Part shown: positions 1-64,000 of the stretch, piece by piece
How the letters are laid out: each line of letters begins with the position of its first letter
Numbering within the stretch: the stretch's first letter is position 1
Origin: Acidobacteriota bacterium
GTDB lineage: Bacteria > Acidobacteriota > Vicinamibacteria > Vicinamibacterales > JAKQTR01
Length of the DNA stretch: 64,000 nucleotides
Direction of reading: 5' to 3'
NCBI GenBank assembly: GCA_026393755.1
Contig: JAPKZO010000039.1
Coordinates: 62,001-126,000 of the forward strand
Position numbers and translations under genes: made by a program
The notes under the pieces: model-generated
Databases searched by the model: none
What the model was told of the DNA's origin: nothing
What the model saw: the letters and a program-made list of their open reading frames with translations, nothing else

Positions 1-339
1 CGGAAAGACCACCAGTGAGATAAACGCACAACTGAAGAAGAGCGCCGAGATCCGTGCATTTGATCCCACCGAGTGCGCAAAGGCGACAAACAGGGGATAC
101 AGCGGCGGCAGGGCGGTGTGGACTTCACCGCGCGTGGTGAAGCCGGCACCCAGGCGGATACTATCCCCGAGGCCGATGTACTGCACCTCATCGGTGGCGA
201 GCAATGGGAATTTCGCTTGCGCCCGAAGACGCAGGAAATGCACGGCGACGCTGACAACGTAAATCAGCGTGAGCCACACCCATGGGGGAATAGGAGCGCG
301 CTGCCGCCGCTCCCCGGGAAACGTCCCCAGTCCGATCAT
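1..339 (-). CDS. Polytopic membrane glycosyltransferase (GT-C fold, ArnT/GT39-like), N-terminal part cut by window edge
   Basis: Reading the minus strand from an ATG at 339-337 gives 113 open codons that run off the left edge. The start overlaps the stop of the upstream glycosyltransferase (ATGA, 4 bp), so the two are translationally coupled. The fragment opens with a short cytoplasmic end and a hydrophobic segment (WVWLTLIYVVSVAVHFL), followed by a predicted periplasmic loop with TDEVQYIGLG. That matches the acidic DE motif in the first loop of GT39/ArnT-type enzymes, which use polyprenyl-phosphate sugars. A second hydrophobic segment (SALFFSCAFISLVVF) begins at the window edge. Most of the protein is missing, so the exact family is uncertain. 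Pairing with a DPM1-like GT2 (which makes polyprenyl-phosphate sugar) suits a GT-C acceptor enzyme. Confidence 0.72.
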   Translation of the reverse strand, partial: MIGLGTFPGERRQRAPIPPWVWLTLIYVVSVAVHFLRLRAQAKFPLLATDEVQYIGLGDSIRLGAGFTTRGEVHTALPPLYPLFVAFAHSVGSNARISALFFSCAFISLVVFP

Positions 340-2039
340 TTCAGTACCGCTGGTTCCGAAAGAAGGGAATCCGCAGGAAAGGCCCGCGCGACCACGATCC
401 CCTGCGTGTACACGACCGGCCAGTTAATGGATACGTCCAGGACGTCCCCGTGCCTGCGCACCTCAGTCACGACCTCGTTGAGCGGCAAAGGCCTCTCGTC
501 CGGAAACCTCCAGGCCCCTGCCAGTTCCGTCAGGAAACGCGCGACGACGTATAACCACGTCGGAGTCGGAAACGTGATGATCACCAGGGCGCCGGGTTTC
601 GCGCGGACAAAATGCGCGTGAATGGCTCTGGCGGTATCCTGACGCCCGAAATGTTCTATCAGACCGACGCTGATCACGAGGTCGGCGGGCGCGACACTAC
701 TCGTGGAATTGATCACATCGTCGTTGATGACTTCAACGGCTTCGTCATCGCCATGTCGTTCCCGGAATATAGCCAGGCCCCGTTGATTATTGTCAATAAT
801 GGCGTACGCCGCGTCGGGGTATTTCGCCCTCAATCCTGAAAAGAAACAACTATTTCCGCCGCCCAGTTCACAAATTCGAGAAATGGGCGTCGTGCCATAC
901 GTATCGACTAGTCGGTGGATTCTATCTTCGGTGAACTTGCGTGATATCGACGATGTCTTGAATGGCGCATTGTAGTACGCATCCCAGTGGGTCTTCTGCT
1001 CCCTGGTCGATCGGGCTGAGTAGACCAGTATGTTCTGGGCGGCAAAGCTCAATAGAAAGATGGTTCCCTCGGCAATGATCTTGGCGATATAGGGGCTCAC
1101 ATTGAGATATGTGACCATCGGCGCGATAAGGCTGTACGACAACATCATGAGGACCACGACGAGAATGCAATACTTGACGATCTCACTGGCCGCGCTATTC
1201 CCCGATTTGAACACCCACGACTTGCCCAGGGTGAATTGAAACGTCCCTGCTCCCAGTCGGGCGGCAGCAATGCTGAGAAACAGGCTTCCTGAGTTCAGGA
1301 GGAACAGCGCAAATATCAGGTAGTCGATGGCGGCGGTGGCCAGGGACAGTATTGAGAAGCGCAGAAACACGAAGTAGATCTTCAGTGAATCGCGCAGGTA
1401 ATTGAAGTGGGAGCCTTCGTTGTTGGCCTTGTAGATGGTGCGGATAGGGACTTCGTGAAACGTGCGCCGGCTTCTCGCCGCGCGAATCAGCATGTCCAAT
1501 TCGAAATCGTAGCCTGACTCTACTGAGCGCAGCAGATCACAAAGCACCCCTCTTGGAATACCGCGGAGCCCGGTTTGTGTGTCCACCAGGGTGACACCTG
1601 TCACCATCCTGAACACCAGGGCGGTGAGTTTGTTCCCCAGAAGACTTCTCACGGGTACGTTTCTTTCCAGCTTACGGCTGCCCAGACAAAGTGCTTCGGG
1701 AAAAGCCTGAAGAGATTCTGAAACGCGCAGAATGTCTTCTATCGCGTGCTGTCCATCCGCGTCCGCTGCGACAACGCCGACGCAGTCTTCGGCATAGTGG
1801 ACCAGGAAATGGTTGAACGCGGTCTTGAGGGCCTGGCCTTTTCCGAGATTGACGGCATGATGGAGCACTGCAACTTGATTGGAGTGGGCGGCGATGGCAT
1901 CGAACGTGCGTCGGGATGCTCCAGTGGATCCGTCATCGACAACAACGATGTATTGAGATGGATCCCGGGTGAGGCCATCTACCAAAGCAATCAACTCTTC
2001 GCCTGGCTGGTAGGCCGGAATGATGATGACAGGCTTCAA
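336..2039 (-). CDS. GT2 glycosyltransferase - GtrA - SAM methyltransferase fusion
   Basis: About 567 residues in three parts. Residues 1-225 are a DPM1/GtrB-like GT2 domain with VVVDDGST (Asp35-Asp36) and DADGQH (Asp93/Asp95), expected to move a sugar from a nucleotide donor to polyprenyl phosphate. Residues about 226-347 form a four-helix GtrA-like membrane domain, the proposed flippase partner. Residues about 350-567 look like a class I methyltransferase, with the glycine-rich motif ICELGGGNSCFF at about 388-399. The open frame extends to 2333, but the GT2 domain begins at a TTG (2039-2037) preceded by AGGAG at 2048-2052 with 8-nt spacing, so I choose that start; the upstream extension has no domain character. 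GT2-GtrA fusions are known; the third domain is less usual. Target of methylation unknown. Confidence 0.85.
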   Translation of the reverse strand: MKPVIIIPAYQPGEELIALVDGLTRDPSQYIVVVDDGSTGASRRTFDAIAAHSNQVAVLHHAVNLGKGQALKTAFNHFLVHYAEDCVGVVAADADGQHAIEDILRVSESLQAFPEALCLGSRKLERNVPVRSLLGNKLTALVFRMVTGVTLVDTQTGLRGIPRGVLCDLLRSVESGYDFELDMLIRAARSRRTFHEVPIRTIYKANNEGSHFNYLRDSLKIYFVFLRFSILSLATAAIDYLIFALFLLNSGSLFLSIAAARLGAGTFQFTLGKSWVFKSGNSAASEIVKYCILVVVLMMLSYSLIAPMVTYLNVSPYIAKIIAEGTIFLLSFAAQNILVYSARSTREQKTHWDAYYNAPFKTSSISRKFTEDRIHRLVDTYGTTPISRICELGGGNSCFFSGLRAKYPDAAYAIIDNNQRGLAIFRERHGDDEAVEVINDDVINSTSSVAPADLVISVGLIEHFGRQDTARAIHAHFVRAKPGALVIITFPTPTWLYVVARFLTELAGAWRFPDERPLPLNEVVTEVRRHGDVLDVSINWPVVYTQGIVVARAFPADSLLSEPAVLK

Positions 2040-2428
2040 TGTGACATCTCCTGCTCGCAGCCCGTGGCGCAAGTGATTGCTCCCTCGCACCGTGTTGCTC
2101 GCAGATCGAAAACCGCTGCCGGAAAGGCATGGATAGCTGGCTCGGCCGCTCGGCGAATCAGATGAGTATACCGCTGCGAATGGGCGAGAGGCTTCGGCGC
2201 GGCCGGCGAGACCACGCGCGACCGACAAGAATTGCCGTGCAGAGACGATTTCGACACGGGCATCGTGGAAGCCGGAGCAGAGACGACCTTGATTGCCGCC
2301 CGATCGCGCGGCCTGGATCTTGCAGTCGCTCATTGGCTCCCGGTGGCGTCAACAGCGGCCACGCGTCGCGTGTGACGAGTTACCGCCATGGTACAATCGC
2401 CGCCGTTACTCCCCGCGGTCGTTATCAT
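2040..2428. other. Divergent intergenic region between the GT2-GtrA fusion and the P1 gene
   Basis: No gene is supported here. Open frames on both strands through this stretch lack domain character and Shine-Dalgarno sites. It must hold the start signals for both neighbours. On the plus strand TACAAT at 2392-2397, 31 bp before the P1 start, is a good -10 candidate, but no convincing -35 lies at the right distance. Confidence 0.5.
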
Positions 2429-5400
2429 ATGGTCCATTCAGAGCGCCCCGTTCGCCTTCTAGTGCTCCTATTCGTCGCGATGCTCGCGGTCGCCCTTCCG
2501 GCTGGCGACGCGGCCGCGCAAACGGTGAACCGCGACGACATCCTCTACATCCTCCCGTATTGGGGAGGCTACCTGGGTGCCGACGACGCGGCTGTCAGTG
2601 CAGAAATTACCGACCTGCGTAAGAGAGTCGGCCCCGAAGGGCCCTACGTCAAGCTAGGCTTCTCGCTGTATATCTTCCTGTCGATGCAGGATTGGAACGT
2701 GGACATCTCCAATCCGACAGCGGTCCGGGCAGCCATCAGTACGAACATCACGCAGATCGATGATGCGGTGGCCAAGGCGCACGCCAATGGGTTTCCGGTC
2801 GCGCTCGCGATTCAGACGGCCATCCGGGAACGCTACGACCCGGTGCAGTCTGCCTCTGAGGCCGAGGACATCCGCAGCATGCAGTGGTACGCGGACAATG
2901 TCCTGGCGGGGGGGTGGTGGACGCATTCGCGTTACGCGCGCAAGCAGTTTGCCATCCAGCAGGCGTACATGCGCGAAATTGCGAAAGAGATCGCACGCCT
3001 GATGCGTCAGTACCCGGACACGCTGGTCGCCGCAAGCGGCGATGGCGAAGTGGAGTTGGCGCTAGCCAAGTTTTGGAACCCGAGTACGGGAGGCCCGGCC
3101 ACCGGATCGGTTAGCGGAACGACGCTCAGGTACAACGGGCAGACGTTTTCGATTGTAGATGGGCGAGTGACGTTCCCTGACTGTTGGGTGTTTGCGGTGG
3201 CCGACAGCGGCGCCCTGGCCTTGATGCTACAACCGAAAGACAATCTCGGATGTACTCCCGATCCGACCTATGCCACTAGATACGCCGACTACTCGCCATT
3301 CATGGTGGCGGAATTCCGGGACTGGCTCCGGAATGCCGGACTTTACGCGCCAGGGGCCATCTACGCGGGCCAGGGCTATTCCCTCGCCGCGCGGTATGCC
3401 GGTGACGCGACGCCGGGCTCCGACACCAATGGCGACGGCCACACGCTGAACGGTGATTTCGGCACGTCCTTTCAGACCTGGAACCTGCTGCACTTCGACT
3501 GGAGTCTCAGCGATCAGTTCGTGTCGGCCGACCCGCACGCGATTCCGCTGACCGCCTACCAATCCACCGGGTACAACAAGCTGCCGGCACAGATCCCGGG
3601 CGGCTTCGATCCGCCACGAACACCGAAGGCGATAGGAGCCGACGCGTGGTGGGATTTGTGGGTGCTGTTCAAGCAGACGATGCTGCAGCATCACAATCAG
3701 GAATTCGCGAAGTGGATGACGACGTCGCCTGAACCGGCGACGGGAGCGACGATTCCGCCCGCGCGCTGGTATTCGGATCAGGTTGCCGCCGACTATCTCT
3801 TCAACGGGTCGCCGCAGGTTCCAAACCCACGCTGGTACAGTTCGATGAGCTCGCTGTCGACGGCCGATGTCTCGCCGTACGGCTCGCTTGGCATCACAGC
3901 GTTCAATCTCGATTACCGCCCGGCGGGGGCATCCTTCACGCTGCAGAACGCGGCGCCGGCCATCGCCGCACGCGACGTGCGATGGGGCATCATCGAGTGG
4001 CACCCCGGTCTCCTGCCAGGCGGCGGCGTGTCGTCCTGGCTGGGCCTCTTCCAGGTCGATATGGAGCTGGTCAAGCAGTACCGGCCGAGCCTGCTTCTAC
4101 CGTTCGGGTGGGACTTCCACAACTACGAAATCAAGGACACGCTGTTCCAGACGACGCTCGCCGAACTGGTGGCATACCTCAAGGATGGCATGCCCTCCAA
4201 TGGGCAGATGGCGTTTGATGCGCCAGGCGCCACCGTGACTCAGCCGTTCACGCTCACCGGCTGGGCTGTTGACCTCGGAAAGATTCCCGGTCCAGGCCGG
4301 GGGCCGGGCATCGACACGGTCCATATCTACGCGTATCCGAACCCTGGATCCGGCCAAGCGCCCATCTTTCTCGGCTCAGCCACATATGGCGGCACGCGAA
4401 CTGACGTGGCCGCCAGGTACCCTAGTCAGTTCGGCCAGTTCACCAAGTCAGGCTTCTCGCTGACCGTGCGCGGCCTTCCGGTGGGCCGCTACGACCTGGT
4501 CGCCTTCGGGCGCAGCACCGTGAGTGAGACGTTCAATGTGTCCGCCACGGTGAGCGTGACGGTCGGCTATGGAGCGGCGGCGCTCAGTCCGGCGATGCTG
4601 GCATTCGGGACCACGAAGGCCGGAAGTGGGGGCGACCTGGTCGCCACCACGCCTGCGCAGATCATCACCGCGTCGTACAGCGGGCCCGGAATTCCCGTCT
4701 GGTCAGCCAGTTCTTCCGCAACGTGGCTCCAGATCACGAGCGGGCCCGGCGTCGGGCAGTTTACGGTCGCCATCGTCAATCCCGGCAACGTGATTGGCGG
4801 ATCGTCATCGCTCTCTGGTGCCGTCACGATCACCGCCTCAAACGTCGGCGTCGGCGGGTCGGTTCCCGTCACGCTGACGGTCAAACAGGTCGGCACGAGC
4901 ACCGCGCCATTCGGAGCGTTCGACACGCCGGCCGACGGCACGGCGGGGATGCAGGGGTCGTTCGCGGTAACGGGCTGGGCGCTCGACGACGTGGCGATTG
5001 ACCGGGTGGAGATCTGGCGGGACCTGGTACAGGGGGAAGATCCCACTCATGCCTACGTGACCGATCCGTCTCACCCCGCTCATGGCAAGGTGTTTATCGC
5101 GAGTCCGCTGTTCGTGACCGACGCGCGCCCGGACGTCGAGGCGTTGTATTCCAGCTATCCGGCCGCGAACCGCGCGGGCTGGGGCTATTTGCTGCTGTCG
5201 TGGGGCCTGGAGGGTCAGGGGAACGGCCCGTACACGCTCTATGCTTACGCGTTTGATGTCGACGGCCACAGCGCGTCGCTCGGCACCAAGACGATCGCGG
5301 TCGACAACGCGCATGCGTCCAAGCCGTTCGGGTCGATTGATACGCCGGGGTACGGGGAGACCAGGTCGGGGACCTTCGTGAACTTCGGCTGGGCGCTGAC

Positions 5401-6529
5401 GCCGGCGGGGGACGCGTCGTGCCGGATCAACAATGGGGATGTGTGGGTCACCGTCGACTCGCTCCCGGCCGCGCTGGTCAGCTATGGGGACGCGCGTAGC
5501 GATATTGCGGCGGCGTTCCCGGGCTTCCTGAACAGCGCCAACGCGAGTGGTGCGTACTATGTGAACACGACAACGCTGACCAACGGCCGGCACCAGATCG
5601 GCTGGCTGGTGTACGACAGTTGTGGCCGGGGCGACGGGATCGGCAGCCGGTTTTTCAACGTGCTGAATGCGCCGAGCGGCGACAGTGCCGGCGCGCGGGG
5701 TCCGGGATCTGACCCAACTGGAGGGGCGCCATTGACCGCGCTCTCGAGAGAGACCGCCGTCGCGGCCGGGCGCGATGAATCGCGCCCCTACGCGGGAACG
5801 CTGAGGCCTGAGGCTGCGCGCCGGGGGGCGCCAGCGCCGGCGGTTCAGAACGGCGTTGTGTCCGTGCGCCGCCTTGGCGGTGCGTGGGAATCCGTCCCGC
5901 CGAACACCGACGGCCGCTATGTGATCGACGTCCCACAGGACGGCCGCATCGAGGTGCGGCTGCCCCCGCTCGACGGCCGGGCGTACGCGGGCGCGCAGGA
6001 GGTGGGTGGGAACCGGCGGCTACTGCCTGTGGGCTCGTCGCTGGACGCGAGCGCGGGCGTCTTCTACTGGCAACCGGCGCCCGGGTTCCTGGGCAAGTTC
6101 GACCTGGTGTTTGGTCCGTCCTCGGGTGCAGCGGTCACCAGCGGCGATGCCGTCCGCGTGAGTGTCGTGGTGGGCCCGCCGATGCGGGCTATGATCGACA
6201 CGCCGCAGCCGGAAACGATGGTCACGCAGCCGTTTGAAGTGGCTGGTTGGGCGATTGATCTCGCCGCTGAAGGCGGATCGGGTATCGACACCGTGCATGT
6301 CTGGGCGTATCCGCTGACGGGCGAGTCACCTATCTGGCTTGGTGTCGCGGTCCAGGGCGACCCGAGGCCTGATGTCGGCGCGCTCTTTGGCCGGCAGTTC
6401 GACGCGGCGGGCTACGGGCTTCGCGTGCGCGACCTGCCGCCGGGCACCTATGATCTGGTCGTCTACCCGCACCGTGCCCGAACCAACACGTTCGACGGGG
6501 CGCAGATCGTCCGAGTGGTGGTGCGATAG
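2429..6529 (+). CDS. P1: secreted giant protein, glycoside-hydrolase-like head plus shared BACON-A-B-C-D tail
   Basis: 1366 residues from ATG 2429; the longer open frame upstream (from 2129) is not protein-like, while this start gives a Sec signal peptide (VRLLVLLFVAMLAVALPAG). Residues about 32-590 form a head homologous to that of P5, with an alpha/beta-barrel feel. Motifs GDGEVEL (Glu207) and WGIIEWHPG (Glu523) are conserved between the two and are placed like the acid/base and nucleophile of clan-A glycoside hydrolases; this is inference. P1 has an extra segment of about 70 residues after Glu207. Then come an internal copy of module D (about 594-712), a BACON-like domain (about 713-820), module A (about 826-960), B (964-1079), a linker with an in-frame palindrome, C (1142-1229) and D (1250-1366). 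Probably exported and surface-bound; substrate unknown. Confidence 0.85.
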   Translation: MVHSERPVRLLVLLFVAMLAVALPAGDAAAQTVNRDDILYILPYWGGYLGADDAAVSAEITDLRKRVGPEGPYVKLGFSLYIFLSMQDWNVDISNPTAVRAAISTNITQIDDAVAKAHANGFPVALAIQTAIRERYDPVQSASEAEDIRSMQWYADNVLAGGWWTHSRYARKQFAIQQAYMREIAKEIARLMRQYPDTLVAASGDGEVELALAKFWNPSTGGPATGSVSGTTLRYNGQTFSIVDGRVTFPDCWVFAVADSGALALMLQPKDNLGCTPDPTYATRYADYSPFMVAEFRDWLRNAGLYAPGAIYAGQGYSLAARYAGDATPGSDTNGDGHTLNGDFGTSFQTWNLLHFDWSLSDQFVSADPHAIPLTAYQSTGYNKLPAQIPGGFDPPRTPKAIGADAWWDLWVLFKQTMLQHHNQEFAKWMTTSPEPATGATIPPARWYSDQVAADYLFNGSPQVPNPRWYSSMSSLSTADVSPYGSLGITAFNLDYRPAGASFTLQNAAPAIAARDVRWGIIEWHPGLLPGGGVSSWLGLFQVDMELVKQYRPSLLLPFGWDFHNYEIKDTLFQTTLAELVAYLKDGMPSNGQMAFDAPGATVTQPFTLTGWAVDLGKIPGPGRGPGIDTVHIYAYPNPGSGQAPIFLGSATYGGTRTDVAARYPSQFGQFTKSGFSLTVRGLPVGRYDLVAFGRSTVSETFNVSATVSVTVGYGAAALSPAMLAFGTTKAGSGGDLVATTPAQIITASYSGPGIPVWSASSSATWLQITSGPGVGQFTVAIVNPGNVIGGSSSLSGAVTITASNVGVGGSVPVTLTVKQVGTSTAPFGAFDTPADGTAGMQGSFAVTGWALDDVAIDRVEIWRDLVQGEDPTHAYVTDPSHPAHGKVFIASPLFVTDARPDVEALYSSYPAANRAGWGYLLLSWGLEGQGNGPYTLYAYAFDVDGHSASLGTKTIAVDNAHASKPFGSIDTPGYGETRSGTFVNFGWALTPAGDASCRINNGDVWVTVDSLPAALVSYGDARSDIAAAFPGFLNSANASGAYYVNTTTLTNGRHQIGWLVYDSCGRGDGIGSRFFNVLNAPSGDSAGARGPGSDPTGGAPLTALSRETAVAAGRDESRPYAGTLRPEAARRGAPAPAVQNGVVSVRRLGGAWESVPPNTDGRYVIDVPQDGRIEVRLPPLDGRAYAGAQEVGGNRRLLPVGSSLDASAGVFYWQPAPGFLGKFDLVFGPSSGAAVTSGDAVRVSVVVGPPMRAMIDTPQPETMVTQPFEVAGWAIDLAAEGGSGIDTVHVWAYPLTGESPIWLGVAVQGDPRPDVGALFGRQFDAAGYGLRVRDLPPGTYDLVVYPHRARTNTFDGAQIVRVVVR
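5300..5428 (+). repeat. 129-bp segment of module A/B junction identical (inverted) to 12343-12471
   Basis: This segment, encoding the end of module A and start of module B in P1, is base-for-base identical to the reverse complement of 12343-12471 in P2. Similarity continues on both sides with scattered mismatches. The pair forms an inverted repeat around the glycosyltransferase operon at 6655-11474. Confidence 0.9.
5768..5787. repeat. In-frame palindrome in P1 linker (GGGCGCGAT-GA-ATCGCGCCC)
   Basis: A perfect 9-bp stem palindrome in the linker between modules B and C of P1, read as part of GRDESRPYAG. The same palindrome occurs in the P4 linker (21877-21896) and the P5 linker (28553-28572). 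In those genes it is paired with a second palindrome (GGGCGCCAT..ATGGCGCCC); here the partner at about 5724-5735 has decayed to one arm. Confidence 0.85.
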
Positions 6530-6654
6530 CGCGCCACAGACTGGCCGACGGCACACACCCGCTCCGGATGACGTGTCCCGCTGGTGGCATTTCTTGATGT
6601 GCCCGCGTTCGGCGTCCGCGAGCGCTCCTATGATCGTGGTACTCTAGGGCGCGC

Positions 6655-8439
6655 ATGATGCTCCCGCTCGTGTTCGTGCTGGGTGTCGCCATCGCTGCGG
6701 CGCTCTCCTTTGTGGTGCGCCGTGTCGCGGCGAGCCGAGGGGCAGTGGTTTCTGCTCGCCCGGATCGATGGCATCGTGATCCCACGCCGACATTTGGCGG
6801 TATCGCGATGGCGGCCGCCACCGTGATCATCACGATCCCGACGCTCTGGCTCTGGGGCGTCCCGGCGGCGTGGCACGACATTCTGCTCATCCTGGGCACA
6901 TCCAGCATCCTGTTCGGCGTCGGCCTGGTTGATGACAGGCTCCAACTCGCGCCTCTTACAAAACTGGTCGCCACTCTGGCGATCGGATCGTTTCTCCTGT
7001 ACGGCCTTTCGATCATCTCTGCGACCCGTGTGCCGTGGTGGGAAACGATCATCGTCGTCATCTGGTACGCGGGAACGGTCCATGCCTTCAACCTGCTGGA
7101 CAACATGGACGGCCTGGCCGGTGGGGTCGCGCTCATCGCCACGATCGTCCTGGCGACCATTTTCGGCGGGGTGCTCGGCCGGTTGTTCACCGTGGTGCTG
7201 GTGGCGTTTGCCGGGACCATCGGCGGGTTCCTCATCTGGAACGTGCGACCCGCCCGTCTGTTTATGGGGGATTGCGGGAGCCTGTTTCTCGGCTCGATGA
7301 TTGCCGGCACGGCGGTCGCCGTTCTTGTCCTTCCCGGTGCCGCGCTGGCGTTCGACGGCCCGATCCTCTGTCTCGTGCTGGTCGTGCCGTTGCTCGATAC
7401 GTCGTTCGTGCTGGTGCTGCGGCGTCTCGCCGGCCGCGGCGCGACCAAAGGCGGCACCGACCACCTGTCGCACCGGCTGGTGTCGCTGGGCTTGCCCGAG
7501 CGCACCGCCGTGTCGGTGCTGTATGGCATGGCGCTGACGGGTGGCGCTGTGGCTTGGTACATTCACGGGGACGGCCTGTCGCGGATACCCTCGGCGGCGT
7601 TGTTCGGTGTGGCGCTCGTCCTGGCGAGCGTTTACCTGGCCCGCGTGCCCGCCTATGACGGCGAAGATTTCAGGGTGCTGCAAAGGGCCAGTTTTGCTCC
7701 GTTCCTTGGGGTGATCACGTTCCGCTGGCATGCAATCGAGATGCTGCTTGATGTCGTGCTGATCTCGATCGTGCTGTACGCGTCGTATCGCGTCAGGTTC
7801 GAGGGCGAGCAACTCGACGTCTTTCTCCCGACCTTTACCGCGTCGCTGCCTGTGGTCCTGGGCTGCAAGCTGCTGGCACTCCACGTATCAGGCGTGTACG
7901 ACCGGATGTGGGGCTCGTTCAGCATCCGCGACCTGTTCTCGATCGTGCGTGGTGTGCTGCTCGGATCGGCGGCCTCCGTGTTCGTGGCGGCGTACGTGTA
8001 TCGCTTCGAGCGTTTCTCGCGCGGCGTCTTCGTCGTCGACGCGGCGCTGTTGATCCTGGCGCTCGCCGCTTCTCGCGCCTCGTTTCGCCTGATGGGCGAG
8101 GCCGCGAGATTCCAAAGCGCTCGGGCGAAACGGACACTCATCTACGGCGCCGGATCGGGCGGGCAACTCCTGGTTCGCGAGATGCGGACCAACTCGGAGT
8201 GGAACCTCAACCCCGTGGCCTTTCTGGATGACGATGCCGCGAAACTCAGGCGACGGTTGATGGGCATCCCCGTCCGGGGCAGTGCCAGCTCGATTGAATC
8301 GGTGCTGACGCGCTACCGGATTGAGGAAGTGGTGTTCAGCACCGGGTTGATTGACTCGGAGCGCGAACAGCGAGTGCAGGCGATCTGCGCAAACCGCGGC
8401 ATCCGCGTGCGGCGGTTTCGGCTGGAGATTACCGAGTGA
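6655..8439 (+). CDS. WecA/MraY-like phosphoglycosyltransferase fused to a CapD/FlaA1 N-terminal region
   Basis: 594 residues. Residues 1 to about 345 are a polyprenyl-phosphate N-acetylhexosamine-1-phosphate transferase of the WecA/MraY type: many membrane helices, LVDDRLQL (Asp93-Asp94), NLLDNMDGLAGG (Asp149/Asp152), FMGDCGSL (Asp206) and TDHLSHRL (His270/His273), all key family residues. From about 350 the protein turns into the N-terminal half of CapD/FlaA1-type proteins: four membrane helices, then a nucleotide/CoA-binding-like Rossmann domain (LIYGAGSGGQLL, about 500-594). The catalytic sugar dehydratase/epimerase domain normally following is absent. The gene opens a four-gene operon; its stop overlaps the next start (GTGA). 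It should load the first sugar phosphate onto the lipid carrier for a surface glycan. ATG 6658 is an alternative start. Confidence 0.88.
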   Translation: MMLPLVFVLGVAIAAALSFVVRRVAASRGAVVSARPDRWHRDPTPTFGGIAMAAATVIITIPTLWLWGVPAAWHDILLILGTSSILFGVGLVDDRLQLAPLTKLVATLAIGSFLLYGLSIISATRVPWWETIIVVIWYAGTVHAFNLLDNMDGLAGGVALIATIVLATIFGGVLGRLFTVVLVAFAGTIGGFLIWNVRPARLFMGDCGSLFLGSMIAGTAVAVLVLPGAALAFDGPILCLVLVVPLLDTSFVLVLRRLAGRGATKGGTDHLSHRLVSLGLPERTAVSVLYGMALTGGAVAWYIHGDGLSRIPSAALFGVALVLASVYLARVPAYDGEDFRVLQRASFAPFLGVITFRWHAIEMLLDVVLISIVLYASYRVRFEGEQLDVFLPTFTASLPVVLGCKLLALHVSGVYDRMWGSFSIRDLFSIVRGVLLGSAASVFVAAYVYRFERFSRGVFVVDAALLILALAASRASFRLMGEAARFQSARAKRTLIYGAGSGGQLLVREMRTNSEWNLNPVAFLDDDAAKLRRRLMGIPVRGSASSIESVLTRYRIEEVVFSTGLIDSEREQRVQAICANRGIRVRRFRLEITE

Positions 8440-9587
8440 CCCGTTCGCCCGCGCGGCCGCGTGTCGGCTTTGATGCACGCGCGCTTGTCTTTCCCGCTGG
8501 AGGTGTGCGGCGCTACGTGCGAGAACTGTTCGGACGCCTGCCGGCGCTTGCGCCGGATATCGAGTTTGTCGCCGTCGATTCACCACGCGGGCTCGACCTG
8601 CTTCCGGGAACGGTGCGCGGCCCGGACGCGGTCACGTTGCCCACCAATCTCGCCCGCGCGGCCGTTGCGCTCCCGGCCGTCGTCGCACAGGCCCGCCTCG
8701 ATTTGTTTCATGCGCCGGCGTACACGGCGCCACTTGTAGGCCGCACACCCGTGGTGCTGACGATTCACGATGTCAGCTATGTGCGGCGGCCCGAGTTCTA
8801 CGCCCATCAGTCCGGGGTCATCCGCCAGTGGTTCTACCGCCGTAGCGCGTTGCGCGCTGCGCATGTGATCACCGGCTCCACATTCTCTGAACGGGAGATC
8901 GTCGCCGCCTACGGCATCTCGCCAACCCGCATCACGGTGGCGCCGCTGGGTGTCGGCTCGCCGTTTTCGCCGGCGCGGGCGGATATCGCCGTCTCGCTCC
9001 CGGCGGGGGTTCGAGCCCCGTTTGTCCTGCATGTCGGCGATCTGCATCCCCGCCGCGACGTGATGACGGCGTTACGGGCCGTGCTCAACGTCCGTCAGCG
9101 TCAGGCGCGTGTCGAACCAGGTCTCATGTTGGTCTGCGCTGGCCGCGACTACGGGGCGGCACGCGTGCTCCGCCAGGCAAGCGCCGACGCGGGCGCCCCC
9201 GATGTGCTGGTCCTTCCGGGTCCGGTGTCGGAAAACGTGCTGCTCTGCCTCTACCAGCGCGCGGTCGTGTTGGTCTATCCTTCGCTCTACGAGGGTTTCG
9301 GCTTGCCGGTGCTCGAAGCCATGGCCTGTGGAACGCCCGTGGTGGCGGCCCGCGCTGGGTCGCTGCCCGAGGTCGTTGGCGACGGTGGACTTCTCGTCGA
9401 AAGCGGCGACTGGTTGGCGATGGCCGACGCAATCGCGATGCTGCTGACTGATGCGGATCGCCGCCAGGCCCGGCGCGATCGCGGCCTGGCGCGCGCCGCG
9501 GAATTCTCCTGGGATCGGACAGCCAGACAGACGCTCGAAGTGTACCGGCGATGCCTCGGCGGAGACACAGCCCGCAACCGACGATGA
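8436..9587 (+). CDS. GT4-family glycosyltransferase (GT-B fold)
   Basis: 383 residues, GTG start overlapping the stop of the WecA-like gene. The N-terminal half has the glycine-rich start typical of GT4 enzymes (GFDARALVFPAGGVRRYVRE), and the C-terminal half holds the donor-site signature YPSLYEGFGLPVLEAMACG followed by GTPVVAARAGSLPEV. No membrane segments; a cytoplasmic enzyme adding a sugar from a nucleotide donor onto the lipid-linked glycan started by the upstream protein. Donor and acceptor cannot be read from the sequence. Only 4 nt separate it from the next start. Confidence 0.93.
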   Translation: MTRSPARPRVGFDARALVFPAGGVRRYVRELFGRLPALAPDIEFVAVDSPRGLDLLPGTVRGPDAVTLPTNLARAAVALPAVVAQARLDLFHAPAYTAPLVGRTPVVLTIHDVSYVRRPEFYAHQSGVIRQWFYRRSALRAAHVITGSTFSEREIVAAYGISPTRITVAPLGVGSPFSPARADIAVSLPAGVRAPFVLHVGDLHPRRDVMTALRAVLNVRQRQARVEPGLMLVCAGRDYGAARVLRQASADAGAPDVLVLPGPVSENVLLCLYQRAVVLVYPSLYEGFGLPVLEAMACGTPVVAARAGSLPEVVGDGGLLVESGDWLAMADAIAMLLTDADRRQARRDRGLARAAEFSWDRTARQTLEVYRRCLGGDTARNRR

Positions 9588-9591
9588 CGCC

Positions 9592-10599
9592 ATGACCGCG
9601 ACCCGCCCGGACGTATCGGTGATCGTCGTCAATTACAACGGACGAGCGTGGCTGGACGTGTGCCTGGCGTCGCTCGCCGCGCAACGCGACGTTCCCGCGG
9701 AAGTCGTGCTGATCGACAACGGTTCATCGGACGGATCCGCCGCGTTTGTCGCCGAGCGCTTTCCGTCCGTCAGGCTGGTGCGGCTCGATCGCAATCTCGG
9801 CTTTGCCGGCGGCAACAATGCGGGCGCCCGCCAGGCGAATGGCCGATTGCTGGCGTTCGTGAACAACGACACCGAGGTCGATCCACGCTGGGTGTCGACG
9901 CTGAAAGCCGTGTTCGATCGAGACTCGGGTGTCGGCCTGGCCACCTCGCGCATCGTCTATCTACACGATTCTGCCGTCATCGACAGCGCCGGCGACGGAT
10001 ACACGCGATCGGGCGGCGCCTTCAAACGCGGACACGGCCAGCCCGATTCGGCGTATCGGGATGCGGCGGAGGTGTTTGGCGCCTGCGGTGCCGCCTTCAT
10101 GATTCGCCGCGAGTTGTTCGAGACGCTTGGCGGGTTCGACGAAGACTTCTTTCTCGTGTACGAAGACGTCGATCTGTCCTACAGGGCGCAACTGCTGAAC
10201 GCTCGCTGCGCCTACGTGCCAGACGCCATCGTCAGGCATGCAGGAAGCGGCACGATGGGCACGGTGAGCCGGCTGTCGGTGTTCTTTGGCCAGCGCAATC
10301 TCGAATGGGTCTACTTGAAAAACACGCCGTGGCCGTTGCTGCTCGCCACTCTGCCAGGCCATCTGATCTACTCGCTGGCCGGTGGTCTCTATCTGATGAG
10401 GGCCGGACACTTTCGGACATGGATCTCCGCCAAACTGGCTGCGCTTTCCGGGCTGCCGTCGGTTCTGCGGAAACGCCGGCGCGTGCAGCGATCCCGCCGA
10501 ACGGAACTGCGCCGTTTGTGGGCGCTCATGGATCGCGGCTGGCTGGGGCTCAAGTGGCGTGAGAAGCGGTTCGATGCCGAGAGGGCTGGTGGGCGGTGA
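9592..10599 (+). CDS. GT2-family glycosyltransferase (rhamnosyltransferase-like)
   Basis: 335 residues from ATG 9592, which sits 4 nt after the previous stop; the longer frame from 9451 would overlap the GT4 gene and lacks domain sequence. It starts directly in the GT2 fold (VSVIVVNYNGRAWLDVCL), with the metal-binding region FVNNDTEVD and the C-terminal acceptor motif GGFDEDFFLVYEDVDLSYR typical of the WbbL/rhamnosyltransferase branch. A hydrophobic stretch near residue 250 may associate with the membrane. Its stop overlaps the next GTG start (GTGA). Part of the glycan-assembly operon 6655-11474. Confidence 0.92.
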   Translation: MTATRPDVSVIVVNYNGRAWLDVCLASLAAQRDVPAEVVLIDNGSSDGSAAFVAERFPSVRLVRLDRNLGFAGGNNAGARQANGRLLAFVNNDTEVDPRWVSTLKAVFDRDSGVGLATSRIVYLHDSAVIDSAGDGYTRSGGAFKRGHGQPDSAYRDAAEVFGACGAAFMIRRELFETLGGFDEDFFLVYEDVDLSYRAQLLNARCAYVPDAIVRHAGSGTMGTVSRLSVFFGQRNLEWVYLKNTPWPLLLATLPGHLIYSLAGGLYLMRAGHFRTWISAKLAALSGLPSVLRKRRRVQRSRRTELRRLWALMDRGWLGLKWREKRFDAERAGGR

Positions 10600-11474
10600 C
10601 ACCGGCTCTGTCCGTCATCATCGTCAACTTCAACGCCGGCGATCATCTCGAGCGCTGCCTGTCATCGCTGGCCGAGCACTTGCCCGGCATGGAGTGGGAG
10701 GGGCTGGTCATCGACAATGCCTCGACTGACCAAAGCGATCGTGCCGTCGCGAGGTTCGGCCCCCGGGTTGCGCTCGTGCGTAACACCGAGAACATCGGGT
10801 TCGGCCGGGCCGTCAATCAGGGGATGGCTGCCACGCGTGCTCCCGTAGTCCTGCTGCTCAATCCTGATGCCCGCCTGCTGAAGGGCGCGGTCGAAGGCCT
10901 GCAGGACGTGCTGCGTTCGCACAGCGACTGTGCCGTGGTCGGACCCACCGTCGTTGATGAAGACGGTGGGATCCAGGGAAGCGCGCGCGGCGACCCGAAC
11001 ATGCTCACCGGCCTCTTCGGAAGATCGACGCTGCTGACGCGCCTGTTCCCTGGCGCCGCGGTCACACGCAGGAATGTCGTGAACGCGCGCGAATCGCGGC
11101 GCTCGGAGGACAGCGTCGAGGTCAATTGGGTCAGTGGCGCGTGTATGCTCGTCGGCCGCACCGCGTTCGAGCAGGTCGGCGGCTTCGATCCGCAATACTT
11201 CTTGTACTGGGAAGATGCGGACTTCTGCCGGCGTCTGCGCGCGGTGGGTTATCGCACAAGGTATCGTCCCGACGCCCGCGTCGTGCATACCGTTGGCCGG
11301 TCAAGCCGAACAGCGCAACGGCTGGCCATTCGCGCGTTTCACCAGAGCGCGTACCTCTACTACTCGACGCACGTGGCGAGGTCGGCCTGGCATCCGGCCA
11401 GGTGGATCGCGTTTCTGCTGCTGCGCGCACGAGGCTGGTGGAAGACCAGAACCGCGCCGCCGTCCTCGTCCTGA
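10596..11474 (+). CDS. GT2-family glycosyltransferase
   Basis: 292 residues, GTG start overlapping the preceding stop. It has the same layout as its upstream neighbour: LSVIIVNFNAGDHL at the N-terminus, LLLNPDARLL as the metal-binding loop, and GGFDPQYFLYWEDADFCRR as the acceptor-side motif, so the two are likely ancient duplicates with different linkages. It closes the operon. Its stop codon (11472-11474) lies 16 bp from the convergent P2 stop, exactly where sequence shared with the P4 downstream region begins. Confidence 0.92.
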   Translation: MTPALSVIIVNFNAGDHLERCLSSLAEHLPGMEWEGLVIDNASTDQSDRAVARFGPRVALVRNTENIGFGRAVNQGMAATRAPVVLLLNPDARLLKGAVEGLQDVLRSHSDCAVVGPTVVDEDGGIQGSARGDPNMLTGLFGRSTLLTRLFPGAAVTRRNVVNARESRRSEDSVEVNWVSGACMLVGRTAFEQVGGFDPQYFLYWEDADFCRRLRAVGYRTRYRPDARVVHTVGRSSRTAQRLAIRAFHQSAYLYYSTHVARSAWHPARWIAFLLLRARGWWKTRTAPPSSS

Positions 11475-11490
11475 GCCCGCAGTCGATCTC

Positions 11491-14400
11491 TTACTTCACC
11501 ACCACACGCACCCGCACCGCGTCCGTCCCCGGGGCCTCAAACACGAGGTCGAACGCGCCCAGGAAGGCCGGCGCGGGCTGCCAGTAGAAGACCCCCGCCG
11601 TCGCGTCCAGCGAGGAGCCCACCGGCAACGGGCGGCGCTCGGCGTCCACTGCGAGGTGGCCCAAGTAGCCCCCACTGGCCGCTCGTGGCAGTTGCACTTC
11701 GATGCGGTCGCCCTGCATCACGTCAATGAGGTGGCCGCCTTCGGCATCTGCCGGCAGGTCCTCCCACTCGCCGCCCAACTGGCGGACGGAAACCGGGCCG
11801 ACGAGGGGCGACTGGTTGTCGTCCCGTGCGCTGCGCAGTCTGGCCGGGCTGGAGCCCGGCGATCCCAGGGGAACGCCCGCACGCCGACCACCGACCGTTG
11901 AGCGCTGACTGGTGGGCTCCCCCACTTCGCTCCCTGAGCTTCGTCGAGGTCCAGCCGCAGCGCTGCGCGCCAGGGCGGACACGCCAACGGGCTCGGCGGG
12001 CGGCGTCGTCCCGCGCGGGGCGGCATCAGGGACTGTCGCGAGCCTGGGATCGCCGGGCTCCGGCCCGGCCTCCAGTCGCGATGCGCCAGCATCGGCGCCC
12101 CCATTCAGCACGTTGAAGAACCGGCTGCCAATCCCGTCCCCTCGGCCGCAGCTGTCGTACACCAGCCAGCCGATCTGGTGCCGGCCGTTGGTCAGCGTCG
12201 TCGTGTTCACATAGTACGCGCCACTCGCATTGGCGCTGTTCAGGAAGCCCGGGAACGAGGCGGCAATATCAGCGCGCGCGTCGCCATAGCTGACGAGCGC
12301 GGCCGGGAGCGAGTCGACGGTGACCCACACATGGCCGTTGTCGATCCGGCACGACGCGTCCCCCGCCGGCGTCAGCGCCCAGCCGAAGTTCACGAAGGTC
12401 CCCGACCTGGTCTCCCCGTACCCCGGCGTATCAATCGACCCGAACGGCTTGGACGCATGCGCGTTGTCGACCGCAATCGCCTTGCTCCCGAGGCTCGTCC
12501 AGTGCCCGTCCACGTCAAACGCGAATGCGTAGAGCGTGTACGGGCCGTTCCCCTGCCCCTCCAGGCCCCACGACAACAGCAGATACCCCCAGCCCGCCCG
12601 GTTGGCAAACGGGTAGCCGGCATAGATCCCCTCAACATCCGGGCGCGCGTCCGTCACAAACAACGGATTCGCGATAAACACCTTGCCATGCGCGGGGTGC
12701 GCCGGATCCGTCGTGTAGGCATGCGAACCATCTTCCCCCAGCACCAGGTCCCGCCAGATCTCCACCCGGTCGATGGCCACATCATCCAGCGCCCACCCCG
12801 TCACCGCAAACGACCCCTGCATCCCCGTCGTGCCGTCCCCAGGCGTGTCAAACGCGCCGAACGGGGGCTGGTTCGCCGAGGCCGGCTGCAGCGTCAGCGT
12901 CACCGCCACCGCCTGCGGCGAGTTGCTCGCGCCCGCGGCCGTCACCGTCACCGTCGCCGACGCGCTCGTCGCCGCGCCCAACACGTTGTCGGGGTTGATG
13001 ATCCCCACGGTAAAGGTGCCACTGCCCGTGCCGGCGCCGTGGGTGATCTGCACCCAGGGTTGATCAGCCACCGCCGTCCACGCCAGCGCCGGCGAATTGC
13101 TGAAGATGACCGTGGCCATCTGCGGCCCCGTGAGCGGGTTCAACGTGCCGCCCGTGTTCGTCCCCGTAAACCGCAGAGTCGCCGGTGTCACCGCCAGCGT
13201 GGGAACGGGCTGCACCACCAGATCCACCGTCTTCGTGACCGTTGCGTAAGTAGCGGCATCGGTGGGGGTGAACGTCACTGACAGCGTCTGCGTTCCTGTC
13301 GTGTTCATTGCGGTCCCGGTGGGCGGCGTGAAGACAAACGTTCCCGGCACCGGATTCCCGTTTACCGTGGCTGTCGCATTCAACTGCGTTGCGCTGAGCG
13401 CGGTACCGGCCTTGACCGGCTCTGGCGTCGCCCACGTAATCACCGGGGTCGCCGTGCACGCCAATGTCGTGAAGGGCTGACTGGCGCCGTTGGTCGTGCC
13501 GGCGCTGCTCTGCACACGCGCCCGGTACTGGTACGACGTCCCGCAACTCAGGCCGCTGAGGGTGTAAGTCTGAGTCACGTCGACCGCCCCTGAGCCAATC
13601 ACGCCGTACGTCGCCGTGTTGCCGTAACTGGTGGTTGGCCCATGGTCGAAGTACAGCGTCGTGCTCAGCCCTTTCGGGTTCACTGTCGCACTGAGCTGGG
13701 CGCTGCCTTGCCCGACGTTCGTGGCGGCGTTGGTCGTCACGGCCGGAGGCGCGGGCGGCGCCATGTTCGCCAGGTAGTAGTCGCGCCCGTTGACCGTCGT
13801 GTGGTTCTCGAAGGCGTCGTCGCCCGGCTTCACATCGAATCCGCCTGGGCCCTTGGCCGCGAAGGCAGTCATGTAGCCATTGCCGTCGAACCACAATGTC
13901 GAGAAGTAGAACGCCGCCGGCGTCTGCGTAGCGACGTACGTGAGCGGTGCGTCCGACGTCTTCTCCATCGGCACGTTGAAGACGTTGATGTTCTGAACGG
14001 CCGCGTCGGCCTGGGTGCCCACCGCGGTGTCCGCTTGAAGCCCCATCGCGGCCGGCGGCAGCCACCACCACAGGTACTGGCCGAACGGGTTCCACTGCTC
14101 GGGCAGAGAGTTGGGAGCCAGCGTAGCGTCCATACGCGTGACAAGCGGAACATCGCCGAAGAAACAGTAGTTCTCGTCCCCCATTCCGCCACCCACCTGG
14201 GCGGTCCACGACCACTGCACCCGCGTTTCCACGTTGGAGCCATAGCGGCTCTCGACAAGAGACTGGAAGACGACCGAACCGCCGCCCACCCAGTTGCGCC
14301 CCAAGGACGCCTCGACGACGGTCGACTTGAAGCCAGTATGGGGGCCGCCGTCCTCCGCGACCACGGTCTGGCGGGCGAAGTCGTAATTGATCTCCGCCAG

Positions 14401-14991
14401 CACAAAGAACATTTTGGATCCCCCCCAGACCTGGTTCTGGTAGAGCACGATGCCGGTCTCTGCGTCGAAGTGGGCGACCCCCGTGCTGAACAGGTCGATC
14501 CTGTAGACGACCTTCACTATCTGCCGGGTCGGCTTGAGGTCGAACAGCGCCTTGATGGGGAGGAAGTGGACCTTGGCGGGGAGAACATTGTTCACAAACG
14601 TCGAGTAGGTGTACGACGTCCGCTCCACCCACGTGATGACCTCGTTCGTCTTCTGCCAGTAGTCTCCGGGCGCAATGGTCTGAAGCGTTTGCGGGGGCAT
14701 CCAGCAGGGTCCCTGGTCCAGCAGGGAGTAGGTGGTCGTATCCGCTGGCAGAGGTGATGTCCAGTTGGTCAGGGCTGAATGGTGAACCACCTGCGCGTTT
14801 GTTCCGACAATGGAATCAAAACGGTACGTTTCCTCCGCGTTCGAGGAGATGACGCCACCGCCGTCGACCGCCCCCAGGTACCACACGCGCACTCCCTGCT
14901 GCATCCAGCCGTCGTCTGCGGCCGCAATGCCGGGTCCTGCGCAGCTCACGCCAACAACCAGCAACGACCAGAAGAACGCTCTCACTTTCAT
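11491..14991 (-). CDS. P2: secreted giant protein with unassigned head and BACON-A-B-C tail
   Basis: 1166 residues. ATG 14991 is preceded by GGAGGG with 7-nt spacing, and a signal peptide follows (FFWSLLVVGVSCAGPGIAAA). Residues about 27-400 are a mostly beta, Trp/Tyr-rich head that I do not recognise. Then come an FN3-like domain (about 412-510), an MBG/Ig-like repeat starting PVITWATPEPV (about 513-590), a BACON-like domain (592-700), module A (708-840), module B (846-962), a linker of about 100 residues full of palindromic DNA, and module C (1066-1166). It stops right after C at VRVRVVVK, where D-bearing relatives continue VVVGPP. Likely surface-exposed or secreted; function unknown. Confidence 0.82.
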   Translation of the reverse strand: MKVRAFFWSLLVVGVSCAGPGIAAADDGWMQQGVRVWYLGAVDGGGVISSNAEETYRFDSIVGTNAQVVHHSALTNWTSPLPADTTTYSLLDQGPCWMPPQTLQTIAPGDYWQKTNEVITWVERTSYTYSTFVNNVLPAKVHFLPIKALFDLKPTRQIVKVVYRIDLFSTGVAHFDAETGIVLYQNQVWGGSKMFFVLAEINYDFARQTVVAEDGGPHTGFKSTVVEASLGRNWVGGGSVVFQSLVESRYGSNVETRVQWSWTAQVGGGMGDENYCFFGDVPLVTRMDATLAPNSLPEQWNPFGQYLWWWLPPAAMGLQADTAVGTQADAAVQNINVFNVPMEKTSDAPLTYVATQTPAAFYFSTLWFDGNGYMTAFAAKGPGGFDVKPGDDAFENHTTVNGRDYYLANMAPPAPPAVTTNAATNVGQGSAQLSATVNPKGLSTTLYFDHGPTTSYGNTATYGVIGSGAVDVTQTYTLSGLSCGTSYQYRARVQSSAGTTNGASQPFTTLACTATPVITWATPEPVKAGTALSATQLNATATVNGNPVPGTFVFTPPTGTAMNTTGTQTLSVTFTPTDAATYATVTKTVDLVVQPVPTLAVTPATLRFTGTNTGGTLNPLTGPQMATVIFSNSPALAWTAVADQPWVQITHGAGTGSGTFTVGIINPDNVLGAATSASATVTVTAAGASNSPQAVAVTLTLQPASANQPPFGAFDTPGDGTTGMQGSFAVTGWALDDVAIDRVEIWRDLVLGEDGSHAYTTDPAHPAHGKVFIANPLFVTDARPDVEGIYAGYPFANRAGWGYLLLSWGLEGQGNGPYTLYAFAFDVDGHWTSLGSKAIAVDNAHASKPFGSIDTPGYGETRSGTFVNFGWALTPAGDASCRIDNGHVWVTVDSLPAALVSYGDARADIAASFPGFLNSANASGAYYVNTTTLTNGRHQIGWLVYDSCGRGDGIGSRFFNVLNGGADAGASRLEAGPEPGDPRLATVPDAAPRGTTPPAEPVGVSALARSAAAGPRRSSGSEVGEPTSQRSTVGGRRAGVPLGSPGSSPARLRSARDDNQSPLVGPVSVRQLGGEWEDLPADAEGGHLIDVMQGDRIEVQLPRAASGGYLGHLAVDAERRPLPVGSSLDATAGVFYWQPAPAFLGAFDLVFEAPGTDAVRVRVVVK
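11843..11869. repeat. Palindromic repeat family 2, copy 1 (in P2 linker)
   Basis: 27 bp with inverted arms GCCGGGCT..AGCCCGGC followed by GATCCCAGG, read in frame in the P2 linker. The reverse complement recurs at 12043-12069 and, with one change in the loop, at 15659-15685 in the P3 linker. Confidence 0.8.
12043..12069. repeat. Palindromic repeat family 2, copy 2 (in P2 linker)
   Basis: 27-bp element in the opposite orientation to 11843-11869, about 170 bp away, also within the P2 linker. The two differ at one loop position, so they could form a large inverted-repeat structure. Confidence 0.8.
12343..12471 (-). repeat. 129-bp inverted copy of 5300-5428 (module A/B junction in P2)
   Basis: Reverse complement is identical to 5300-5428. 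Close copies, differing at a few bases, lie at the matching places in P3 (about 16111-16239) and the other paralogues. This is the best-conserved DNA of the tail. Confidence 0.9.
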
Positions 14992-15220
14992 GGAAATGCC
15001 CTCCGTGAACGATCCACGGCCACGAGTTCAGCGAACGCACGGCGCGTGCAGAGGCAGGGGCAGAACGAATCTCGAAGGCCAGTCGTGGCTGGCACAACAG
15101 AGGGATAGCAGTCCTCACGGGTCGTGAGGGAAGGGGGCCCGGCGAATCGCGGTACCGGCGACGGGGTCACGTCGCTCCTCCACGGCCCGTGGGGTCAGGT
15201 TAGCGAGCAAATCGCCTCTG

Positions 15221-15249
15221 GATTTACACCCGCGCTCTGGCGTTGTCAA
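15221..15249 (-). promoter_or_regulatory. Candidate sigma70 promoter for P2
   Basis: On the minus strand TTGACA (15249-15244) is followed after 17 bp by TAAATC (15226-15221). The -35 is perfect and the -10 is weak. It lies in the 283-bp gap between the P3 stop and the P2 start and would leave a leader of about 220 nt. Confidence 0.42.
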
Positions 15250-15274
15250 GGACAGAAACACCGATGTCGACGCC

Positions 15275-18200
15275 TTACTTCACAACCACACGCACCCGCA
15301 CTGCGTCCGTCCCCGGTGCCTCAAACACGAGGTCGAACGCCCCGAAGAATGCCGGATCTGGCTGCCAGTAGAAGATGCCCGCCGTCATGTCTAGCGACGA
15401 CCCCACCGGCAGCGACCGGCGCTCGGCGTTCACCGCGAGGTGACCCGTATAGGCCCCACCCGCGGCGGGCGGCAGTCGCACTTCGATGCGCCCGCCCTGC
15501 ATCACGTCAATGAGGCGGCCGCCGTCGGCATCCGCCGGCACGTCCTGCCAGTCGCCGCCCAGGTGACGCACCGCCACGGTGCCGCCGGCTGCGGGCGCGA
15601 CGCTGCCCGCATCGCGACGACCGGCCAGGGATTGATCGCTGGCCGCACGCGCTGCCCGCCTGGGATCGCCGGGCTCCTGCCCGGCTAGCGGCCTCAGCGT
15701 CAGTTCGGCAGGATCCACGCCCCGTCCTGGATCTGCCTGCAGTGTAGGCCGGCTCTTCCCTTCGCCTGCGCTCAGAGCCGCCAGGCCCGAAGCATCGGGT
15801 CCGAGGGTGGGCCGGGTCTGCAGACCCGGCGCGTCCGCGGCGGCGCCGGCGTCACCAGTGGGCCGCGCCCCGCCATTCAGCACGTTGAAGAACCGGCTGC
15901 CGATGCCATCCCCCCGGCCGCAGTTGTCGTACACCAGCCAGCCGATCTGGTGCCGGCCATTGGTCAGCGTGGTCGTGTTCACATAGTACGCGCCACTCGC
16001 GTTGGCGCTGTTCAGGAAGCCCGGGAACGAGGCGGCAATATCCGCGCGCGCGTCCCCATAGCTGACCAGCGCGGCCGGAAGCGAGTCGACGGTGACAAAC
16101 ACATGGCCGTTGTCGATCCGGCACGACGCGTCCCCCGCCGGCGTCAGCGCCCAGCCGAAGTTCACGAAGGTCCCCGACCGGGTCTCTCCGTACCCCGGCG
16201 TATCAATCGACCCGAACGGCTTGGACGCATGCGCGTTGTCGACCGCGATCGTCTTGGTGCCGAGCGACGCGCTGTGGCCGTCGACATCAAACGCGTAAGC
16301 GTAGAGCGTGTACGGGCCGTTCCCCTGACCCTCCAGGCCCCACGACAGCAGCAAATAGCCCCAGCCCGCGCGGTTCGCGAACGGGTAACTCGGATAGAAA
16401 CTCTCGACGTCCGGGCGCGCGTCGGTCACGAACAGCGGATTCGCAATGAACACTTTCCCGAAGGCCGGGTGAGCCGGATCCGTGATGTAGGCATGCCTAC
16501 CATCTTCCCCCGGCACCAGGTCCCGCCAGATCTCCACCCGGTCAATCGCCACGTCGTCGAGTGCCCAGCCCGTCACCGCGAACGACCCCTGCATCCCCGT
16601 CGTGCCGTCCCCAGGCGTGTCAAACGCCCCGAAGGGCAGCGCGGACGCGCCTGGCCGCGATACGGTCAGCGTCACCGGCACCGACAGGGGCGAATTGGAC
16701 GCCGATGGCGACGTCATCGTCACGGCGCCCGAGAGCGACGTGCTCGCACCGATCGTGTCGCCCGGATTCACAATCGCCACGGTGAACGTGCCGGCACCGG
16801 TCCCCGATCCCCCCGTGATGCTAAGCCAGGGGTCCGTCGTCGTCGCCGTCCACCCACTGGACGCCCCACCGAACGTGATCACCACCGTTTGCGCCAGCGT
16901 CTGCGACGACAACGTCGCCGATCCGACGGCCTTGACCGCGCCGAAATACAGCGACGCCGGGGCCGCCACCATCGTCGGCGCCGGCAGCACGACCAAGTCC
17001 ACCGTCTTCGTAGCCGTCGTGTAGTAAACGTTATCGGTGGGCGTGAACGTCGTCGAGAGCGTGTGCGTCCCCTCCGCGAGGACGATCCCGGCATCGGGCG
17101 TGTACGCGAACGTGCCAGGCAGCGCCGCGCCGTCGAAGCTCGCGGTCGCATTCAACTGGGTCGAAGACAGTGCCGTGCCGAGCCCGATACTCGCCGGGGT
17201 CGCCCATGTAATGACCGGCGTTTTCATCGCCACGTAGGTAAACGATCCGCCAATCGTCGCCGCCTGCGCGTCGCGATTGGCCACCACGACGTCCACCACA
17301 CCCTCCGCATGTGCCGCCGTCACCAGCGTCAGCGTCGTCGCGTTCGTCACCGTGACATCCGATGCCGCCACGCCGCCGATCGTCACCGTGGCGCCCTGGA
17401 CGAAACCGGTGCCGTTGATCGTCACCACGGTGCCGCCCAACGTGGATCCGCTCGCGGGGTAGATCTGGGATACCGTCGGCGCCGCGTTCTTCGTCCGCAG
17501 TCGCGATTCCTGCGCACCCACCCAGGGCTGCGTCACCCAGCGACTGTGTTGGGCGAACGGACTGCTGGCCGAGTGATACCGTACGCGCACGCGCCAGTGA
17601 TACGAGGTGGCCCGAGTCAGGCCGCTCACCAGTTCGTTGAAACTGGTTCCCGCCATCGTCGAATCCAGCCAAGCCGTACTCCGGCTCGTTCCGCTTCCAG
17701 TGAACGAGGTGCCGAGTGGCTTCACCTCCCACTCCAGCTTCACCTGGGTGCGGCCGAAGGGACTGTGCGCGATCGCCGCCAACCGGAACGCCGTCATGGA
17801 TTCGGATCGGCCCCCATGCGCGATGGGAGCGGAGTTGTCCGCCTGGCGGGCGCGCGGCGCCAGACTCCTCCCGGGCCCCCCGCCGCCCAGGTACACATAC
17901 GCCCGGCCGACGTAGTAGTCATAGGCATCTGCCCCAACGACGACGTCGGCGTAGCCGTCCCCGTTCACGTCTCCGGCCGTTGCCACTGAGACCCCAAAGC
18001 TGTTGCTGGTCGTCTCGCCGGTCAGGGTCGTCGAGGGCGTTGTCGTCAGACCACTTGCTCCGCCCAGATACACATATACCCGCCCGGTCGCCGTCACGTA
18101 GCCAGGTGCCCCGACCACGATGTCCGCATAGCCGTCGCCGTTCACATCTCCCGCGGTCCCTATCGAATAGCCGAAGCTCTCGTTGGTTCCGACACCGTCC

Positions 18201-21200
18201 AGCGTCGCTGCCGGCGCCATTCCCAGGCCATTCGCGCCTCCCAGATACAGGTACACTCGCCCGATGGCGCCGGTGAAAGTCTGCCCAGCTCCGATCAAAA
18301 CGTCTGCGTAGCCGTCGCCGTTGACATCTCCCGCCGTCGCTACCGAGGCTCCCAACGCCTCCCTTCCCGCTCCTGCCATTGTCGTTGCCGGCGACGTCAC
18401 CAGGCCGCTCGCTCCACCGAGAAACAGATACGCCTTCCCATCCCAGTTGTTGTAGCTCTTCGCGCCGACGACGACATCGGCGTAGCCGTCCCCATTCACG
18501 TCTCCGGCCGTCGCCACCGAACAGCCGAACTGGTCGCCTGCCGCGCCCGTCAGCGTCGTAGCCGGCGTTGTCGCCAGGCCACCCGCCCCACCCAGATACA
18601 CGTACGCCCGCCCACTGCCAGCCGCCCCCACCAAGACGTCCGCGTAGCCGTCCCCATTCACATCTCCCGCTGTCCCCGCCGACCAGCCAACCTGCTCATC
18701 GACCGCGCCGGTCAGCGTTGTCGCTGGCGTCGTCGCCAGGCCACCCGGCCCGCCCAGATACACGTATACCCGTCCGTATCCTCTGACATAGCCAGTCTCA
18801 CCGACGATGACGTCCGCGTAGCCGTCTCCGTTTACATCCCCTGCCGTCGCCACCACATAGCCGAATTCGTTGCCAGCCGTCTCGCCCGTGAGGATGGTCG
18901 CGGGGGTCGTCGCCAGGCCGTTCGGTCCGCCAAGATACAGATACACCCGACCGGTCCCGGAGTAATCGTAGTAGTACGCCCCGACCACGACGTCCGCGTA
19001 GCCGTCGCCATTGACATCTCCCGCTGACGCCACCGACCGGCCGAAGTCGCTGTAGGTCCCCGCTTCTCCCGTCCAGGTCGTCGCCGCCGTGGTCGCCACT
19101 CCGCTCCCGCCGCCAAGGTACACATGCGCCCGCCCAGTACTGCTGTTGTAGGCGTGCGCCCCGACCACCAAATCGGCGTAGCCGTCGCCGTTCACATCTC
19201 CCGCGGTCGCAACCGATCTGCCGAAGCTGTCGCCGGCCACCTCACCCGAGAGTGTCGTCGCCGCCGTTGTCGCCAGGCCGCTCGCCCCGCCGAGATACAC
19301 GGACACCAATCCTGTGAGACTTCCGGTGCCCTCCGCCGCGACCACCACGTCAGCGTAGCCGTCCCCGTTTACGTCTCCCGCCGTCGCGACCGAGACGCCG
19401 AAATTGGTGCCGGGCGCCACGCCTGTCAGGATCGTCGGCGCCGTCGCCGCCAAGCCGGTCGCGCCCCCCAGGAACACGTATGCCCGTCCGGTGGCAGATT
19501 GGTACCAAAATGCCCCGATCACGATGTCCGCGTAGCCGTCGCCGTTCACATCACCCGCCGGCGCCACCGAAAAGCCGAAGTAGTCGCCAGCAGTCTCGCC
19601 CAGCACCGTCGTCGAGGCCGTTGTCGACAGGCCGCTTGCGCCGCCCAGATACACGTACACCTTCCCGGTGTTCGTGGCGTAACCATAGGCCCCGACCACC
19701 AGGTCCGCGTAGCTGTCGCCGTTCACATCGCCCGCCGTGGCCACAGAGAAGCCGAAGTTGATGCCGGCCGACTCGCCCGTCAATGTCGTCGCCGTTGTCG
19801 TCGCCAGACCGCTCGGCCCTCCCAGATATACGTACACGCGTCCGGCGGCACCACTGAAGTAGGGCGCCCCGACCACGGCGTCGGCATAGCCGTCCCCGTT
19901 CACGTCCCCTGCCGGCGCCACGACTGCGCCGAAGAAGTCGCCCGCCGTCTCGCCAGTCAGTGTCGTCGCGGCGGTCGTCGCCAGACCGCCCGGTCCCCCC
20001 AGATACACATACGCCCGCCCGGTGTTCGCGCTGCGGCCTGGTGCTCCGACCGTTACGTCCGCATAGCCGTCCCCGTTCACATCTCCCGCGGTTGCCACGG
20101 TGTAGCCAAACATGTCGCCGACCGCCTCGCCCGTCAGTGTTGTCGCAGGCGTCGTCGCCAGGCCGCTCGCTCCCCCGAGGTACAAGTACACGCGCCCGGT
20201 GTCACTCCCGTAGCCATACGCTCCCACGAGTACGTCCGAGTAGCCGTCCCCATTCACATCTCCCGCCGGCGCGACGGGAAAGCCGAAGTGGTTGTTGGCA
20301 GCCTCCCCCGTCAGCGTCGTTGGCGGTTCAGTGAGCAGGGGATCGATGGTGACCGGGTAGACGGCGCCACGGGTGTCGAGCGTCAGGCGAATATGTGCGG
20401 ATTCGCCCGAGAGAACCGAGAGCGTGGCGGGCAGTGTGCGGCCGCTGGCGTCGGTCACGATGAGATCGGCGTATCGGGCGCGAACCACACCGTCGGGCCC
20501 GCGCAACTCCACCACCAATCCGTCCTGCTGGAGAGCAGGCTGCAGCTCACCGGTCACCGCCAGTTTGAGCGTCACTTGCCCGGCGCCGGCCGGCGCCTCT
20601 GCCAGCGTGAAGCCGTGCTCGATGCCCCCCTTTTCGTTCACATACCATTCGCTCAGTGCCGGCGCGCCCTCGTGTGAATCGCCATGCCGGAATTCCACGC
20701 GGCCGCCCTCCGCCCGCGGCGCCACGACCGGCATCGGCGTCAAGTCGTCGCCGACGCCGTAGGCCACCAGCCGCAGACCGACAGTCCAATCCGCGACGGC
20801 GCCCGGCAAGTCCATGTCAGATCCTGCTTCGGTCGTCGATGCACTCGTTCCCGGCGAGTCGGCGTCCACTGGGGTCCGCGAGTGCCGCGTTTCTCGAGGG
20901 TCGCGTGCTGGCGGCCGCATCGGTGTGATGGCCACACCCATCGAACTGAAGCGCGCCTTCCACCGCTGCCCCGGATTGTCCGCTTCGTAGGTCCCCGGGG
21001 CCGTGTCCGCCACTGGCCGCACGGCGTAGGCGTCTTGCTCAATCTGCGCGCGCACCGCCGTCCACCAGTCTGCCGCCACGCCCGACGGCAACGTCGGCGC
21101 ATCACCGGCTGCCCCGTGCGAACGATCGACACGCGGTGTCGCCGCGAGCGACCGCCCGCCGACCTCGGTGGGCGAAGGCTCAGGCGTGATCACCCCGAGA

Positions 21201-21259
21201 GCGATCACCGCGCAAAGGCAGATCAGTCGTGACGTACGACGCGAACGGCAGGCTGTCAT
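15275..21259 (-). CDS. P3: secreted giant protein with 14 FG-GAP repeats, FN3, IPT/TIG and BACON-A-B-C tail
   Basis: 1994 residues, the largest of the seven. ATG 21259 follows GAGGAA at 7 nt. A hydrophobic N-terminus (LICLCAVIALGVI) suggests export. Residues about 60-310 are an uncharacterised domain with a GIEHGFTLAEAP segment, as seen in front of FG-GAP arrays. Residues about 315-1140 hold fourteen repeats of about 59 residues built on AGDVNGDGYADVVVGA and YLYLGGASGLATT; the DxNGDGYxD loop is the calcium-binding motif of integrin-like FG-GAP blades. Fourteen would fill two seven-bladed propellers. Then FN3-like (about 1150-1255), IPT/TIG (about 1258-1340), MBG-like (1346-1420), BACON-like (1425-1535), A (1541), B (1679-1793), a palindrome-rich linker and C (1894-1994). 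Ends VRVRVVVK without module D. Likely a calcium-dependent surface binding protein. Confidence 0.88.
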   Translation of the reverse strand: MTACRSRRTSRLICLCAVIALGVITPEPSPTEVGGRSLAATPRVDRSHGAAGDAPTLPSGVAADWWTAVRAQIEQDAYAVRPVADTAPGTYEADNPGQRWKARFSSMGVAITPMRPPARDPRETRHSRTPVDADSPGTSASTTEAGSDMDLPGAVADWTVGLRLVAYGVGDDLTPMPVVAPRAEGGRVEFRHGDSHEGAPALSEWYVNEKGGIEHGFTLAEAPAGAGQVTLKLAVTGELQPALQQDGLVVELRGPDGVVRARYADLIVTDASGRTLPATLSVLSGESAHIRLTLDTRGAVYPVTIDPLLTEPPTTLTGEAANNHFGFPVAPAGDVNGDGYSDVLVGAYGYGSDTGRVYLYLGGASGLATTPATTLTGEAVGDMFGYTVATAGDVNGDGYADVTVGAPGRSANTGRAYVYLGGPGGLATTAATTLTGETAGDFFGAVVAPAGDVNGDGYADAVVGAPYFSGAAGRVYVYLGGPSGLATTTATTLTGESAGINFGFSVATAGDVNGDSYADLVVGAYGYATNTGKVYVYLGGASGLSTTASTTVLGETAGDYFGFSVAPAGDVNGDGYADIVIGAFWYQSATGRAYVFLGGATGLAATAPTILTGVAPGTNFGVSVATAGDVNGDGYADVVVAAEGTGSLTGLVSVYLGGASGLATTAATTLSGEVAGDSFGRSVATAGDVNGDGYADLVVGAHAYNSSTGRAHVYLGGGSGVATTAATTWTGEAGTYSDFGRSVASAGDVNGDGYADVVVGAYYYDYSGTGRVYLYLGGPNGLATTPATILTGETAGNEFGYVVATAGDVNGDGYADVIVGETGYVRGYGRVYVYLGGPGGLATTPATTLTGAVDEQVGWSAGTAGDVNGDGYADVLVGAAGSGRAYVYLGGAGGLATTPATTLTGAAGDQFGCSVATAGDVNGDGYADVVVGAKSYNNWDGKAYLFLGGASGLVTSPATTMAGAGREALGASVATAGDVNGDGYADVLIGAGQTFTGAIGRVYLYLGGANGLGMAPAATLDGVGTNESFGYSIGTAGDVNGDGYADIVVGAPGYVTATGRVYVYLGGASGLTTTPSTTLTGETTSNSFGVSVATAGDVNGDGYADVVVGADAYDYYVGRAYVYLGGGGPGRSLAPRARQADNSAPIAHGGRSESMTAFRLAAIAHSPFGRTQVKLEWEVKPLGTSFTGSGTSRSTAWLDSTMAGTSFNELVSGLTRATSYHWRVRVRYHSASSPFAQHSRWVTQPWVGAQESRLRTKNAAPTVSQIYPASGSTLGGTVVTINGTGFVQGATVTIGGVAASDVTVTNATTLTLVTAAHAEGVVDVVVANRDAQAATIGGSFTYVAMKTPVITWATPASIGLGTALSSTQLNATASFDGAALPGTFAYTPDAGIVLAEGTHTLSTTFTPTDNVYYTTATKTVDLVVLPAPTMVAAPASLYFGAVKAVGSATLSSQTLAQTVVITFGGASSGWTATTTDPWLSITGGSGTGAGTFTVAIVNPGDTIGASTSLSGAVTMTSPSASNSPLSVPVTLTVSRPGASALPFGAFDTPGDGTTGMQGSFAVTGWALDDVAIDRVEIWRDLVPGEDGRHAYITDPAHPAFGKVFIANPLFVTDARPDVESFYPSYPFANRAGWGYLLLSWGLEGQGNGPYTLYAYAFDVDGHSASLGTKTIAVDNAHASKPFGSIDTPGYGETRSGTFVNFGWALTPAGDASCRIDNGHVFVTVDSLPAALVSYGDARADIAASFPGFLNSANASGAYYVNTTTLTNGRHQIGWLVYDNCGRGDGIGSRFFNVLNGGARPTGDAGAAADAPGLQTRPTLGPDASGLAALSAGEGKSRPTLQADPGRGVDPAELTLRPLAGQEPGDPRRAARAASDQSLAGRRDAGSVAPAAGGTVAVRHLGGDWQDVPADADGGRLIDVMQGGRIEVRLPPAAGGAYTGHLAVNAERRSLPVGSSLDMTAGIFYWQPDPAFFGAFDLVFEAPGTDAVRVRVVVK
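15659..15685. repeat. Palindromic repeat family 2, copy 3 (in P3 linker)
   Basis: Same 27-bp element as 12043-12069 except one base in the loop, in the linker between modules B and C of P3 and read in frame. Confidence 0.78.
15811..15830. repeat. 20-bp perfect palindrome in P3 linker
   Basis: GCCGGGTCTGCAGACCCGGC is its own reverse complement. It lies in the same linker as the family 2 element, a third type of palindrome in this protein region. Confidence 0.8.
17880..20317 (-). repeat. Tandem array of 14 FG-GAP coding repeats, period about 177 bp
   Basis: Each unit re-uses a conserved core encoding GDVNGDGYADV and a second core encoding YLGG..GLATT. Units vary between them, so this is a diverged coding repeat within P3 and a place where slippage or unequal crossing-over could change blade number. 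Confidence 0.92.
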
Positions 21260-21369
21260 GATCGTGTTCCTCGTTCGTTCACATGGTGAACTGCCGGGAA
21301 GGGGCAGATGCTTGAACGACGCCCATTCATCGGGGGGGGCGACGACCGCGAATCTTGAGAATCGGCGAG

Positions 21370-21378
21370 ATGATAACA
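21370..21378 (-). promoter_or_regulatory. Candidate extended -10 element upstream of P3
   Basis: Minus-strand TGTTATCAT (extended -10, TGnTATCAT) lies about 110 bp upstream of the P3 start in the gap between P4 and P3. No good -35 is visible. It sits just beyond the module D relic. Confidence 0.35.
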
Positions 21379-21384
21379 GATCAC

Positions 21385-21489
21385 GCGGCGCGCTGGACGC
21401 GCGCGATGCGGAAACACCACCACGTCGTAGGTGCCGGGCGGCAGCGGGTCCACCGCCAGCTCATACGCCGCGCCAGCCCGCAGTCGTTC
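21385..21489 (-). pseudogene. Relic of a module D C-terminus downstream of P4
   Basis: Right after the P4 stop, in a different frame, the minus strand reads AAYELAVDPLPPGTYDVV then VFPHRARPARR. This matches the end of module D in P1, P5, P6 and P7 (for example LPPGTYDLVVYPHRART). The rest of D is missing, so P4 appears to have lost D by an internal deletion that created the present stop. It has no start and is not expected to be translated on its own. Confidence 0.8.
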
Positions 21490-21491
21490 CG

Positions 21492-24400
21492 TTACTTCAC
21501 GACCACACGCACCCGCACCGCGTTCGTTCCGGGTGCCTCAAACGCGAGGTCGAATGCGCCGAGGAATGCCGAATCTGGCTGCCAATAGAAGATCCCGGCC
21601 ATCGCGTCGAAAGAGGATCCCAGTGGCAGTGGCCGGCGCTCGGCGTTCACCACGATGTGGCCCGTGTAGGCCCCACCCGCCGCGGGCGGCAGTTGCACTT
21701 CAATCCGGCCGCCCTGCGTCACGTCAATGAGATGGCCGCCTTCGGCATCTGCCGGCAGGTCCTCCCAGTCACCGCCCAGATGACGCACCGACACAGTGCT
21801 CGAGGACGCCGCGGGACGGGCCGCCGCCGCGGGCGCCGCCCAGTGCGCAGCCTCAGGCGTCTGCGTTCCCGCGTAGGGGCGCGATTCATCGCGCCCGGCC
21901 GCGACGGCGGTCTCTCGATCGGGCGCCATCAATGGCGCCCCTACGGTCGGATCAGATCCCGAACCCCGCGCGCCGCCATTCAGCACGTTGAAGAACCGGC
22001 TCCCAATCCCGTCCCCTCGGCCGCAAGTGTCGTACACCAGCCAGCCGATCTGGTGCCGGCCATTGGTGAGCGCCGTCGTATCCACATAGTACGAGCCACT
22101 CGCGTTGGTGCTGTTCAAGAAGCCCGGGAACGATGAGGCGATATCACTGCGCGCGTCGCCATAGTTGACGAGCGCGGCCGGGAGCGAGTCGACGGTTGCC
22201 CACACATGGCCGTTGTCGATCCGGCACGAAGAGTCCCCGACTGGCGTCAAGGCCCAGCCGAAGTTCACGAAGACCCCGGACTTGGTCTCCCCGTACCCCG
22301 GCGTATCAATCGACCCGAACGGCTTGGACGCATGCGCGTTGTCGACCGCAATCGCCTTGCTCCCGAGGCTCGTCCAGTGCCCGTCCACGTCAAACGCGTA
22401 AGAGTAGAGCGTGTACGGACCGTTCCCTTGCCCCTCCAGGCCCCACGACAGCAGCAGATACCCCCAGCCCGCCCGGTTCGCGGCCGGATAGCCTGCATAA
22501 ATCCCCTCTACGTCTGGACGCGCGTATGTTACAAACAGCGGACTCGCGATGAATACCTTGCCATTCGCGGGGTGCGCCGGATCCGTCGTGTAGGCATGAG
22601 CGGGATCTTCCCCCAGCACCAGGTCCCGCCAGATCTCCACCCGGTCAATGGCCACATCATCCAGCGCCCACCCCGTCACCGCAAACGACCCCTGCATCCC
22701 CGTCGTGCCGTCCCCCGGCGTGTCGAACGCGCCGAACGGCGGCGCGGACGCGCCTGGGCGCAAGACGGTCAGCGTCACCGGAATCGTCAGCGGCGAGTTG
22801 GACGCGGTCGGCGACGTCATCGTCACCGCGCCCGAGAGCGAGGTGCTCGCACCGATCGTGTCGCCCGGATTCACAATCGCAACGGTGAACGTGCCGGCAC
22901 CGGCTCCCGATCCCGGAGTGACGCTCAGCCAGGCGTCCGTCGTGGTCGCGGTCCACACACTCGATGCGATGCTGAATGTGAGCACCACCGTCTGCGCCGG
23001 CGTCTGCGACGACAGCGTCGCCGATCCGACGGCCTTGACGGCCCCGAAGCTCAACGACGACGGCCTCGCCGTGGCGGGCCCATACACCGTGAGCTCCGCG
23101 GAGTTGGAGGTGGCCGAACCCGATGAGTTGGTGAAGACCGCCTGGTAACGCTTGCCGTTGTCTGCGATCGACGCCGTGAATGCGTACGTGGGTGACGCGG
23201 CGCCAGCGATATCGGTCCACGTGGAGCCACCGTCGGTGCTCACCTGCCACATAACCGTCGGCGCGGGGTTGCCGCTGGCCGCCGCTGTAAATGATGCCGC
23301 GCCACCCGGGGCCACCGACTGATCTGACGGTTGCGTCGTTAATGTCGGCGCCGCGGGCGGACCCACGATCGCGAAGTCGGCATCTGAAATGTCGAAGAAG
23401 ATGTTGCCGACGGCCTCGACCTTGATGCGAGCCGTGGTTGTGGCGGCGTCCGGGATCGCCACCACCGCGCTTCCGGTGTTCGGCGTGCTCGAGGTCAGCA
23501 CCGTTGGGAATGTGATTCCGCCATCGGTCGAAAGCGAGATCTTCACGTCGGCGGCGCTGACAGGCGACGCGCTCGTGCCCGCCACGATCCACGTCACCGT
23601 CTGTGCGCCGCTGGTCCAACCCACACTGCTGTTGGGCGAGGTCACCGCAAAAGGCCCGGCCGCCGTCGTCACGGTGACCTGCACGCGTGACGTCGCCACG
23701 GCACCACCGCCGGAGTGGTTGTCGCGCGCAGTCACCTGGAAGTTCATCGTGCGGTTCGTGACCGCGAGCGTCTCACCGGTCAGACACGTGTTGCTGGAGC
23801 ACAAGTACGTCGCCGGCGGCACGTTGGCGTTGTTCAGGATGTACGCCAGGCTCGGAAACGTGCGCGTCGGGCTCGAACTCGGCAGGTACGACCTGAACAG
23901 CGGCCGCGAACCATCATCGGTCGTTGCCGTCGCCACCGAGGATGACGCGGTGCCCAGATCGAACTCCTCCCATTGATACGTGATGGGGTCCGTGTCCGCG
24001 TCGCTGCCCGTGGCGGTCAGGGTGAATGGCGTCTGCTTGGGGATCGTGTAATTGGAACCGCCGCTCACGTCCGGCAGCGCGTTGCCAGTCGCCGAGGTGG
24101 TTCCGCACGAGGCACCGGCGCCCGACGTCAGGTAGGCGGTGATCTGGTTCAGGCTCTCGACGTGAAACTGATCGTTCGAGTTAGGCTGCAGATTCTCCGG
24201 CGAGCAGATGCCGGCGTAGGCCATGATTGTCGATCCGCTGCCCACTTCGTACGCGTGCGTCGACGACCTGGCGGAACCGCCGCAGTCCGACGACGTACTG
24301 TTGAACGTGTGGTCGCCGCCGAACTGGTGACCGAGTTCGTGCGCGACGTAGTCGACGTCAAACGCGTCGCCGGTCGGGTTCGACAAGCCGGTCGCGCCCT

Positions 24401-25433
24401 TGGCCTTGAAGCTCGCCGAACAGATCACGCCGACGTCGGCGAATCCTCCTCCAGCCGAGGAGAAGACATGGCCGACATCGTAGCTGGCCGTGCCAACGAC
24501 GGCGTCGAGGTTGCTCTGATTCTCGTCGATCATCGCCACGGCGTCGGTGTTCGTGTACGGATCGGTGCTGCCGTTGAGGTAGATCAAAGCCGTGGGATCA
24601 ATAGTGGTGCCGGTCTTCAGCGTCAGCGTGACGGAGAGATCCCGTTCATAGATCCCGGTGACGCGGTTGATGGTCGTAGTCATCCGCGCGAGCGCCAGTT
24701 CCTTGGTCCCGCCGGCGGCCGCTGTGTACTCGCCGGTGGCCGCGAGCGCCAGCACGTACGTGCGTTTCGTGTCGCCGTTGGTGATCGGAAACGTGTCGAC
24801 CCCACGGCTCTGCCCGGTATGACCGGCGTCACCGACCATGCAGATGGGTCTGGCACCCTGCCGGACGGCATCGGCTTTGCGAAACGACACGTAGTCGTCG
24901 AGATTGCCGCGCGCCCATGGATCGATGTACACCGTTCCGCCGGCCGACAGGATGATGGCGTGGAAACCGGCGGCGGTCCACCCGAACCGCGTGGTGGCAG
25001 CGGGATCATCGAGGCCCTGACCGCGATAGGTCTTGAATTCGGGAAACGCCGCCGCCAATTCCGGCGCCAGGATGGGCGACTCCTGCACACGGAAGCGCTC
25101 GTAGCGGCCGTCCGGCATGGGCAATGTCAGGATGACGTCGGCGACGGCGTTGCGCGCCGCGCGCTGGCGCTGCGCCCGCCGTGCAATGGCATCGAAGGCC
25201 GTCTTGTTGAATCGCAGGCGGGAGTACGGCCCACCCAGATCCGGTCGCCGGGCGTCCAGTGCGCGTGCTTGCGCGCTGACGGCCTGCCAGACCTGGTCGC
25301 CGGATTGACCGGCAGAAGGCTGCTGGCCGCCCGCGGCAATTGCACTGCCAGTGGCCCAGAAGATCGAGACCGCCGCCAGGATCACACGCACCCGTCGGTT
25401 CGCGCCACACCGGCCACACCGTCTGTCCGCCAC
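21492..25433 (-). CDS. P4: secreted reprolysin-like zinc metallopeptidase with Ig-like domains and BACON-A-B-C tail
   Basis: 1313 residues; GTG 25433 follows GGGAGG at 5 nt, with a signal peptide (VRVILAAVSIFWATGSAIA). Residues about 40-215 look like a propeptide. The peptidase domain (about 220-450) carries HELGHQFGGDH with zinc ligands His365, His369 and His375 and catalytic Glu366, plus a Met-turn STIMAYAGIC, which is the metzincin pattern of M12B/reprolysin-like enzymes. After it come a cadherin/PKD-like stretch, an Ig-like domain (about 591-690), an I-set-like Ig domain (about 697-785), BACON-like (791-890), module A (898), B (1037-1150), a linker with a palindrome pair and C (1215-1313). 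It should digest proteins outside the cell or at the surface. Ends VRVRVVVK; a module D relic lies downstream. Confidence 0.9.
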   Translation of the reverse strand: MADRRCGRCGANRRVRVILAAVSIFWATGSAIAAGGQQPSAGQSGDQVWQAVSAQARALDARRPDLGGPYSRLRFNKTAFDAIARRAQRQRAARNAVADVILTLPMPDGRYERFRVQESPILAPELAAAFPEFKTYRGQGLDDPAATTRFGWTAAGFHAIILSAGGTVYIDPWARGNLDDYVSFRKADAVRQGARPICMVGDAGHTGQSRGVDTFPITNGDTKRTYVLALAATGEYTAAAGGTKELALARMTTTINRVTGIYERDLSVTLTLKTGTTIDPTALIYLNGSTDPYTNTDAVAMIDENQSNLDAVVGTASYDVGHVFSSAGGGFADVGVICSASFKAKGATGLSNPTGDAFDVDYVAHELGHQFGGDHTFNSTSSDCGGSARSSTHAYEVGSGSTIMAYAGICSPENLQPNSNDQFHVESLNQITAYLTSGAGASCGTTSATGNALPDVSGGSNYTIPKQTPFTLTATGSDADTDPITYQWEEFDLGTASSSVATATTDDGSRPLFRSYLPSSSPTRTFPSLAYILNNANVPPATYLCSSNTCLTGETLAVTNRTMNFQVTARDNHSGGGAVATSRVQVTVTTAAGPFAVTSPNSSVGWTSGAQTVTWIVAGTSASPVSAADVKISLSTDGGITFPTVLTSSTPNTGSAVVAIPDAATTTARIKVEAVGNIFFDISDADFAIVGPPAAPTLTTQPSDQSVAPGGAASFTAAASGNPAPTVMWQVSTDGGSTWTDIAGAASPTYAFTASIADNGKRYQAVFTNSSGSATSNSAELTVYGPATARPSSLSFGAVKAVGSATLSSQTPAQTVVLTFSIASSVWTATTTDAWLSVTPGSGAGAGTFTVAIVNPGDTIGASTSLSGAVTMTSPTASNSPLTIPVTLTVLRPGASAPPFGAFDTPGDGTTGMQGSFAVTGWALDDVAIDRVEIWRDLVLGEDPAHAYTTDPAHPANGKVFIASPLFVTYARPDVEGIYAGYPAANRAGWGYLLLSWGLEGQGNGPYTLYSYAFDVDGHWTSLGSKAIAVDNAHASKPFGSIDTPGYGETKSGVFVNFGWALTPVGDSSCRIDNGHVWATVDSLPAALVNYGDARSDIASSFPGFLNSTNASGSYYVDTTALTNGRHQIGWLVYDTCGRGDGIGSRFFNVLNGGARGSGSDPTVGAPLMAPDRETAVAAGRDESRPYAGTQTPEAAHWAAPAAAARPAASSSTVSVRHLGGDWEDLPADAEGGHLIDVTQGGRIEVQLPPAAGGAYTGHIVVNAERRPLPLGSSFDAMAGIFYWQPDSAFLGAFDLAFEAPGTNAVRVRVVVK
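21877..21940. repeat. Palindrome pair (family 1) in P4 linker
   Basis: Two 20-bp palindromes, GGGCGCGATTCATCGCGCCC (21877-21896) and GGGCGCCATCAATGGCGCCC (21921-21940), 24 bp apart and flanked by inverted GTAGGGGCG arms. The pair is read in frame, and the same unit occurs in P5 at 28509-28572 in the matching linker. Confidence 0.88.
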
Positions 25434-25539
25434 GACTGCCTCCCTGGGGTTCTTCTGCGAAGTCGCGCCCGAGGCTGCCCTCTACACGAACGGCGGCAGT
25501 GGGATCTTCACGACCAGTACCTTTTCGAGCCTGATTTGC

Positions 25540-25568
25540 ATCATACGACTCCGCCAGAGCATTGTCAC
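25540..25568 (-). promoter_or_regulatory. Sigma70-type promoter for P4
   Basis: On the minus strand GTGACA (25568-25563), a 17-bp spacer, then TATGAT (25545-25540). Both hexamers match consensus at five of six positions. It lies about 107 bp upstream of the P4 GTG start in the divergent gap with P5. Confidence 0.6.
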
Positions 25569-25588
25569 GTAGGGTACACTCATGCTCA

Positions 25589-28500
25589 ATGCCACGTAGG
25601 CACAGTGTTTCTGCAAGACTGATCAGACTGATCCCGGCCGCCGTCATCACGGCGGCAGTCGTATGTACGGGCGTCGTGCGGGCTCAGTCCGGCCCCGTGC
25701 CGCCCACGCCTCACGTGACGTACCTCACTCCCATCTGGGGCGGCATCATTGGGGCCTCGGACGCGGAAGTGGCGGCCCAGGTGGCCACACTTCGGACCAG
25801 GATCGGCGAGGGCGGGGGCCTTAAGGTGGGATTTGCGGCCTATCTGTTCGTCAACATGGCCGACTGGAATGTCGACCTTTCGTCACCCGCCGCAATCCGC
25901 GCGGCGCTCGGGGATTTCGAGGGTCAACTCGACGCAGGCATCCGACACGCGCGGGCGAACAATATTCCGTTTGTCGTCACCATGCTGACGGCCCTCCGGG
26001 CCAAGGTCGACCCCGCGCAGCGGACGTCGTGCGATGAGGATCGACGGGTCATGCAATGGCTGGGGGACAACCAGGCGAAAGACGGCTGGTGGACGTTTTC
26101 ACGGTATGCGCGGCGGCAGTACCGCGTCCAACAGGCCTACATGAAGGAAGTCGCGAAGATCCTCGCCTCGCGCATCGCCCAGGATCCGGAGACGCTCGTC
26201 GCCATCGCGGGAGACGGCGAGATCGAACTCGACTCGGAAGACCTGCCGAAGGTGGCCGACTATTCGCCATTCGCGATTGCGGAATTCCGCGACTGGCTCC
26301 GTGGCGAGGGTTTGTATGCCCCGGGTGCGCCGTTTGATGGCGAAGCCTGGGCCAGCGCGGCGCGATACCGTCATGATGCCAGCCCGGCGGTCGATACCAA
26401 CGGCGATGGACACACCCTCAACGGGGATTTCGGCACATCGTTCACATCGTGGAATCTTCGCTACTTCGACTGGTCCCTGTCCGACCCGGACACGCCGGAT
26501 CCCAAGGCCATCCCGAAAAGCGTTTATGCGGACGCCGCCTTCGATCCGATGCCAGACGCCGGCGCGCAGTACTTCGATGCCTCCCGGATTGTGAATGCGT
26601 CCGACCCGTGGTGGAACATCTGGGATCAGTTCCGCCAGACCATGATCTGGCGACATAACAAGGACCTGGCCAGGTGGATGACGACGACGCCCGACGACAT
26701 GGGTCGTGTCGTCCCGGCTGATCGATGGTTCTCATATCAGATCCCGGCGGACTATTTGTTTGGCGGAACCCCGGAGAATCCGAACTCGCGCCTGCTCGGG
26801 TCGGCGAGTCCGTGGTGGACCGCCAATGTGATGCCCTATGGCGGCCTCGGGTTCACGTCGTTCGGCGTTCGCTTCGGCACCAACACGTACCTGAGAACGC
26901 TGCCAGGCTATTCCGCCGCAATCAAGTCGTGCGAGCCGGGCATCACGTCGCCGCCGACCTGCGTCGAAGGACGGGGAGGCCTCGCGGGCACCTCGTGGGG
27001 CATCTTCGAGTGGAACCCGGTGGTGCCGCTGGCGTCGGCAGACTCTGCCGAACGGGCGCTGCGGCAATCCGAGCAGCGGCGCTGGGCAGCGCGTGCTGCG
27101 CCGGCCACATTGGTGTCCTCGGACTCTCCTGGATCTCCGGGCTCCCCCGGGTCCGGAAGCCCGGGAACGGGTCCCCAGCCGTTCGATACCGCCATCTACC
27201 AGGACGAGATCGAGATCCTGCGGCGCTACCGCCCCCGGGTGCTCGCGCCATTCATGTGGGAGTCGAGCGCCTACAGGATCCTGGACACCGGATTCGAAAC
27301 CGCGTTGCGGCGGTTCGCCGAGTATCTGCGCGACGGGTGGGCGCCGACCCTCAAGGTCGATCGCACGTCCGTGGCTTTCACCGTGCAACAAGTGCAAGGC
27401 GTCACGGCCAACTTCACGTCCACACAGATTGTGCGGGTAAGCCAGCCGACCGGCGGAACGGTGGATTGGTCAGTGAGCGCTGACAAACCGTGGATTGTGC
27501 TATCGCCTGAGTCGGGCCATGGCGACGGCACCTTCACCATTTCAGTGGACCCGGGCCGGATGGCGCTCATGTCTCCTGGCACCTACACGGCGGTCGTCAC
27601 CGTGTCGGGGCCGGGTTCGGTGGAGGGCGTGCGCACGATCAATGTGCCGGTCGTGCTCACCAACGACATGGCTTCAGCCCCTCCGTTCGGGTCCTTCGAC
27701 ACCCCATTGGACGGTGCCACCGGCCTGCAAGGGTCACTTGCGGTGACCGGTTGGGCGCTCGATGACATCGAAATCGATCGTGTCGAACTCTGGCGCGACC
27801 CGGTGCCAAACGAGACGACGCCGCCGTACATCACCGATCCAGCCCACCCGGCCTACGGGAAGATCTTCATCGCCAATCCCTTCTTTGTCTCGGGAGCCCG
27901 AACCGATGTCGAGGCGGCATTCCCGGAATCTCCCTTTGCGAATCGGGCCGGCTGGGGCTATCTGCTGCTCTCGTGGGGACTGTGGAATCAGGGAAACGAT
28001 CGGTACACCCTCTACGCGTACGCCTTCGACAAGGAGGGCCATCACTCCCTGCTCGGCACCAGGACGATCACGGTCGACAACGCGCATGCGACCAGGCCGT
28101 TCGGCGCGATCGACACGCCCGGGTACGGCGCGACCGTCGCGGGCGCGTTCTGGAATTTCGGGTGGGCGCTCACGCCGCCTGCGGAACCGGAGTGCGCCAT
28201 CTCGAACGGCGACGTGAAGATGAATATCGACTCGGGGCCGCTGCTTGCCGTCAACTACGGCGATCTCCGCACCGATATCGCGGCTGCGTTTCCGGGCTTC
28301 AGCAACGACACTGGCAGCAGCGGCGCGTACTACCTCGACACGTCGACGATCGGCAACGGCATCCATCAGATTGGCTGGCTCGTGACAGACACCTGCGGCC
28401 GGCAGGACGGAGTCGGCAGCCGGTTCTTCAATGTACTGAATGGCGGCGCGCGGCCGGCGGATGACGCGGGCGCCGAGGCGACGAGCCCCGGCTCAGCCCG

Positions 28501-29317
28501 GGCCGTAGGGGCGCCATTGATGGCGCCCGCTCGAGAGCCTGCCACCGCGGCCGGGCGCGATGAATCGCGCCCCTACGCGGGAACGCAGACGCCTGATGCT
28601 GTGCACTGGGCGGCGCCCGCGGCGGCGGCCCGCCCCGCGGTGCGCACCGACCCCGTGCACGTGCGTCGTCTGCGCGGCGAATGGCAGGCGGTGGCCCTGA
28701 ATGCGGACGGGACGCGCGTCATCGAGGTCGATCAGGATCAACGCATCGAAGTGCAGTTGCCCGCACTGCTGCACGGGACCTACGCAGGATTCCAGCAGCT
28801 CGGCCCGGGCCGGCGGCCGCTTCCGCTCGGCTCGTCGCTCGACGCGCGCGCAGGGATCTTCTACTGGCAGCCATCGCCCGGGTTCCTGGGGATCTTCGAC
28901 CTGCTCTTCGCGCCGGTAGATGGCGCGGACGGATTCGTTCGCGTGCGTGTCGTCGTCGGCCCGCCGATGCGAATGGTCGTGGATACGCCGGCTCAGGCAG
29001 CGGTCGTGTCATCGCCCTTCACCGTTTCCGGCTGGGCGGTGGATCTGGCAAGTGATCACGGCGCGGGTGTGGACACCGTTCACGTGTGGGCCTATCCAGC
29101 CGACGGAGGCGCGCCTCTGTGGCTCGGAGTGGCCGCCTGCGGAGGGTCGCGACCCGACGTCGGCGCCCTGTACGGACCGACGTTTGTTGACGCGTCGTTC
29201 TCGCTCGTCGTGGACCAGTTGCCAGCTGGCACCTATGACGTTGTCGCATACGCGCACCGGGCCAGAACCACCGCGTTTGAAGCGGCGCTGTCCGTGCGGA
29301 TAACCGTGCGACAATAG
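25589..29317 (+). CDS. P5: secreted giant protein, glycoside-hydrolase-like head plus BACON-A-B-C-D tail
   Basis: 1242 residues from ATG 25589; the frame is open from a TTG at 25562, but the ATG gives a cleaner signal peptide (LIRLIPAAVITAAVVCTGVV). No clear Shine-Dalgarno is seen. The head (about 35-580) is homologous to P1: TPIWGGIIGASDAEV against the P1 PYWGGYLGADDAAV, GDGEIEL (Glu211), SPFAIAEFRDWLR, DTNGDGHTLNGDFGTSF and WGIFEWNP (Glu474). Near 500-530 it carries a Ser/Gly/Pro low-complexity insert absent from P1. Then BACON-like (586-690), A (698), B (836-951), a linker with the palindrome pair, C (1025-1110) and D (1125-1242). Conserved Glu residues suggest a retaining glycoside hydrolase of clan-A type, unproven. 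P6 follows 46 bp downstream. Confidence 0.85.
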   Translation: MPRRHSVSARLIRLIPAAVITAAVVCTGVVRAQSGPVPPTPHVTYLTPIWGGIIGASDAEVAAQVATLRTRIGEGGGLKVGFAAYLFVNMADWNVDLSSPAAIRAALGDFEGQLDAGIRHARANNIPFVVTMLTALRAKVDPAQRTSCDEDRRVMQWLGDNQAKDGWWTFSRYARRQYRVQQAYMKEVAKILASRIAQDPETLVAIAGDGEIELDSEDLPKVADYSPFAIAEFRDWLRGEGLYAPGAPFDGEAWASAARYRHDASPAVDTNGDGHTLNGDFGTSFTSWNLRYFDWSLSDPDTPDPKAIPKSVYADAAFDPMPDAGAQYFDASRIVNASDPWWNIWDQFRQTMIWRHNKDLARWMTTTPDDMGRVVPADRWFSYQIPADYLFGGTPENPNSRLLGSASPWWTANVMPYGGLGFTSFGVRFGTNTYLRTLPGYSAAIKSCEPGITSPPTCVEGRGGLAGTSWGIFEWNPVVPLASADSAERALRQSEQRRWAARAAPATLVSSDSPGSPGSPGSGSPGTGPQPFDTAIYQDEIEILRRYRPRVLAPFMWESSAYRILDTGFETALRRFAEYLRDGWAPTLKVDRTSVAFTVQQVQGVTANFTSTQIVRVSQPTGGTVDWSVSADKPWIVLSPESGHGDGTFTISVDPGRMALMSPGTYTAVVTVSGPGSVEGVRTINVPVVLTNDMASAPPFGSFDTPLDGATGLQGSLAVTGWALDDIEIDRVELWRDPVPNETTPPYITDPAHPAYGKIFIANPFFVSGARTDVEAAFPESPFANRAGWGYLLLSWGLWNQGNDRYTLYAYAFDKEGHHSLLGTRTITVDNAHATRPFGAIDTPGYGATVAGAFWNFGWALTPPAEPECAISNGDVKMNIDSGPLLAVNYGDLRTDIAAAFPGFSNDTGSSGAYYLDTSTIGNGIHQIGWLVTDTCGRQDGVGSRFFNVLNGGARPADDAGAEATSPGSARAVGAPLMAPAREPATAAGRDESRPYAGTQTPDAVHWAAPAAAARPAVRTDPVHVRRLRGEWQAVALNADGTRVIEVDQDQRIEVQLPALLHGTYAGFQQLGPGRRPLPLGSSLDARAGIFYWQPSPGFLGIFDLLFAPVDGADGFVRVRVVVGPPMRMVVDTPAQAAVVSSPFTVSGWAVDLASDHGAGVDTVHVWAYPADGGAPLWLGVAACGGSRPDVGALYGPTFVDASFSLVVDQLPAGTYDVVAYAHRARTTAFEAALSVRITVRQ
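28509..28572. repeat. Palindrome pair (family 1) in P5 linker
   Basis: GGGCGCCATTGATGGCGCCC (28509-28528) and GGGCGCGATGAATCGCGCCC (28553-28572), same order and spacing as the reverse complement of the P4 pair, read in frame as GRDESRPYAG at the second palindrome. Confidence 0.88.
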
Positions 29318-29363
29318 CCGATATACCCCCTGCAGCGCCTGCTGATTCTCTTGCGGAGCTGAA

Positions 29364-32300
29364 ATGTCTGTCCCGAGCACGAGGACGTTCGGTCTGCTGC
29401 TGGTGGCGGTCCTCGCGCTCGGCGCCCCTGCCGGCTCGCCGTTGTCGGCGTTCCGCTCCCGCGACATTCGTGGAATCCTGTTTGCCGCCTCTTCGCAGCC
29501 AGCGGCCCAGGCTCGACCTGCCGATCCCACAGTGATTCGGTCCCGGCTTGTGACCATCGACCTCGGCGCGCTTCAGGCCGCGCGGCCTGTCGATCCTGGC
29601 GCCGCGGCTGGCCCGTCCCTTCTGATCAATCTGTTCGACGACCTCGCGTACAACGCTGTCGTGGATCGCATCGATCCCGCTGTCGGGGGCTTCACGTGGG
29701 TCGGTCACATCCCTGGCCATGATCTCAGCACGGTGACGCTGGCGACGGTTGACGGTGTGGTCGCCGGGGGCATCGTCATGCCGGAAGCGGCCTACACCAT
29801 CAGGTACGTCGGGGGCGGCGTCCACGAGGTGGCTCAGATCGATCAGGCGAACTTTCTTCCGGAGGCCAATCCGATCGCCGTGTCCGTCGGTCGCACGGCA
29901 GCCGCCGCCGCACCTCGCGATCCGGCTGCCGCGGGAGACAGCGGGGCGACGATCGATGTGATGGTGCTCTACACGCCTGCGGCGGCAGCGGAGGCCGGCG
30001 GCACGAGCGGCATTCGTGCGCTGATCAATCAGGGGGTCAGTGACGCGAACACCTCGTATGCGAACAGCGGGATCACGCAGCGACTCAACGCGGTGTATGT
30101 CGGTGAGGTGGAGTACACGGAAAGCCCGTACGTCTCGGGCGACACGAACACGGGAATGGAGCGGGACCTGGACAACCTGCAAGGCGGAGCGGGTGCCTTG
30201 AGCGGCGTCGCAGGTCTTCGCGACGGCTACGGGGCCGATCTCGTGTCGTTGATCATCAGAAGGGCGACCGACTGGTGTGGCATGGGTTACATGATGGATT
30301 CGGTGGGCTTGTATTTCGAGCGCTATGCGTTCAACGTTGTCGACCGGTCCTGCATCCCCGGCTTCACGCTGGCTCACGAACTCGGCCACAACATGGGGGC
30401 CCAGCACGACTGGTACATGGACAACTCGACAACGCCCTACTCGTACGCACATGGCTATGTCGATACCCGGAACCGGTTTCGGACGGTGATGGCCTATAAC
30501 TTCGCCTGCACCAAGGATCTGGGTTTCAGCTGCACGCGGCTGCTCTACTGGTCGAACCCCGCCATCATGTCCCCTGGCGCGAACGGGAGTGCCCCGATGG
30601 GCATTCCCGGCGGCACGAAGACGGACTGCCCGACCGGTGATGCCTCGAACATGTCGTGCGACGCCGACGATCACCAGGCGTTGAACAACACGGCGTTCAC
30701 CGTCGCGAATTTCCGGCAGGCGGCCTCGCCGTCGGGTCCCGCGATCACCTCCCAGCCGGGCAGCCAGACGGTCACGGCGGGATCGACCGCGACATTTGCG
30801 GCGTCGGCAAGTGGCAACCCCTCGCCAACGGTTCGCTGGCAGGTGAGCACGGACGGCGGTGGAAGCTGGAACGACATCGGCGGGGCGACTGCCGCTACGT
30901 ATGCGCTCGTCGCGGGATTCGGTGATAGCGGCAAGCAGTACCGCGCCGTGTTCACCAACTTCATGGGCAGCGCGGCGACCAGTGCCGCCACGCTGACGGT
31001 GAGGACGCCGCCCTCAATCACCCTGCATCCGAGTGATGCGACGGCCCGGGCCGGCGGATCCGTAAGTTTCTCGGCCGCAGCCAGCAGCAGCCCGGCTCCG
31101 ACGGTGCAGTGGCAGATCAGCACCAACGGCGGAGCGACCTTCACCGACCTGACGGGAGCCACCGCAACCACGTACACGTTTGTTGCGGCTGCCGCCGATC
31201 ACAACAACCGCTACCGTGCGGTGTTCACCAGTGACGGAGGCAGCACGCCGACCAACGCGGCGACGTTGACGATTTCAGGCCAGATCACGCTCGACCCGTC
31301 GCCCCTGCTGTTCGCCGCTTCAAAGAACGGGGCGGGACGGGCGATTGCGTTTGTGACGCCGGCACAAACCGTGAGCGTGTCGGGCATCTCGACGGCGTGG
31401 ACCGCGACAGCGGGTCAGGCGTGGCTGCAGGTGACGGGCGGGTCTGGAACCGGCGCGGGACAGTTCACCGTGAGCATTGTCAATCCGGCCGACATCATTG
31501 CTGGAAGCACGTTGCTGAGCGGGACGATCACGGTATCGACCTTAACGACGCCAGCGTCATCGGCGTCGATTCCGGTGACCTTGAGGATCTCCCTGCCTGG
31601 TACGACGGGCGCGCCATTCGGCGCGTTCGACACGCCGACCGATGGAACAGCCGGTATGCAGGGTTCGTTCGCTGTGACGGGCTGGGCGCTCGACGACCTC
31701 GGGATCGATCATGTCGAGATCTGGCGCGACCTGGTAGCGGGAGAGGACCCGGCTCATGCCTACACCACCGATCCGTCTCATCCCGCGTACGGCAAGGTGT
31801 TCATCGCGAATCCGCTGTTCGTCCAAGGAGCGCGACCAGACGTCGAGGCGGCGTATCCGACATTCCCGCAGTCGTACCGCTCAGGCTGGGGTTACCTGCT
31901 GCTGTCGTGGGGGCTCGAAGGTCAGGGGAACGGACCGTACACGCTCTACGCGTTCGCGTTCGACCAGGAAGGCCACGCGACGACGCTCGGGACCAAGACC
32001 ATCTCCGTGGACAACGCGCATGCGTCCAAACCGTTTGGATCGATTGATACGCCGGCGTACGGGGAAACGACGTCCGGGAGCTTCTTCAACTTCGGCTGGG
32101 CCCTGACGCCGCTCGGATCGGCATCGTGCCGAATTGACAACGGCGGTGTGCAGGTGAGCATTGACTCGCTCCCGCTCGCAACCGCCATGTATGGGGACGC
32201 GCGCAGTGATATTGCGGCGGCCTTTCCAGCCTTCTTGAATAGCACGAACGCGAGCGGCGCGTACCTGGTCGACACCAGGCAGTTGTCCAATGGCCAGCAT

Positions 32301-33104
32301 CAGATCGGCTGGCTGGTGACCGATAGCTGCGGCCGGCAGGATGGCATCGGCAGCCGGTTCTTCACCGTGCTGAATGGAGGCGGCGGCGCCCGGCCTGCCG
32401 TCGATGCGGGCGCGACGAAGGCGCGGCCTCCCTCCGTCAGCGCCGACGCAATCTCGGTTCGGCACGGTGGCGAGGTGTGGCAGGCTGTCTGGCCGAACCG
32501 CGGCGGTGACAGAGTGGTCGAAATCGTTCAGGACGGCCGCGTGGACATCGCGCTGCCCCACCGACGATCCGGCACGTTCAGGGGATACCAGATGGTGAAC
32601 GGGCAGCACCGGCCCTTGCCGCTGGGCTCGTCACTGGACACCGGCGAGGGCGTCTACTACTGGCAGCCCGCCGCCGGTTTTCTTGGCAGTTTCGATCTAC
32701 TGTTCGTCACGCCCGATGAGGCGGCCGTCGCGGTGCGTGTGATTGTTGGCCCTGCGGTCCGGATGGCCATCGACGTACCGGAATCCGACCGGACAGTGTC
32801 GGGGCCCTTCACGGTTGAGGGCTGGGCCGTCGATCTTGCCAGCGAGAACGGGTCGGGAATCGATACAGTGCACGTGTGGGCGTACCCGCTCGACGGATCC
32901 GCACCGATATGGCTTGGTGTTGCCGACCGAGGCGATCCCCGCCCTGATGTCGGGGACGTCTACGGAGCGGCCTTCAGTGAGTCGTCGTACAGCCTGAACG
33001 TCGGCAACCTGGCGCCTGGTTCCTACGATGTCGTCGTCTATCCTCACCGCGCGCGGACCAACGCGTTTGAAGGCGCGCAGATCGTGCGGATCGCCGTCCG
33101 GTAG
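29364..33104 (+). CDS. P6: secreted reprolysin-like zinc metallopeptidase with two Ig-like domains and BACON-A-B-C-D tail
   Basis: 1246 residues; ATG 29364 follows GGAG at 5 nt and begins a signal peptide (GLLLVAVLALGAPAG). A propeptide of about 160 residues precedes the peptidase domain, which opens IDVMVLYTPAAAAEAGG and carries HELGHNMGAQHD (His338, Glu339, His342, His348) with Met-turn TVMAYNFAC. It is only distantly like P4, so the two are separate acquisitions or old duplicates. Two Ig-like domains follow (about 459-545 and 550-635), then BACON-like (641-745), A (751), B (889-1006), C (1030-1115) and D (1129-1246). The B-C linker is short and lacks palindromes. Probably co-transcribed with P5. 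Extracellular proteolysis is the likely role; substrates unknown. Confidence 0.9.
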   Translation: MSVPSTRTFGLLLVAVLALGAPAGSPLSAFRSRDIRGILFAASSQPAAQARPADPTVIRSRLVTIDLGALQAARPVDPGAAAGPSLLINLFDDLAYNAVVDRIDPAVGGFTWVGHIPGHDLSTVTLATVDGVVAGGIVMPEAAYTIRYVGGGVHEVAQIDQANFLPEANPIAVSVGRTAAAAAPRDPAAAGDSGATIDVMVLYTPAAAAEAGGTSGIRALINQGVSDANTSYANSGITQRLNAVYVGEVEYTESPYVSGDTNTGMERDLDNLQGGAGALSGVAGLRDGYGADLVSLIIRRATDWCGMGYMMDSVGLYFERYAFNVVDRSCIPGFTLAHELGHNMGAQHDWYMDNSTTPYSYAHGYVDTRNRFRTVMAYNFACTKDLGFSCTRLLYWSNPAIMSPGANGSAPMGIPGGTKTDCPTGDASNMSCDADDHQALNNTAFTVANFRQAASPSGPAITSQPGSQTVTAGSTATFAASASGNPSPTVRWQVSTDGGGSWNDIGGATAATYALVAGFGDSGKQYRAVFTNFMGSAATSAATLTVRTPPSITLHPSDATARAGGSVSFSAAASSSPAPTVQWQISTNGGATFTDLTGATATTYTFVAAAADHNNRYRAVFTSDGGSTPTNAATLTISGQITLDPSPLLFAASKNGAGRAIAFVTPAQTVSVSGISTAWTATAGQAWLQVTGGSGTGAGQFTVSIVNPADIIAGSTLLSGTITVSTLTTPASSASIPVTLRISLPGTTGAPFGAFDTPTDGTAGMQGSFAVTGWALDDLGIDHVEIWRDLVAGEDPAHAYTTDPSHPAYGKVFIANPLFVQGARPDVEAAYPTFPQSYRSGWGYLLLSWGLEGQGNGPYTLYAFAFDQEGHATTLGTKTISVDNAHASKPFGSIDTPAYGETTSGSFFNFGWALTPLGSASCRIDNGGVQVSIDSLPLATAMYGDARSDIAAAFPAFLNSTNASGAYLVDTRQLSNGQHQIGWLVTDSCGRQDGIGSRFFTVLNGGGGARPAVDAGATKARPPSVSADAISVRHGGEVWQAVWPNRGGDRVVEIVQDGRVDIALPHRRSGTFRGYQMVNGQHRPLPLGSSLDTGEGVYYWQPAAGFLGSFDLLFVTPDEAAVAVRVIVGPAVRMAIDVPESDRTVSGPFTVEGWAVDLASENGSGIDTVHVWAYPLDGSAPIWLGVADRGDPRPDVGDVYGAAFSESSYSLNVGNLAPGSYDVVVYPHRARTNAFEGAQIVRIAVR

Positions 33105-33160
33105 TTCCCGGGCCGACGGGCACGGCCGCCGGAGCTTTTCGCGAAGGCAGATGAACCAGG

Positions 33161-36100
33161 CTATCTGACCGTGAAGCGCACGATCTGGGCGGCGTCGAAC
33201 GATCCGGTCTTCGCCCGGTGCACGTAGACCACGATGTCGTAGGTGCCCGGCGAAAGGTGACCGACTACGAGCGTGTACGCCGCCTTCGTGAATGTCGTTC
33301 CGTAGAGCGCGCCCACATCCGGCCGCGGATCACCGTACTCGGCCACGCCGAGCCAGATCGGCGGGGCGCCGCCGGCAGGGTACGCCCACACATGCACCGT
33401 ATCGACGCCTGAGCCCTGCTCCCCAGCCAGGTCGAGCGCCCAGCCCGCTACGGCAAATGGCCGGCGCACCTCGGCGCCGCTGGCAGGCGTGTCAATCGCC
33501 ATCCGCATCGACGGCCCGACGACGACCCCGAGGCGCACGCCCATGCCGCCCGGTGCGACAAATACCAGGTCGTAGCGGCCGAGAAAACCCGGGGCCGGCT
33601 GCCAATAGAAGATGCCGCCGCGCTCGTCAAGCGACGATCCGAGCGGCAGCCGGCGCCGCGCACCTTGCGTGTCCAGATACCCGGTGTACGAACCTGCTGC
33701 CAGCGGCAACCGAACTTCAATCCTGTCGGATTGTCCGACCTCGATCACCCGAACGCCATCGGCGTTGGGCTCGATCACCTGCCAGTCGCCAGCCACGTGG
33801 CGCACGGTCACGGGCTCGCGGCTGACGCCAGGCAGCGCAGGCGCCGGAGGTCGGGCGCCCGACGCCGCCGCGAAATCGAGGGAAGGCCTGGCGCCGCTGT
33901 TCAGCACGTTGAAGAACCGGCTGCCGATGCCATCACCCCGGCCGCAGTTGTCGTACACCAGCCAGCCGATCTGGTGTCGGCCGTTGGTGAGCGCCGTCGT
34001 ATCCACGTAGTAGGCGCCACTGGCGTTGGTGCCGTTCAAGAAGTCCGGGAACGCCGTCGCGATATCACTGCGCGCGTCCCCATAGTTGACCAGCGCGAGC
34101 GGGAGCGAGTCGATGCTCACAAACACGTGACCGTTGTCGATCCGGCACGACGAGTCCCCCGCCGGCGTCAGCGCCCAGCCGAAGTTGACGAAGACCCCGG
34201 ACTTGGTCTCCCCGTACCCCGGCGTATCAATCGATCCGAACGGCTTGGACGCATGCACGTTGTCCACGGAAATAGTCTTGGTTCCGAGCGGCGTCGCGTG
34301 GCCATCCTTGTCGAACGCGAACGCGTAGAGCGTGTACGAGCCGTTCCCTCGACCTTCCAGTCCCCATGACAGCAGCAGGTACCCCCAGCCCGCGCGGTAG
34401 GCTGCCGGGGTGCCGGCGTACAAACTCTCTACGTCCGGGCGCGCGTCTGCCACAAACAACGGCCTCGCGATAAACACCTTGCCGTACGCGGGGTGAGACG
34501 GATCGGAAGTGTAGGCATGAGCAAGATTCTCTGTCGGCGTCAAGTCTCGCCAGATCTCCACGTGATCGATCCCGACGTCGTCAAGCGCCCAACCGGTCAC
34601 CGCGAACGACCCCTGCATCCCGGCCGTACCGTTCACTGGCGTGTCGAACGCTCCGAATGGCGCGGAGGTTCCTGTCTTTGGGTACATCGTGAAGACCACC
34701 CGGATGTACTGCGCGGAATTCGATGTCGTTCCCGCGACCGACTCCTCCACCGTCACGTAGTAGTCGCCCCACATGTTGTCCGGGTAGATCGTGCTCGACG
34801 CGATCGAGACGTCGAAGGTGCCGCTGCCAGTGCCCGATACCGGCGAGACAAGGACCAACGGATTGCTCGACGTGACCTTCCACCGTACACTGCTCGCGCC
34901 AGTTCCTGAGATTGCGACGCTGACTGTCTGAGGATCGCCGACGAGTCGGCCATTGTCGTTGCCACCGAAATCGAGGCGGCGGCGATTCAGCGCGATTCGC
35001 GGCAACAACGCGCTGGTTGTCGACGAATCCACGATAATCGGCCAGCGGGAATACGCGGCGTTGGCGTTCAGGCCGTCCGAAACGCTCGCGTAGATGTAAT
35101 AGGTGCCATTGGGAACACCGGTCGTATTCCACGTGTAGCTGCTGGAGATCGCCGGATTCACGCCTGTGACGATCTGTGTGAGGCCGCTCGACGGGTCGAT
35201 ATCGGTGTCGTAGTACAGCGTCAGCGTCGGGGTACCCGGCGCCAGCAAATCGGCGTACGTCCACCGGATGGTGTACTGGTTGCTGACCGTCTTCTCGTTG
35301 GCGGCGAGCTTGAAGTTCTTGACGTAGAACGTCGTGGCGTCCGGGTACTCGTGCGGATCGAGACGGAAATTCTCGATGTTGCCGGCCCACCCCGTCGTCG
35401 ACAGCTCGGTGCCGGCTTCGGTCACGATCCGCAGGCAGTGATTCCATTCGGTTACCGACGGCTCGCATGTCCGCATCGACGTGATGATCTTCGACATCAC
35501 GTTAGAGCCGGCGCGCGAGTTGAAGATCAGGTCTTTGCTGACGTTCTCCTTGGCCTCTTCGCCCTCGATCAGCCAGACGACGCGCGCGATCGATCCGAGG
35601 TTGATGTCGCGGGCCTTGTCGGGAACACCCATTTCCAGCGTGAGAATGTGGTAGCGGCTCGAGTCGATCTTCTTGTAGCGCCCGCGCCCATCACCCGCAA
35701 ACCACAGGAAGTACATGTACGGATCGCCAGACCCGACCTGCCCTGCCGCCGCACTGGTGCCCTGGAGGACGTTGACGTTCCCGAGCGAGCTTCCCGCTTC
35801 ATTGACTGCGGCGATCGTCGTCGCGGTCAGGCCTGAGACGTTGACGGCATAGTCGACCTGCGACGTGCTCGTCATGTCCCACGCCTGGTTCAGCTGGACC
35901 GTCGCGAAGTCGTCGCTGCTGCCCTCGGGCGAGGGAGACGTGAACGTGAACGTCGGAGTGTCGTTGACGCGGTAGAAACCGGACGAGTACCTGCACCCGT
36001 TGCTGGTTGCCGGATCGGCGCCGGTCGGGCAAATCTCCACGTAATAGTCGCCCGCGGCCAGGGCGCCGGGCTGGAAGGTGTGCGACCCGCCTGAGACATT

Positions 36101-36931
36101 GCGCGCAGGCAGCGCCTGGTTGGACGCGGTGAGCACACCCAGGTTGCCATCTGACGCCGTCTGGTTGTCGTCCAGATAGACGTCCACGTTACCCGAAAAA
36201 CCACTCCATGTAATGGTCTGGGTGGGCAGGTTATCGGGAACCAGCCGGATCCAGTCGATCTCGATCGCCGCGCCGGCAGTGGCCGTCAGATTCAGCCGCA
36301 GGTCGCCGATCGTGCCGGTCCACGGCGCCAGAGGGGATCCGCTGGCATAGCCGAACGTCGGCAGGTCTATGAAGTAGATCTGCCATCCGTCAAAGGTGAA
36401 GAAACTATTCGAACGAGTTTCAGTCGTCGGAGTGTCGTAGAGGGTCCCTTTGTGCCAGAGGTAGCCGGCCGTACACGCGAGCGTCGGCAACGCCAACGTG
36501 CAGGCTCCGCCGGTATCGAGTCTCATGCGAACGGCGACAGTCTTGTAAGTGCTGGCGTCGATCGGAAAGTTGTCGCCCGTCTTGCCAATCCTCGAACTGG
36601 GAGGGTTGCCTGTTTCAAGGATCCAGAGGTTGCTGTCGGTACCTGACGTCGTCGCCTTGAGGCAGGTCGAGGTCGATCCGCCGCCGGTGCAGGTGGTGTG
36701 AGTCACGCCGCTCAAATTCGTGAGCGGGCCGTCGTTGGCATACAGCCACCAACTGACATCGGTCCACTGATTCATGTCAATGGGCTTCTGGAACGTCCGC
36801 GTCGCCCAATCCTGTCCAGCCGCCACGACGATCTGGCTGGCTGGCGCCCCCACGGATTGGCCGGCCGCATGCGATGCCAAAGCTGCTGCAACCAGACCAA
36901 CGGCCGCGATGGCGAGGATTCCCTGCCGCAT
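33161..36931 (-). CDS. P7: secreted giant protein with CBM-like/unassigned head and BACON-A-B-C-D tail
   Basis: 1256 residues. The frame is open to 37138, but ATG 36931 has GAGGGAG 5 nt upstream and starts a signal peptide (GILAIAAVGLVAAALASHAAG), so I use it. The head (about 30-640) is beta-rich: a segment ending GAAIEIDWIRLVPDN resembles galactose-binding/CBM-type sandwiches, and near 580-640 a Big/FN3-like piece has NTTGVPNGTYYIYASVSDG. No catalytic motif is recognised. A BACON-like domain (649-750), A (757), B (895-1010), C (1039-1125) and D (1139-1256) complete it. It converges on P6, their stops 56 bp apart, so two near-identical tails face each other. A carbohydrate-binding role is inference. 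Confidence 0.82.
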   Translation of the reverse strand: MRQGILAIAAVGLVAAALASHAAGQSVGAPASQIVVAAGQDWATRTFQKPIDMNQWTDVSWWLYANDGPLTNLSGVTHTTCTGGGSTSTCLKATTSGTDSNLWILETGNPPSSRIGKTGDNFPIDASTYKTVAVRMRLDTGGACTLALPTLACTAGYLWHKGTLYDTPTTETRSNSFFTFDGWQIYFIDLPTFGYASGSPLAPWTGTIGDLRLNLTATAGAAIEIDWIRLVPDNLPTQTITWSGFSGNVDVYLDDNQTASDGNLGVLTASNQALPARNVSGGSHTFQPGALAAGDYYVEICPTGADPATSNGCRYSSGFYRVNDTPTFTFTSPSPEGSSDDFATVQLNQAWDMTSTSQVDYAVNVSGLTATTIAAVNEAGSSLGNVNVLQGTSAAAGQVGSGDPYMYFLWFAGDGRGRYKKIDSSRYHILTLEMGVPDKARDINLGSIARVVWLIEGEEAKENVSKDLIFNSRAGSNVMSKIITSMRTCEPSVTEWNHCLRIVTEAGTELSTTGWAGNIENFRLDPHEYPDATTFYVKNFKLAANEKTVSNQYTIRWTYADLLAPGTPTLTLYYDTDIDPSSGLTQIVTGVNPAISSSYTWNTTGVPNGTYYIYASVSDGLNANAAYSRWPIIVDSSTTSALLPRIALNRRRLDFGGNDNGRLVGDPQTVSVAISGTGASSVRWKVTSSNPLVLVSPVSGTGSGTFDVSIASSTIYPDNMWGDYYVTVEESVAGTTSNSAQYIRVVFTMYPKTGTSAPFGAFDTPVNGTAGMQGSFAVTGWALDDVGIDHVEIWRDLTPTENLAHAYTSDPSHPAYGKVFIARPLFVADARPDVESLYAGTPAAYRAGWGYLLLSWGLEGRGNGSYTLYAFAFDKDGHATPLGTKTISVDNVHASKPFGSIDTPGYGETKSGVFVNFGWALTPAGDSSCRIDNGHVFVSIDSLPLALVNYGDARSDIATAFPDFLNGTNASGAYYVDTTALTNGRHQIGWLVYDNCGRGDGIGSRFFNVLNSGARPSLDFAAASGARPPAPALPGVSREPVTVRHVAGDWQVIEPNADGVRVIEVGQSDRIEVRLPLAAGSYTGYLDTQGARRRLPLGSSLDERGGIFYWQPAPGFLGRYDLVFVAPGGMGVRLGVVVGPSMRMAIDTPASGAEVRRPFAVAGWALDLAGEQGSGVDTVHVWAYPAGGAPPIWLGVAEYGDPRPDVGALYGTTFTKAAYTLVVGHLSPGTYDIVVYVHRAKTGSFDAAQIVRFTVR

Positions 36932-37149
36932 TGCCACTCCCTCGGGTACACGGCGGCGCCTGCGCCGCCCGTTAGAAGACGCTGGAGACACTGCACCTTC
37001 TGGATCTGAGAGCAAGAGCCATGCCCGCATGGCCACCCGAGGCGAACGGTGCCTGACCAACGTCCGGGTCCGTTCCAGACTGCAATACTGTGAGGGGGGT
37101 CCGACAGAAATTGTCCGTTGAGTGCCAAAATCTGGCAACGCCCGGACGC

Positions 37150-38949
37150 CTAGCGAATGAGGTACACGAGCACGCCGTCAATCTCGCGGTCGAAGGACAA
37201 CCCTGGTTGGGCATCGACCTTCTGCTTCAGCGTCGCCCAGCCGCCTATGATTGAAGGCGTGAATAGCACGTACCGCACCCCCCAGCTCCGCAGCGCTGCC
37301 ACGCTCGGATCGGACGGAAAGTCTGCCAGCGCCGCCTTGCGCGGCTCGAACAGTGGCGGGAAGAAGCTGTCGCCCACCGGACCGAAGATTGTGGGTCGTT
37401 GGTGGATCGTCTTGTAGTAGTCCTGGATGGGGAGAAACGCTGACTCCAGGGGCAGTTCAGCCACCGCTCCGGGTTGCGCCTGCTGCGCCAGCCACACGTC
37501 GACGCCGCGCGGTCGGAGGGCCATCGTCGGAATCCGGCTCTGACTTTCTGACAGCACCAGACCTCCAAGCACGGCAACCACGATAACCGTGATCACGGGG
37601 CGATGGCCGAACCTCTGGTGCAGTCTCTGCAGCACCAGCGCGGTGCCCCAGCCGGCGAGACCGGCCGTCATCAGCCCCGTCCACATCCCGAAGCGCGACA
37701 TGACGCGCATACCGCTGGTCATTGGCACGAACAGAAACAGGAACATGGCGGGCATCGGAATGGCCAGCGCCTGGCGGGCGAGAATCTCATCCTTGATCTG
37801 GGCCATCGACCCGAACGACCCGAACGCCTTTGCCACTAGTGCCGTGACGGGCAAGGGGACAGGAATCAGCCATTGCCGGTCGCCGGTGTGAAACGTCGGT
37901 CCGAGCGCAATGGCGAACGACGCGATCCACACGGCCAGCAGAGCAGCCATCGCCGGGTGACGGCGTCGAGCCGCCCAAGCCACCAGTGCGAGGGCAATGG
38001 CGGTGTAGCCAAGCGACACGCCGCGCTCGACCCACTGCGCCGCCTGCTGCGGAAACCAGTGCAGCACAAATCCGGCGAACGCGGGGTTGAGACGATTGGG
38101 CAGCAGGAAATCGTAGAAGTTCAACGACCACGATTCCATCTCTCCGATGCCCCGCGTCAAACCTCCGCCTGCCCGAAGCCGAAGGTACGGCACGACGAAC
38201 GGCAGCAACAGCATCGCCGCCGTCGCCGCCGCCACCGCCAGACCCCGCCACCACGCTGCATCCCAGTTCTTTCGCCATGGCCGGCTGCGCACCAAGGCGT
38301 AGATCGGCAGCATCAGCCCTATCGCGTAGGCGTAGTACCAGGACGAGAGGGCGACCAGGGCGAAGCTCGATCCCAGCAAGATGGCTGGCCAGACCAGGCG
38401 GCGCTTGAAGAATCGCTCAAACGCCAGCAGTGTGAGCGGTACCCAGTGGGTACTCACCATCGGGAGATGACCGAGCACGTGCGCGAATCGGTACGGCAGG
38501 AACGCCGCGACGATGCCCGCGACAATGCCGCCAGGCAGGCTGCCAGTCAATTCCAGCACCCAGAGATAGGTCCCGAACCCGGTCATCGCAAACGTCACCA
38601 ACAGGCTGATGTTGTAGGCGAAGACCGCGCCCCCCATCATCGTGAGCGGGATCCCGGGCAGCGTGACAGCCGGAACGAGTTCTCCGTTCGCCGTCGCATG
38701 GCCGGCCGGATAGTAGGTCGATGGGTCGAAAAACGGCGACGTGTGCAGATCGACCAGCGCTCGCTTCATCCACCAGAACTGTCTGATATAGAAAGTGTTG
38801 TCGCCTGGCCAGCCGATCACCACGCCGAACGGATCGCTCACCAGCGATGGGACCATCAGGGCCGTGAGCGCGCAAAAGAGCAGCGCCACTGCGGCGTGCT
38901 GCCACATGGGTATCCGGTGTGGGGCGGGTTGCGCGGTGTCTGGAATCAT
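37150..38949 (-). CDS. Polytopic membrane protein, GT-C/YfhO-like glycosyltransferase candidate
   Basis: About 599 residues from ATG 38949; the longer frame from 39102 overlaps the upstream GT2 gene and adds a basic, non-membrane stretch. Around ten to twelve membrane helices. After the first helix a loop holds IGWPGDNTFYIRQFWWMK and a long periplasmic stretch with DPSTYYPAGHATANGEL, as in large membrane glycosyltransferases of the GT-C superfamily; a soluble C-terminal domain of about 120 residues ends DGVLVYLIR. It lies 49 bp downstream of a DPM1-like GT2 on the same strand, suggesting that the GT2 makes the lipid-linked sugar and this protein uses it. No specific acceptor can be named. Confidence 0.75.
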   Translation of the reverse strand: MIPDTAQPAPHRIPMWQHAAVALLFCALTALMVPSLVSDPFGVVIGWPGDNTFYIRQFWWMKRALVDLHTSPFFDPSTYYPAGHATANGELVPAVTLPGIPLTMMGGAVFAYNISLLVTFAMTGFGTYLWVLELTGSLPGGIVAGIVAAFLPYRFAHVLGHLPMVSTHWVPLTLLAFERFFKRRLVWPAILLGSSFALVALSSWYYAYAIGLMLPIYALVRSRPWRKNWDAAWWRGLAVAAATAAMLLLPFVVPYLRLRAGGGLTRGIGEMESWSLNFYDFLLPNRLNPAFAGFVLHWFPQQAAQWVERGVSLGYTAIALALVAWAARRRHPAMAALLAVWIASFAIALGPTFHTGDRQWLIPVPLPVTALVAKAFGSFGSMAQIKDEILARQALAIPMPAMFLFLFVPMTSGMRVMSRFGMWTGLMTAGLAGWGTALVLQRLHQRFGHRPVITVIVVAVLGGLVLSESQSRIPTMALRPRGVDVWLAQQAQPGAVAELPLESAFLPIQDYYKTIHQRPTIFGPVGDSFFPPLFEPRKAALADFPSDPSVAALRSWGVRYVLFTPSIIGGWATLKQKVDAQPGLSFDREIDGVLVYLIR

Positions 38950-38998
38950 CGTGATTGACCGCAGGCGCGGGCGGCCAGGGCTGCCGCCCGAGGCTGCC

Positions 38999-39709
38999 CT
39001 ATCGCTTCGGCGCCTTCCACCACGCGAAGCGCAACAGGGTCCAGATCGCCTGGAACCCGTCCTTGAGCCCGATCTTCTTGCCTTCTTCGTAGGTCCGCCC
39101 ATAGTACGAGATCGGCACCTCGAACACCCGGGCGCGCAGGCGCGCGACCTTGACCGTGATCTCCGGCTCGATGCCGAAACGCCGCGACCGCAGATCCAGG
39201 CGGGAGGCCACGGCGGTGGTCATCGCCTTGTAGCAGGTTTCCATGTCCGTGAGATTCAGCCCGCTGACGGCGTTGGAGAGCAGCGTCAGAAAGAAGTTGC
39301 CGACCGAGTGCCAGAAGTACAGCACGCGATGGCCCGAGGGGGTTCCGAGAAAACGCGACCCGAACACGACATCGGCGTCGCCAGCCAGGATCGGCCGCAG
39401 CACGATGGGGTACTCCGCCGGGTCGTACTCCAGATCGGCGTCCTGAATGATGAGGATGTCGCCGGAGGCTTCGCGAACACCCCGCGCCACGGCGGCACCC
39501 TTTCCGAGATTCTGAGGCTGCAGCACGACCCGGATGCCGTCGCGCCCGTCCATCTCCGCGATCATGTCGCGCGTGCCGTCGGTCGAGCCGTCGTCGATGA
39601 TCAGCAGTTCACGATCGAGCGTCGGGAGATCGGTGGCCAGCACACGCCTGACGATCTCGCGAATCGTCACGCGTTCGTTGTAGACCGGCATGATGATGGA
39701 CAGCTTCAT
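38999..39709 (-). CDS. DPM1-like GT2 glycosyltransferase (polyprenyl-phosphate sugar synthase type)
   Basis: 236 residues. Two in-frame ATGs, 39715 and 39709, are possible; GGAG abuts the first and is 6 nt from the second, so 39709 is preferred. The frame open to 40702 is antisense to the hydrolase gene and rejected. Motifs: [57 protein letters not shown] and [10 protein letters not shown], all typical of the DPM1/GT2 group. No C-terminal membrane helices. Expected to transfer a hexose to polyprenyl phosphate at the inner face of the membrane for the membrane protein encoded downstream. Confidence 0.92.
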
Positions 39710-39844
39710 CGGCATCTCCACGGCGATACCCGGCTGTCTCGTCGATCGAAGACAGCAGATTCGACTGCGGAAAACGGATGATATCACGTGGGCTGGCGGC
39801 CCAATTCGGGTGTCTCGGCTGCCCAAACCGAAGATAATGCCAGC

Positions 39845-40915
39845 GTGGGTCTTGCACGTCACTACTTCCATCGGTGGGAGCGCCGGCTCGCCGCGGCTGA
39901 CCAGAACCGCATCGTCCGTCCCTTCGAGTGGGGCGTCGACTGGATTCCGGCCGCCGAACGCGACGGCGTCGATCACCGTGATCCGGCACTGGTGGTGCGG
40001 GCCTGGGTCGAGCGCGCCATGAGCAACTCTGACGCGTGGTTTGCCGTCGAGCCCGCGAGCAGTTACGGGACCGCCACTCTGCCGGCCGACGCGAAGCCGG
40101 GCGAACGGATGGTGACGTTTGAGAGCGGGGTCACCACGAGGGACAAGGAGAACAACACGGTCTACACGCGGTACTTTCCGGCGGTGGCGAAGCCTCGCGC
40201 GAAAGGCGCGCCCGTGACCAGGCGCGCGGTGGTGGTGACGCCGCAATGGAACGCCGATGAGGAAGGACACGTCGCGCTGTGCCGGCTGCTGCAGCGCATC
40301 GGCATCAGCGCCTTGCGCCTGACGCTGCCGTATCACGAGAGGCGCAGGCCGCCCGAGCTGCAGCGCGCCGACTATATCGTATCGAGCAATATGGCGCAGA
40401 CGCTGCAGGTCTGTCGGCAGGCCGTCCTCGACACGCGCCGCGCGGTCGCGTGGCTCGATCAGCAGGGATACGAACGCATCGGGCTGATGGGCACCAGCCT
40501 CGGATCCTGTCTCTCGATGCTGACGGCCACGCACGAGCCGCTGGTCAAGGCAATGGCGTTCAACCACGCGTCTTTGTGGTTCGCCGACGTGATCTGGGAA
40601 GGCATTTCGACCGCGCACGTGCGGGCCGGGATGGAAGGACACATCGATCTGCCGCGGCTGCGCGAGATCTGGGGACCGATCAGCCCGCAGTCGTACATGC
40701 ACCGGATTGCGAACAGGCCTTCCCTGATCATCTACGGGCTGTACGACCTGTCATTCCCGCTTCATCTGTCTCGCGCGGCGGTGAAGGAATTCCGGGCGCA
40801 CAACACGCCGACGCGAATCCGTGTGCTGCCTTGCGGACACTACACGACGGGCGTCACCCCGTTCAAGTACCTGGACGCCTTCTACCTGCTGCGGTTTCTG
40901 CAGAAGGAGTTGTAG
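39845..40915 (+). CDS. ABHD18-like alpha/beta hydrolase
   Basis: About 356 residues from a GTG at 39845 (the frame is also open from a GTG at 39788; neither has a strong Shine-Dalgarno, and conserved-looking sequence starts at [13 protein letters not shown]). The hydrolase fold is clear: [14 protein letters not shown] near the oxyanion region, the nucleophile elbow GTSLGS with Ser218, a late GLYDLSFP acid segment and CGHYTTG holding the His. The pattern resembles the ABHD18 family. No signal peptide, so cytoplasmic. Substrate unknown. It is divergent from the GT2/membrane protein pair. Confidence 0.83.
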
Positions 40916-40926
40916 GGGTCCAATCT

Positions 40927-41151
40927 CTAGAGATACTTGAGAATGCCCTGGAACGCCGTGTAGAGAACACCGGCCAGGGCCTGGACCAGCGGCGAGACCT
41001 GTCCCGATTCGACGGCATCGGCGACGGTTACCGGATCAGTAATCAGCAGCCAGATGGTCGCGCTGGCCAGCACCGCCGAGACAACGGCCACGGCGCCGAA
41101 CAGGCTGAGGCTTAGGCGGGCAAAGCTCATAGACAGCAGCGACCCGAGCAT
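40927..41151 (-). CDS. Small two-helix membrane protein, hypothetical
   Basis: 74 residues with two hydrophobic segments (LFGAVAVVSAVLASATIWLL and VQALAGVLYTAFQGIL) separated by an acidic loop, and a basic C-terminal end. ATG 41151 has GGGG at 8 nt; a second ATG at 41130 is possible. The stop is 11 bp from the convergent hydrolase stop. I do not recognise the family. Confidence 0.6.
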   Translation of the reverse strand: MLGSLLSMSFARLSLSLFGAVAVVSAVLASATIWLLITDPVTVADAVESGQVSPLVQALAGVLYTAFQGILKYL

Positions 41152-41365
41152 AGTTTACACCCCGCACCGGGCATCCAGATACTTATACGCGCCGGACGCT
41201 CGGGGGGTTGCAGATTATGGTGAGAGCCCCATCGGCAACCGCTCTACCCTCTTGGACGCCGGGCGGAAGCATCTGGCTGGGGCTGTGCTCACAATTCGAC
41301 TCGCGCCCTGCCTTCTCTCGGCCACCAGCGCGGCGCGTGGCCGCCGCGGTCCGACCGCGTCGAGT

Positions 41366-42484
41366 TCAGGGTCCCGTCTCCAGGCGCCGTGCAGCGAGGG
41401 GAAAACTGACGGCGAACAGCGCAAGGAAGCCGAGGGCGAACGGTGCGACGTCAACCGCACCGGCTCCGAACGCCAGCATCGAGTTGACTCCCTCCATGGC
41501 CCACCCGGTCGGCACGAAATAGGAGATCTGGCGCATCACCGGACTGCCCAGCTCGATCGGCCACCAGAGCCCGCCGAGCGGCGATAGCAGCACCGCCACC
41601 CAGACGGCGAGGCTGGCGCACTTGTCCGGGTCCTTGAACAGCGTGCCCAGCAGGATGCCGAGCGAGGCGGCAGCCAGGGCAAAGAGGCTCAGGAACGCGA
41701 AGAACACCCACGGATGGTCCGCCCAGCGAATCCCGACGATCAGGCCGAACCCGAGCATGTAGATGATCTGGATCCATCCAATCGTGAACCGGCCCAGCAG
41801 TTTGCCAAGCACGATCGCGCGACGCGACACGGGAGCCATGCTCATCCGGCGAAGCCTGCCGCTGGCGCGATCTTCCGCGATGCCCGCGCCTGAGACGAGC
41901 AGGTTGAGAAAGACGAACATCACGAGATACGACGGCACGCTGCGCTGAAATCCGGCCGTCACGTCCTGTTTCCGCACGCCGATGTCGGCCTGGGTCATAA
42001 ACAACGGTCCTGAAGTGACAGTGGCCAGGCCGTCGCCGGTCGCCGGCGCGTGCGGTCGGTCGGCGTTTCGATCGAGTGCGAAGTACACGTTCGTGATGGC
42101 CTTCTGGAATTTGAACCGCAGGGTGCGTTCGCTGCCGGTTTCCTCGGCGCCCGCGTGCAGCACGAAGTCGACAGACTTGCCGGCCTCGAGCGCCTTCAGC
42201 GCGCCGGCCGGAACGACCAGCGACAGGCGATTCGCCGCGACGGCGTCTGCCAGCCTGACGGTCACGCCGTCCTGCTCGAGATAGGGCGACACGCGCCGCA
42301 CGATGTCGTCGGTTGCGTCCTGGTTCACGACGATCAGCATCGGTCGGCGCGCGGGTTCGGGCCTGAACAGCAGGCCAAAAAACACCGTGAAGATGACCGG
42401 CCCGACGAAGAGCCAGAACAGCGTCTCGCGTTCGCGCAACACGCGCTTGATGTCGTACCAGGCAATCACAAGAGCCGGGTGCAT
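41366..42484 (-). CDS. ABC-2 type transporter permease (second permease)
   Basis: 372 residues from ATG 42484, overlapping the stop of the upstream permease (ATGA). One N-terminal helix (LFWLFVGPVIFTVFFGLLF), an extracytoplasmic domain of about 150 residues (VNQDATDDIVRRVSPYLEQ), then five or six helices ending in ARRLETGP. This is the ABC2_membrane_3 layout. With the preceding permease and the ATPase it forms a heteromeric exporter of the drug/lipid/natural-product type. Substrate not predictable from sequence. Confidence 0.9.
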   Translation of the reverse strand: MHPALVIAWYDIKRVLRERETLFWLFVGPVIFTVFFGLLFRPEPARRPMLIVVNQDATDDIVRRVSPYLEQDGVTVRLADAVAANRLSLVVPAGALKALEAGKSVDFVLHAGAEETGSERTLRFKFQKAITNVYFALDRNADRPHAPATGDGLATVTSGPLFMTQADIGVRKQDVTAGFQRSVPSYLVMFVFLNLLVSGAGIAEDRASGRLRRMSMAPVSRRAIVLGKLLGRFTIGWIQIIYMLGFGLIVGIRWADHPWVFFAFLSLFALAAASLGILLGTLFKDPDKCASLAVWVAVLLSPLGGLWWPIELGSPVMRQISYFVPTGWAMEGVNSMLAFGAGAVDVAPFALGFLALFAVSFPLAARRLETGP

Positions 42485-43746
42485 CACTGCTTGAGTCTCC
42501 GACCTTCGAACCACATGGCCAGTCCAACCGTTGTCAGCCCCCAGGCCCACGTCACGGCCAGGCGCCCGCCCAGTTGCGCGATCGGCAGCTTGTGCACGAG
42601 CACGTCGATGAACCCCTGCTGGGCGGCGCCGTTCGGCACGATCATCGCTACACTCCGAAGGAAGGGCGGGAACTGCTCGGCCGGCACAAACGATCCTCCG
42701 ACCAGCGAGAGCAGCATCACCACGACGCCGCCGACAAACGACGCCCCGCGGTCGCTCTTCGCGAGGCTGTTCGACAACAGGTGCAGGCCCGAGGCGAAGA
42801 TCGCGAAGCCGATGCCGATCGCCATCAGCGCGATCGGGTCGCGAAGCTGGAGCCGGAACACGATGGCCCCGAGCGCGGCCAGAACGAGCAGCAGGGCCAG
42901 CATCGAGACGACCATGAAGATCACCCCGCCAAAGATCACGGCCAGGCCCGATGCCGGGGCGATGGCGATGCGCCGCTGCAGCCCTTTCATCCGGTCGCGC
43001 AGGAGCCGCATCGCCAGCGACTGCGCGATGAACATCAACGCGAACACCACCAGCCCGGGAAACACGTACGCGAAGAACAGCTTCGGATCGTTGCCGAACC
43101 CGGTCTTCGCGGCTGCCTCTCCGGGACGGATCACGCCGACCTTCATGTTCTGAAGGCCCTGCAGGCTGACCATCCGCCGGCCCGCCTCGAAGAACCCCCG
43201 CGACACTTCAGCCACCTCGTCGGAGGTCGGATCCCGTCGCTGGTCGACGTAGGTCTTGATCCGGCTGATCGGCTCAATCGCCTGTCCGTAGAGCCCGTTG
43301 CCGATGACAACTGTCATCTCGAGCATGCTCTGCGCGATGTCGGGTCCGATGCTCTGAATGGGGTTCTTGTACAGCACGAGCTCGGACCGCCTCCCGGCCA
43401 GCAGGTTGTCCTGAAACCCTTTGGGCACGACGATGAGCGCGGCCGCCTGGCTCTTCTTGAACAGGCCGATCGCTTCGTCGCGGCTCGCGACATGCGCAAG
43501 CTCAAACATGTCTTTTACCGGGCTGCCGGCAAACACCTGCGGCACCGCACCCGAAGCCAGCGATCCGTCCTCGTCGAGAAACAGCACTTTGGTCGGGGGC
43601 AGCTTGCCGGCGGCGGCCGTCTGGCCGAACGCGGCGTACTCGATGAGGGCGATAGTGAGTGGGATGGCGACCAGCAGCAGGATCAGCCCCGGGTTGCGAA
43701 CCACCCGGCGGAGATGATGCGTGGCGATGGTGATGGCTGCAGTCAT
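42484..43746 (-). CDS. ABC-2 type transporter permease (first permease)
   Basis: 420 residues with the same fold as its partner: N-terminal helix (GLILLLVAIPLTIALIEYAA), a large periplasmic domain (about 45-230), then a cluster of about six helices with FPGLVVFALMFIAQSLAMR and SLVGGSFVPAEQFPPFLR, a motif typical of ABC-2 permeases. Start ATG 43746 is 30 bp from the ATPase stop; its stop overlaps the second permease. Confidence 0.9.
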   Translation of the reverse strand: MTAAITIATHHLRRVVRNPGLILLLVAIPLTIALIEYAAFGQTAAAGKLPPTKVLFLDEDGSLASGAVPQVFAGSPVKDMFELAHVASRDEAIGLFKKSQAAALIVVPKGFQDNLLAGRRSELVLYKNPIQSIGPDIAQSMLEMTVVIGNGLYGQAIEPISRIKTYVDQRRDPTSDEVAEVSRGFFEAGRRMVSLQGLQNMKVGVIRPGEAAAKTGFGNDPKLFFAYVFPGLVVFALMFIAQSLAMRLLRDRMKGLQRRIAIAPASGLAVIFGGVIFMVVSMLALLLVLAALGAIVFRLQLRDPIALMAIGIGFAIFASGLHLLSNSLAKSDRGASFVGGVVVMLLSLVGGSFVPAEQFPPFLRSVAMIVPNGAAQQGFIDVLVHKLPIAQLGGRLAVTWAWGLTTVGLAMWFEGRRLKQ

Positions 43747-43776
43747 GAGGATCCGAATCTGTTCGTAGACGACTGA

Positions 43777-44703
43777 CTACTCCCTCAGTTCTCTCCCCGT
43801 CATCTTGATGAACAAACTCTCGAGGCTCGGCTGGCGGATGGCCACCTCGCGCACCGATCCGAGACTGCCGGCGATCGCCAGGATGCCGGCCAGGTGCTGG
43901 TCGGCCCGCTGCACGGTCAGCAGGAGCTCGGCATCAGACGCCTTGAGCAGCTCGTACTCGGGATGCTGCTGCAGTTCGCGCGTTACGGCGTCGGTCTTGA
44001 ATACGCCGCGCAACGCGATGATCTCGCGCGCGCCTGCGGCCTCGCGCAGTTCCTGCAGCGTGCCTTCGACCAGAATCGTGCCGCGGTCGATGATGCCCAG
44101 GCGGTCGCAGAGCCGCTCGGCCTCATCCAGGTAGTGCGTCGTGTAGACGACGGCGGCTCCAGCCGACGCAATCGTGCGGACCAGATCGAGGATGCTCGCA
44201 CGTGTCTGCGGATCGAGGCCGACGGTCGGTTCGTCCATCAGCACGACTTTGGGATCGTGCACCAGCCCCGCGGCGATGTTGAGCCGCCGGAGCATGCCGC
44301 CTGAGTAGCCCTCAATCGGCTCTTTGGCGCGCTCGGTCAGGCCGACCCGCGCCAGGACGCGATCGATGCGCGCGGCGAGATCGGCTCCCGACAGCCCGTA
44401 CAGCCGCCCGAAGAACTTCAGGTTGTCCCGGGCGGAGAACTCCGTATAGAGCGCCACTTCCTGCGGGACCACCCCGAGCACGCGCCGGGCGTCGACCGGC
44501 CGTTGCGCGATGTCGATCCCGTTGAGCCGCGCCTGCCCGGCATCCGGCTTCACCAAGCCGCACAGGATGCCAATGGTGGTCGACTTGCCGGCTCCGTTCG
44601 GCCCGAGCAGGCCGTAGATCTCGCCGGCGGCGACGTGGAACGAGATGCCCTTCAGCGCTTCGTTGTCGCCGAACTTCTTGCGGAGGTTGGATACGTCAAT
44701 CAC
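43777..44703 (-). CDS. ABC transporter ATP-binding protein (ABC-2 exporter)
   Basis: 308 residues. A GTG at 44703 is preceded by GGGAGG at 5 nt and starts directly with IDVSNLRKKFGD; the frame continues to 44796 without domain sequence, so the GTG is chosen. Walker A GPNGAGKST, signature YSGGMLRRL, Walker B VVLMDEPTVGLD, and His switch TTHYLDEAE are all present and intact. A C-terminal segment of about 80 residues is typical of drug/antibiotic-type ABC-2 ATPases. First gene of a three-gene operon (ATPase, permease, permease). Confidence 0.95.
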   Translation of the reverse strand: MIDVSNLRKKFGDNEALKGISFHVAAGEIYGLLGPNGAGKSTTIGILCGLVKPDAGQARLNGIDIAQRPVDARRVLGVVPQEVALYTEFSARDNLKFFGRLYGLSGADLAARIDRVLARVGLTERAKEPIEGYSGGMLRRLNIAAGLVHDPKVVLMDEPTVGLDPQTRASILDLVRTIASAGAAVVYTTHYLDEAERLCDRLGIIDRGTILVEGTLQELREAAGAREIIALRGVFKTDAVTRELQQHPEYELLKASDAELLLTVQRADQHLAGILAIAGSLGSVREVAIRQPSLESLFIKMTGRELRE

Positions 44704-44799
44704 GGAGACCTCCCGCAGCCAAAGGACGCGGCCCGCCCGAATCCCTAGATATGACGTGCCTGCGCCGTCGCATGTTCCGGCGCGGGATCTTACCATTGC

Positions 44800-45993
44800 C
44801 TATTCGCGTCTGATTCGCGGTTTCATCAGCGCCATCATCGCCTGCACGCCGAGCACCGGGCCCGGCAGAATCACGAGGAATGCCCACTGCCACCCTATCC
44901 AATCCGCCACCGCCGAGGTCAGCCTGATCGAAAACATGGTCAGCAGGAAGCCCAGGCACGTTTGAACGGTCAGCGCCGTGCCGACGTAATCGTCGTCGCT
45001 CGTCTCCGCGACGATCGCCGAGAACTGTGCCGAGTCGGCAACGACAAAGAACCCCCAGACCCCGACCAGCAGAAGCAGCACCGCGTACGGCGCACTGAAT
45101 GTCGCCGCGGTGAGCGCGCAGCATGTGGCGCTGCCCATCATGGCCCACGCCGCCACCCTGGCCCGGCCGGCGCGGTCGGCCCAGAAGCCGGCCACCACGC
45201 ACCCCGCCGCGCCGGCGCCGAGGGCCACAAACGCCGCCAGCGATCCCAGATGATCGGCGGCGGGATCGTGTTGCAGGCGCATCGCTGCCGCGACGTACAG
45301 GCCAACCCAGGTCCACATGGCGTAGAGCTCCCACATGTGCCCGAGGTAGCCGAGGATGCCGAGCCGCGTGCCGCGCCTGGCGAAGACCGACAGCGCTGCC
45401 GATGGATTGAATGGTGCGCTGGCAGACACGTACGGGCCGTCGCGAACCGTGACCGCCACGATCAGGCCGCCGGCGCAGGCGAACCAGGACGACCACAGCA
45501 TCATCGACGCCCAGGTCCCGTCGGACACTGCCGCCAGCAGGTACGGCACGGCCTTGCCGAGCGTCAGGCACCCAATCAGGATCCCGAGTGCCGCCCCGCG
45601 CCGTTCCCTGAACCACCCTGCGGCAATCTTCATCGCCGGCGGATAGACCAGCGCCAGCGCCAACCCCGTCACGAAGCGCCATCCGACCGCTTCAAGCGGC
45701 GACGCGGCCACAGTCACCAGCGCGTTGGCGCCGGCCGCCGCCGCGCAGCCGATCGCGAACACCCAGCGGGCGCTGATGAGATCCGCTACGTTCAACAGTG
45801 CGCTCACCAGCGTTCCGGCCACAAACCCGCCCTGCACGGCCATCGTGAGCCATGAGGCCTGTGCGCTCGTGAGGTGGTAGTGGGCGACGATGCCGGAGGT
45901 CACCGCGGTCGCGGAGAACCACGGCGTCATGCCCAGCAGCTCGGCAAGTCCGAGCAGCGCGAGCATGCGCCATGCCTGTTGCTGGTTTCCCAT
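44800..45993 (-). CDS. Major facilitator superfamily transporter
   Basis: 397 residues, twelve predicted helices in two halves. WFSATAVTSGIVAHY in the first helix region and RRGAALGILIGCLTLGKAVP at the cytoplasmic loop of the N-terminal half resemble the NarK/CynX-like branch of MFS. The substrate is unknown. Divergent from the M16 peptidase gene, with 50 bp between the starts. Confidence 0.87.
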   Translation of the reverse strand: MGNQQQAWRMLALLGLAELLGMTPWFSATAVTSGIVAHYHLTSAQASWLTMAVQGGFVAGTLVSALLNVADLISARWVFAIGCAAAAGANALVTVAASPLEAVGWRFVTGLALALVYPPAMKIAAGWFRERRGAALGILIGCLTLGKAVPYLLAAVSDGTWASMMLWSSWFACAGGLIVAVTVRDGPYVSASAPFNPSAALSVFARRGTRLGILGYLGHMWELYAMWTWVGLYVAAAMRLQHDPAADHLGSLAAFVALGAGAAGCVVAGFWADRAGRARVAAWAMMGSATCCALTAATFSAPYAVLLLLVGVWGFFVVADSAQFSAIVAETSDDDYVGTALTVQTCLGFLLTMFSIRLTSAVADWIGWQWAFLVILPGPVLGVQAMMALMKPRIRRE

Positions 45994-46043
45994 GTGCCGC
46001 GTTTACCGATACGATGAGTCAGGCGAAGTGACCATCCTACGCG

Positions 46044-47372
46044 ATGACCAGCATGGAGAGCCAGTCCATCGACGTTCCCTTCAGCAAGCACATCCTCGGC
46101 AACCAGCTGCAGGTGATTATCCACGAGGATCACGCGTGCCCGCTGGCAGCCGTCAATCTCTGGTATCACGTCGGATCGAAGAACGAGGCGGCCGGCCGCA
46201 CCGGTCTTGCGCACCTGTTCGAGCACCTGATGTTCGAGCCCTCGAAGCACTTCGGGAAGACGTACTTCGAACTGCTGCAGCGCGCAGGAGGCCAGATCAA
46301 CGGATCGACCAACACGGACCGCACCAACTACTGGGAGCTTGTGCCATCGAATGCGCTGGAGCTGGCGCTGTGGATGGAATCGGATCGCATGATGAACATG
46401 CTGCCGAGCCTTACGTCCACCGCGTTCGAGACCCAGCGCGATGTGGTCTTGAACGAGCGGCGCCAGAACTACGAGAACCGGCCGTACGGACTGGCCATGG
46501 TCGCGCTCGCGGCGGCGCTCTTCCCTCCCGATCATCCGTATCACTGGATCACCATCGGCGCGCCGGCTGATCTTCGCAATGCGACACTCGGCGATGTGCA
46601 GGCGTTCTTCCGCCAGTTCTACCATCCGGCCAACGCCTCGCTGGCGATCGCCGGCGATGTCGATCCAAGTGCCGTGCTCGACCTGGTCAACGACTACTTC
46701 GGGACCTGCTCTGCCGGCGAGGCGCCGCCGGCGATTGCGCTCGCGCCGGTCGGCGCGGCGACCTCGCGTCTGGTTCTCGAGGACCGCGTCGAGCTGCCGC
46801 GTCTCTACCAGGCGTGGCTCACGCCCGCCCACTTCGCCGACGGCGATGCCGATCTTGATCTGGCGGCCGACATCCTCGCCGGCGGCAAGCCGTCTCGCCT
46901 GTACCGGCGCCTGGTGTACGCGGATCGGATCGCTACCGACGTGAGCGCATCGCAGAGTTCGCGCGATCTCGGCAGCTTCTTCGCCGTCGCCGTGACCGCC
47001 GTCCCCGGCGTCAGCCTCGACGTCATCGAAGAGGCGGTCGCCGGCGAACTGGCCGCGTTTGCGCGGGAGGGGCCAGCCCGCGACGAACTGGCCCGCGCAC
47101 AAGCGCTCACCGAAACGGCCTTCGTGTCGCGTCTCCAGCACGTTGGAGGGTTCGGCGGCCGGTCGGATCAGCTGAACAGCTACAACGTGTCGCTGGGAGA
47201 GCCCGGGTTCTTTACCAGGGATCTGAACCGCTATCGCGACGCCACGACGGAATCGGTTCGGGCGGCTGCCGCTCGCCATCTGCTGCCCGGACACCAGGTG
47301 ACCCTGAGCGTGGTCCCAGCCGGTTGCGCAGCGCTGGCGGCGTCGGGATCGGACCCGGTGGACGTCTCGTGA
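46044..47372 (+). CDS. M16 zinc peptidase, catalytic subunit
   Basis: 442 residues. The inverted zinc motif His57-x-x-Glu60-His61 (AHLFEHLMFE) and distal ligand Glu138 (VVLNERRQNYEN) are intact, with the usual spacing of about 76 residues. Two M16 half-domains are visible. No signal peptide is evident, so it is probably cytoplasmic unless ATG 46053 or another start is used. Its stop overlaps the start of a second M16 gene that lacks the zinc motif, so the two likely form the heterodimeric processing-peptidase arrangement. Confidence 0.93.
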   Translation: MTSMESQSIDVPFSKHILGNQLQVIIHEDHACPLAAVNLWYHVGSKNEAAGRTGLAHLFEHLMFEPSKHFGKTYFELLQRAGGQINGSTNTDRTNYWELVPSNALELALWMESDRMMNMLPSLTSTAFETQRDVVLNERRQNYENRPYGLAMVALAAALFPPDHPYHWITIGAPADLRNATLGDVQAFFRQFYHPANASLAIAGDVDPSAVLDLVNDYFGTCSAGEAPPAIALAPVGAATSRLVLEDRVELPRLYQAWLTPAHFADGDADLDLAADILAGGKPSRLYRRLVYADRIATDVSASQSSRDLGSFFAVAVTAVPGVSLDVIEEAVAGELAAFAREGPARDELARAQALTETAFVSRLQHVGGFGGRSDQLNSYNVSLGEPGFFTRDLNRYRDATTESVRAAAARHLLPGHQVTLSVVPAGCAALAASGSDPVDVS

Positions 47373-48745
47373 ACACCACGGCCCGTCGTCAACCGCCGGA
47401 CATCCGCCCCGATCAGCCGGTCGTCTTTCCGCCCGTCACGCGCATCCGGCTGGCCAATGGTCTGTCCGTCTGGTTTGTCGAGCGCCGCGGGCTGCCCATT
47501 GTCAGCGTGTCGGTTCTGGTGCCGGCCGGATCGGCGATCGACCCGATCGCGCTCCCTGGAGTGGCGTCGCTCACCGCCGACATGCTCGACGAAGGCGCCG
47601 CCGGCCGTTCGGCGATCGAAATTCAGGAGGCGCTCGGACGCCTGGGCACCACGCTCGAAACCGACGCAGCCTGGGACGCGGTCATGCTGTCGCTCGCAGT
47701 GCTCCCGCGTCACGCCGACGAAGCCTGCGCGCTTGTCGCCGACCTGGTGATGCGGCCGACACTGGCCGATGAGGATTTCGAGCGGGTGAGAACGCTGCGG
47801 CTCAACCGCCTTCGGCAGCTGCGCAATTCACCGTCCGCGGTCGCCGATCAGGCATTCGCGCAGGCGATCTTCTGGGCCCATCCGTATGGCCATCAGCCGT
47901 GGGGCTTGACCGACGCGATCGAACGGATGGCGATTTCGGATGTGACCCGACTGCACGAGGCCGCCTATCGGCCTGAGTCCACGACGATGATTGTGGTCGG
48001 GTCGCTCGATCCCGCCAGCGTCGCGCGCATCGCGGAAGCCGCGTTCGGCGGATGGAAAATGGGGTCAGACCCCATTTCGCCGCCAGACGAGAAATGGGGC
48101 CTGGCCCCATTTTCGTCCGCGCCTCGCGTTCTGCTGGTCGATCGCCCGGGCGCGGCGCAGACCGAACTCCGGATCGGACACGTGGCGGTGCCGCGCAGCA
48201 CGCCGGACTATCACGCCCTGGTCCTGCTGAACGCCATCCTGGGCGGACAGTTCGTCAGCCGCATCAATTTGAACCTGCGGGAGCGGAAGGGCTACACGTA
48301 CGGCGCGCACACGGCATTCGACTTTCGCCGGCTGGCTGGGGCGTTCGTGCTGGAGACCAGTGTCCAGACCGATGCCACCGCCGACGCGATTGGAGCATCG
48401 CTCGGCGAGATCGCCTCCATCCGGGACCAGCGCCCCCCGACGCTGCAGGAAATCGACTTCGGACGCGCGACGCTGACACGCGGCTACGCGCGGAGCTTCG
48501 AGACCACGGGCCAGATCGGGCGCGCGCTGGCGCAGTTGGCCATGTACGATCTGCCCGGCGACACGTTCGATCGTTTCGTCTCCCGCATTCGATCGGTCGA
48601 AGCCGGCGACCTCACCGCTGCGGCCCGGCGCCACCTTCATCCGGACGAACTGGTCGTGGTCGCCGTGGGCGATCGGGGCACGCTCGAATCCAGGCTGGCC
48701 ATGCTCGGGTTGGGCGACCCCTTGGTAACGACGGTCAACGTCTGA
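47369..48745 (+). CDS. M16 peptidase, non-catalytic partner subunit
   Basis: 458 residues from a GTG overlapping the previous stop (GTGA). At the place of the zinc motif it reads LTADMLDEG, so the metal ligands are missing, while the substrate-binding Arg/Tyr motif RERKGYTYGAHTAF is retained; this is the classic inactive partner. Between the two half-domains, after FGGWK, about 20 residues (GSDPISPPDEKWGLAPF) are encoded by two palindromes at 48057-48112 and look like an in-frame insertion. Acts with the upstream subunit in degrading small peptides. Confidence 0.92.
   Translation: MNTTARRQPPDIRPDQPVVFPPVTRIRLANGLSVWFVERRGLPIVSVSVLVPAGSAIDPIALPGVASLTADMLDEGAAGRSAIEIQEALGRLGTTLETDAAWDAVMLSLAVLPRHADEACALVADLVMRPTLADEDFERVRTLRLNRLRQLRNSPSAVADQAFAQAIFWAHPYGHQPWGLTDAIERMAISDVTRLHEAAYRPESTTMIVVGSLDPASVARIAEAAFGGWKMGSDPISPPDEKWGLAPFSSAPRVLLVDRPGAAQTELRIGHVAVPRSTPDYHALVLLNAILGGQFVSRINLNLRERKGYTYGAHTAFDFRRLAGAFVLETSVQTDATADAIGASLGEIASIRDQRPPTLQEIDFGRATLTRGYARSFETTGQIGRALAQLAMYDLPGDTFDRFVSRIRSVEAGDLTAAARRHLHPDELVVVAVGDRGTLESRLAMLGLGDPLVTTVNV
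48057..48112. repeat. Pair of ATGGGG..CCCCAT palindromes inserted in frame in the M16 gene
   Basis: Palindrome 48057-48077 (core ATGGGGTCAGACCCCAT) and palindrome 48092-48112 (core ATGGGGCCTGGCCCCAT), each with 9- to 10-bp arms, 14 bp apart. They keep the reading frame and fall in the hinge between the two M16 domains. Different in sequence from the palindromes in the P1-P5 linkers. Confidence 0.9.
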
Positions 48746-48828
48746 CCAGACGCGGCCTTTACGCCACGCTGGCGATTCGCTACACTTCGCTCGGGTTCTG
48801 TCCGCCCCATACACGAAGGAGATCCACC

Positions 48829-49188
48829 ATGGCCGATTCGACCTCCCCGAGCGCTCAGCCCAGCAACCGCGGAGTCATGATTGTTCTGTCGTACCTCTGG
48901 ATCCTCGCGTTGGTGCCACTGTTGACGGAGAAGGAGGATCAGGAAGTTCGCTGGCACGCGAAGCACGGCATCGTCCTGATGGTCGCCGAATTCGCGTTCT
49001 GGATCGTGTTCTCGATCTTCATGAACCTGTTCGCGATGGCGACGCTCGGCCTTGGCTGTCTGGTCGCCCTGATCGGACCGCTGATCGGGCTGGCGATTCT
49101 CGGCCTCCACATCTTCGCCATCGTCCAGGGACTGAACGGGAAGCGGCTGATTATCCCGGTTGTCAGCGACTTCGCCAATAAGTTCTGA
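48829..49188 (+). CDS. Small DUF4870-like membrane protein
   Basis: 119 residues from ATG 48829 with AAGGAG 7 nt upstream. A polar N-terminus is followed by three to four helices; YLWILALVPLL, then EVRWHAKHGIVLM and GKRLIIPVVSDFANKF, fit the DUF4870/Tic20-like group. Two bases separate its stop from the yidD start, so the two are co-transcribed. Function unknown; the link to yidD hints at envelope biogenesis. Confidence 0.83.
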   Translation: MADSTSPSAQPSNRGVMIVLSYLWILALVPLLTEKEDQEVRWHAKHGIVLMVAEFAFWIVFSIFMNLFAMATLGLGCLVALIGPLIGLAILGLHIFAIVQGLNGKRLIIPVVSDFANKF

Positions 49189-49190
49189 GA

Positions 49191-49493
49191 GTGAGGCTGG
49201 CTCGACGTGCGCTGCTCGTGCTGGTCCTGGTCGCGCTCGCCTACGACGTCACACGTTCGCCGTCCGCCCAGATCAGTTCGCGGGCGGCGCTTCTCGGAAT
49301 TCGCGTCTACCAGTCGACACTCTCGCCGCTGATGGGCCGGCTTGGCATCGAGTGTCGATTTACGCCGTCCTGCAGCCGCTACGCGGCTGCGGTCATCGCG
49401 CGCGACGGGATCGTTCGCGGGTCGTGGCTGGCCGCCAGGCGCGTGATTCGTTGCGGACCCTGGACGCCGAGGGGGACGGTGGACATGCCGTAG
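49191..49493 (+). CDS. yidD: Membrane protein insertion efficiency factor YidD
   Basis: 100 residues from a GTG 2 nt after the preceding stop. The YidD signature is complete: IRVYQSTLSPLMG, CRFTPSCSRYA, then RDGIVRGSWLAARRVIRCGP. An N-terminal hydrophobic segment (ALLVLVLVALAYDV) is longer than usual and may anchor the protein. The family works beside YidC at the inner membrane. The usual rpmH-rnpA-yidC neighbours are absent here. Confidence 0.93.
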   Translation: MRLARRALLVLVLVALAYDVTRSPSAQISSRAALLGIRVYQSTLSPLMGRLGIECRFTPSCSRYAAAVIARDGIVRGSWLAARRVIRCGPWTPRGTVDMP

Positions 49494-49495
49494 CA

Positions 49496-49882
49496 CTACT
49501 TCTTCGTGTCGAACAGCCGCCGCGATTCGTTGTTGAGCAGCACCCAGAACGCGTAGATCGCGAGCGCCGTGCCGAAGGGCAGGAAGAACAAATTGAGCAC
49601 GGCGAGCGACAGGCCGCCGAGCCTCGCCCAGTGCCGGCGCCGGCGCGCGGCCTTGGCGATGACCAAGTGGGCGCCGCCCCACACCATCGCGCCAATCCCG
49701 AAGACGAAGAACGTGAACGCGGTGAGACCTGCCAGCAGGCCGCCCTCGTATGCCGCATGCTGGGCGGAGGTCACGACCGCCACGGCACCCAAGCCGAGCA
49801 CGAGGATGGCCAGCCCGGTTACCAGCGCGAGTGCGCCCCAGATTTGGTATAAGACGGCGAGCAGGTCCACGTGTCGAGTCAT
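49496..49882 (-). CDS. Four-helix small membrane protein, hypothetical
   Basis: 128 residues, four hydrophobic segments and a C-terminal YAFWVLLNNESRRLFDTKK, a tail I associate with small uncharacterised membrane proteins of this kind. ATG 49882 lacks a strong Shine-Dalgarno. Convergent with yidD, stops 2 bp apart. Confidence 0.78.
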   Translation of the reverse strand: MTRHVDLLAVLYQIWGALALVTGLAILVLGLGAVAVVTSAQHAAYEGGLLAGLTAFTFFVFGIGAMVWGGAHLVIAKAARRRRHWARLGGLSLAVLNLFFLPFGTALAIYAFWVLLNNESRRLFDTKK

Positions 49883-49975
49883 GCCTGATGGTCCTCAAGC
49901 GCAAACGGCGCGTGCTAGTATTCTGCCATCAGCCGCGCGATCTGTCCTGATGACTTTTCAAGGAGAGGCTGTCCG

Positions 49976-50164
49976 ATGCCAGACGCCGACACCGATACGC
50001 GGGCGAAAGAGAAGGAATGCCCGGTCTGTTTTGAGAACATGCACCGGAAGCCGCGCAAGCTGACCGAGCGCATTCCGGGGACGGGCCAGACCGTCACGCG
50101 CGATGTCGAGGAATGGGAGTGCCCGGAGTGTTCGTATGAGGAGGAAGTCGGCGAAAATGACTGA
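49976..50164 (+). CDS. Small zinc-ribbon protein (two CxxC)
   Basis: 62 residues from ATG 49976, AGGAG at 10 nt. Two cysteine pairs, ECPVCFENM and ECPECSYEEE, would bind one zinc ion. Between them TERIPGTGQTVTRDVEEWECP resembles the YgiT-type zinc finger segment, but no helix-turn-helix follows. Function unknown. Confidence 0.72.
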   Translation: MPDADTDTRAKEKECPVCFENMHRKPRKLTERIPGTGQTVTRDVEEWECPECSYEEEVGEND

Positions 50165-50214
50165 GTCCTTCGATTCATGAGTCCGGTCATCAACCCGATT
50201 CCCTCAGGACTCAG
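50161..50214. terminator. Inverted repeat after the zinc-ribbon gene, possible terminator
   Basis: CTGAGTCCT (50161-50169) and AGGACTCAG (50206-50214) can pair in 9 bp across a 36-nt loop, starting at the stop codon. There is no T-run and the loop is long, so a terminator role is only possible. Confidence 0.3.
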
Positions 50215-50350
50215 TGCTGAGCGAGCGATCTGACCGCGGCGCCTCTCAAGAATGCGTGACCGCAATGACGAGTCGAAGCACTGAGGCGCGGGACTAAATG
50301 ACATGCGCCGCCCGCGTCACCAATCCAAGCAGCGGGTTCCTCCGGGGCGG

Positions 50351-50572
50351 TCAGCGAGCGCCCAGCCTCAGCAGGATCTCCCGACGGATGTCGTCGTCGA
50401 ACTGGTCAAATGCCAACTCCGCTTCGCATTCGTCGCACAACACTTCGAATACAGACGGGCGGCTCTCTTCGGCCACGTTCACGTCGGAGCCTTCCAATTG
50501 GACCACGTGCATCTGCAGGGTCTTCACGAGAAAGTTCTTCGCGTTGCCGCAACTGGGGCACGCTACAGCCAT
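50351..50572 (-). CDS. Small zinc-ribbon protein (CPSC/CDEC), hypothetical
   Basis: 73 residues. ATG 50572 has GGAG at 6 nt (AAGGAGTTGACA before the start); the frame is open further to 50758 but without protein character. CPSCGNAKNF near the N-terminus and LCDECEAELAF later make a zinc ribbon; the tail DDDIRREILLRLG is helical. Function unknown. Confidence 0.75.
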   Translation of the reverse strand: MAVACPSCGNAKNFLVKTLQMHVVQLEGSDVNVAEESRPSVFEVLCDECEAELAFDQFDDDIRREILLRLGAR

Positions 50573-50750
50573 TGTCAACTCCTTCACGCGCGGATCAGGC
50601 CCGCGCAGGCTTACGCCACGTCTACTGATTGTATGGAATGGCGGGCGCCGGAGGCAATCAAGATCTTCAGCGGGCGGCGGTGAGGTATATTCGTTCAGCC
50701 GCATCCGCCGGTGGACGGTATCGGCGCGGGCGGCGTGGAGCGATCGCGAC

Positions 50751-50921
50751 ATGAGCACAACGACGTACGAAATCCGGTCTGAATTGCGCGGCGGTCATTG
50801 GGTGGCCTGGATCGTCAGGACGCCGGACGGGAAGCCGGACGGATCGATCCTGCTGGTCGGCCGGACGAAAGAGGAAGCCGAGCAGCGTGCCGACGATCGG
50901 GCGAGCGGCCGCGTGAAGTAG
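50751..50921 (+). CDS. Small hypothetical protein, HicB-like beta-beta-alpha outline
   Basis: 56 residues from ATG 50751 with GGAG 10 nt upstream. GGHWVAWIVRTPDG and a strand, then TKEEAEQRADDRA as a helix, recall the compact HicB-type fold, but no toxin partner lies next to it. Its stop abuts the stop of the convergent addA gene with no base between. Confidence 0.55.
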   Translation: MSTTTYEIRSELRGGHWVAWIVRTPDGKPDGSILLVGRTKEEAEQRADDRASGRVK

Positions 50922-53900
50922 TCACTCCGGGTAGACCAGCAGACCACGGACGGTGGTATCGGGGAACAGCCCGCGGGCCGCCTCGACATAGACGTCGAGC
51001 TGGCGGCGGTCGGTCTCACGCGGGGCACCCGTCTTGAAGTCGATGACGACGACCTCGCCGTTCGGGGCGCAAGCCAGGCAGTCGATGACACCGCGCACGA
51101 TACGGCCGGGCGCGCAGTCGATGGCCACCGACACCGGCACTTCATAGAAACAAGTGGAACCGCCGAGGATGGCAGCGACCTCGGGCTGATTTCGCATGCG
51201 TCGGTATACCGAGACGGCGCGCTGGATCATGCCATCCAGATCCTCGACATCGTACCGATCCTCCTCGTCGAGCAGCGCTCCGGCCCTCCCCGTGACCGCA
51301 TCGGCGTCAGACGCGTCCACGCCAAACTGAAACAACCGATGCACGAGACGGCCCGCTGCCGCAGAATCGTGACGCCCGGAGGCGGGGCCGTTGTGGTCGA
51401 GCGCCGCTTCTGGCGCCACGACGTCGGTGACTGCGGCGCGTGCCACCGCGCCGGAATCGGTGAGCCTGTCAAAATCATCAGGACGCGCGGCGCCAACGGT
51501 CGCTGCCTGGTTGTCCTGCGCAGACGCTCCCGGGGGTTCGTGCGTGACATCGATCGCCGGCTCGCTGCCGGTGATCCGGGCCATCTCCGCGGGTGGCGCG
51601 ACCACGCACCGGCGGAACTGGTGTACGCGACCTGACGCGGCCCGCCACTCGAGGCCGGCTCCGCTCGCGTCAGGCTGCGCAGCGCTGGCAACGACGTCAC
51701 ACAGCGTCCTGGGCAGCACGCTGGCCAGACTCCCCCGTCCCGGCACAAGGACGCCTTTTCTCGTGGCCGACGCCAGGTACAGCCGGTCGCGAGCACGCGT
51801 GATTGCCACATACAGCAGGCGCTTGAGTTCCTCGCCGTCGCGATCGGCGACATCCTCGTCGAACTCCGCCTGGAAGTCTCCGACGGCCACCGCTTCATCG
51901 TCAGGCGCGTTGGGGGCAATCCGGATCGGGTCCGGGGGGCCGCCCGCCCCGCGGGCGAGATGGACGACGAACACCACCGGAAACTCGAGGCCCTTCGCCG
52001 AGTGAACGGTCATCAGGCTGACGGCATCGAGCGCGTCCACGACGGCATTCGACTCATCGCCCGTCGACAACTGATCAAGATCGGCGGCGAGTCTCGCAAG
52101 TGTCAAGAACCCGCGGTTCTGGATGCGGCGAATCAGCCCGCGCATCTTCTTGATGTTCTCGCGCGCCTGCTCGGCTCGCCCGCCGCGTATTTCGAACGCG
52201 TACGCGGTCTCGCTGAGAATTCGATCCACCAGTTCTGCCGGCGGAATCCGGTCCGCCAGCGCGAGCCATCCGGGCACGCTCGCGCGAATCGCGCCAAGCA
52301 CCCGCTGATCCTCGAGGTCCAGATCGCCAAACCGGGCGGGGGCGCGTCCGCCAGAAAGCGCCGCGGCCAGCCCCGGGGCCAGGCGCTGCAGACCCGGGTC
52401 TGACAGCCGCACAAACCGCGATCGGAGGAACGCTGCTGCCCGCAGATCCGATGCCGGGTCGGACAGGTACCTCACGAGCGCGAAGATGTCACTGACCTCG
52501 TCTTCGTCGAAGAACCCAAGCCCTTTGTAGACGTACGTCGGAATCCCGCGGGACTCCAGCGCCCGTTCGAATTCGCGGTGGCTCGATCGCGAACGAAACA
52601 GGATGGCGACATCAGCAGGCCGCATCCTCCGTGGCAGGCCGGTCTGGCGATCGCGAATTGTGGCGGATGCGAGCAGACGGTTGATCTCGGCCGCCACTGC
52701 GGCCGCACACTTCCCTGCCTCGTCATCGGCGATGACGCCCAGCGCGGGCTCAGCCGTCGCGTCGCCGGCTGCATCATCGATTGGGAACTCGTCCCGATCG
52801 TCGTACCGAAAGGCGTCGGCCCGATTCGGCGCTTTCACGACTTCGTGGAACACGTCGTTGGCGAACGCCAGCAACGGCGGCACCGAGCGGAAACTCTGCC
52901 GGATGCTCTGCAGCGGATCGTCGTTCTCTCTGAGACCGGCGATGGCCTCGGCGGCTTCGTCCAGCACCGCGACTTCGGCGTCGCGAAATCCGAAGATCGA
53001 CTGCTTGCGATCGCCGACGATGAAGATGGACGGCCGGAGCGGGGCCTCATCGGCCAGGCCGAGTCCCTCGCCCCAGGCGCGTACCAGTTGCAGGACCAGG
53101 TCCCACTGGGCGCGCGAGGTGTCCTGGAATTCGTCCACGAGCACGTGGTGGTACCGCGCCTCCAGCAGAAAGCGGCTGCGGGCGAACTCGTCCATCTGCA
53201 GCAGGAGCTCGCCGGCGCGTGCAAGCAGTTCGCCGAAGTCGAGCACGCCGTGCGATTCGAGTGTCCGCCGGTGGCGGTCCGCGGCGATCTGGAACACCTG
53301 CCAGACAGCCCGGGACAACACGACATTGAGATCGCGCCGCAGCGCGCGAACGGCTTCGTCAATGCCGGCGGCTATTGCCGCGACGCGCTGCAGATGCGCC
53401 TTTCGCGCCGCCTTGCTCGAGAAGCAGGTCTCGTCGTACTCCGAGGGCAGTCGCTTGCGTGGCTCGCCGGCCTTGGTCAGGACATGCGAGCGCAGTTGTT
53501 CGATCAGGCCTCGCAGCGACGCCGGGTCGGGGTGCTCGGCTTCCACGAGTGCGCGAATGCCGGCTGCGAGCATCGCGAATCTCGGGTGCCCTGCCGGTCC
53601 CTCGTCCAGAAATGCATCGAGGCCGCCGGGCACCGCGCGCAGCAGGTCTCGCAGCCGCCGCGCGCCGAGGGCGCACGCACGGGCCACGGTCATGTCGGGT
53701 GGTCCCGCCGCGAGCACACGGCGCAGCACGCCAGCAGCGACCTGGCGCCGTCCAAGCAGCGCCGTCAACCCTTCCCGCAGCCTGGCGTCACCCAGTTGGG
53801 CGAACAGCAACGCGACATCCTCATCGAGGCGCGCCCGGTTCAAGGTCGGCCTCGAGAGGAAACTCGCGCAACAGCAGCAGGCAGAACGCGTCGATCGTGC

Positions 53901-54246
53901 AGATGGCAATCTCATTGAGCCGGTCGCGCAGGATTCGCCAGCGCTCGGCGTCCTCGGGCGACTCGGTCGATGCCCGGCGAAGTTCCTCGACGATGCGCTC
54001 GCGCATCTCGGCCGCGGCCTTCCGCGTGAAGGTGATGGCGAGGATGTTGGCCGGATCCACTCCCAGTCTGATGAGATTGACGTATCGTCCCACCAGCACG
54101 CGGGTCTTGCCCGTGCCGGCCGACGCCTCCAGCACGACGTTGCGACGCGGGTCGACCGCCGCCGCGCGGGCATCCGCGTCATGAAGCCGCCCAGGCCCGG
54201 GCAACGAACCCAACGGACCCGACAGGGGTGGCACCCTATTCGTCAC
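50922..54246 (-). CDS. addA: AddA-like UvrD helicase/RecB-family nuclease, with an apparent frameshift near 53830
   Basis: The gene is split over two frames. From GTG 54246 (GGAAGGA at 8 nt, overlapping the addB-like stop) the first frame gives Walker A ASAGTGKT, then TFTRKAAAEMRERI and CLLLLREFPLEADLEPG before a stop at 53821. The other frame continues from LDEDVALL to the end with helicase motifs VLVDEFQDTSRAQWD, IVGDRKQSIFGFRD, TVHSAKGLEFPVVFV and LLYVAITRARDRLY, and a C-terminal nuclease domain with IDCLACAPNGEVVVIDFKTG and QLDVYVEA. One extra base in the GC-rich run at about 53824-53845 explains it. If real, this is a broken gene; if a sequencing error, a full protein of about 1108 residues that unwinds and trims double-strand breaks together with the adjacent AddB-like protein. 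Confidence 0.85.
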
Positions 54247-57202
54247 CGACGTAGTCCTTCCGGCACACGGACGAATACGGGCAGTGCGCGCACATGTGCC
54301 GCGAATGCGGCGAGGGCGGAAACTCGCCGCGTTCAATGCGATCAACCACCGCCAGGAGCCGCGCTTCCCCTTCGGCGAGAACCGCGTCGAGTTCGCCCGC
54401 CCTCTTTGCCAGCGGCACGTAGTGGGTCTTGCCAAACGTGATGTAGGCCGCGTCCACCGGACGCCACGAGCCTCCGCGGTGTCCCTCGAGCCGCTGGCGC
54501 GCGCTCGCCGCGTACGCAGGCAACTGGACCACCCGACTGGGCGCCGGGGCGCGTGACAGCTTGTAGTCCAGCAACCGGAACGTCCCGTCGGCCAGCAGAT
54601 CGATCCGATCTGCGGTGGCCTTGAGTCGCACCGAGCGTTCTGTGCCCCCGGACCTGAGGCGCGTGTCGCCGTTGAGAGAGAACTCCGTCAACCGCTCCAC
54701 GACAGGCATGGGGCGCTCGGCTTCGATGCGGAAGACGGTGTCTCCAAAGCCGGGCGAGATGGCCGAGCCCATCAGGCGCATGCGCTGGAGCGCGGCGTCA
54801 GATTCGGAAAGCCGCGCGAGACGCTCCTCGGCAACCTCCGCAAATCGGCGGCGCGCCAGGTCCAGGTTGTCCAGCGTGATTGCCCCGCCCCCTTCCTGCT
54901 GCCACGCCTGGAAGAAGAACTGGAGCACTTCGTGAGCCAGTTTGCCCTGCGACCGTGGTCCGAGCGATTCCTCATCATCGGGGTCTTCGGTCAGCCGAAG
55001 CACCTGCGTCGCGAAGAATATAAACGGGCACGCCAGGTACAGATCGAGCGAGCTGACCTTGTAGGCATCCAACCGCGGATCGCCCGTCTGTCCGTGAAAT
55101 TGCGGAAGAAACGCCGCCGTGCGGTCACGGCGAATCGACAGCCAGTCTGACGCCGGCCCGTGGAGCGCATCCGCGCGTATCGGGTCCAGACGCACCGCCT
55201 CCTCCTCGAAAATCCTGGTCTGAGAGGCCGCACTGTCGCGCGCGACGGCCAGCCCGCTTTCTGACAGGTCCTCGAGAAACGGCGACGGCTCGACGATGGC
55301 ATCGTCTTCGAGCGTGAATGTCGAGACGACGAGCCTGCGGGACGGCGCCCGCAGCAGATCCCCGAAGGACGCGCGCTCGGCCGCCCGCGCGTCGGGCTCA
55401 GCGGGCCAGCCCAGCTGGGACAGCAGCGCAGCCGGATAGAAGATGTTCCGGCGCTCGGAGCCTGGCCAGTCACGTTCCGTCAGACCCACCAGGTAGAGCG
55501 TGTCGTACTCGCCGAAGCGCGCGGCATCCGCGTCGACCAGTTGCACGCCGGAACGCCCGCGGTGCTGGGCAAACGTCTGCTGACCGATCCAGCGCCGGAT
55601 GGACGCGGCCGTTTCCGCAAATGCCCGGGGCTCGTCATCATGCCGGCGGTGCGCGTCGCGCAAGCCGCGGATCGATCCGTGAATCGCGGCGCGTGCCCGC
55701 ATGAGGCGGTCGCGGGTCTCGTCGTCCCTGGGGGCCACGTGTTCGTGAGCCGCGAGAAACGCGATCACGGTCTCGAGATGCGTCGAGGGTCGATCGACGC
55801 GGGTGAGCGCCTCCAGTTCGTCCGCGATTCGGACCGCTGCCAGGCAGGCCGGCAGTGGCGAAGGGCCTCTCCTCGATCTGCCGGAGCCGGGGATTCCCTT
55901 CGGCGCGACGGACCAGGCTCCGGCGAGCTTCCGCAGTTCCGCCGCGTCACCGAGGAATCGCGCCTCACTGAGCGCCTGATCGAAGGCGAGCACGTCGGCG
56001 GGTACGAGGCGGCAGCCATTCACGTCGAAGGTGAAGATGGGTGATCTGACCAGCGCCACCAACGCCTCGCGCGCGAAGTTCGAGTCGAGACAGTCGAACA
56101 CGAGATCCAATGCGGCGGCGTAGGGTTCGGACGCCAGGGGCAGGGCGTCGAATACGTCGTGCGGCACGCCGGCAGAAGGGAAGACCTGACCGGCCAGGTA
56201 CACGTATGGCAAGGGGCGTCTGAACACGATGCCGATTCGCCCGAGGGCGGGCGCGGTTCCATCGCGGGCGTCGCGTTTGACGCGTCTGGCGACCGCTCGC
56301 AGCTCCTCTTCGCGATCGCGATGCACGGCATGGAGCGGAGCATCCGGGCCGCCGGGCGCCACCAGGACTGGAGGCGTGTCGGCGGCCGCGTCGGACTCGG
56401 CCTCCTCGTCGATTCCCGGCAACAGATCACGCACGCGACCCAGCCATCCGGCTTTGAGCGTTGATGCGGTAGCGACGACGTCTATGCGCGCGAGGCCTGA
56501 CATCCGCGCCAGCAGATCGAAATCCGCCAGCCACAATCCGTTGGCATCGCCTGCCCTGTCGGCCACGGCCACAACGACGTGGATGAAGCGGGCAACCGGC
56601 TCGTCGAGCAGGCGTTCGCGGAGCTGATGCTCGTCGAGCCCGCCCGAGGCCGGCAGCCGCGCCTCGTATCCCCGGAACGCCTCTGCCATGAACCGCGTCT
56701 GCGCGAGCAGGCGGACCGCTCCCCGATCGGTTTCCACTTCGCGCGCGAACCGTTCGCCAATCAGCCGCTCGAAGTCGGCGATGGAGTGGAGGTGCCGGCG
56801 AAGGGCGTCGTAGAAGGCCAGCATCTCCGCCACGATCCCAGGGCGAATCGTAAAGGGCGGCGTCACACCGCCAGCGACCGCGTCTCGCGCGGCTGCGGCC
56901 AGCAGCACCTCGCGCTCGTGCGACGACAGGCCGTGTCGGCGGTCGGTCAGTCCGTCGTGCAGCAGCGTCCGCCACTGGTCGCGCGTCACCAGGTGCGGCA
57001 GCACGATCGCGCGGCCGCCTGAGGCGAGCGCGCGGTCTTCGAGCACACGCCGCAATTGCTCCGCTGCGGTCCGCGTCGGCACGATCACGGCACGGCTCCT
57101 GACGGAGGCCACGTCGCCGGCGAGTGCGAGGTTCACCAGCCAATCGCGGAACTCGCGCAGGTCATCGGCCCGAATCAGGCGAGTCGTCCGGGGCGTGATC
57201 AC
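54236..57202 (-). CDS. addB: AddB-like PD-(D/E)XK nuclease/inactivated helicase subunit
   Basis: 988 residues; GTG 57202 overlaps the stop of the upstream gene. The N-terminal half is a degenerate helicase with no Walker A (AVIVPTRTAAEQLRRVLED). The C-terminal nuclease shows KLAHEVLQFFFQAW and LLADGTFRLLDYKL, and four cysteines placed for an iron-sulphur cluster: one in YLACPF near 722, then Cys971, Cys974 and Cys980 in CAHCPYSSVC. This is the AddB architecture. With the downstream addA gene it should process DNA ends for recombination. RexB is the alternative name for related subunits without the cluster; the cysteines favour AddB. Confidence 0.88.
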   Translation of the reverse strand: MITPRTTRLIRADDLREFRDWLVNLALAGDVASVRSRAVIVPTRTAAEQLRRVLEDRALASGGRAIVLPHLVTRDQWRTLLHDGLTDRRHGLSSHEREVLLAAAARDAVAGGVTPPFTIRPGIVAEMLAFYDALRRHLHSIADFERLIGERFAREVETDRGAVRLLAQTRFMAEAFRGYEARLPASGGLDEHQLRERLLDEPVARFIHVVVAVADRAGDANGLWLADFDLLARMSGLARIDVVATASTLKAGWLGRVRDLLPGIDEEAESDAAADTPPVLVAPGGPDAPLHAVHRDREEELRAVARRVKRDARDGTAPALGRIGIVFRRPLPYVYLAGQVFPSAGVPHDVFDALPLASEPYAAALDLVFDCLDSNFAREALVALVRSPIFTFDVNGCRLVPADVLAFDQALSEARFLGDAAELRKLAGAWSVAPKGIPGSGRSRRGPSPLPACLAAVRIADELEALTRVDRPSTHLETVIAFLAAHEHVAPRDDETRDRLMRARAAIHGSIRGLRDAHRRHDDEPRAFAETAASIRRWIGQQTFAQHRGRSGVQLVDADAARFGEYDTLYLVGLTERDWPGSERRNIFYPAALLSQLGWPAEPDARAAERASFGDLLRAPSRRLVVSTFTLEDDAIVEPSPFLEDLSESGLAVARDSAASQTRIFEEEAVRLDPIRADALHGPASDWLSIRRDRTAAFLPQFHGQTGDPRLDAYKVSSLDLYLACPFIFFATQVLRLTEDPDDEESLGPRSQGKLAHEVLQFFFQAWQQEGGGAITLDNLDLARRRFAEVAEERLARLSESDAALQRMRLMGSAISPGFGDTVFRIEAERPMPVVERLTEFSLNGDTRLRSGGTERSVRLKATADRIDLLADGTFRLLDYKLSRAPAPSRVVQLPAYAASARQRLEGHRGGSWRPVDAAYITFGKTHYVPLAKRAGELDAVLAEGEARLLAVVDRIERGEFPPSPHSRHMCAHCPYSSVCRKDYVGDE

Positions 57203-58662
57203 TGGAATTTCGGGGGAGCGAAGAACGCGTCAATCTCTTCGCGGGCGCGCGCCACCAGCAGCAGCGCGCCGGCCGCGGCTGCAGATGCATTGCGGGCGGC
57301 CTCGAGGTCGGAGGTCTGCATCGCCAAGCCCCGCGAGCTGACGGCGGCTCGCATCAGCTGCACGGCGCTCACGAGCGCGTCATGTGAGGCCCGAAGTTCG
57401 TCGGGAGGCGACAGCAGTGCCGCGACCGCGCCTGCCTCGACCAGACGCTGGTCGGCCACGCCCAGGCCCCGACGGTCCGGACCGGACATCGAGCGAATGG
57501 CTTCGGCGGCCCGAGTGACATCTTCCACCAGCTTCAGGCTGCGGGCGATGCCGCGCCGGTACGCCCGATACGTCTCGTCCCGATACGCCCATCGATCCAG
57601 ATCGAGCCTTCGCTGCCGGGCCGCATCGAGGCGTGATTCCAACGCCGCAACCAGCGTCTTGATCTCCGTCGTGCGCCGGCGGCCGAACTGCTCGTCCTGA
57701 CGGAGCACGTCCGCCAGCACACGCTCGACGCCCTTGACGTCGGCCCGTGCTGCGCGTCGCTCGGCGTCTCTGGTTGCGTGTGACACCAGGCTTGCGTATC
57801 GACGATCGATCCGCGCCGCCGCGTTCGCATCTTTGCTGAGCCGTTGCCTCATCGCCGTCACCCAGACGGCACCGAGCGACGACTGACTGCGGGCGAGTGT
57901 CACGAGAATCGCCGTCTGCAGCGAGATCCGGTCGGCTGGCACGTCGGTGGATCGGGCCGCCTCGGCCGCCAGCTCGATCGATTGCCCGAGGGTTGGGGCA
58001 TCAAGCAGGAGCGCCGACGGCGGCTCCACCGTCGCCACGAGATCAATCGAGAAGTGGCGTTCCCCGGCGTCAGCGCGAATGCCGGCGATCGTTTCCTCGA
58101 CGGCGGATGCCAGGTCGCGGACGTCGGCGGCGCGGTAGCCGAAATGCTCAGCCGGCCACTCGACGAGGTTCCGCCTGGCCTGCTCGGCCAGCGCCAGCCG
58201 TGCCACCGAGTCGGTCGAGAACGCGATGGACGTCAAGGCGCGCGCCATCTGGTCGGTCAACGCCTTGTAGTCGGATTCGCCGCGCGTCTGCGCGTACCGG
58301 CGCGCTCGTACCGTGTCGGCGTAGAGGTTGGTACGCTCCCAGTCGATCACGTCAGACGGCAGGCTGATCATCTGCAGCGTGTCCGGGCGGATCGGATCAC
58401 CGAGAGCCAGCGTAAAGGCCACGCGGTCACCCACGCGTGCGAATTCGCCCCAACTCACCAGCGGCGTGCCGGTCTTGAGGAAGATGCGATACAGCACTGG
58501 TTCGAAGGCGGCGGGCTGGGCGGCCGCCGACACGGCACACATCAGCAGCATTCCCGTCGCCAGCCATCGAGCGAGCCGATGGACAGGCCCGCAGCAGCCA
58601 CTGCGTCCCCGGAACAGCCGCGGATGAGTCCTGCCCCGCATACCGCAGGCATTCTCGACCAT
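57199..58662 (-). CDS. Secreted helical protein of unknown function, first gene of the addBA operon
   Basis: About 487 residues from ATG 58662. The frame is open to 58986, but the promoter at 58711-58739 would start transcription near 58704, which rules out the longer starts. The N-terminus is basic, followed by a signal-like helix (WLATGMLLMCAVSAAAQPAAF). The rest is largely alpha-helical and Ala/Arg/Glu-rich, with stretches of coiled-coil character, and ends IDAFFAPPKFQ. No domain is recognised. Its stop overlaps the addB-like start (GTGA), so an exported protein is translationally coupled to a cytoplasmic nuclease, which is odd. Confidence 0.68.
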   Translation of the reverse strand: MVENACGMRGRTHPRLFRGRSGCCGPVHRLARWLATGMLLMCAVSAAAQPAAFEPVLYRIFLKTGTPLVSWGEFARVGDRVAFTLALGDPIRPDTLQMISLPSDVIDWERTNLYADTVRARRYAQTRGESDYKALTDQMARALTSIAFSTDSVARLALAEQARRNLVEWPAEHFGYRAADVRDLASAVEETIAGIRADAGERHFSIDLVATVEPPSALLLDAPTLGQSIELAAEAARSTDVPADRISLQTAILVTLARSQSSLGAVWVTAMRQRLSKDANAAARIDRRYASLVSHATRDAERRAARADVKGVERVLADVLRQDEQFGRRRTTEIKTLVAALESRLDAARQRRLDLDRWAYRDETYRAYRRGIARSLKLVEDVTRAAEAIRSMSGPDRRGLGVADQRLVEAGAVAALLSPPDELRASHDALVSAVQLMRAAVSSRGLAMQTSDLEAARNASAAAAGALLLVARAREEIDAFFAPPKFQ

Positions 58663-58710
58663 CAGGCTTCGGATTGTCGTGGCCGTCGTTCGGGATCGAG
58701 GCACGTCGCA

Positions 58711-58739
58711 AGCGTAGTGCGGGCCCCTGAGAGCGTCAA
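58711..58739 (-). promoter_or_regulatory. Sigma70-type promoter of the addBA operon
   Basis: On the minus strand TTGACG (58739-58734), 17-bp spacer, TACGCT (58716-58711). Start of transcription expected near 58704, about 42 nt before ATG 58662. Confidence 0.55.
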
Positions 58740-58900
58740 GCGCGTCGGCGCGCACGACACAGAGCCGGTCCTGTGGAAATACTGTGAATGTCGAGGCGAA
58801 AGCCTGTGGACGATCAGACAATGCGAACGAAACAACGCGGCAGAATATGGCGACACTCGTCATTCCCGGTTGTGGATGCGACCTTCGTGCAGATCTTCGC

Positions 58901-58928
58901 TTGTTTGCGTGACTGAAACGCGTAGAAT
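58901..58928 (+). promoter_or_regulatory. Candidate promoter of the small gene at 58973
   Basis: TTGTTT (58901-58906), 16-bp spacer, TAGAAT (58923-58928), 45 bp before the start codon. Confidence 0.4.
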
Positions 58929-58972
58929 GCATGGACTTCCACAACGGATGTTGCCGGCGGCGGGAATCATTT

Positions 58973-59197
58973 ATGACCACGGTCACTCATCGATTCGAGA
59001 AGGAAATCGGCGGACAGGTGTACGTGATCGAAGCGTCGCCGATCCACACGGATCGCTGGCGCGCCCAGATTGCACGCCGGCCGGGGATGGCGTCGGCGCT
59101 GATGCCGTTCTACGGCACAACGCCAGACGATGCGGCGACGCGGCTGGTGCAGTGGCTCTCGCTCGCTCACCACGTCGCGATCGAACCGGCCAAGTAG
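58973..59197 (+). CDS. Small hypothetical protein
   Basis: 74 residues from ATG 58973 (GGGA about 9 nt upstream). Strand-rich first half (GGQVYVIEASP, RWRAQIAR) and a helical second half (TTPDDAATRLVQWLSLAHHV). No family recognised. Its outline, strands followed by a helix after a T/D-D/E-A motif, is loosely like the 56-residue protein at 50751, on the other side of addBA. Confidence 0.62.
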   Translation: MTTVTHRFEKEIGGQVYVIEASPIHTDRWRAQIARRPGMASALMPFYGTTPDDAATRLVQWLSLAHHVAIEPAK

Positions 59198-59264
59198 ACC
59201 TTGACCACATGCCAGTAGAGTCGGTTGGTGCGCTGCTCAACACCGGCTGAAGGGTACCTCAACG

Positions 59265-60419
59265 ATGACATTTCTGCGACGACGACTTGTTGTTGTTTAC
59301 CTTGGCTTGCTGCTGGCAGCCGCCGCCTCTGCGACGGCTGCTGAGTTGCCGCGCGTGAAGCTGGTAGCCACGGGCGGAACGATCTCGAACCGCGTGGGAA
59401 GCCGGCTGACGGCGAGCGAGTTGGTCACGATGATTCCCGACGTGCAGCGGTTTGCGCGGCCGGAATTCGAACAGTTCTCCAATGTCGCGAGTTCCGAGAT
59501 CACACTTGATCAGTGGCTCGCGCTGGCGCGGCGGCTGAACGAGCTGTTTGCCACGCAGCCTGATCTGGGTGGCATTGTCGTCACATCCGGCACCGACACG
59601 CTGGAGGAGCTCGCCTATTTCCTGCACCTCACCGTGCGCGACGAGCGACCGGTCGTCGTGGTCGGATCGATGCGCAATCCGAGCACTGTCGGCTACGAGG
59701 GAACGGCGAATCTGCTGGAGGCGTTTCGCGTGGCAGCCTCTCCGGACGCACGCGGCAAGGGTGTGCTCGTCGTGCTGAACGATGAGATCAACTCGGCCCG
59801 CGAAGTGACCAAGACAGATGCGCTGAGGCTGCAGACGTTTCAGAGCAGGACCGTGGGCGTGCTTGGAGTGGTCGACGCCGACCGCGTCGTGTTCTACCGT
59901 GGCACCGTGAAGCGGCATACATCCCACAGCGAATTCGACGTGTCCAAGATCGCTACGCTTCCGCGCGTGGATGTGCTGATCGTGTACCAAGGCGCGCCAG
60001 GCGATCTGATCAAGGCGGCCGTCGACTTCGGCGCGAAGGGGATCGTGATCGCCTCGGCCGGCGCCGGTGCGACCAGTGGCACACAGTCGGACGGCCTGTC
60101 GTACGCGGCAGACAAAGGCGCCGTCGTGGTCACAACGACGCGCACCGGCAGCGGGAGAATTTCCGGAGGCCGGTCGATGGGAGCGTCTCCAGCAGCCGCC
60201 ATCGGCGCGACTGCCGCTGCGCCGGCTGGCACCGGAGGGATCGGCACACCCGCCGGTGGGGGTGCACAAGCGACCGGCCCGGCCCAGGTTCCGCGCCGGC
60301 GGCGGGCGTTTGTCGGAGGCGAGGACCTGCAGCCCATCAAGGCCAGGATCCTGCTGATGCTCGCGCTGACCAGGACAAACGACCCTGCCGAAATCCAGAG
60401 GATGTTCCTCGAATACTGA
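59265..60419 (+). CDS. ansB: Type II (exported) L-asparaginase
   Basis: 384 residues with a signal peptide (LVVVYLGLLLAAAASATA). Catalytic residues are in place: Thr39 in ATGGTIS, Thr110-Asp111 in TSGTDTLEE, Lys183 in REVTKTD. It should hydrolyse L-asparagine (possibly glutamine) to the acid and ammonia in the periplasm. Before the last segment (AFVGGEDLQPIKARILLML) there is a low-complexity Ala/Gly/Pro linker at 304-345 followed by PRRRRAF, not usual for the family. ATG 59265 has AAGGG at about 10 nt. Confidence 0.92.
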   Translation: MTFLRRRLVVVYLGLLLAAAASATAAELPRVKLVATGGTISNRVGSRLTASELVTMIPDVQRFARPEFEQFSNVASSEITLDQWLALARRLNELFATQPDLGGIVVTSGTDTLEELAYFLHLTVRDERPVVVVGSMRNPSTVGYEGTANLLEAFRVAASPDARGKGVLVVLNDEINSAREVTKTDALRLQTFQSRTVGVLGVVDADRVVFYRGTVKRHTSHSEFDVSKIATLPRVDVLIVYQGAPGDLIKAAVDFGAKGIVIASAGAGATSGTQSDGLSYAADKGAVVVTTTRTGSGRISGGRSMGASPAAAIGATAAAPAGTGGIGTPAGGGAQATGPAQVPRRRRAFVGGEDLQPIKARILLMLALTRTNDPAEIQRMFLEY

Positions 60420-60492
60420 TCATCCGGTCCGGCACCGCATCGGCTGGCCCAGTCCCGCTGGTTTGCGCTAGAATGTCTATTCCATCGTCTGT

Positions 60493-60568
60493 GGGCCAGT
60501 AGCGCAGATGGGAGCGCGCGTGAATGGCATTCACGAGGTCACGGGTTCGATCCCCGTCTGGTCCACCA
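60493..60568 (+). tRNA. tRNA-Ala (anticodon GGC)
   Basis: 76 nt folds as a cloverleaf: acceptor GGGCCAG pairs with CTGGTCC, anticodon arm CGTGA-ATGGCAT-TCACG gives anticodon GGC, T arm ACGGG-TTCGATC-CCCGT. The acceptor has the G3:U70 wobble pair, the alanine identity element, and CCA is encoded. TAGAAT at 60469-60474 may be its -10. Confidence 0.96.
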
Positions 60569-60796
60569 ACCTTCGCTCCCTCAACGGGACGCCGAGCTTC
60601 GGCTGGTAAACCACCGTTCGAATGGGGGTGACGCTGACTCCGGCGAAGGTTGTCCACCGTAGCCCGTTCAATCGCAAGCGGCCGGGCAAAGGTGGACCTT
60701 CCCTGATTCAACCCGAGAACAGACACTCTCGCGCGAGCCGCAGGACTCTTCCACGTCGACGCGGCGGATATGTGAGCCGCAGAAAGACAAGGCCGT

Positions 60797-61837
60797 ATGG
60801 ATGTCTCTGATTGGCAGAAACGGGCAGGGTCGGTGATTGACGTCGGCAACCTGCCGTCGTTCTCTCTCAAGGGGCGGGGAGGCTTGGTCGGCAAGGTGGC
60901 CCTGGTCCTCCTTGTTGTGATCGGGCTCTTCTCCACCTACTACCAGATCGACCAGAAGGACGTCGGCGTCGTCCAGCGGTTCGGCAAGTATGTGCGAACA
61001 ACCGCCCCGGGCCCGCACCTGAAGATCCCCTTCATCGAGAAGGTGACCAAGGTGCCGGTGCAGCGCCAGCTCAAGGCGGAATTCGGATTCCGGACGAAGG
61101 TGGCGGACGTGCAATCGACCTACGAGGAGGCCAGCCCGTCAACCCGGAACGAATCCCAGATGCTGACAGGCGACCTGAACGTCGCGGTAGTCGAATGGAT
61201 CGTGCAATACAAGGTGAAGAACCCGAGAGACTACCTCTTCAACGTCCGCAACCTCGACTCCACAAGCAGGCGCACCGAGACCACATTCCGGGACATGAAC
61301 GAGGCGGTGATGCGCGGGGTGATTGGCGACCATAGCGTCAACGAGGTGCTGACGGTGGGGCGCGAAATTGTCCAGATGGAGGCCAAGGCGCAGCTGCAGC
61401 AGCTCTGCGAGCGCTATGAAACCGGCATCCAGATCGATCAGATCGTGCTCCAGGACGTAAACCCTCCGGACAAGGTGAAACCGGCGTTCAACGAGGTCAA
61501 CCAGGCGATCCAGGAGAAGGAGCGCCTCATCAACGAGGCGTGGGCGGACTACAACCAGACCGTGCCCAACGCGAGGGGCGAGGCCGAGCGCGCCATCCGC
61601 ACGGCCGAGGGGTACGCCCTGGAGCGCGTCAACAACGCGCGCGGCGACGTGGCGCGCTTCGTCAACATCTATGACGAGTATCGCAAGGCGCCCGAGGTCA
61701 CGCGCCGGCGGCTGTACCTCGAGACCCTCAACGACGTCCTGCCGAAGACGGGGCGCAAGCTCATTGTCGACGCGAACATGAAGGGGCTGCTACCGCTCCT
61801 GAACCTCGACACTATCAAGCAGGAGCCAAAACAGTGA
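60797..61837 (+). CDS. hflK: Protease modulator HflK
   Basis: 346 residues. One N-terminal membrane helix (VALVLLVVIGLFSTYYQI), then the SPFH/band-7 domain (DVGVVQRFGKYVRTTAPGPH, ASPSTRNESQMLTGDLNVAV) and a long helical region (EAERAIRTAEGYALERVNNA). The glycine-rich N-terminal extension of enterobacterial HflK is absent. Forms a membrane-anchored cage with HflC that controls FtsH. Its stop overlaps the hflC start. The gap of 227 bp after the tRNA holds no gene; an imperfect inverted repeat (GTCCACC..GGTGGAC, 60651-60697) lies there. Confidence 0.95.
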   Translation: MDVSDWQKRAGSVIDVGNLPSFSLKGRGGLVGKVALVLLVVIGLFSTYYQIDQKDVGVVQRFGKYVRTTAPGPHLKIPFIEKVTKVPVQRQLKAEFGFRTKVADVQSTYEEASPSTRNESQMLTGDLNVAVVEWIVQYKVKNPRDYLFNVRNLDSTSRRTETTFRDMNEAVMRGVIGDHSVNEVLTVGREIVQMEAKAQLQQLCERYETGIQIDQIVLQDVNPPDKVKPAFNEVNQAIQEKERLINEAWADYNQTVPNARGEAERAIRTAEGYALERVNNARGDVARFVNIYDEYRKAPEVTRRRLYLETLNDVLPKTGRKLIVDANMKGLLPLLNLDTIKQEPKQ

Positions 61838-62763
61838 AGGGCCCAATCATCGGCGTGATCGTCGTCGGCGGCCTGCTGGTCCTCTCGAGCTCGCTCTACA
61901 CGATCAGCGAGACCGAACAGGTCATCATTACGCAATTCGGCGAGCTTGTCGGACCAGCGCACACTGATCCTGGCCTGCACATCAAGATGCCTTTCATCCA
62001 ACAGGTGATCAGATTCGACAAGCGCTGGCTCGAGTGGAGCGGCGCACCCACCCAGATGGTCACGAAAGACAAGAAGTTCCTCGAGGTGGAAACCTACACT
62101 CGGTGGCGCATCAAGGACCCCGTCGTCTTCTTCCAGGTGGTCACCGACGAGACCAATGCGCAGTCGCGCCTCGACGACATCGTGGACGGCGAGATCCGCA
62201 ACGTCGTGGCCAGCAATGACCTGATCGAAATGGTGCGCAGCACGGATCGCAAGTTCGCCGAGACCGAGGAGGTTGCCGACATGGGCACGGCCGAAGCGAG
62301 CCGGCCCATTACGATGGGGCGCGAGAAGATCACGCGGGCCATCCTCGAGAAGTCGCGCCCGCTGGTGGCCAAGTACGGCATCGAGCTGGTCGATGTCCAG
62401 ATCAAGCGCGTCAACTACATCCAGGACGTCCAGCAGAAAGTGTTCGAACGGATGATCTCCGAACGGCGCCGCGTGGCAGAACGATCACGGTCGGAGGGCC
62501 AGGGCAAGGCGGCCGAGATCCGCGGACAGAAGGAACGCGAACTGAAGGGCATCCAGTCTGAGGCCTACCGCAAGGCCCAGGAAATCATGGGCAAGGCCGA
62601 CGGCGAATCGACGCGCATCTACGCCGAGGCGTACAGCCGAGACCCAGAGCTCTACCAGTTCCTCAAGACGATGGAGACGTACAGGAAGACGTTCGCGCAG
62701 GACACGACACTGATCCTGTCGACCGACGGAGAGTTCTTCAAGTACCTGAAGCAGAGCCGATAA
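61834..62763 (+). CDS. hflC: Protease modulator HflC
   Basis: 309 residues, GTG start overlapping the hflK stop (GTGA). One N-terminal helix (GVIVVGGLLVLSSSLYTI), SPFH domain with TEQVIITQFGELVG, and the typical helical region RSEGQGKAAEIRGQKERE. C-terminus ends LSTDGEFFKYLKQSR, as in HflC. Its last 26 bp overlap the 3' end of the convergent mocA-like gene. Confidence 0.95.
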   Translation: MKGPIIGVIVVGGLLVLSSSLYTISETEQVIITQFGELVGPAHTDPGLHIKMPFIQQVIRFDKRWLEWSGAPTQMVTKDKKFLEVETYTRWRIKDPVVFFQVVTDETNAQSRLDDIVDGEIRNVVASNDLIEMVRSTDRKFAETEEVADMGTAEASRPITMGREKITRAILEKSRPLVAKYGIELVDVQIKRVNYIQDVQQKVFERMISERRRVAERSRSEGQGKAAEIRGQKERELKGIQSEAYRKAQEIMGKADGESTRIYAEAYSRDPELYQFLKTMETYRKTFAQDTTLILSTDGEFFKYLKQSR

Positions 62764-63340
62764 GGCGAGCGTAATCGTCTGGCGTGTCGATGTCGGCCCA
62801 CGCGCCGTCGTCATCGACCGGCACGTCCAGTCGATCCTGTTCATGCGCGCGGACGACGGCCTTCGCTCCGAGGGCCGAGTCCGCGTGCCGCAATTCGTCA
62901 AACACCTCGCGCGCGAACAGCACAGGATGCCCGTGGCGGCCGTGGCTCACAGGACGCACGATTGGCGAGCGCGTGCGGCGGTAGGCCTCGACAACCGCGC
63001 GAATGGTACCGGGCAGTACTAGAGGCGCGTCCACCAGGCCGACAACCACTGCCACAACGCCTGGCGTGTCGGCCAGCGCCAGTCCCACCAGCAGCGACGA
63101 GAGTTGACCGTCGTCGCGTCGGGGATTCCGGACGACTCGGGCCGGGATCCGGCTGGCGGCCAGCGCCGAATCGATGGCATCACGTTCGGGGCCTGTGACA
63201 ACGACCAGATCGTCGATTCCTGCGGCGACAAATGATCGAGCCAGCCGGGTGACAAACGTGTCAGGCCCAACTGGCAGAAGCGCTTTCGCACGTCCCATTC
63301 GCGTCGACGCGCCGGCGGCGAGAATGATGCCGATCACCAT
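62738..63340 (-). CDS. MocA/MobA-like nucleotidyltransferase
   Basis: 200 residues. The N-terminal signature GIILAAGASTRMGRAKALLP binds the nucleotide; VVGLVDAPLVLPGTI corresponds to the metal/substrate region, and GRHGHPVLFAREVFDEL is typical of the MocA branch (molybdenum cofactor cytidylyltransferase). No cofactor or molybdoenzyme genes are near, so the precise substrate is open. Tail-to-tail overlap of 26 bp with hflC. A CATAAT only about 9 bp before the ATG could indicate a leaderless message. Confidence 0.85.
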   Translation of the reverse strand: MVIGIILAAGASTRMGRAKALLPVGPDTFVTRLARSFVAAGIDDLVVVTGPERDAIDSALAASRIPARVVRNPRRDDGQLSSLLVGLALADTPGVVAVVVGLVDAPLVLPGTIRAVVEAYRRTRSPIVRPVSHGRHGHPVLFAREVFDELRHADSALGAKAVVRAHEQDRLDVPVDDDGAWADIDTPDDYARLIGSASGT

Positions 63341-63501
63341 GGCGTGATTATGCTACACGCGCGGACGGGACGCGGTTCTGGACGCCGGTGCGCGCCATGT
63401 TTTGGAATTGCGACAATGCCGCCCTGAGGCCAGTCATGACCTCCCCGGCACGCCCTCAGGCGACCCTGCCCGGTAGGGCACCCGTAAATGTCGCTAAACG
63501 C

Positions 63502-63530
63502 TTGACTTCCAGTAGCGATGCCCCTACACT
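63502..63530 (+). promoter_or_regulatory. Sigma70-type promoter of the cold-shock gene
   Basis: TTGACT (63502-63507), 17-bp spacer, TACACT (63525-63530), the best promoter on the plus strand of this window. Transcription would start near 63537. Confidence 0.65.
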
Positions 63531-63613
63531 GGCGGCAATTCTCGACCCGATTGGCCTGCCGGGTCTTCGTCTGCAAGGCGAATGTGCGGCGGGCAGGTCG
63601 CTCGTGGGGGAGC

Positions 63614-63630
63614 CCCAGGACGATCCTGGG
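63614..63630 (+). other. Hairpin in the leader of the cold-shock gene
   Basis: CCCAGGA-CGA-TCCTGGG forms a perfect 7-bp stem with a 3-nt loop, 25 nt before the start codon and upstream of the Shine-Dalgarno (GGAGG, 63643-63647). The 63341-63655 gap otherwise holds the promoter and a leader of about 120 nt but no gene. Confidence 0.6.
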
Positions 63631-63655
63631 TAACATCTGTTCGGAGGAGCAGACT

Positions 63656-63862
63656 ATGCAGACGGGCACAATTGCACGCCTTCTTATCGACAAGGGTTTC
63701 GGCTTTATCCGCGACGAGGCCGGCCTCGAGCACTTCTTCCACCGGAGCGCCGTCAGGGGCGCGGTTTTCGAACTGTTGCGCGAGGGCCAGCGCGTGGAGT
63801 TTGTGGTTGAGGAGTCGCAAAAGGGACCGCGCGCGGGTGACGTTCGTTTGATCGAGGGATAG
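63656..63862 (+). CDS. Cold-shock domain protein
   Basis: 68 residues from ATG 63656 with GGAGG 8 nt upstream; the longer open frame to 63518 lies mostly inside the leader. A single CSD with RNP1-like KGFGFIRDE and RNP2-like EHFFHRSAV. Binds single-stranded RNA/DNA, as a chaperone for mRNA. Sequence is diverged from CspA (TGTIARLLIDKGFGFI), similar to the short Csp-like proteins common in soil bacteria. Confidence 0.92.
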   Translation: MQTGTIARLLIDKGFGFIRDEAGLEHFFHRSAVRGAVFELLREGQRVEFVVEESQKGPRAGDVRLIEG

Positions 63863-63876
63863 CGTTCTTTCCGATC

Positions 63877-63907
63877 GGCCGGTCCTGCGGTTTGTCCGGG
63901 ACCGGCC
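63877..63907 (+). terminator. Hairpin after the cold-shock gene, probable terminator
   Basis: GGCCGGTCC (63877-63885) pairs with GGACCGGCC (63899-63907) across 13 nt, starting 15 bp after the stop. No T-run follows, so it may be a rho-assisted or RNA-stabilising structure. Confidence 0.5.
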
Positions 63908-64000
63908 GCGTCGCTCGTTCTGGTCGCGCGTCGTGAAAGCTGCTGCTGGCGCCCCTCCTGCGGGAGACTCGTCCGGCGACCCTCCAGCGCGTCGAATCTA

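Follow-up and report, generated by a model that had tools for sequence, protein, structure and literature searches.

The window, a 64-kb stretch of contig JAPKZO010000039.1 (assembly GCA_026393755.1), contains seven genes, P0001 to P0007, whose products share a modular C-terminal tail (Table 1). All seven (7/7) are open reading frames at the coordinates given by the initial annotation. The BACON-A-B-C tail is common to all of them, and a terminal module D is present in P0001, P0005, P0006 and P0007, as annotated. The complete module order is BACON-A-B-linker-C, with or without D. In an alignment of the seven window proteins, the tails are pairwise 51-80% identical over 485-640 residues, and the mean column identity is 87% for A and B, 66% for C, and 76% for D. 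A second, internal module D in P0001 is an addition to the layout described earlier. A decayed remnant of D follows the stop codon of P0004, and therefore the ABC-only tail of P0004, at least, arose by loss of D. The same genome (G000) encodes three further A-B-C proteins outside the window, two on contig C28 and one on C32. A 568-amino-acid frame on its contig C12 (L146) contains two D-type domains, and D is thus also used outside the A-B-C tail. Elsewhere in the window are an AddAB-like pair of a UvrD-type helicase/PDDEXK protein and a PDDEXK nuclease (50922-57202), and two neighboring Band_7 (SPFH) proteins (60797-62763).

Table 1. Features of the tail locus, in window coordinates.
Feature	Position	Strand	Composition or remark
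P0001	2429..6529	+	GH-like head (one TYNG-type repeat inserted), internal D, BACON, A, B, C, D
TYNG repeat	3071..3259	+	single copy within P0001 head; the shared tail repeat of sister genome G135
Internal module D of P0001	4208..4564	+	C39:66208-66564; residues ~595-705, ahead of BACON
A-B unit of P0001	4910..5668	+	
Module C of P0001	5834..6178	+	
Terminal module D of P0001	6173..6526	+	
Glycan genes by P0001	6655..11474	+	polyprenyl-sugar transferase (GT4 + CoA_binding_3), GT4, two GT2; syntenic in G135
P0002	11491..14991	-	unassigned head, Ig-like domains, BACON, A-B (12103-12861), C (11494-11817)
P0003	15275..21259	-	14 FG-GAP repeats, TIG, BACON, A-B (15875-16633), C (15278-15601)
Module D remnant	21394..21474	-	decayed; immediately 3' of P0004 stop
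P0004	21492..25433	-	reprolysin-like peptidase, Ig, BACON, A-B (21978-22736), C (21495-21818)
P0005	25589..29317	+	GH-like head, BACON, A-B (27686-28441), C (28631-28963), D (28958-29314)
P0006	29364..33104	+	reprolysin-like peptidase, Ig, BACON, A-B (31617-32375), C (32427-32753), D (32748-33101)
P0007	33161..36931	-	unassigned head, BACON, A-B (33899-34657), C (33512-33838), D (33164-33517)

Modules A, B, and D share homology (hhalign probability 88-95%, E 3e-6 to 3e-8) and thus constitute one domain family rather than three modules. The initial annotation regarded the tail modules as uncharacterized, a view that has to be revised: A, B, and D can be identified as Ig-like domains related to Big_7, C resembles He_PIG in a few members, and the BACON domain is BACON_2-like. 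None of the window modules reaches a curated Pfam cut-off. The window proteins score 15.8-16.7 bits against Big_7 (PF17957; cut-off 24.1), and the tail of P0007 alone scores 23.9. The Big_7 matches cover only a part of the profile, the N-terminal part of which is matched by module A in many members. Among 58 related tails, Pfam detects Big_7 in 46 (E<0.01), BACON_2 in 29, BACON in ten, and He_PIG in two. Because relatives reach a Big_7 E-value of 1.6e-9, the superfamily link is real, although the copies in the window fall short of a membership call. A, B, and D differ from Big_7 in sharing an R-x-D-V segment, modeled as a short helix. A separate acidobacterial family (L064-L081) of mostly 540-610 residues contains several B-like Ig domains, with a Big_7 E-value of 2.6e-17 in L064.

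The best window score against BACON_2 (PF19190) is 22.6 (P0005; cut-off 25), and P0004 also has a weak match. A Pfam search for BACON (PF13004) across the genome of the window gave nothing above the threshold, and a profile of the tail BACON domain reaches the BACON domain of the GH5 structure 3zmr. Unlike BACON and BACON_2, the window domain is not N-terminal but directly precedes A. It tracks the head of the protein and not the tail, with 24-50% identity in most window pairs and 84% between P0003 and P0004.

The tail is confidently predicted to be a string of five Ig-like β-sandwiches. The AlphaFold2 model, calculated from the alignment of 58 sequences, has a pLDDT of 89.9 and a pTM of 0.86, with disorder in the linker alone. 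The modeled domains have the Ig-like β-sandwich fold, and Foldseek matches the model to Ig chains, including the titin I-band, cadherins, contactin, and S-layer proteins (best E 3.7e-17). Single-domain VIA hits, such as those to sulfite oxidase and S-layers, were set aside as common Ig-like folds. Twenty-one columns of A-B are invariant across the 58 sequences.

A search for relatives bore out the expectation of the initial annotation that a lineage-limited tail would follow many unrelated secreted heads. A scan of the genomes of 84,980 species found 41 A-B loci, almost all of them from Acidobacteriota or Aminicenantes by name; it used two short patterns, and absence of A-B elsewhere does not follow from it. 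The exceptions are one locus labeled Proteobacteria (L016) and one from an unplaced bacterium (L045). Some match is present in 55 of 396 genomes of the phylum, and a near full-length A-B in about a dozen. A-B is missing from G135, the one same-genus genome among the 396. The BACON-A-B-C(-D) order is kept in relatives, where the tail follows InlB-type repeats, SBBP propellers, RCC1, FG-GAP, LRR and NHL domains, peptidases such as subtilases, and GH-like domains. The tailed proteins carry N-terminal hydrophobic (export) segments. The last module of the 56 proteins with a complete end is B in 8, C in 37, D in 7, and another domain in 4. The 52 proteins that finish at B, C, or D contain no C-terminal hydrophobic segment.

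Within the genome, the A-B unit is homogenized. Between window paralogs, DNA identity rises from approximately 50% in BACON to 80-100% in A-B and falls to approximately 40% in the linker, with sharp steps where A begins and B ends. Mean differences at fourfold sites are 0.27 for B and 0.39 for A, compared to 0.51 for BACON, 0.54 for C, and 0.64 for D. Exact DNA runs of up to 132 bp are shared between window paralogs. The tree of heads places P0001 with L016 and G135 and rejects a grouping of P0001 with P0005 (AU p 8e-6). In the A-B tree, all ten tails of the genome form one clade (99/97), and a grouping of P0001 with L016 is rejected (AU p 3e-4). Between P0001 and L016, orthology holds for the head (63% identity), internal D (64%), and BACON (54%), whereas A, B, C, and D of P0001 resemble copies from its own genome more than those of L016. 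The conflict between the trees shows that the tail was exchanged or converted within the genome, by either process. Unusual constraint on the tail was rejected as the cause, since the within-genome likeness is largely due to recombination.

The heads are diverse. Pfam supports two assignments of the initial annotation, zinc metallopeptidases, of reprolysin type, in P0004 and P0006, and an FG-GAP propeller in P0003. The proposed glycoside hydrolase heads of P0001 and P0005 are only suggestive, with weak TIM-barrel matches. The model of the GH-like head is of low confidence (pLDDT 58.8); its best Foldseek matches are of GH1/GH5 type with E 0.014 or worse, and it gave no significant match against the PDB. 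Heads of the P0007 type are conserved, and again carry this tail, in L026, L043, L102, and L103. Tailless GH-like heads are present in three genomes (G368, G154, and G256). In two Aminicenantes genomes (L102 and L103), genes for tailless GH-like, tailed GH-like, and tailed P0007-type proteins are clustered, and in L102 a radical SAM/SPASM gene is also located between them.

The G135 locus shows synteny to the window, with identities of 72% for the ABC-2 permease, 71% for GT4, and up to 94% for the flanks, and encodes orthologs of the heads of P0001 (55%) and P0006 (56%). Homology between the G135 and window proteins stops at the head boundary. Both G135 orthologs end in several copies of the TYNG repeat, accompanied by glycine-rich linkers or Ig-like domains. 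Within one genus, therefore, two heads encoded at the same locus bear one shared tail in the first genome and a different one in the second. As these heads occur in G135 without A-B, the unit is not a universal need of theirs. The TYNG repeat is approximately 60 residues long and contains two cysteines. Among the 396 genomes, it is found only in G135, in 13 copies in three genes, and in G000, as the one copy within the P0001 head. TYNG sites include L100 and L123:7790-10426, and in one of the three G135 genes the repeats precede a propeller-like region. The A-B-C gene on C32 of G000 and the TYNG gene on C3 of G135 were rejected as a third swap: the two share one common neighbor (66%), but their heads are only weakly alike (E 0.002). 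The P0007 head was not found in G135 in a search that had no positive control.

The tailed genes were initially described as lying beside glycan genes. This holds for the window, where a Wzm-type ABC-2 permease lies upstream in the polysaccharide locus, for the syntenic locus of G135, and for Aminicenantes, where clustered GH-like and P0007-type tailed heads are encoded near ABC exporters and glycosyltransferases. It is not general among A-B loci elsewhere: a search with few query proteins and short flanks found a homolog of a glycan gene beside only five of 41. We therefore rejected glycan genes as a general neighbor of A-B; the neighborhood belongs to some of the heads and not to the tail in general. 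The two A-B genes of C28 adjoin EpsE-like and EpsF/Wzc-like genes. The surrounding C28 region (L082, L124, and L125) is an exopolysaccharide region of PEP-CTERM/exosortase type, with PrsT and four PEP-CTERM proteins encoded around the A-B genes.

Common C-terminal modules of secreted proteins are usually interpreted as sorting signals. The initial annotation proposed a sorting, binding, or assembly function for the tail, and its lineage-limited distribution, C-terminal position, and unrelated heads agree with this range of functions; the sorting option is weakened by heads with another tail or none. We consider it quite unlikely that a dedicated translocon in the outer membrane recognizes the tail as a sorting or secretion signal, as happens with the type IX C-terminal domain. 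The tail is nearly always C-terminal (52 of 56 proteins) and common to unrelated heads, and A-B is more conserved than the heads in distant pairs (47-48% versus 30-37%). However, the same heads carry another tail in same-genus G135 and are tailless in three other genomes, the final module varies, and one A-B unit precedes a Por_Secre_tail domain, a domain that the genome of the window itself lacks. These different or absent tails, the varying last module, and the A-B unit ahead of a type IX domain make a type IX-like signal less likely. A different repeat at the same place in a sister species makes the tail look like an exchangeable holder and not a fixed export signal, and the existence of tailless GH-like heads indicates that it is optional. 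We favor, at about even confidence, an interchangeable extracellular presentation stalk for unrelated heads of Sec-exported proteins. The Ig-like chain, probably attached to the cell surface or its polysaccharide coat, would keep the heads, whether catalytic, propeller, or binding, at a distance from it.

The N-terminal segments, the fold, and the exchange are observed; beyond them, we predict an extracellular, surface-attached function of the tail, in which A, B, and D may contact a ligand, a surface or matrix partner. It appears unlikely that A, B, and D serve as carbohydrate-binding modules that recognize the polysaccharide on the surface of their own cell. The location of the window and G135 loci within a polysaccharide locus, the Aminicenantes clusters, and the two genes beside the Eps-like and PEP-CTERM gene sets would fit this function, but the tail modules match none of the known carbohydrate-binding families in Pfam, an Ig-like fold by itself does not imply binding, and glycan genes were detected near few of the other A-B loci. 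Alternatively, the Ig-like domains could merely add length and be homogenized by recombination without selection. A spacer role has been proposed for BACON and similar Ig-like domains (PMC11216935, which deals with DUF1735, BACON, and SusE/F), the length and modules of the tail vary freely, and G135 has another repeat in its place. The proposal fits the tail but leaves homogenization unexplained, and the order and invariant residues of A-B, kept across Acidobacteriota, exceed the needs of a mere spacer; a passive spacer has a low probability. The homogenized block could itself have arisen by chance, through unselected recombination between neighboring repeats. Under the stalk reading, the homogenization of one A-B sequence among the genes, by gene conversion or domain shuffling, would keep every tail of the genome suited to a single partner. 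More tentatively than the stalk function itself, we suggest that the stalk of Acidobacteriota genomes is genome-specific, that gene conversion keeps it uniform on the secreted proteins of a locus, and that a sister species can exchange the entire set for an unrelated stalk, as would be expected if all had to match one cell-surface partner.

We found no description of the A-B-C(-D) tail in the literature searched. New here are the homogenized A-B unit and the replacement of the tail on orthologous heads in a same-genus genome. Orthologous heads with two unrelated common tails at one locus, one of which is homogenized apart from the heads, provide a natural experiment that could separate export, anchoring, and matching to a surface partner, in a phylum, Acidobacteriota, where protein display is little studied.

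The window proteins contain no LPxTG, PEP-CTERM, or T9SS signals, in agreement with the initial annotation. Por_Secre_tail has no match in these proteins or in their genome, with a positive control, and SprA has no match in the genome, but the control genomes were silent too. NCBIfam models of PEP-CTERM do not match the window proteins. In the unplaced bacterium, a C-terminal domain of T9SS type comes after A-B (Por_Secre_tail; L045:5881-7320). The window tail resembles the type IX C-terminal domain in being a C-terminal Ig-like domain common to unrelated secreted heads, and differs from it in that its terminal module varies and A-B can stand ahead of a genuine T9SS-type domain. A-B proteins differ from PEP-CTERM/exosortase proteins in their lack of the PEP-CTERM motif and of a C-terminal hydrophobic segment. 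They resemble them in being secreted and tied to exopolysaccharide loci, with PrsT and PEP-CTERM proteins encoded near two A-B genes of the same genome.
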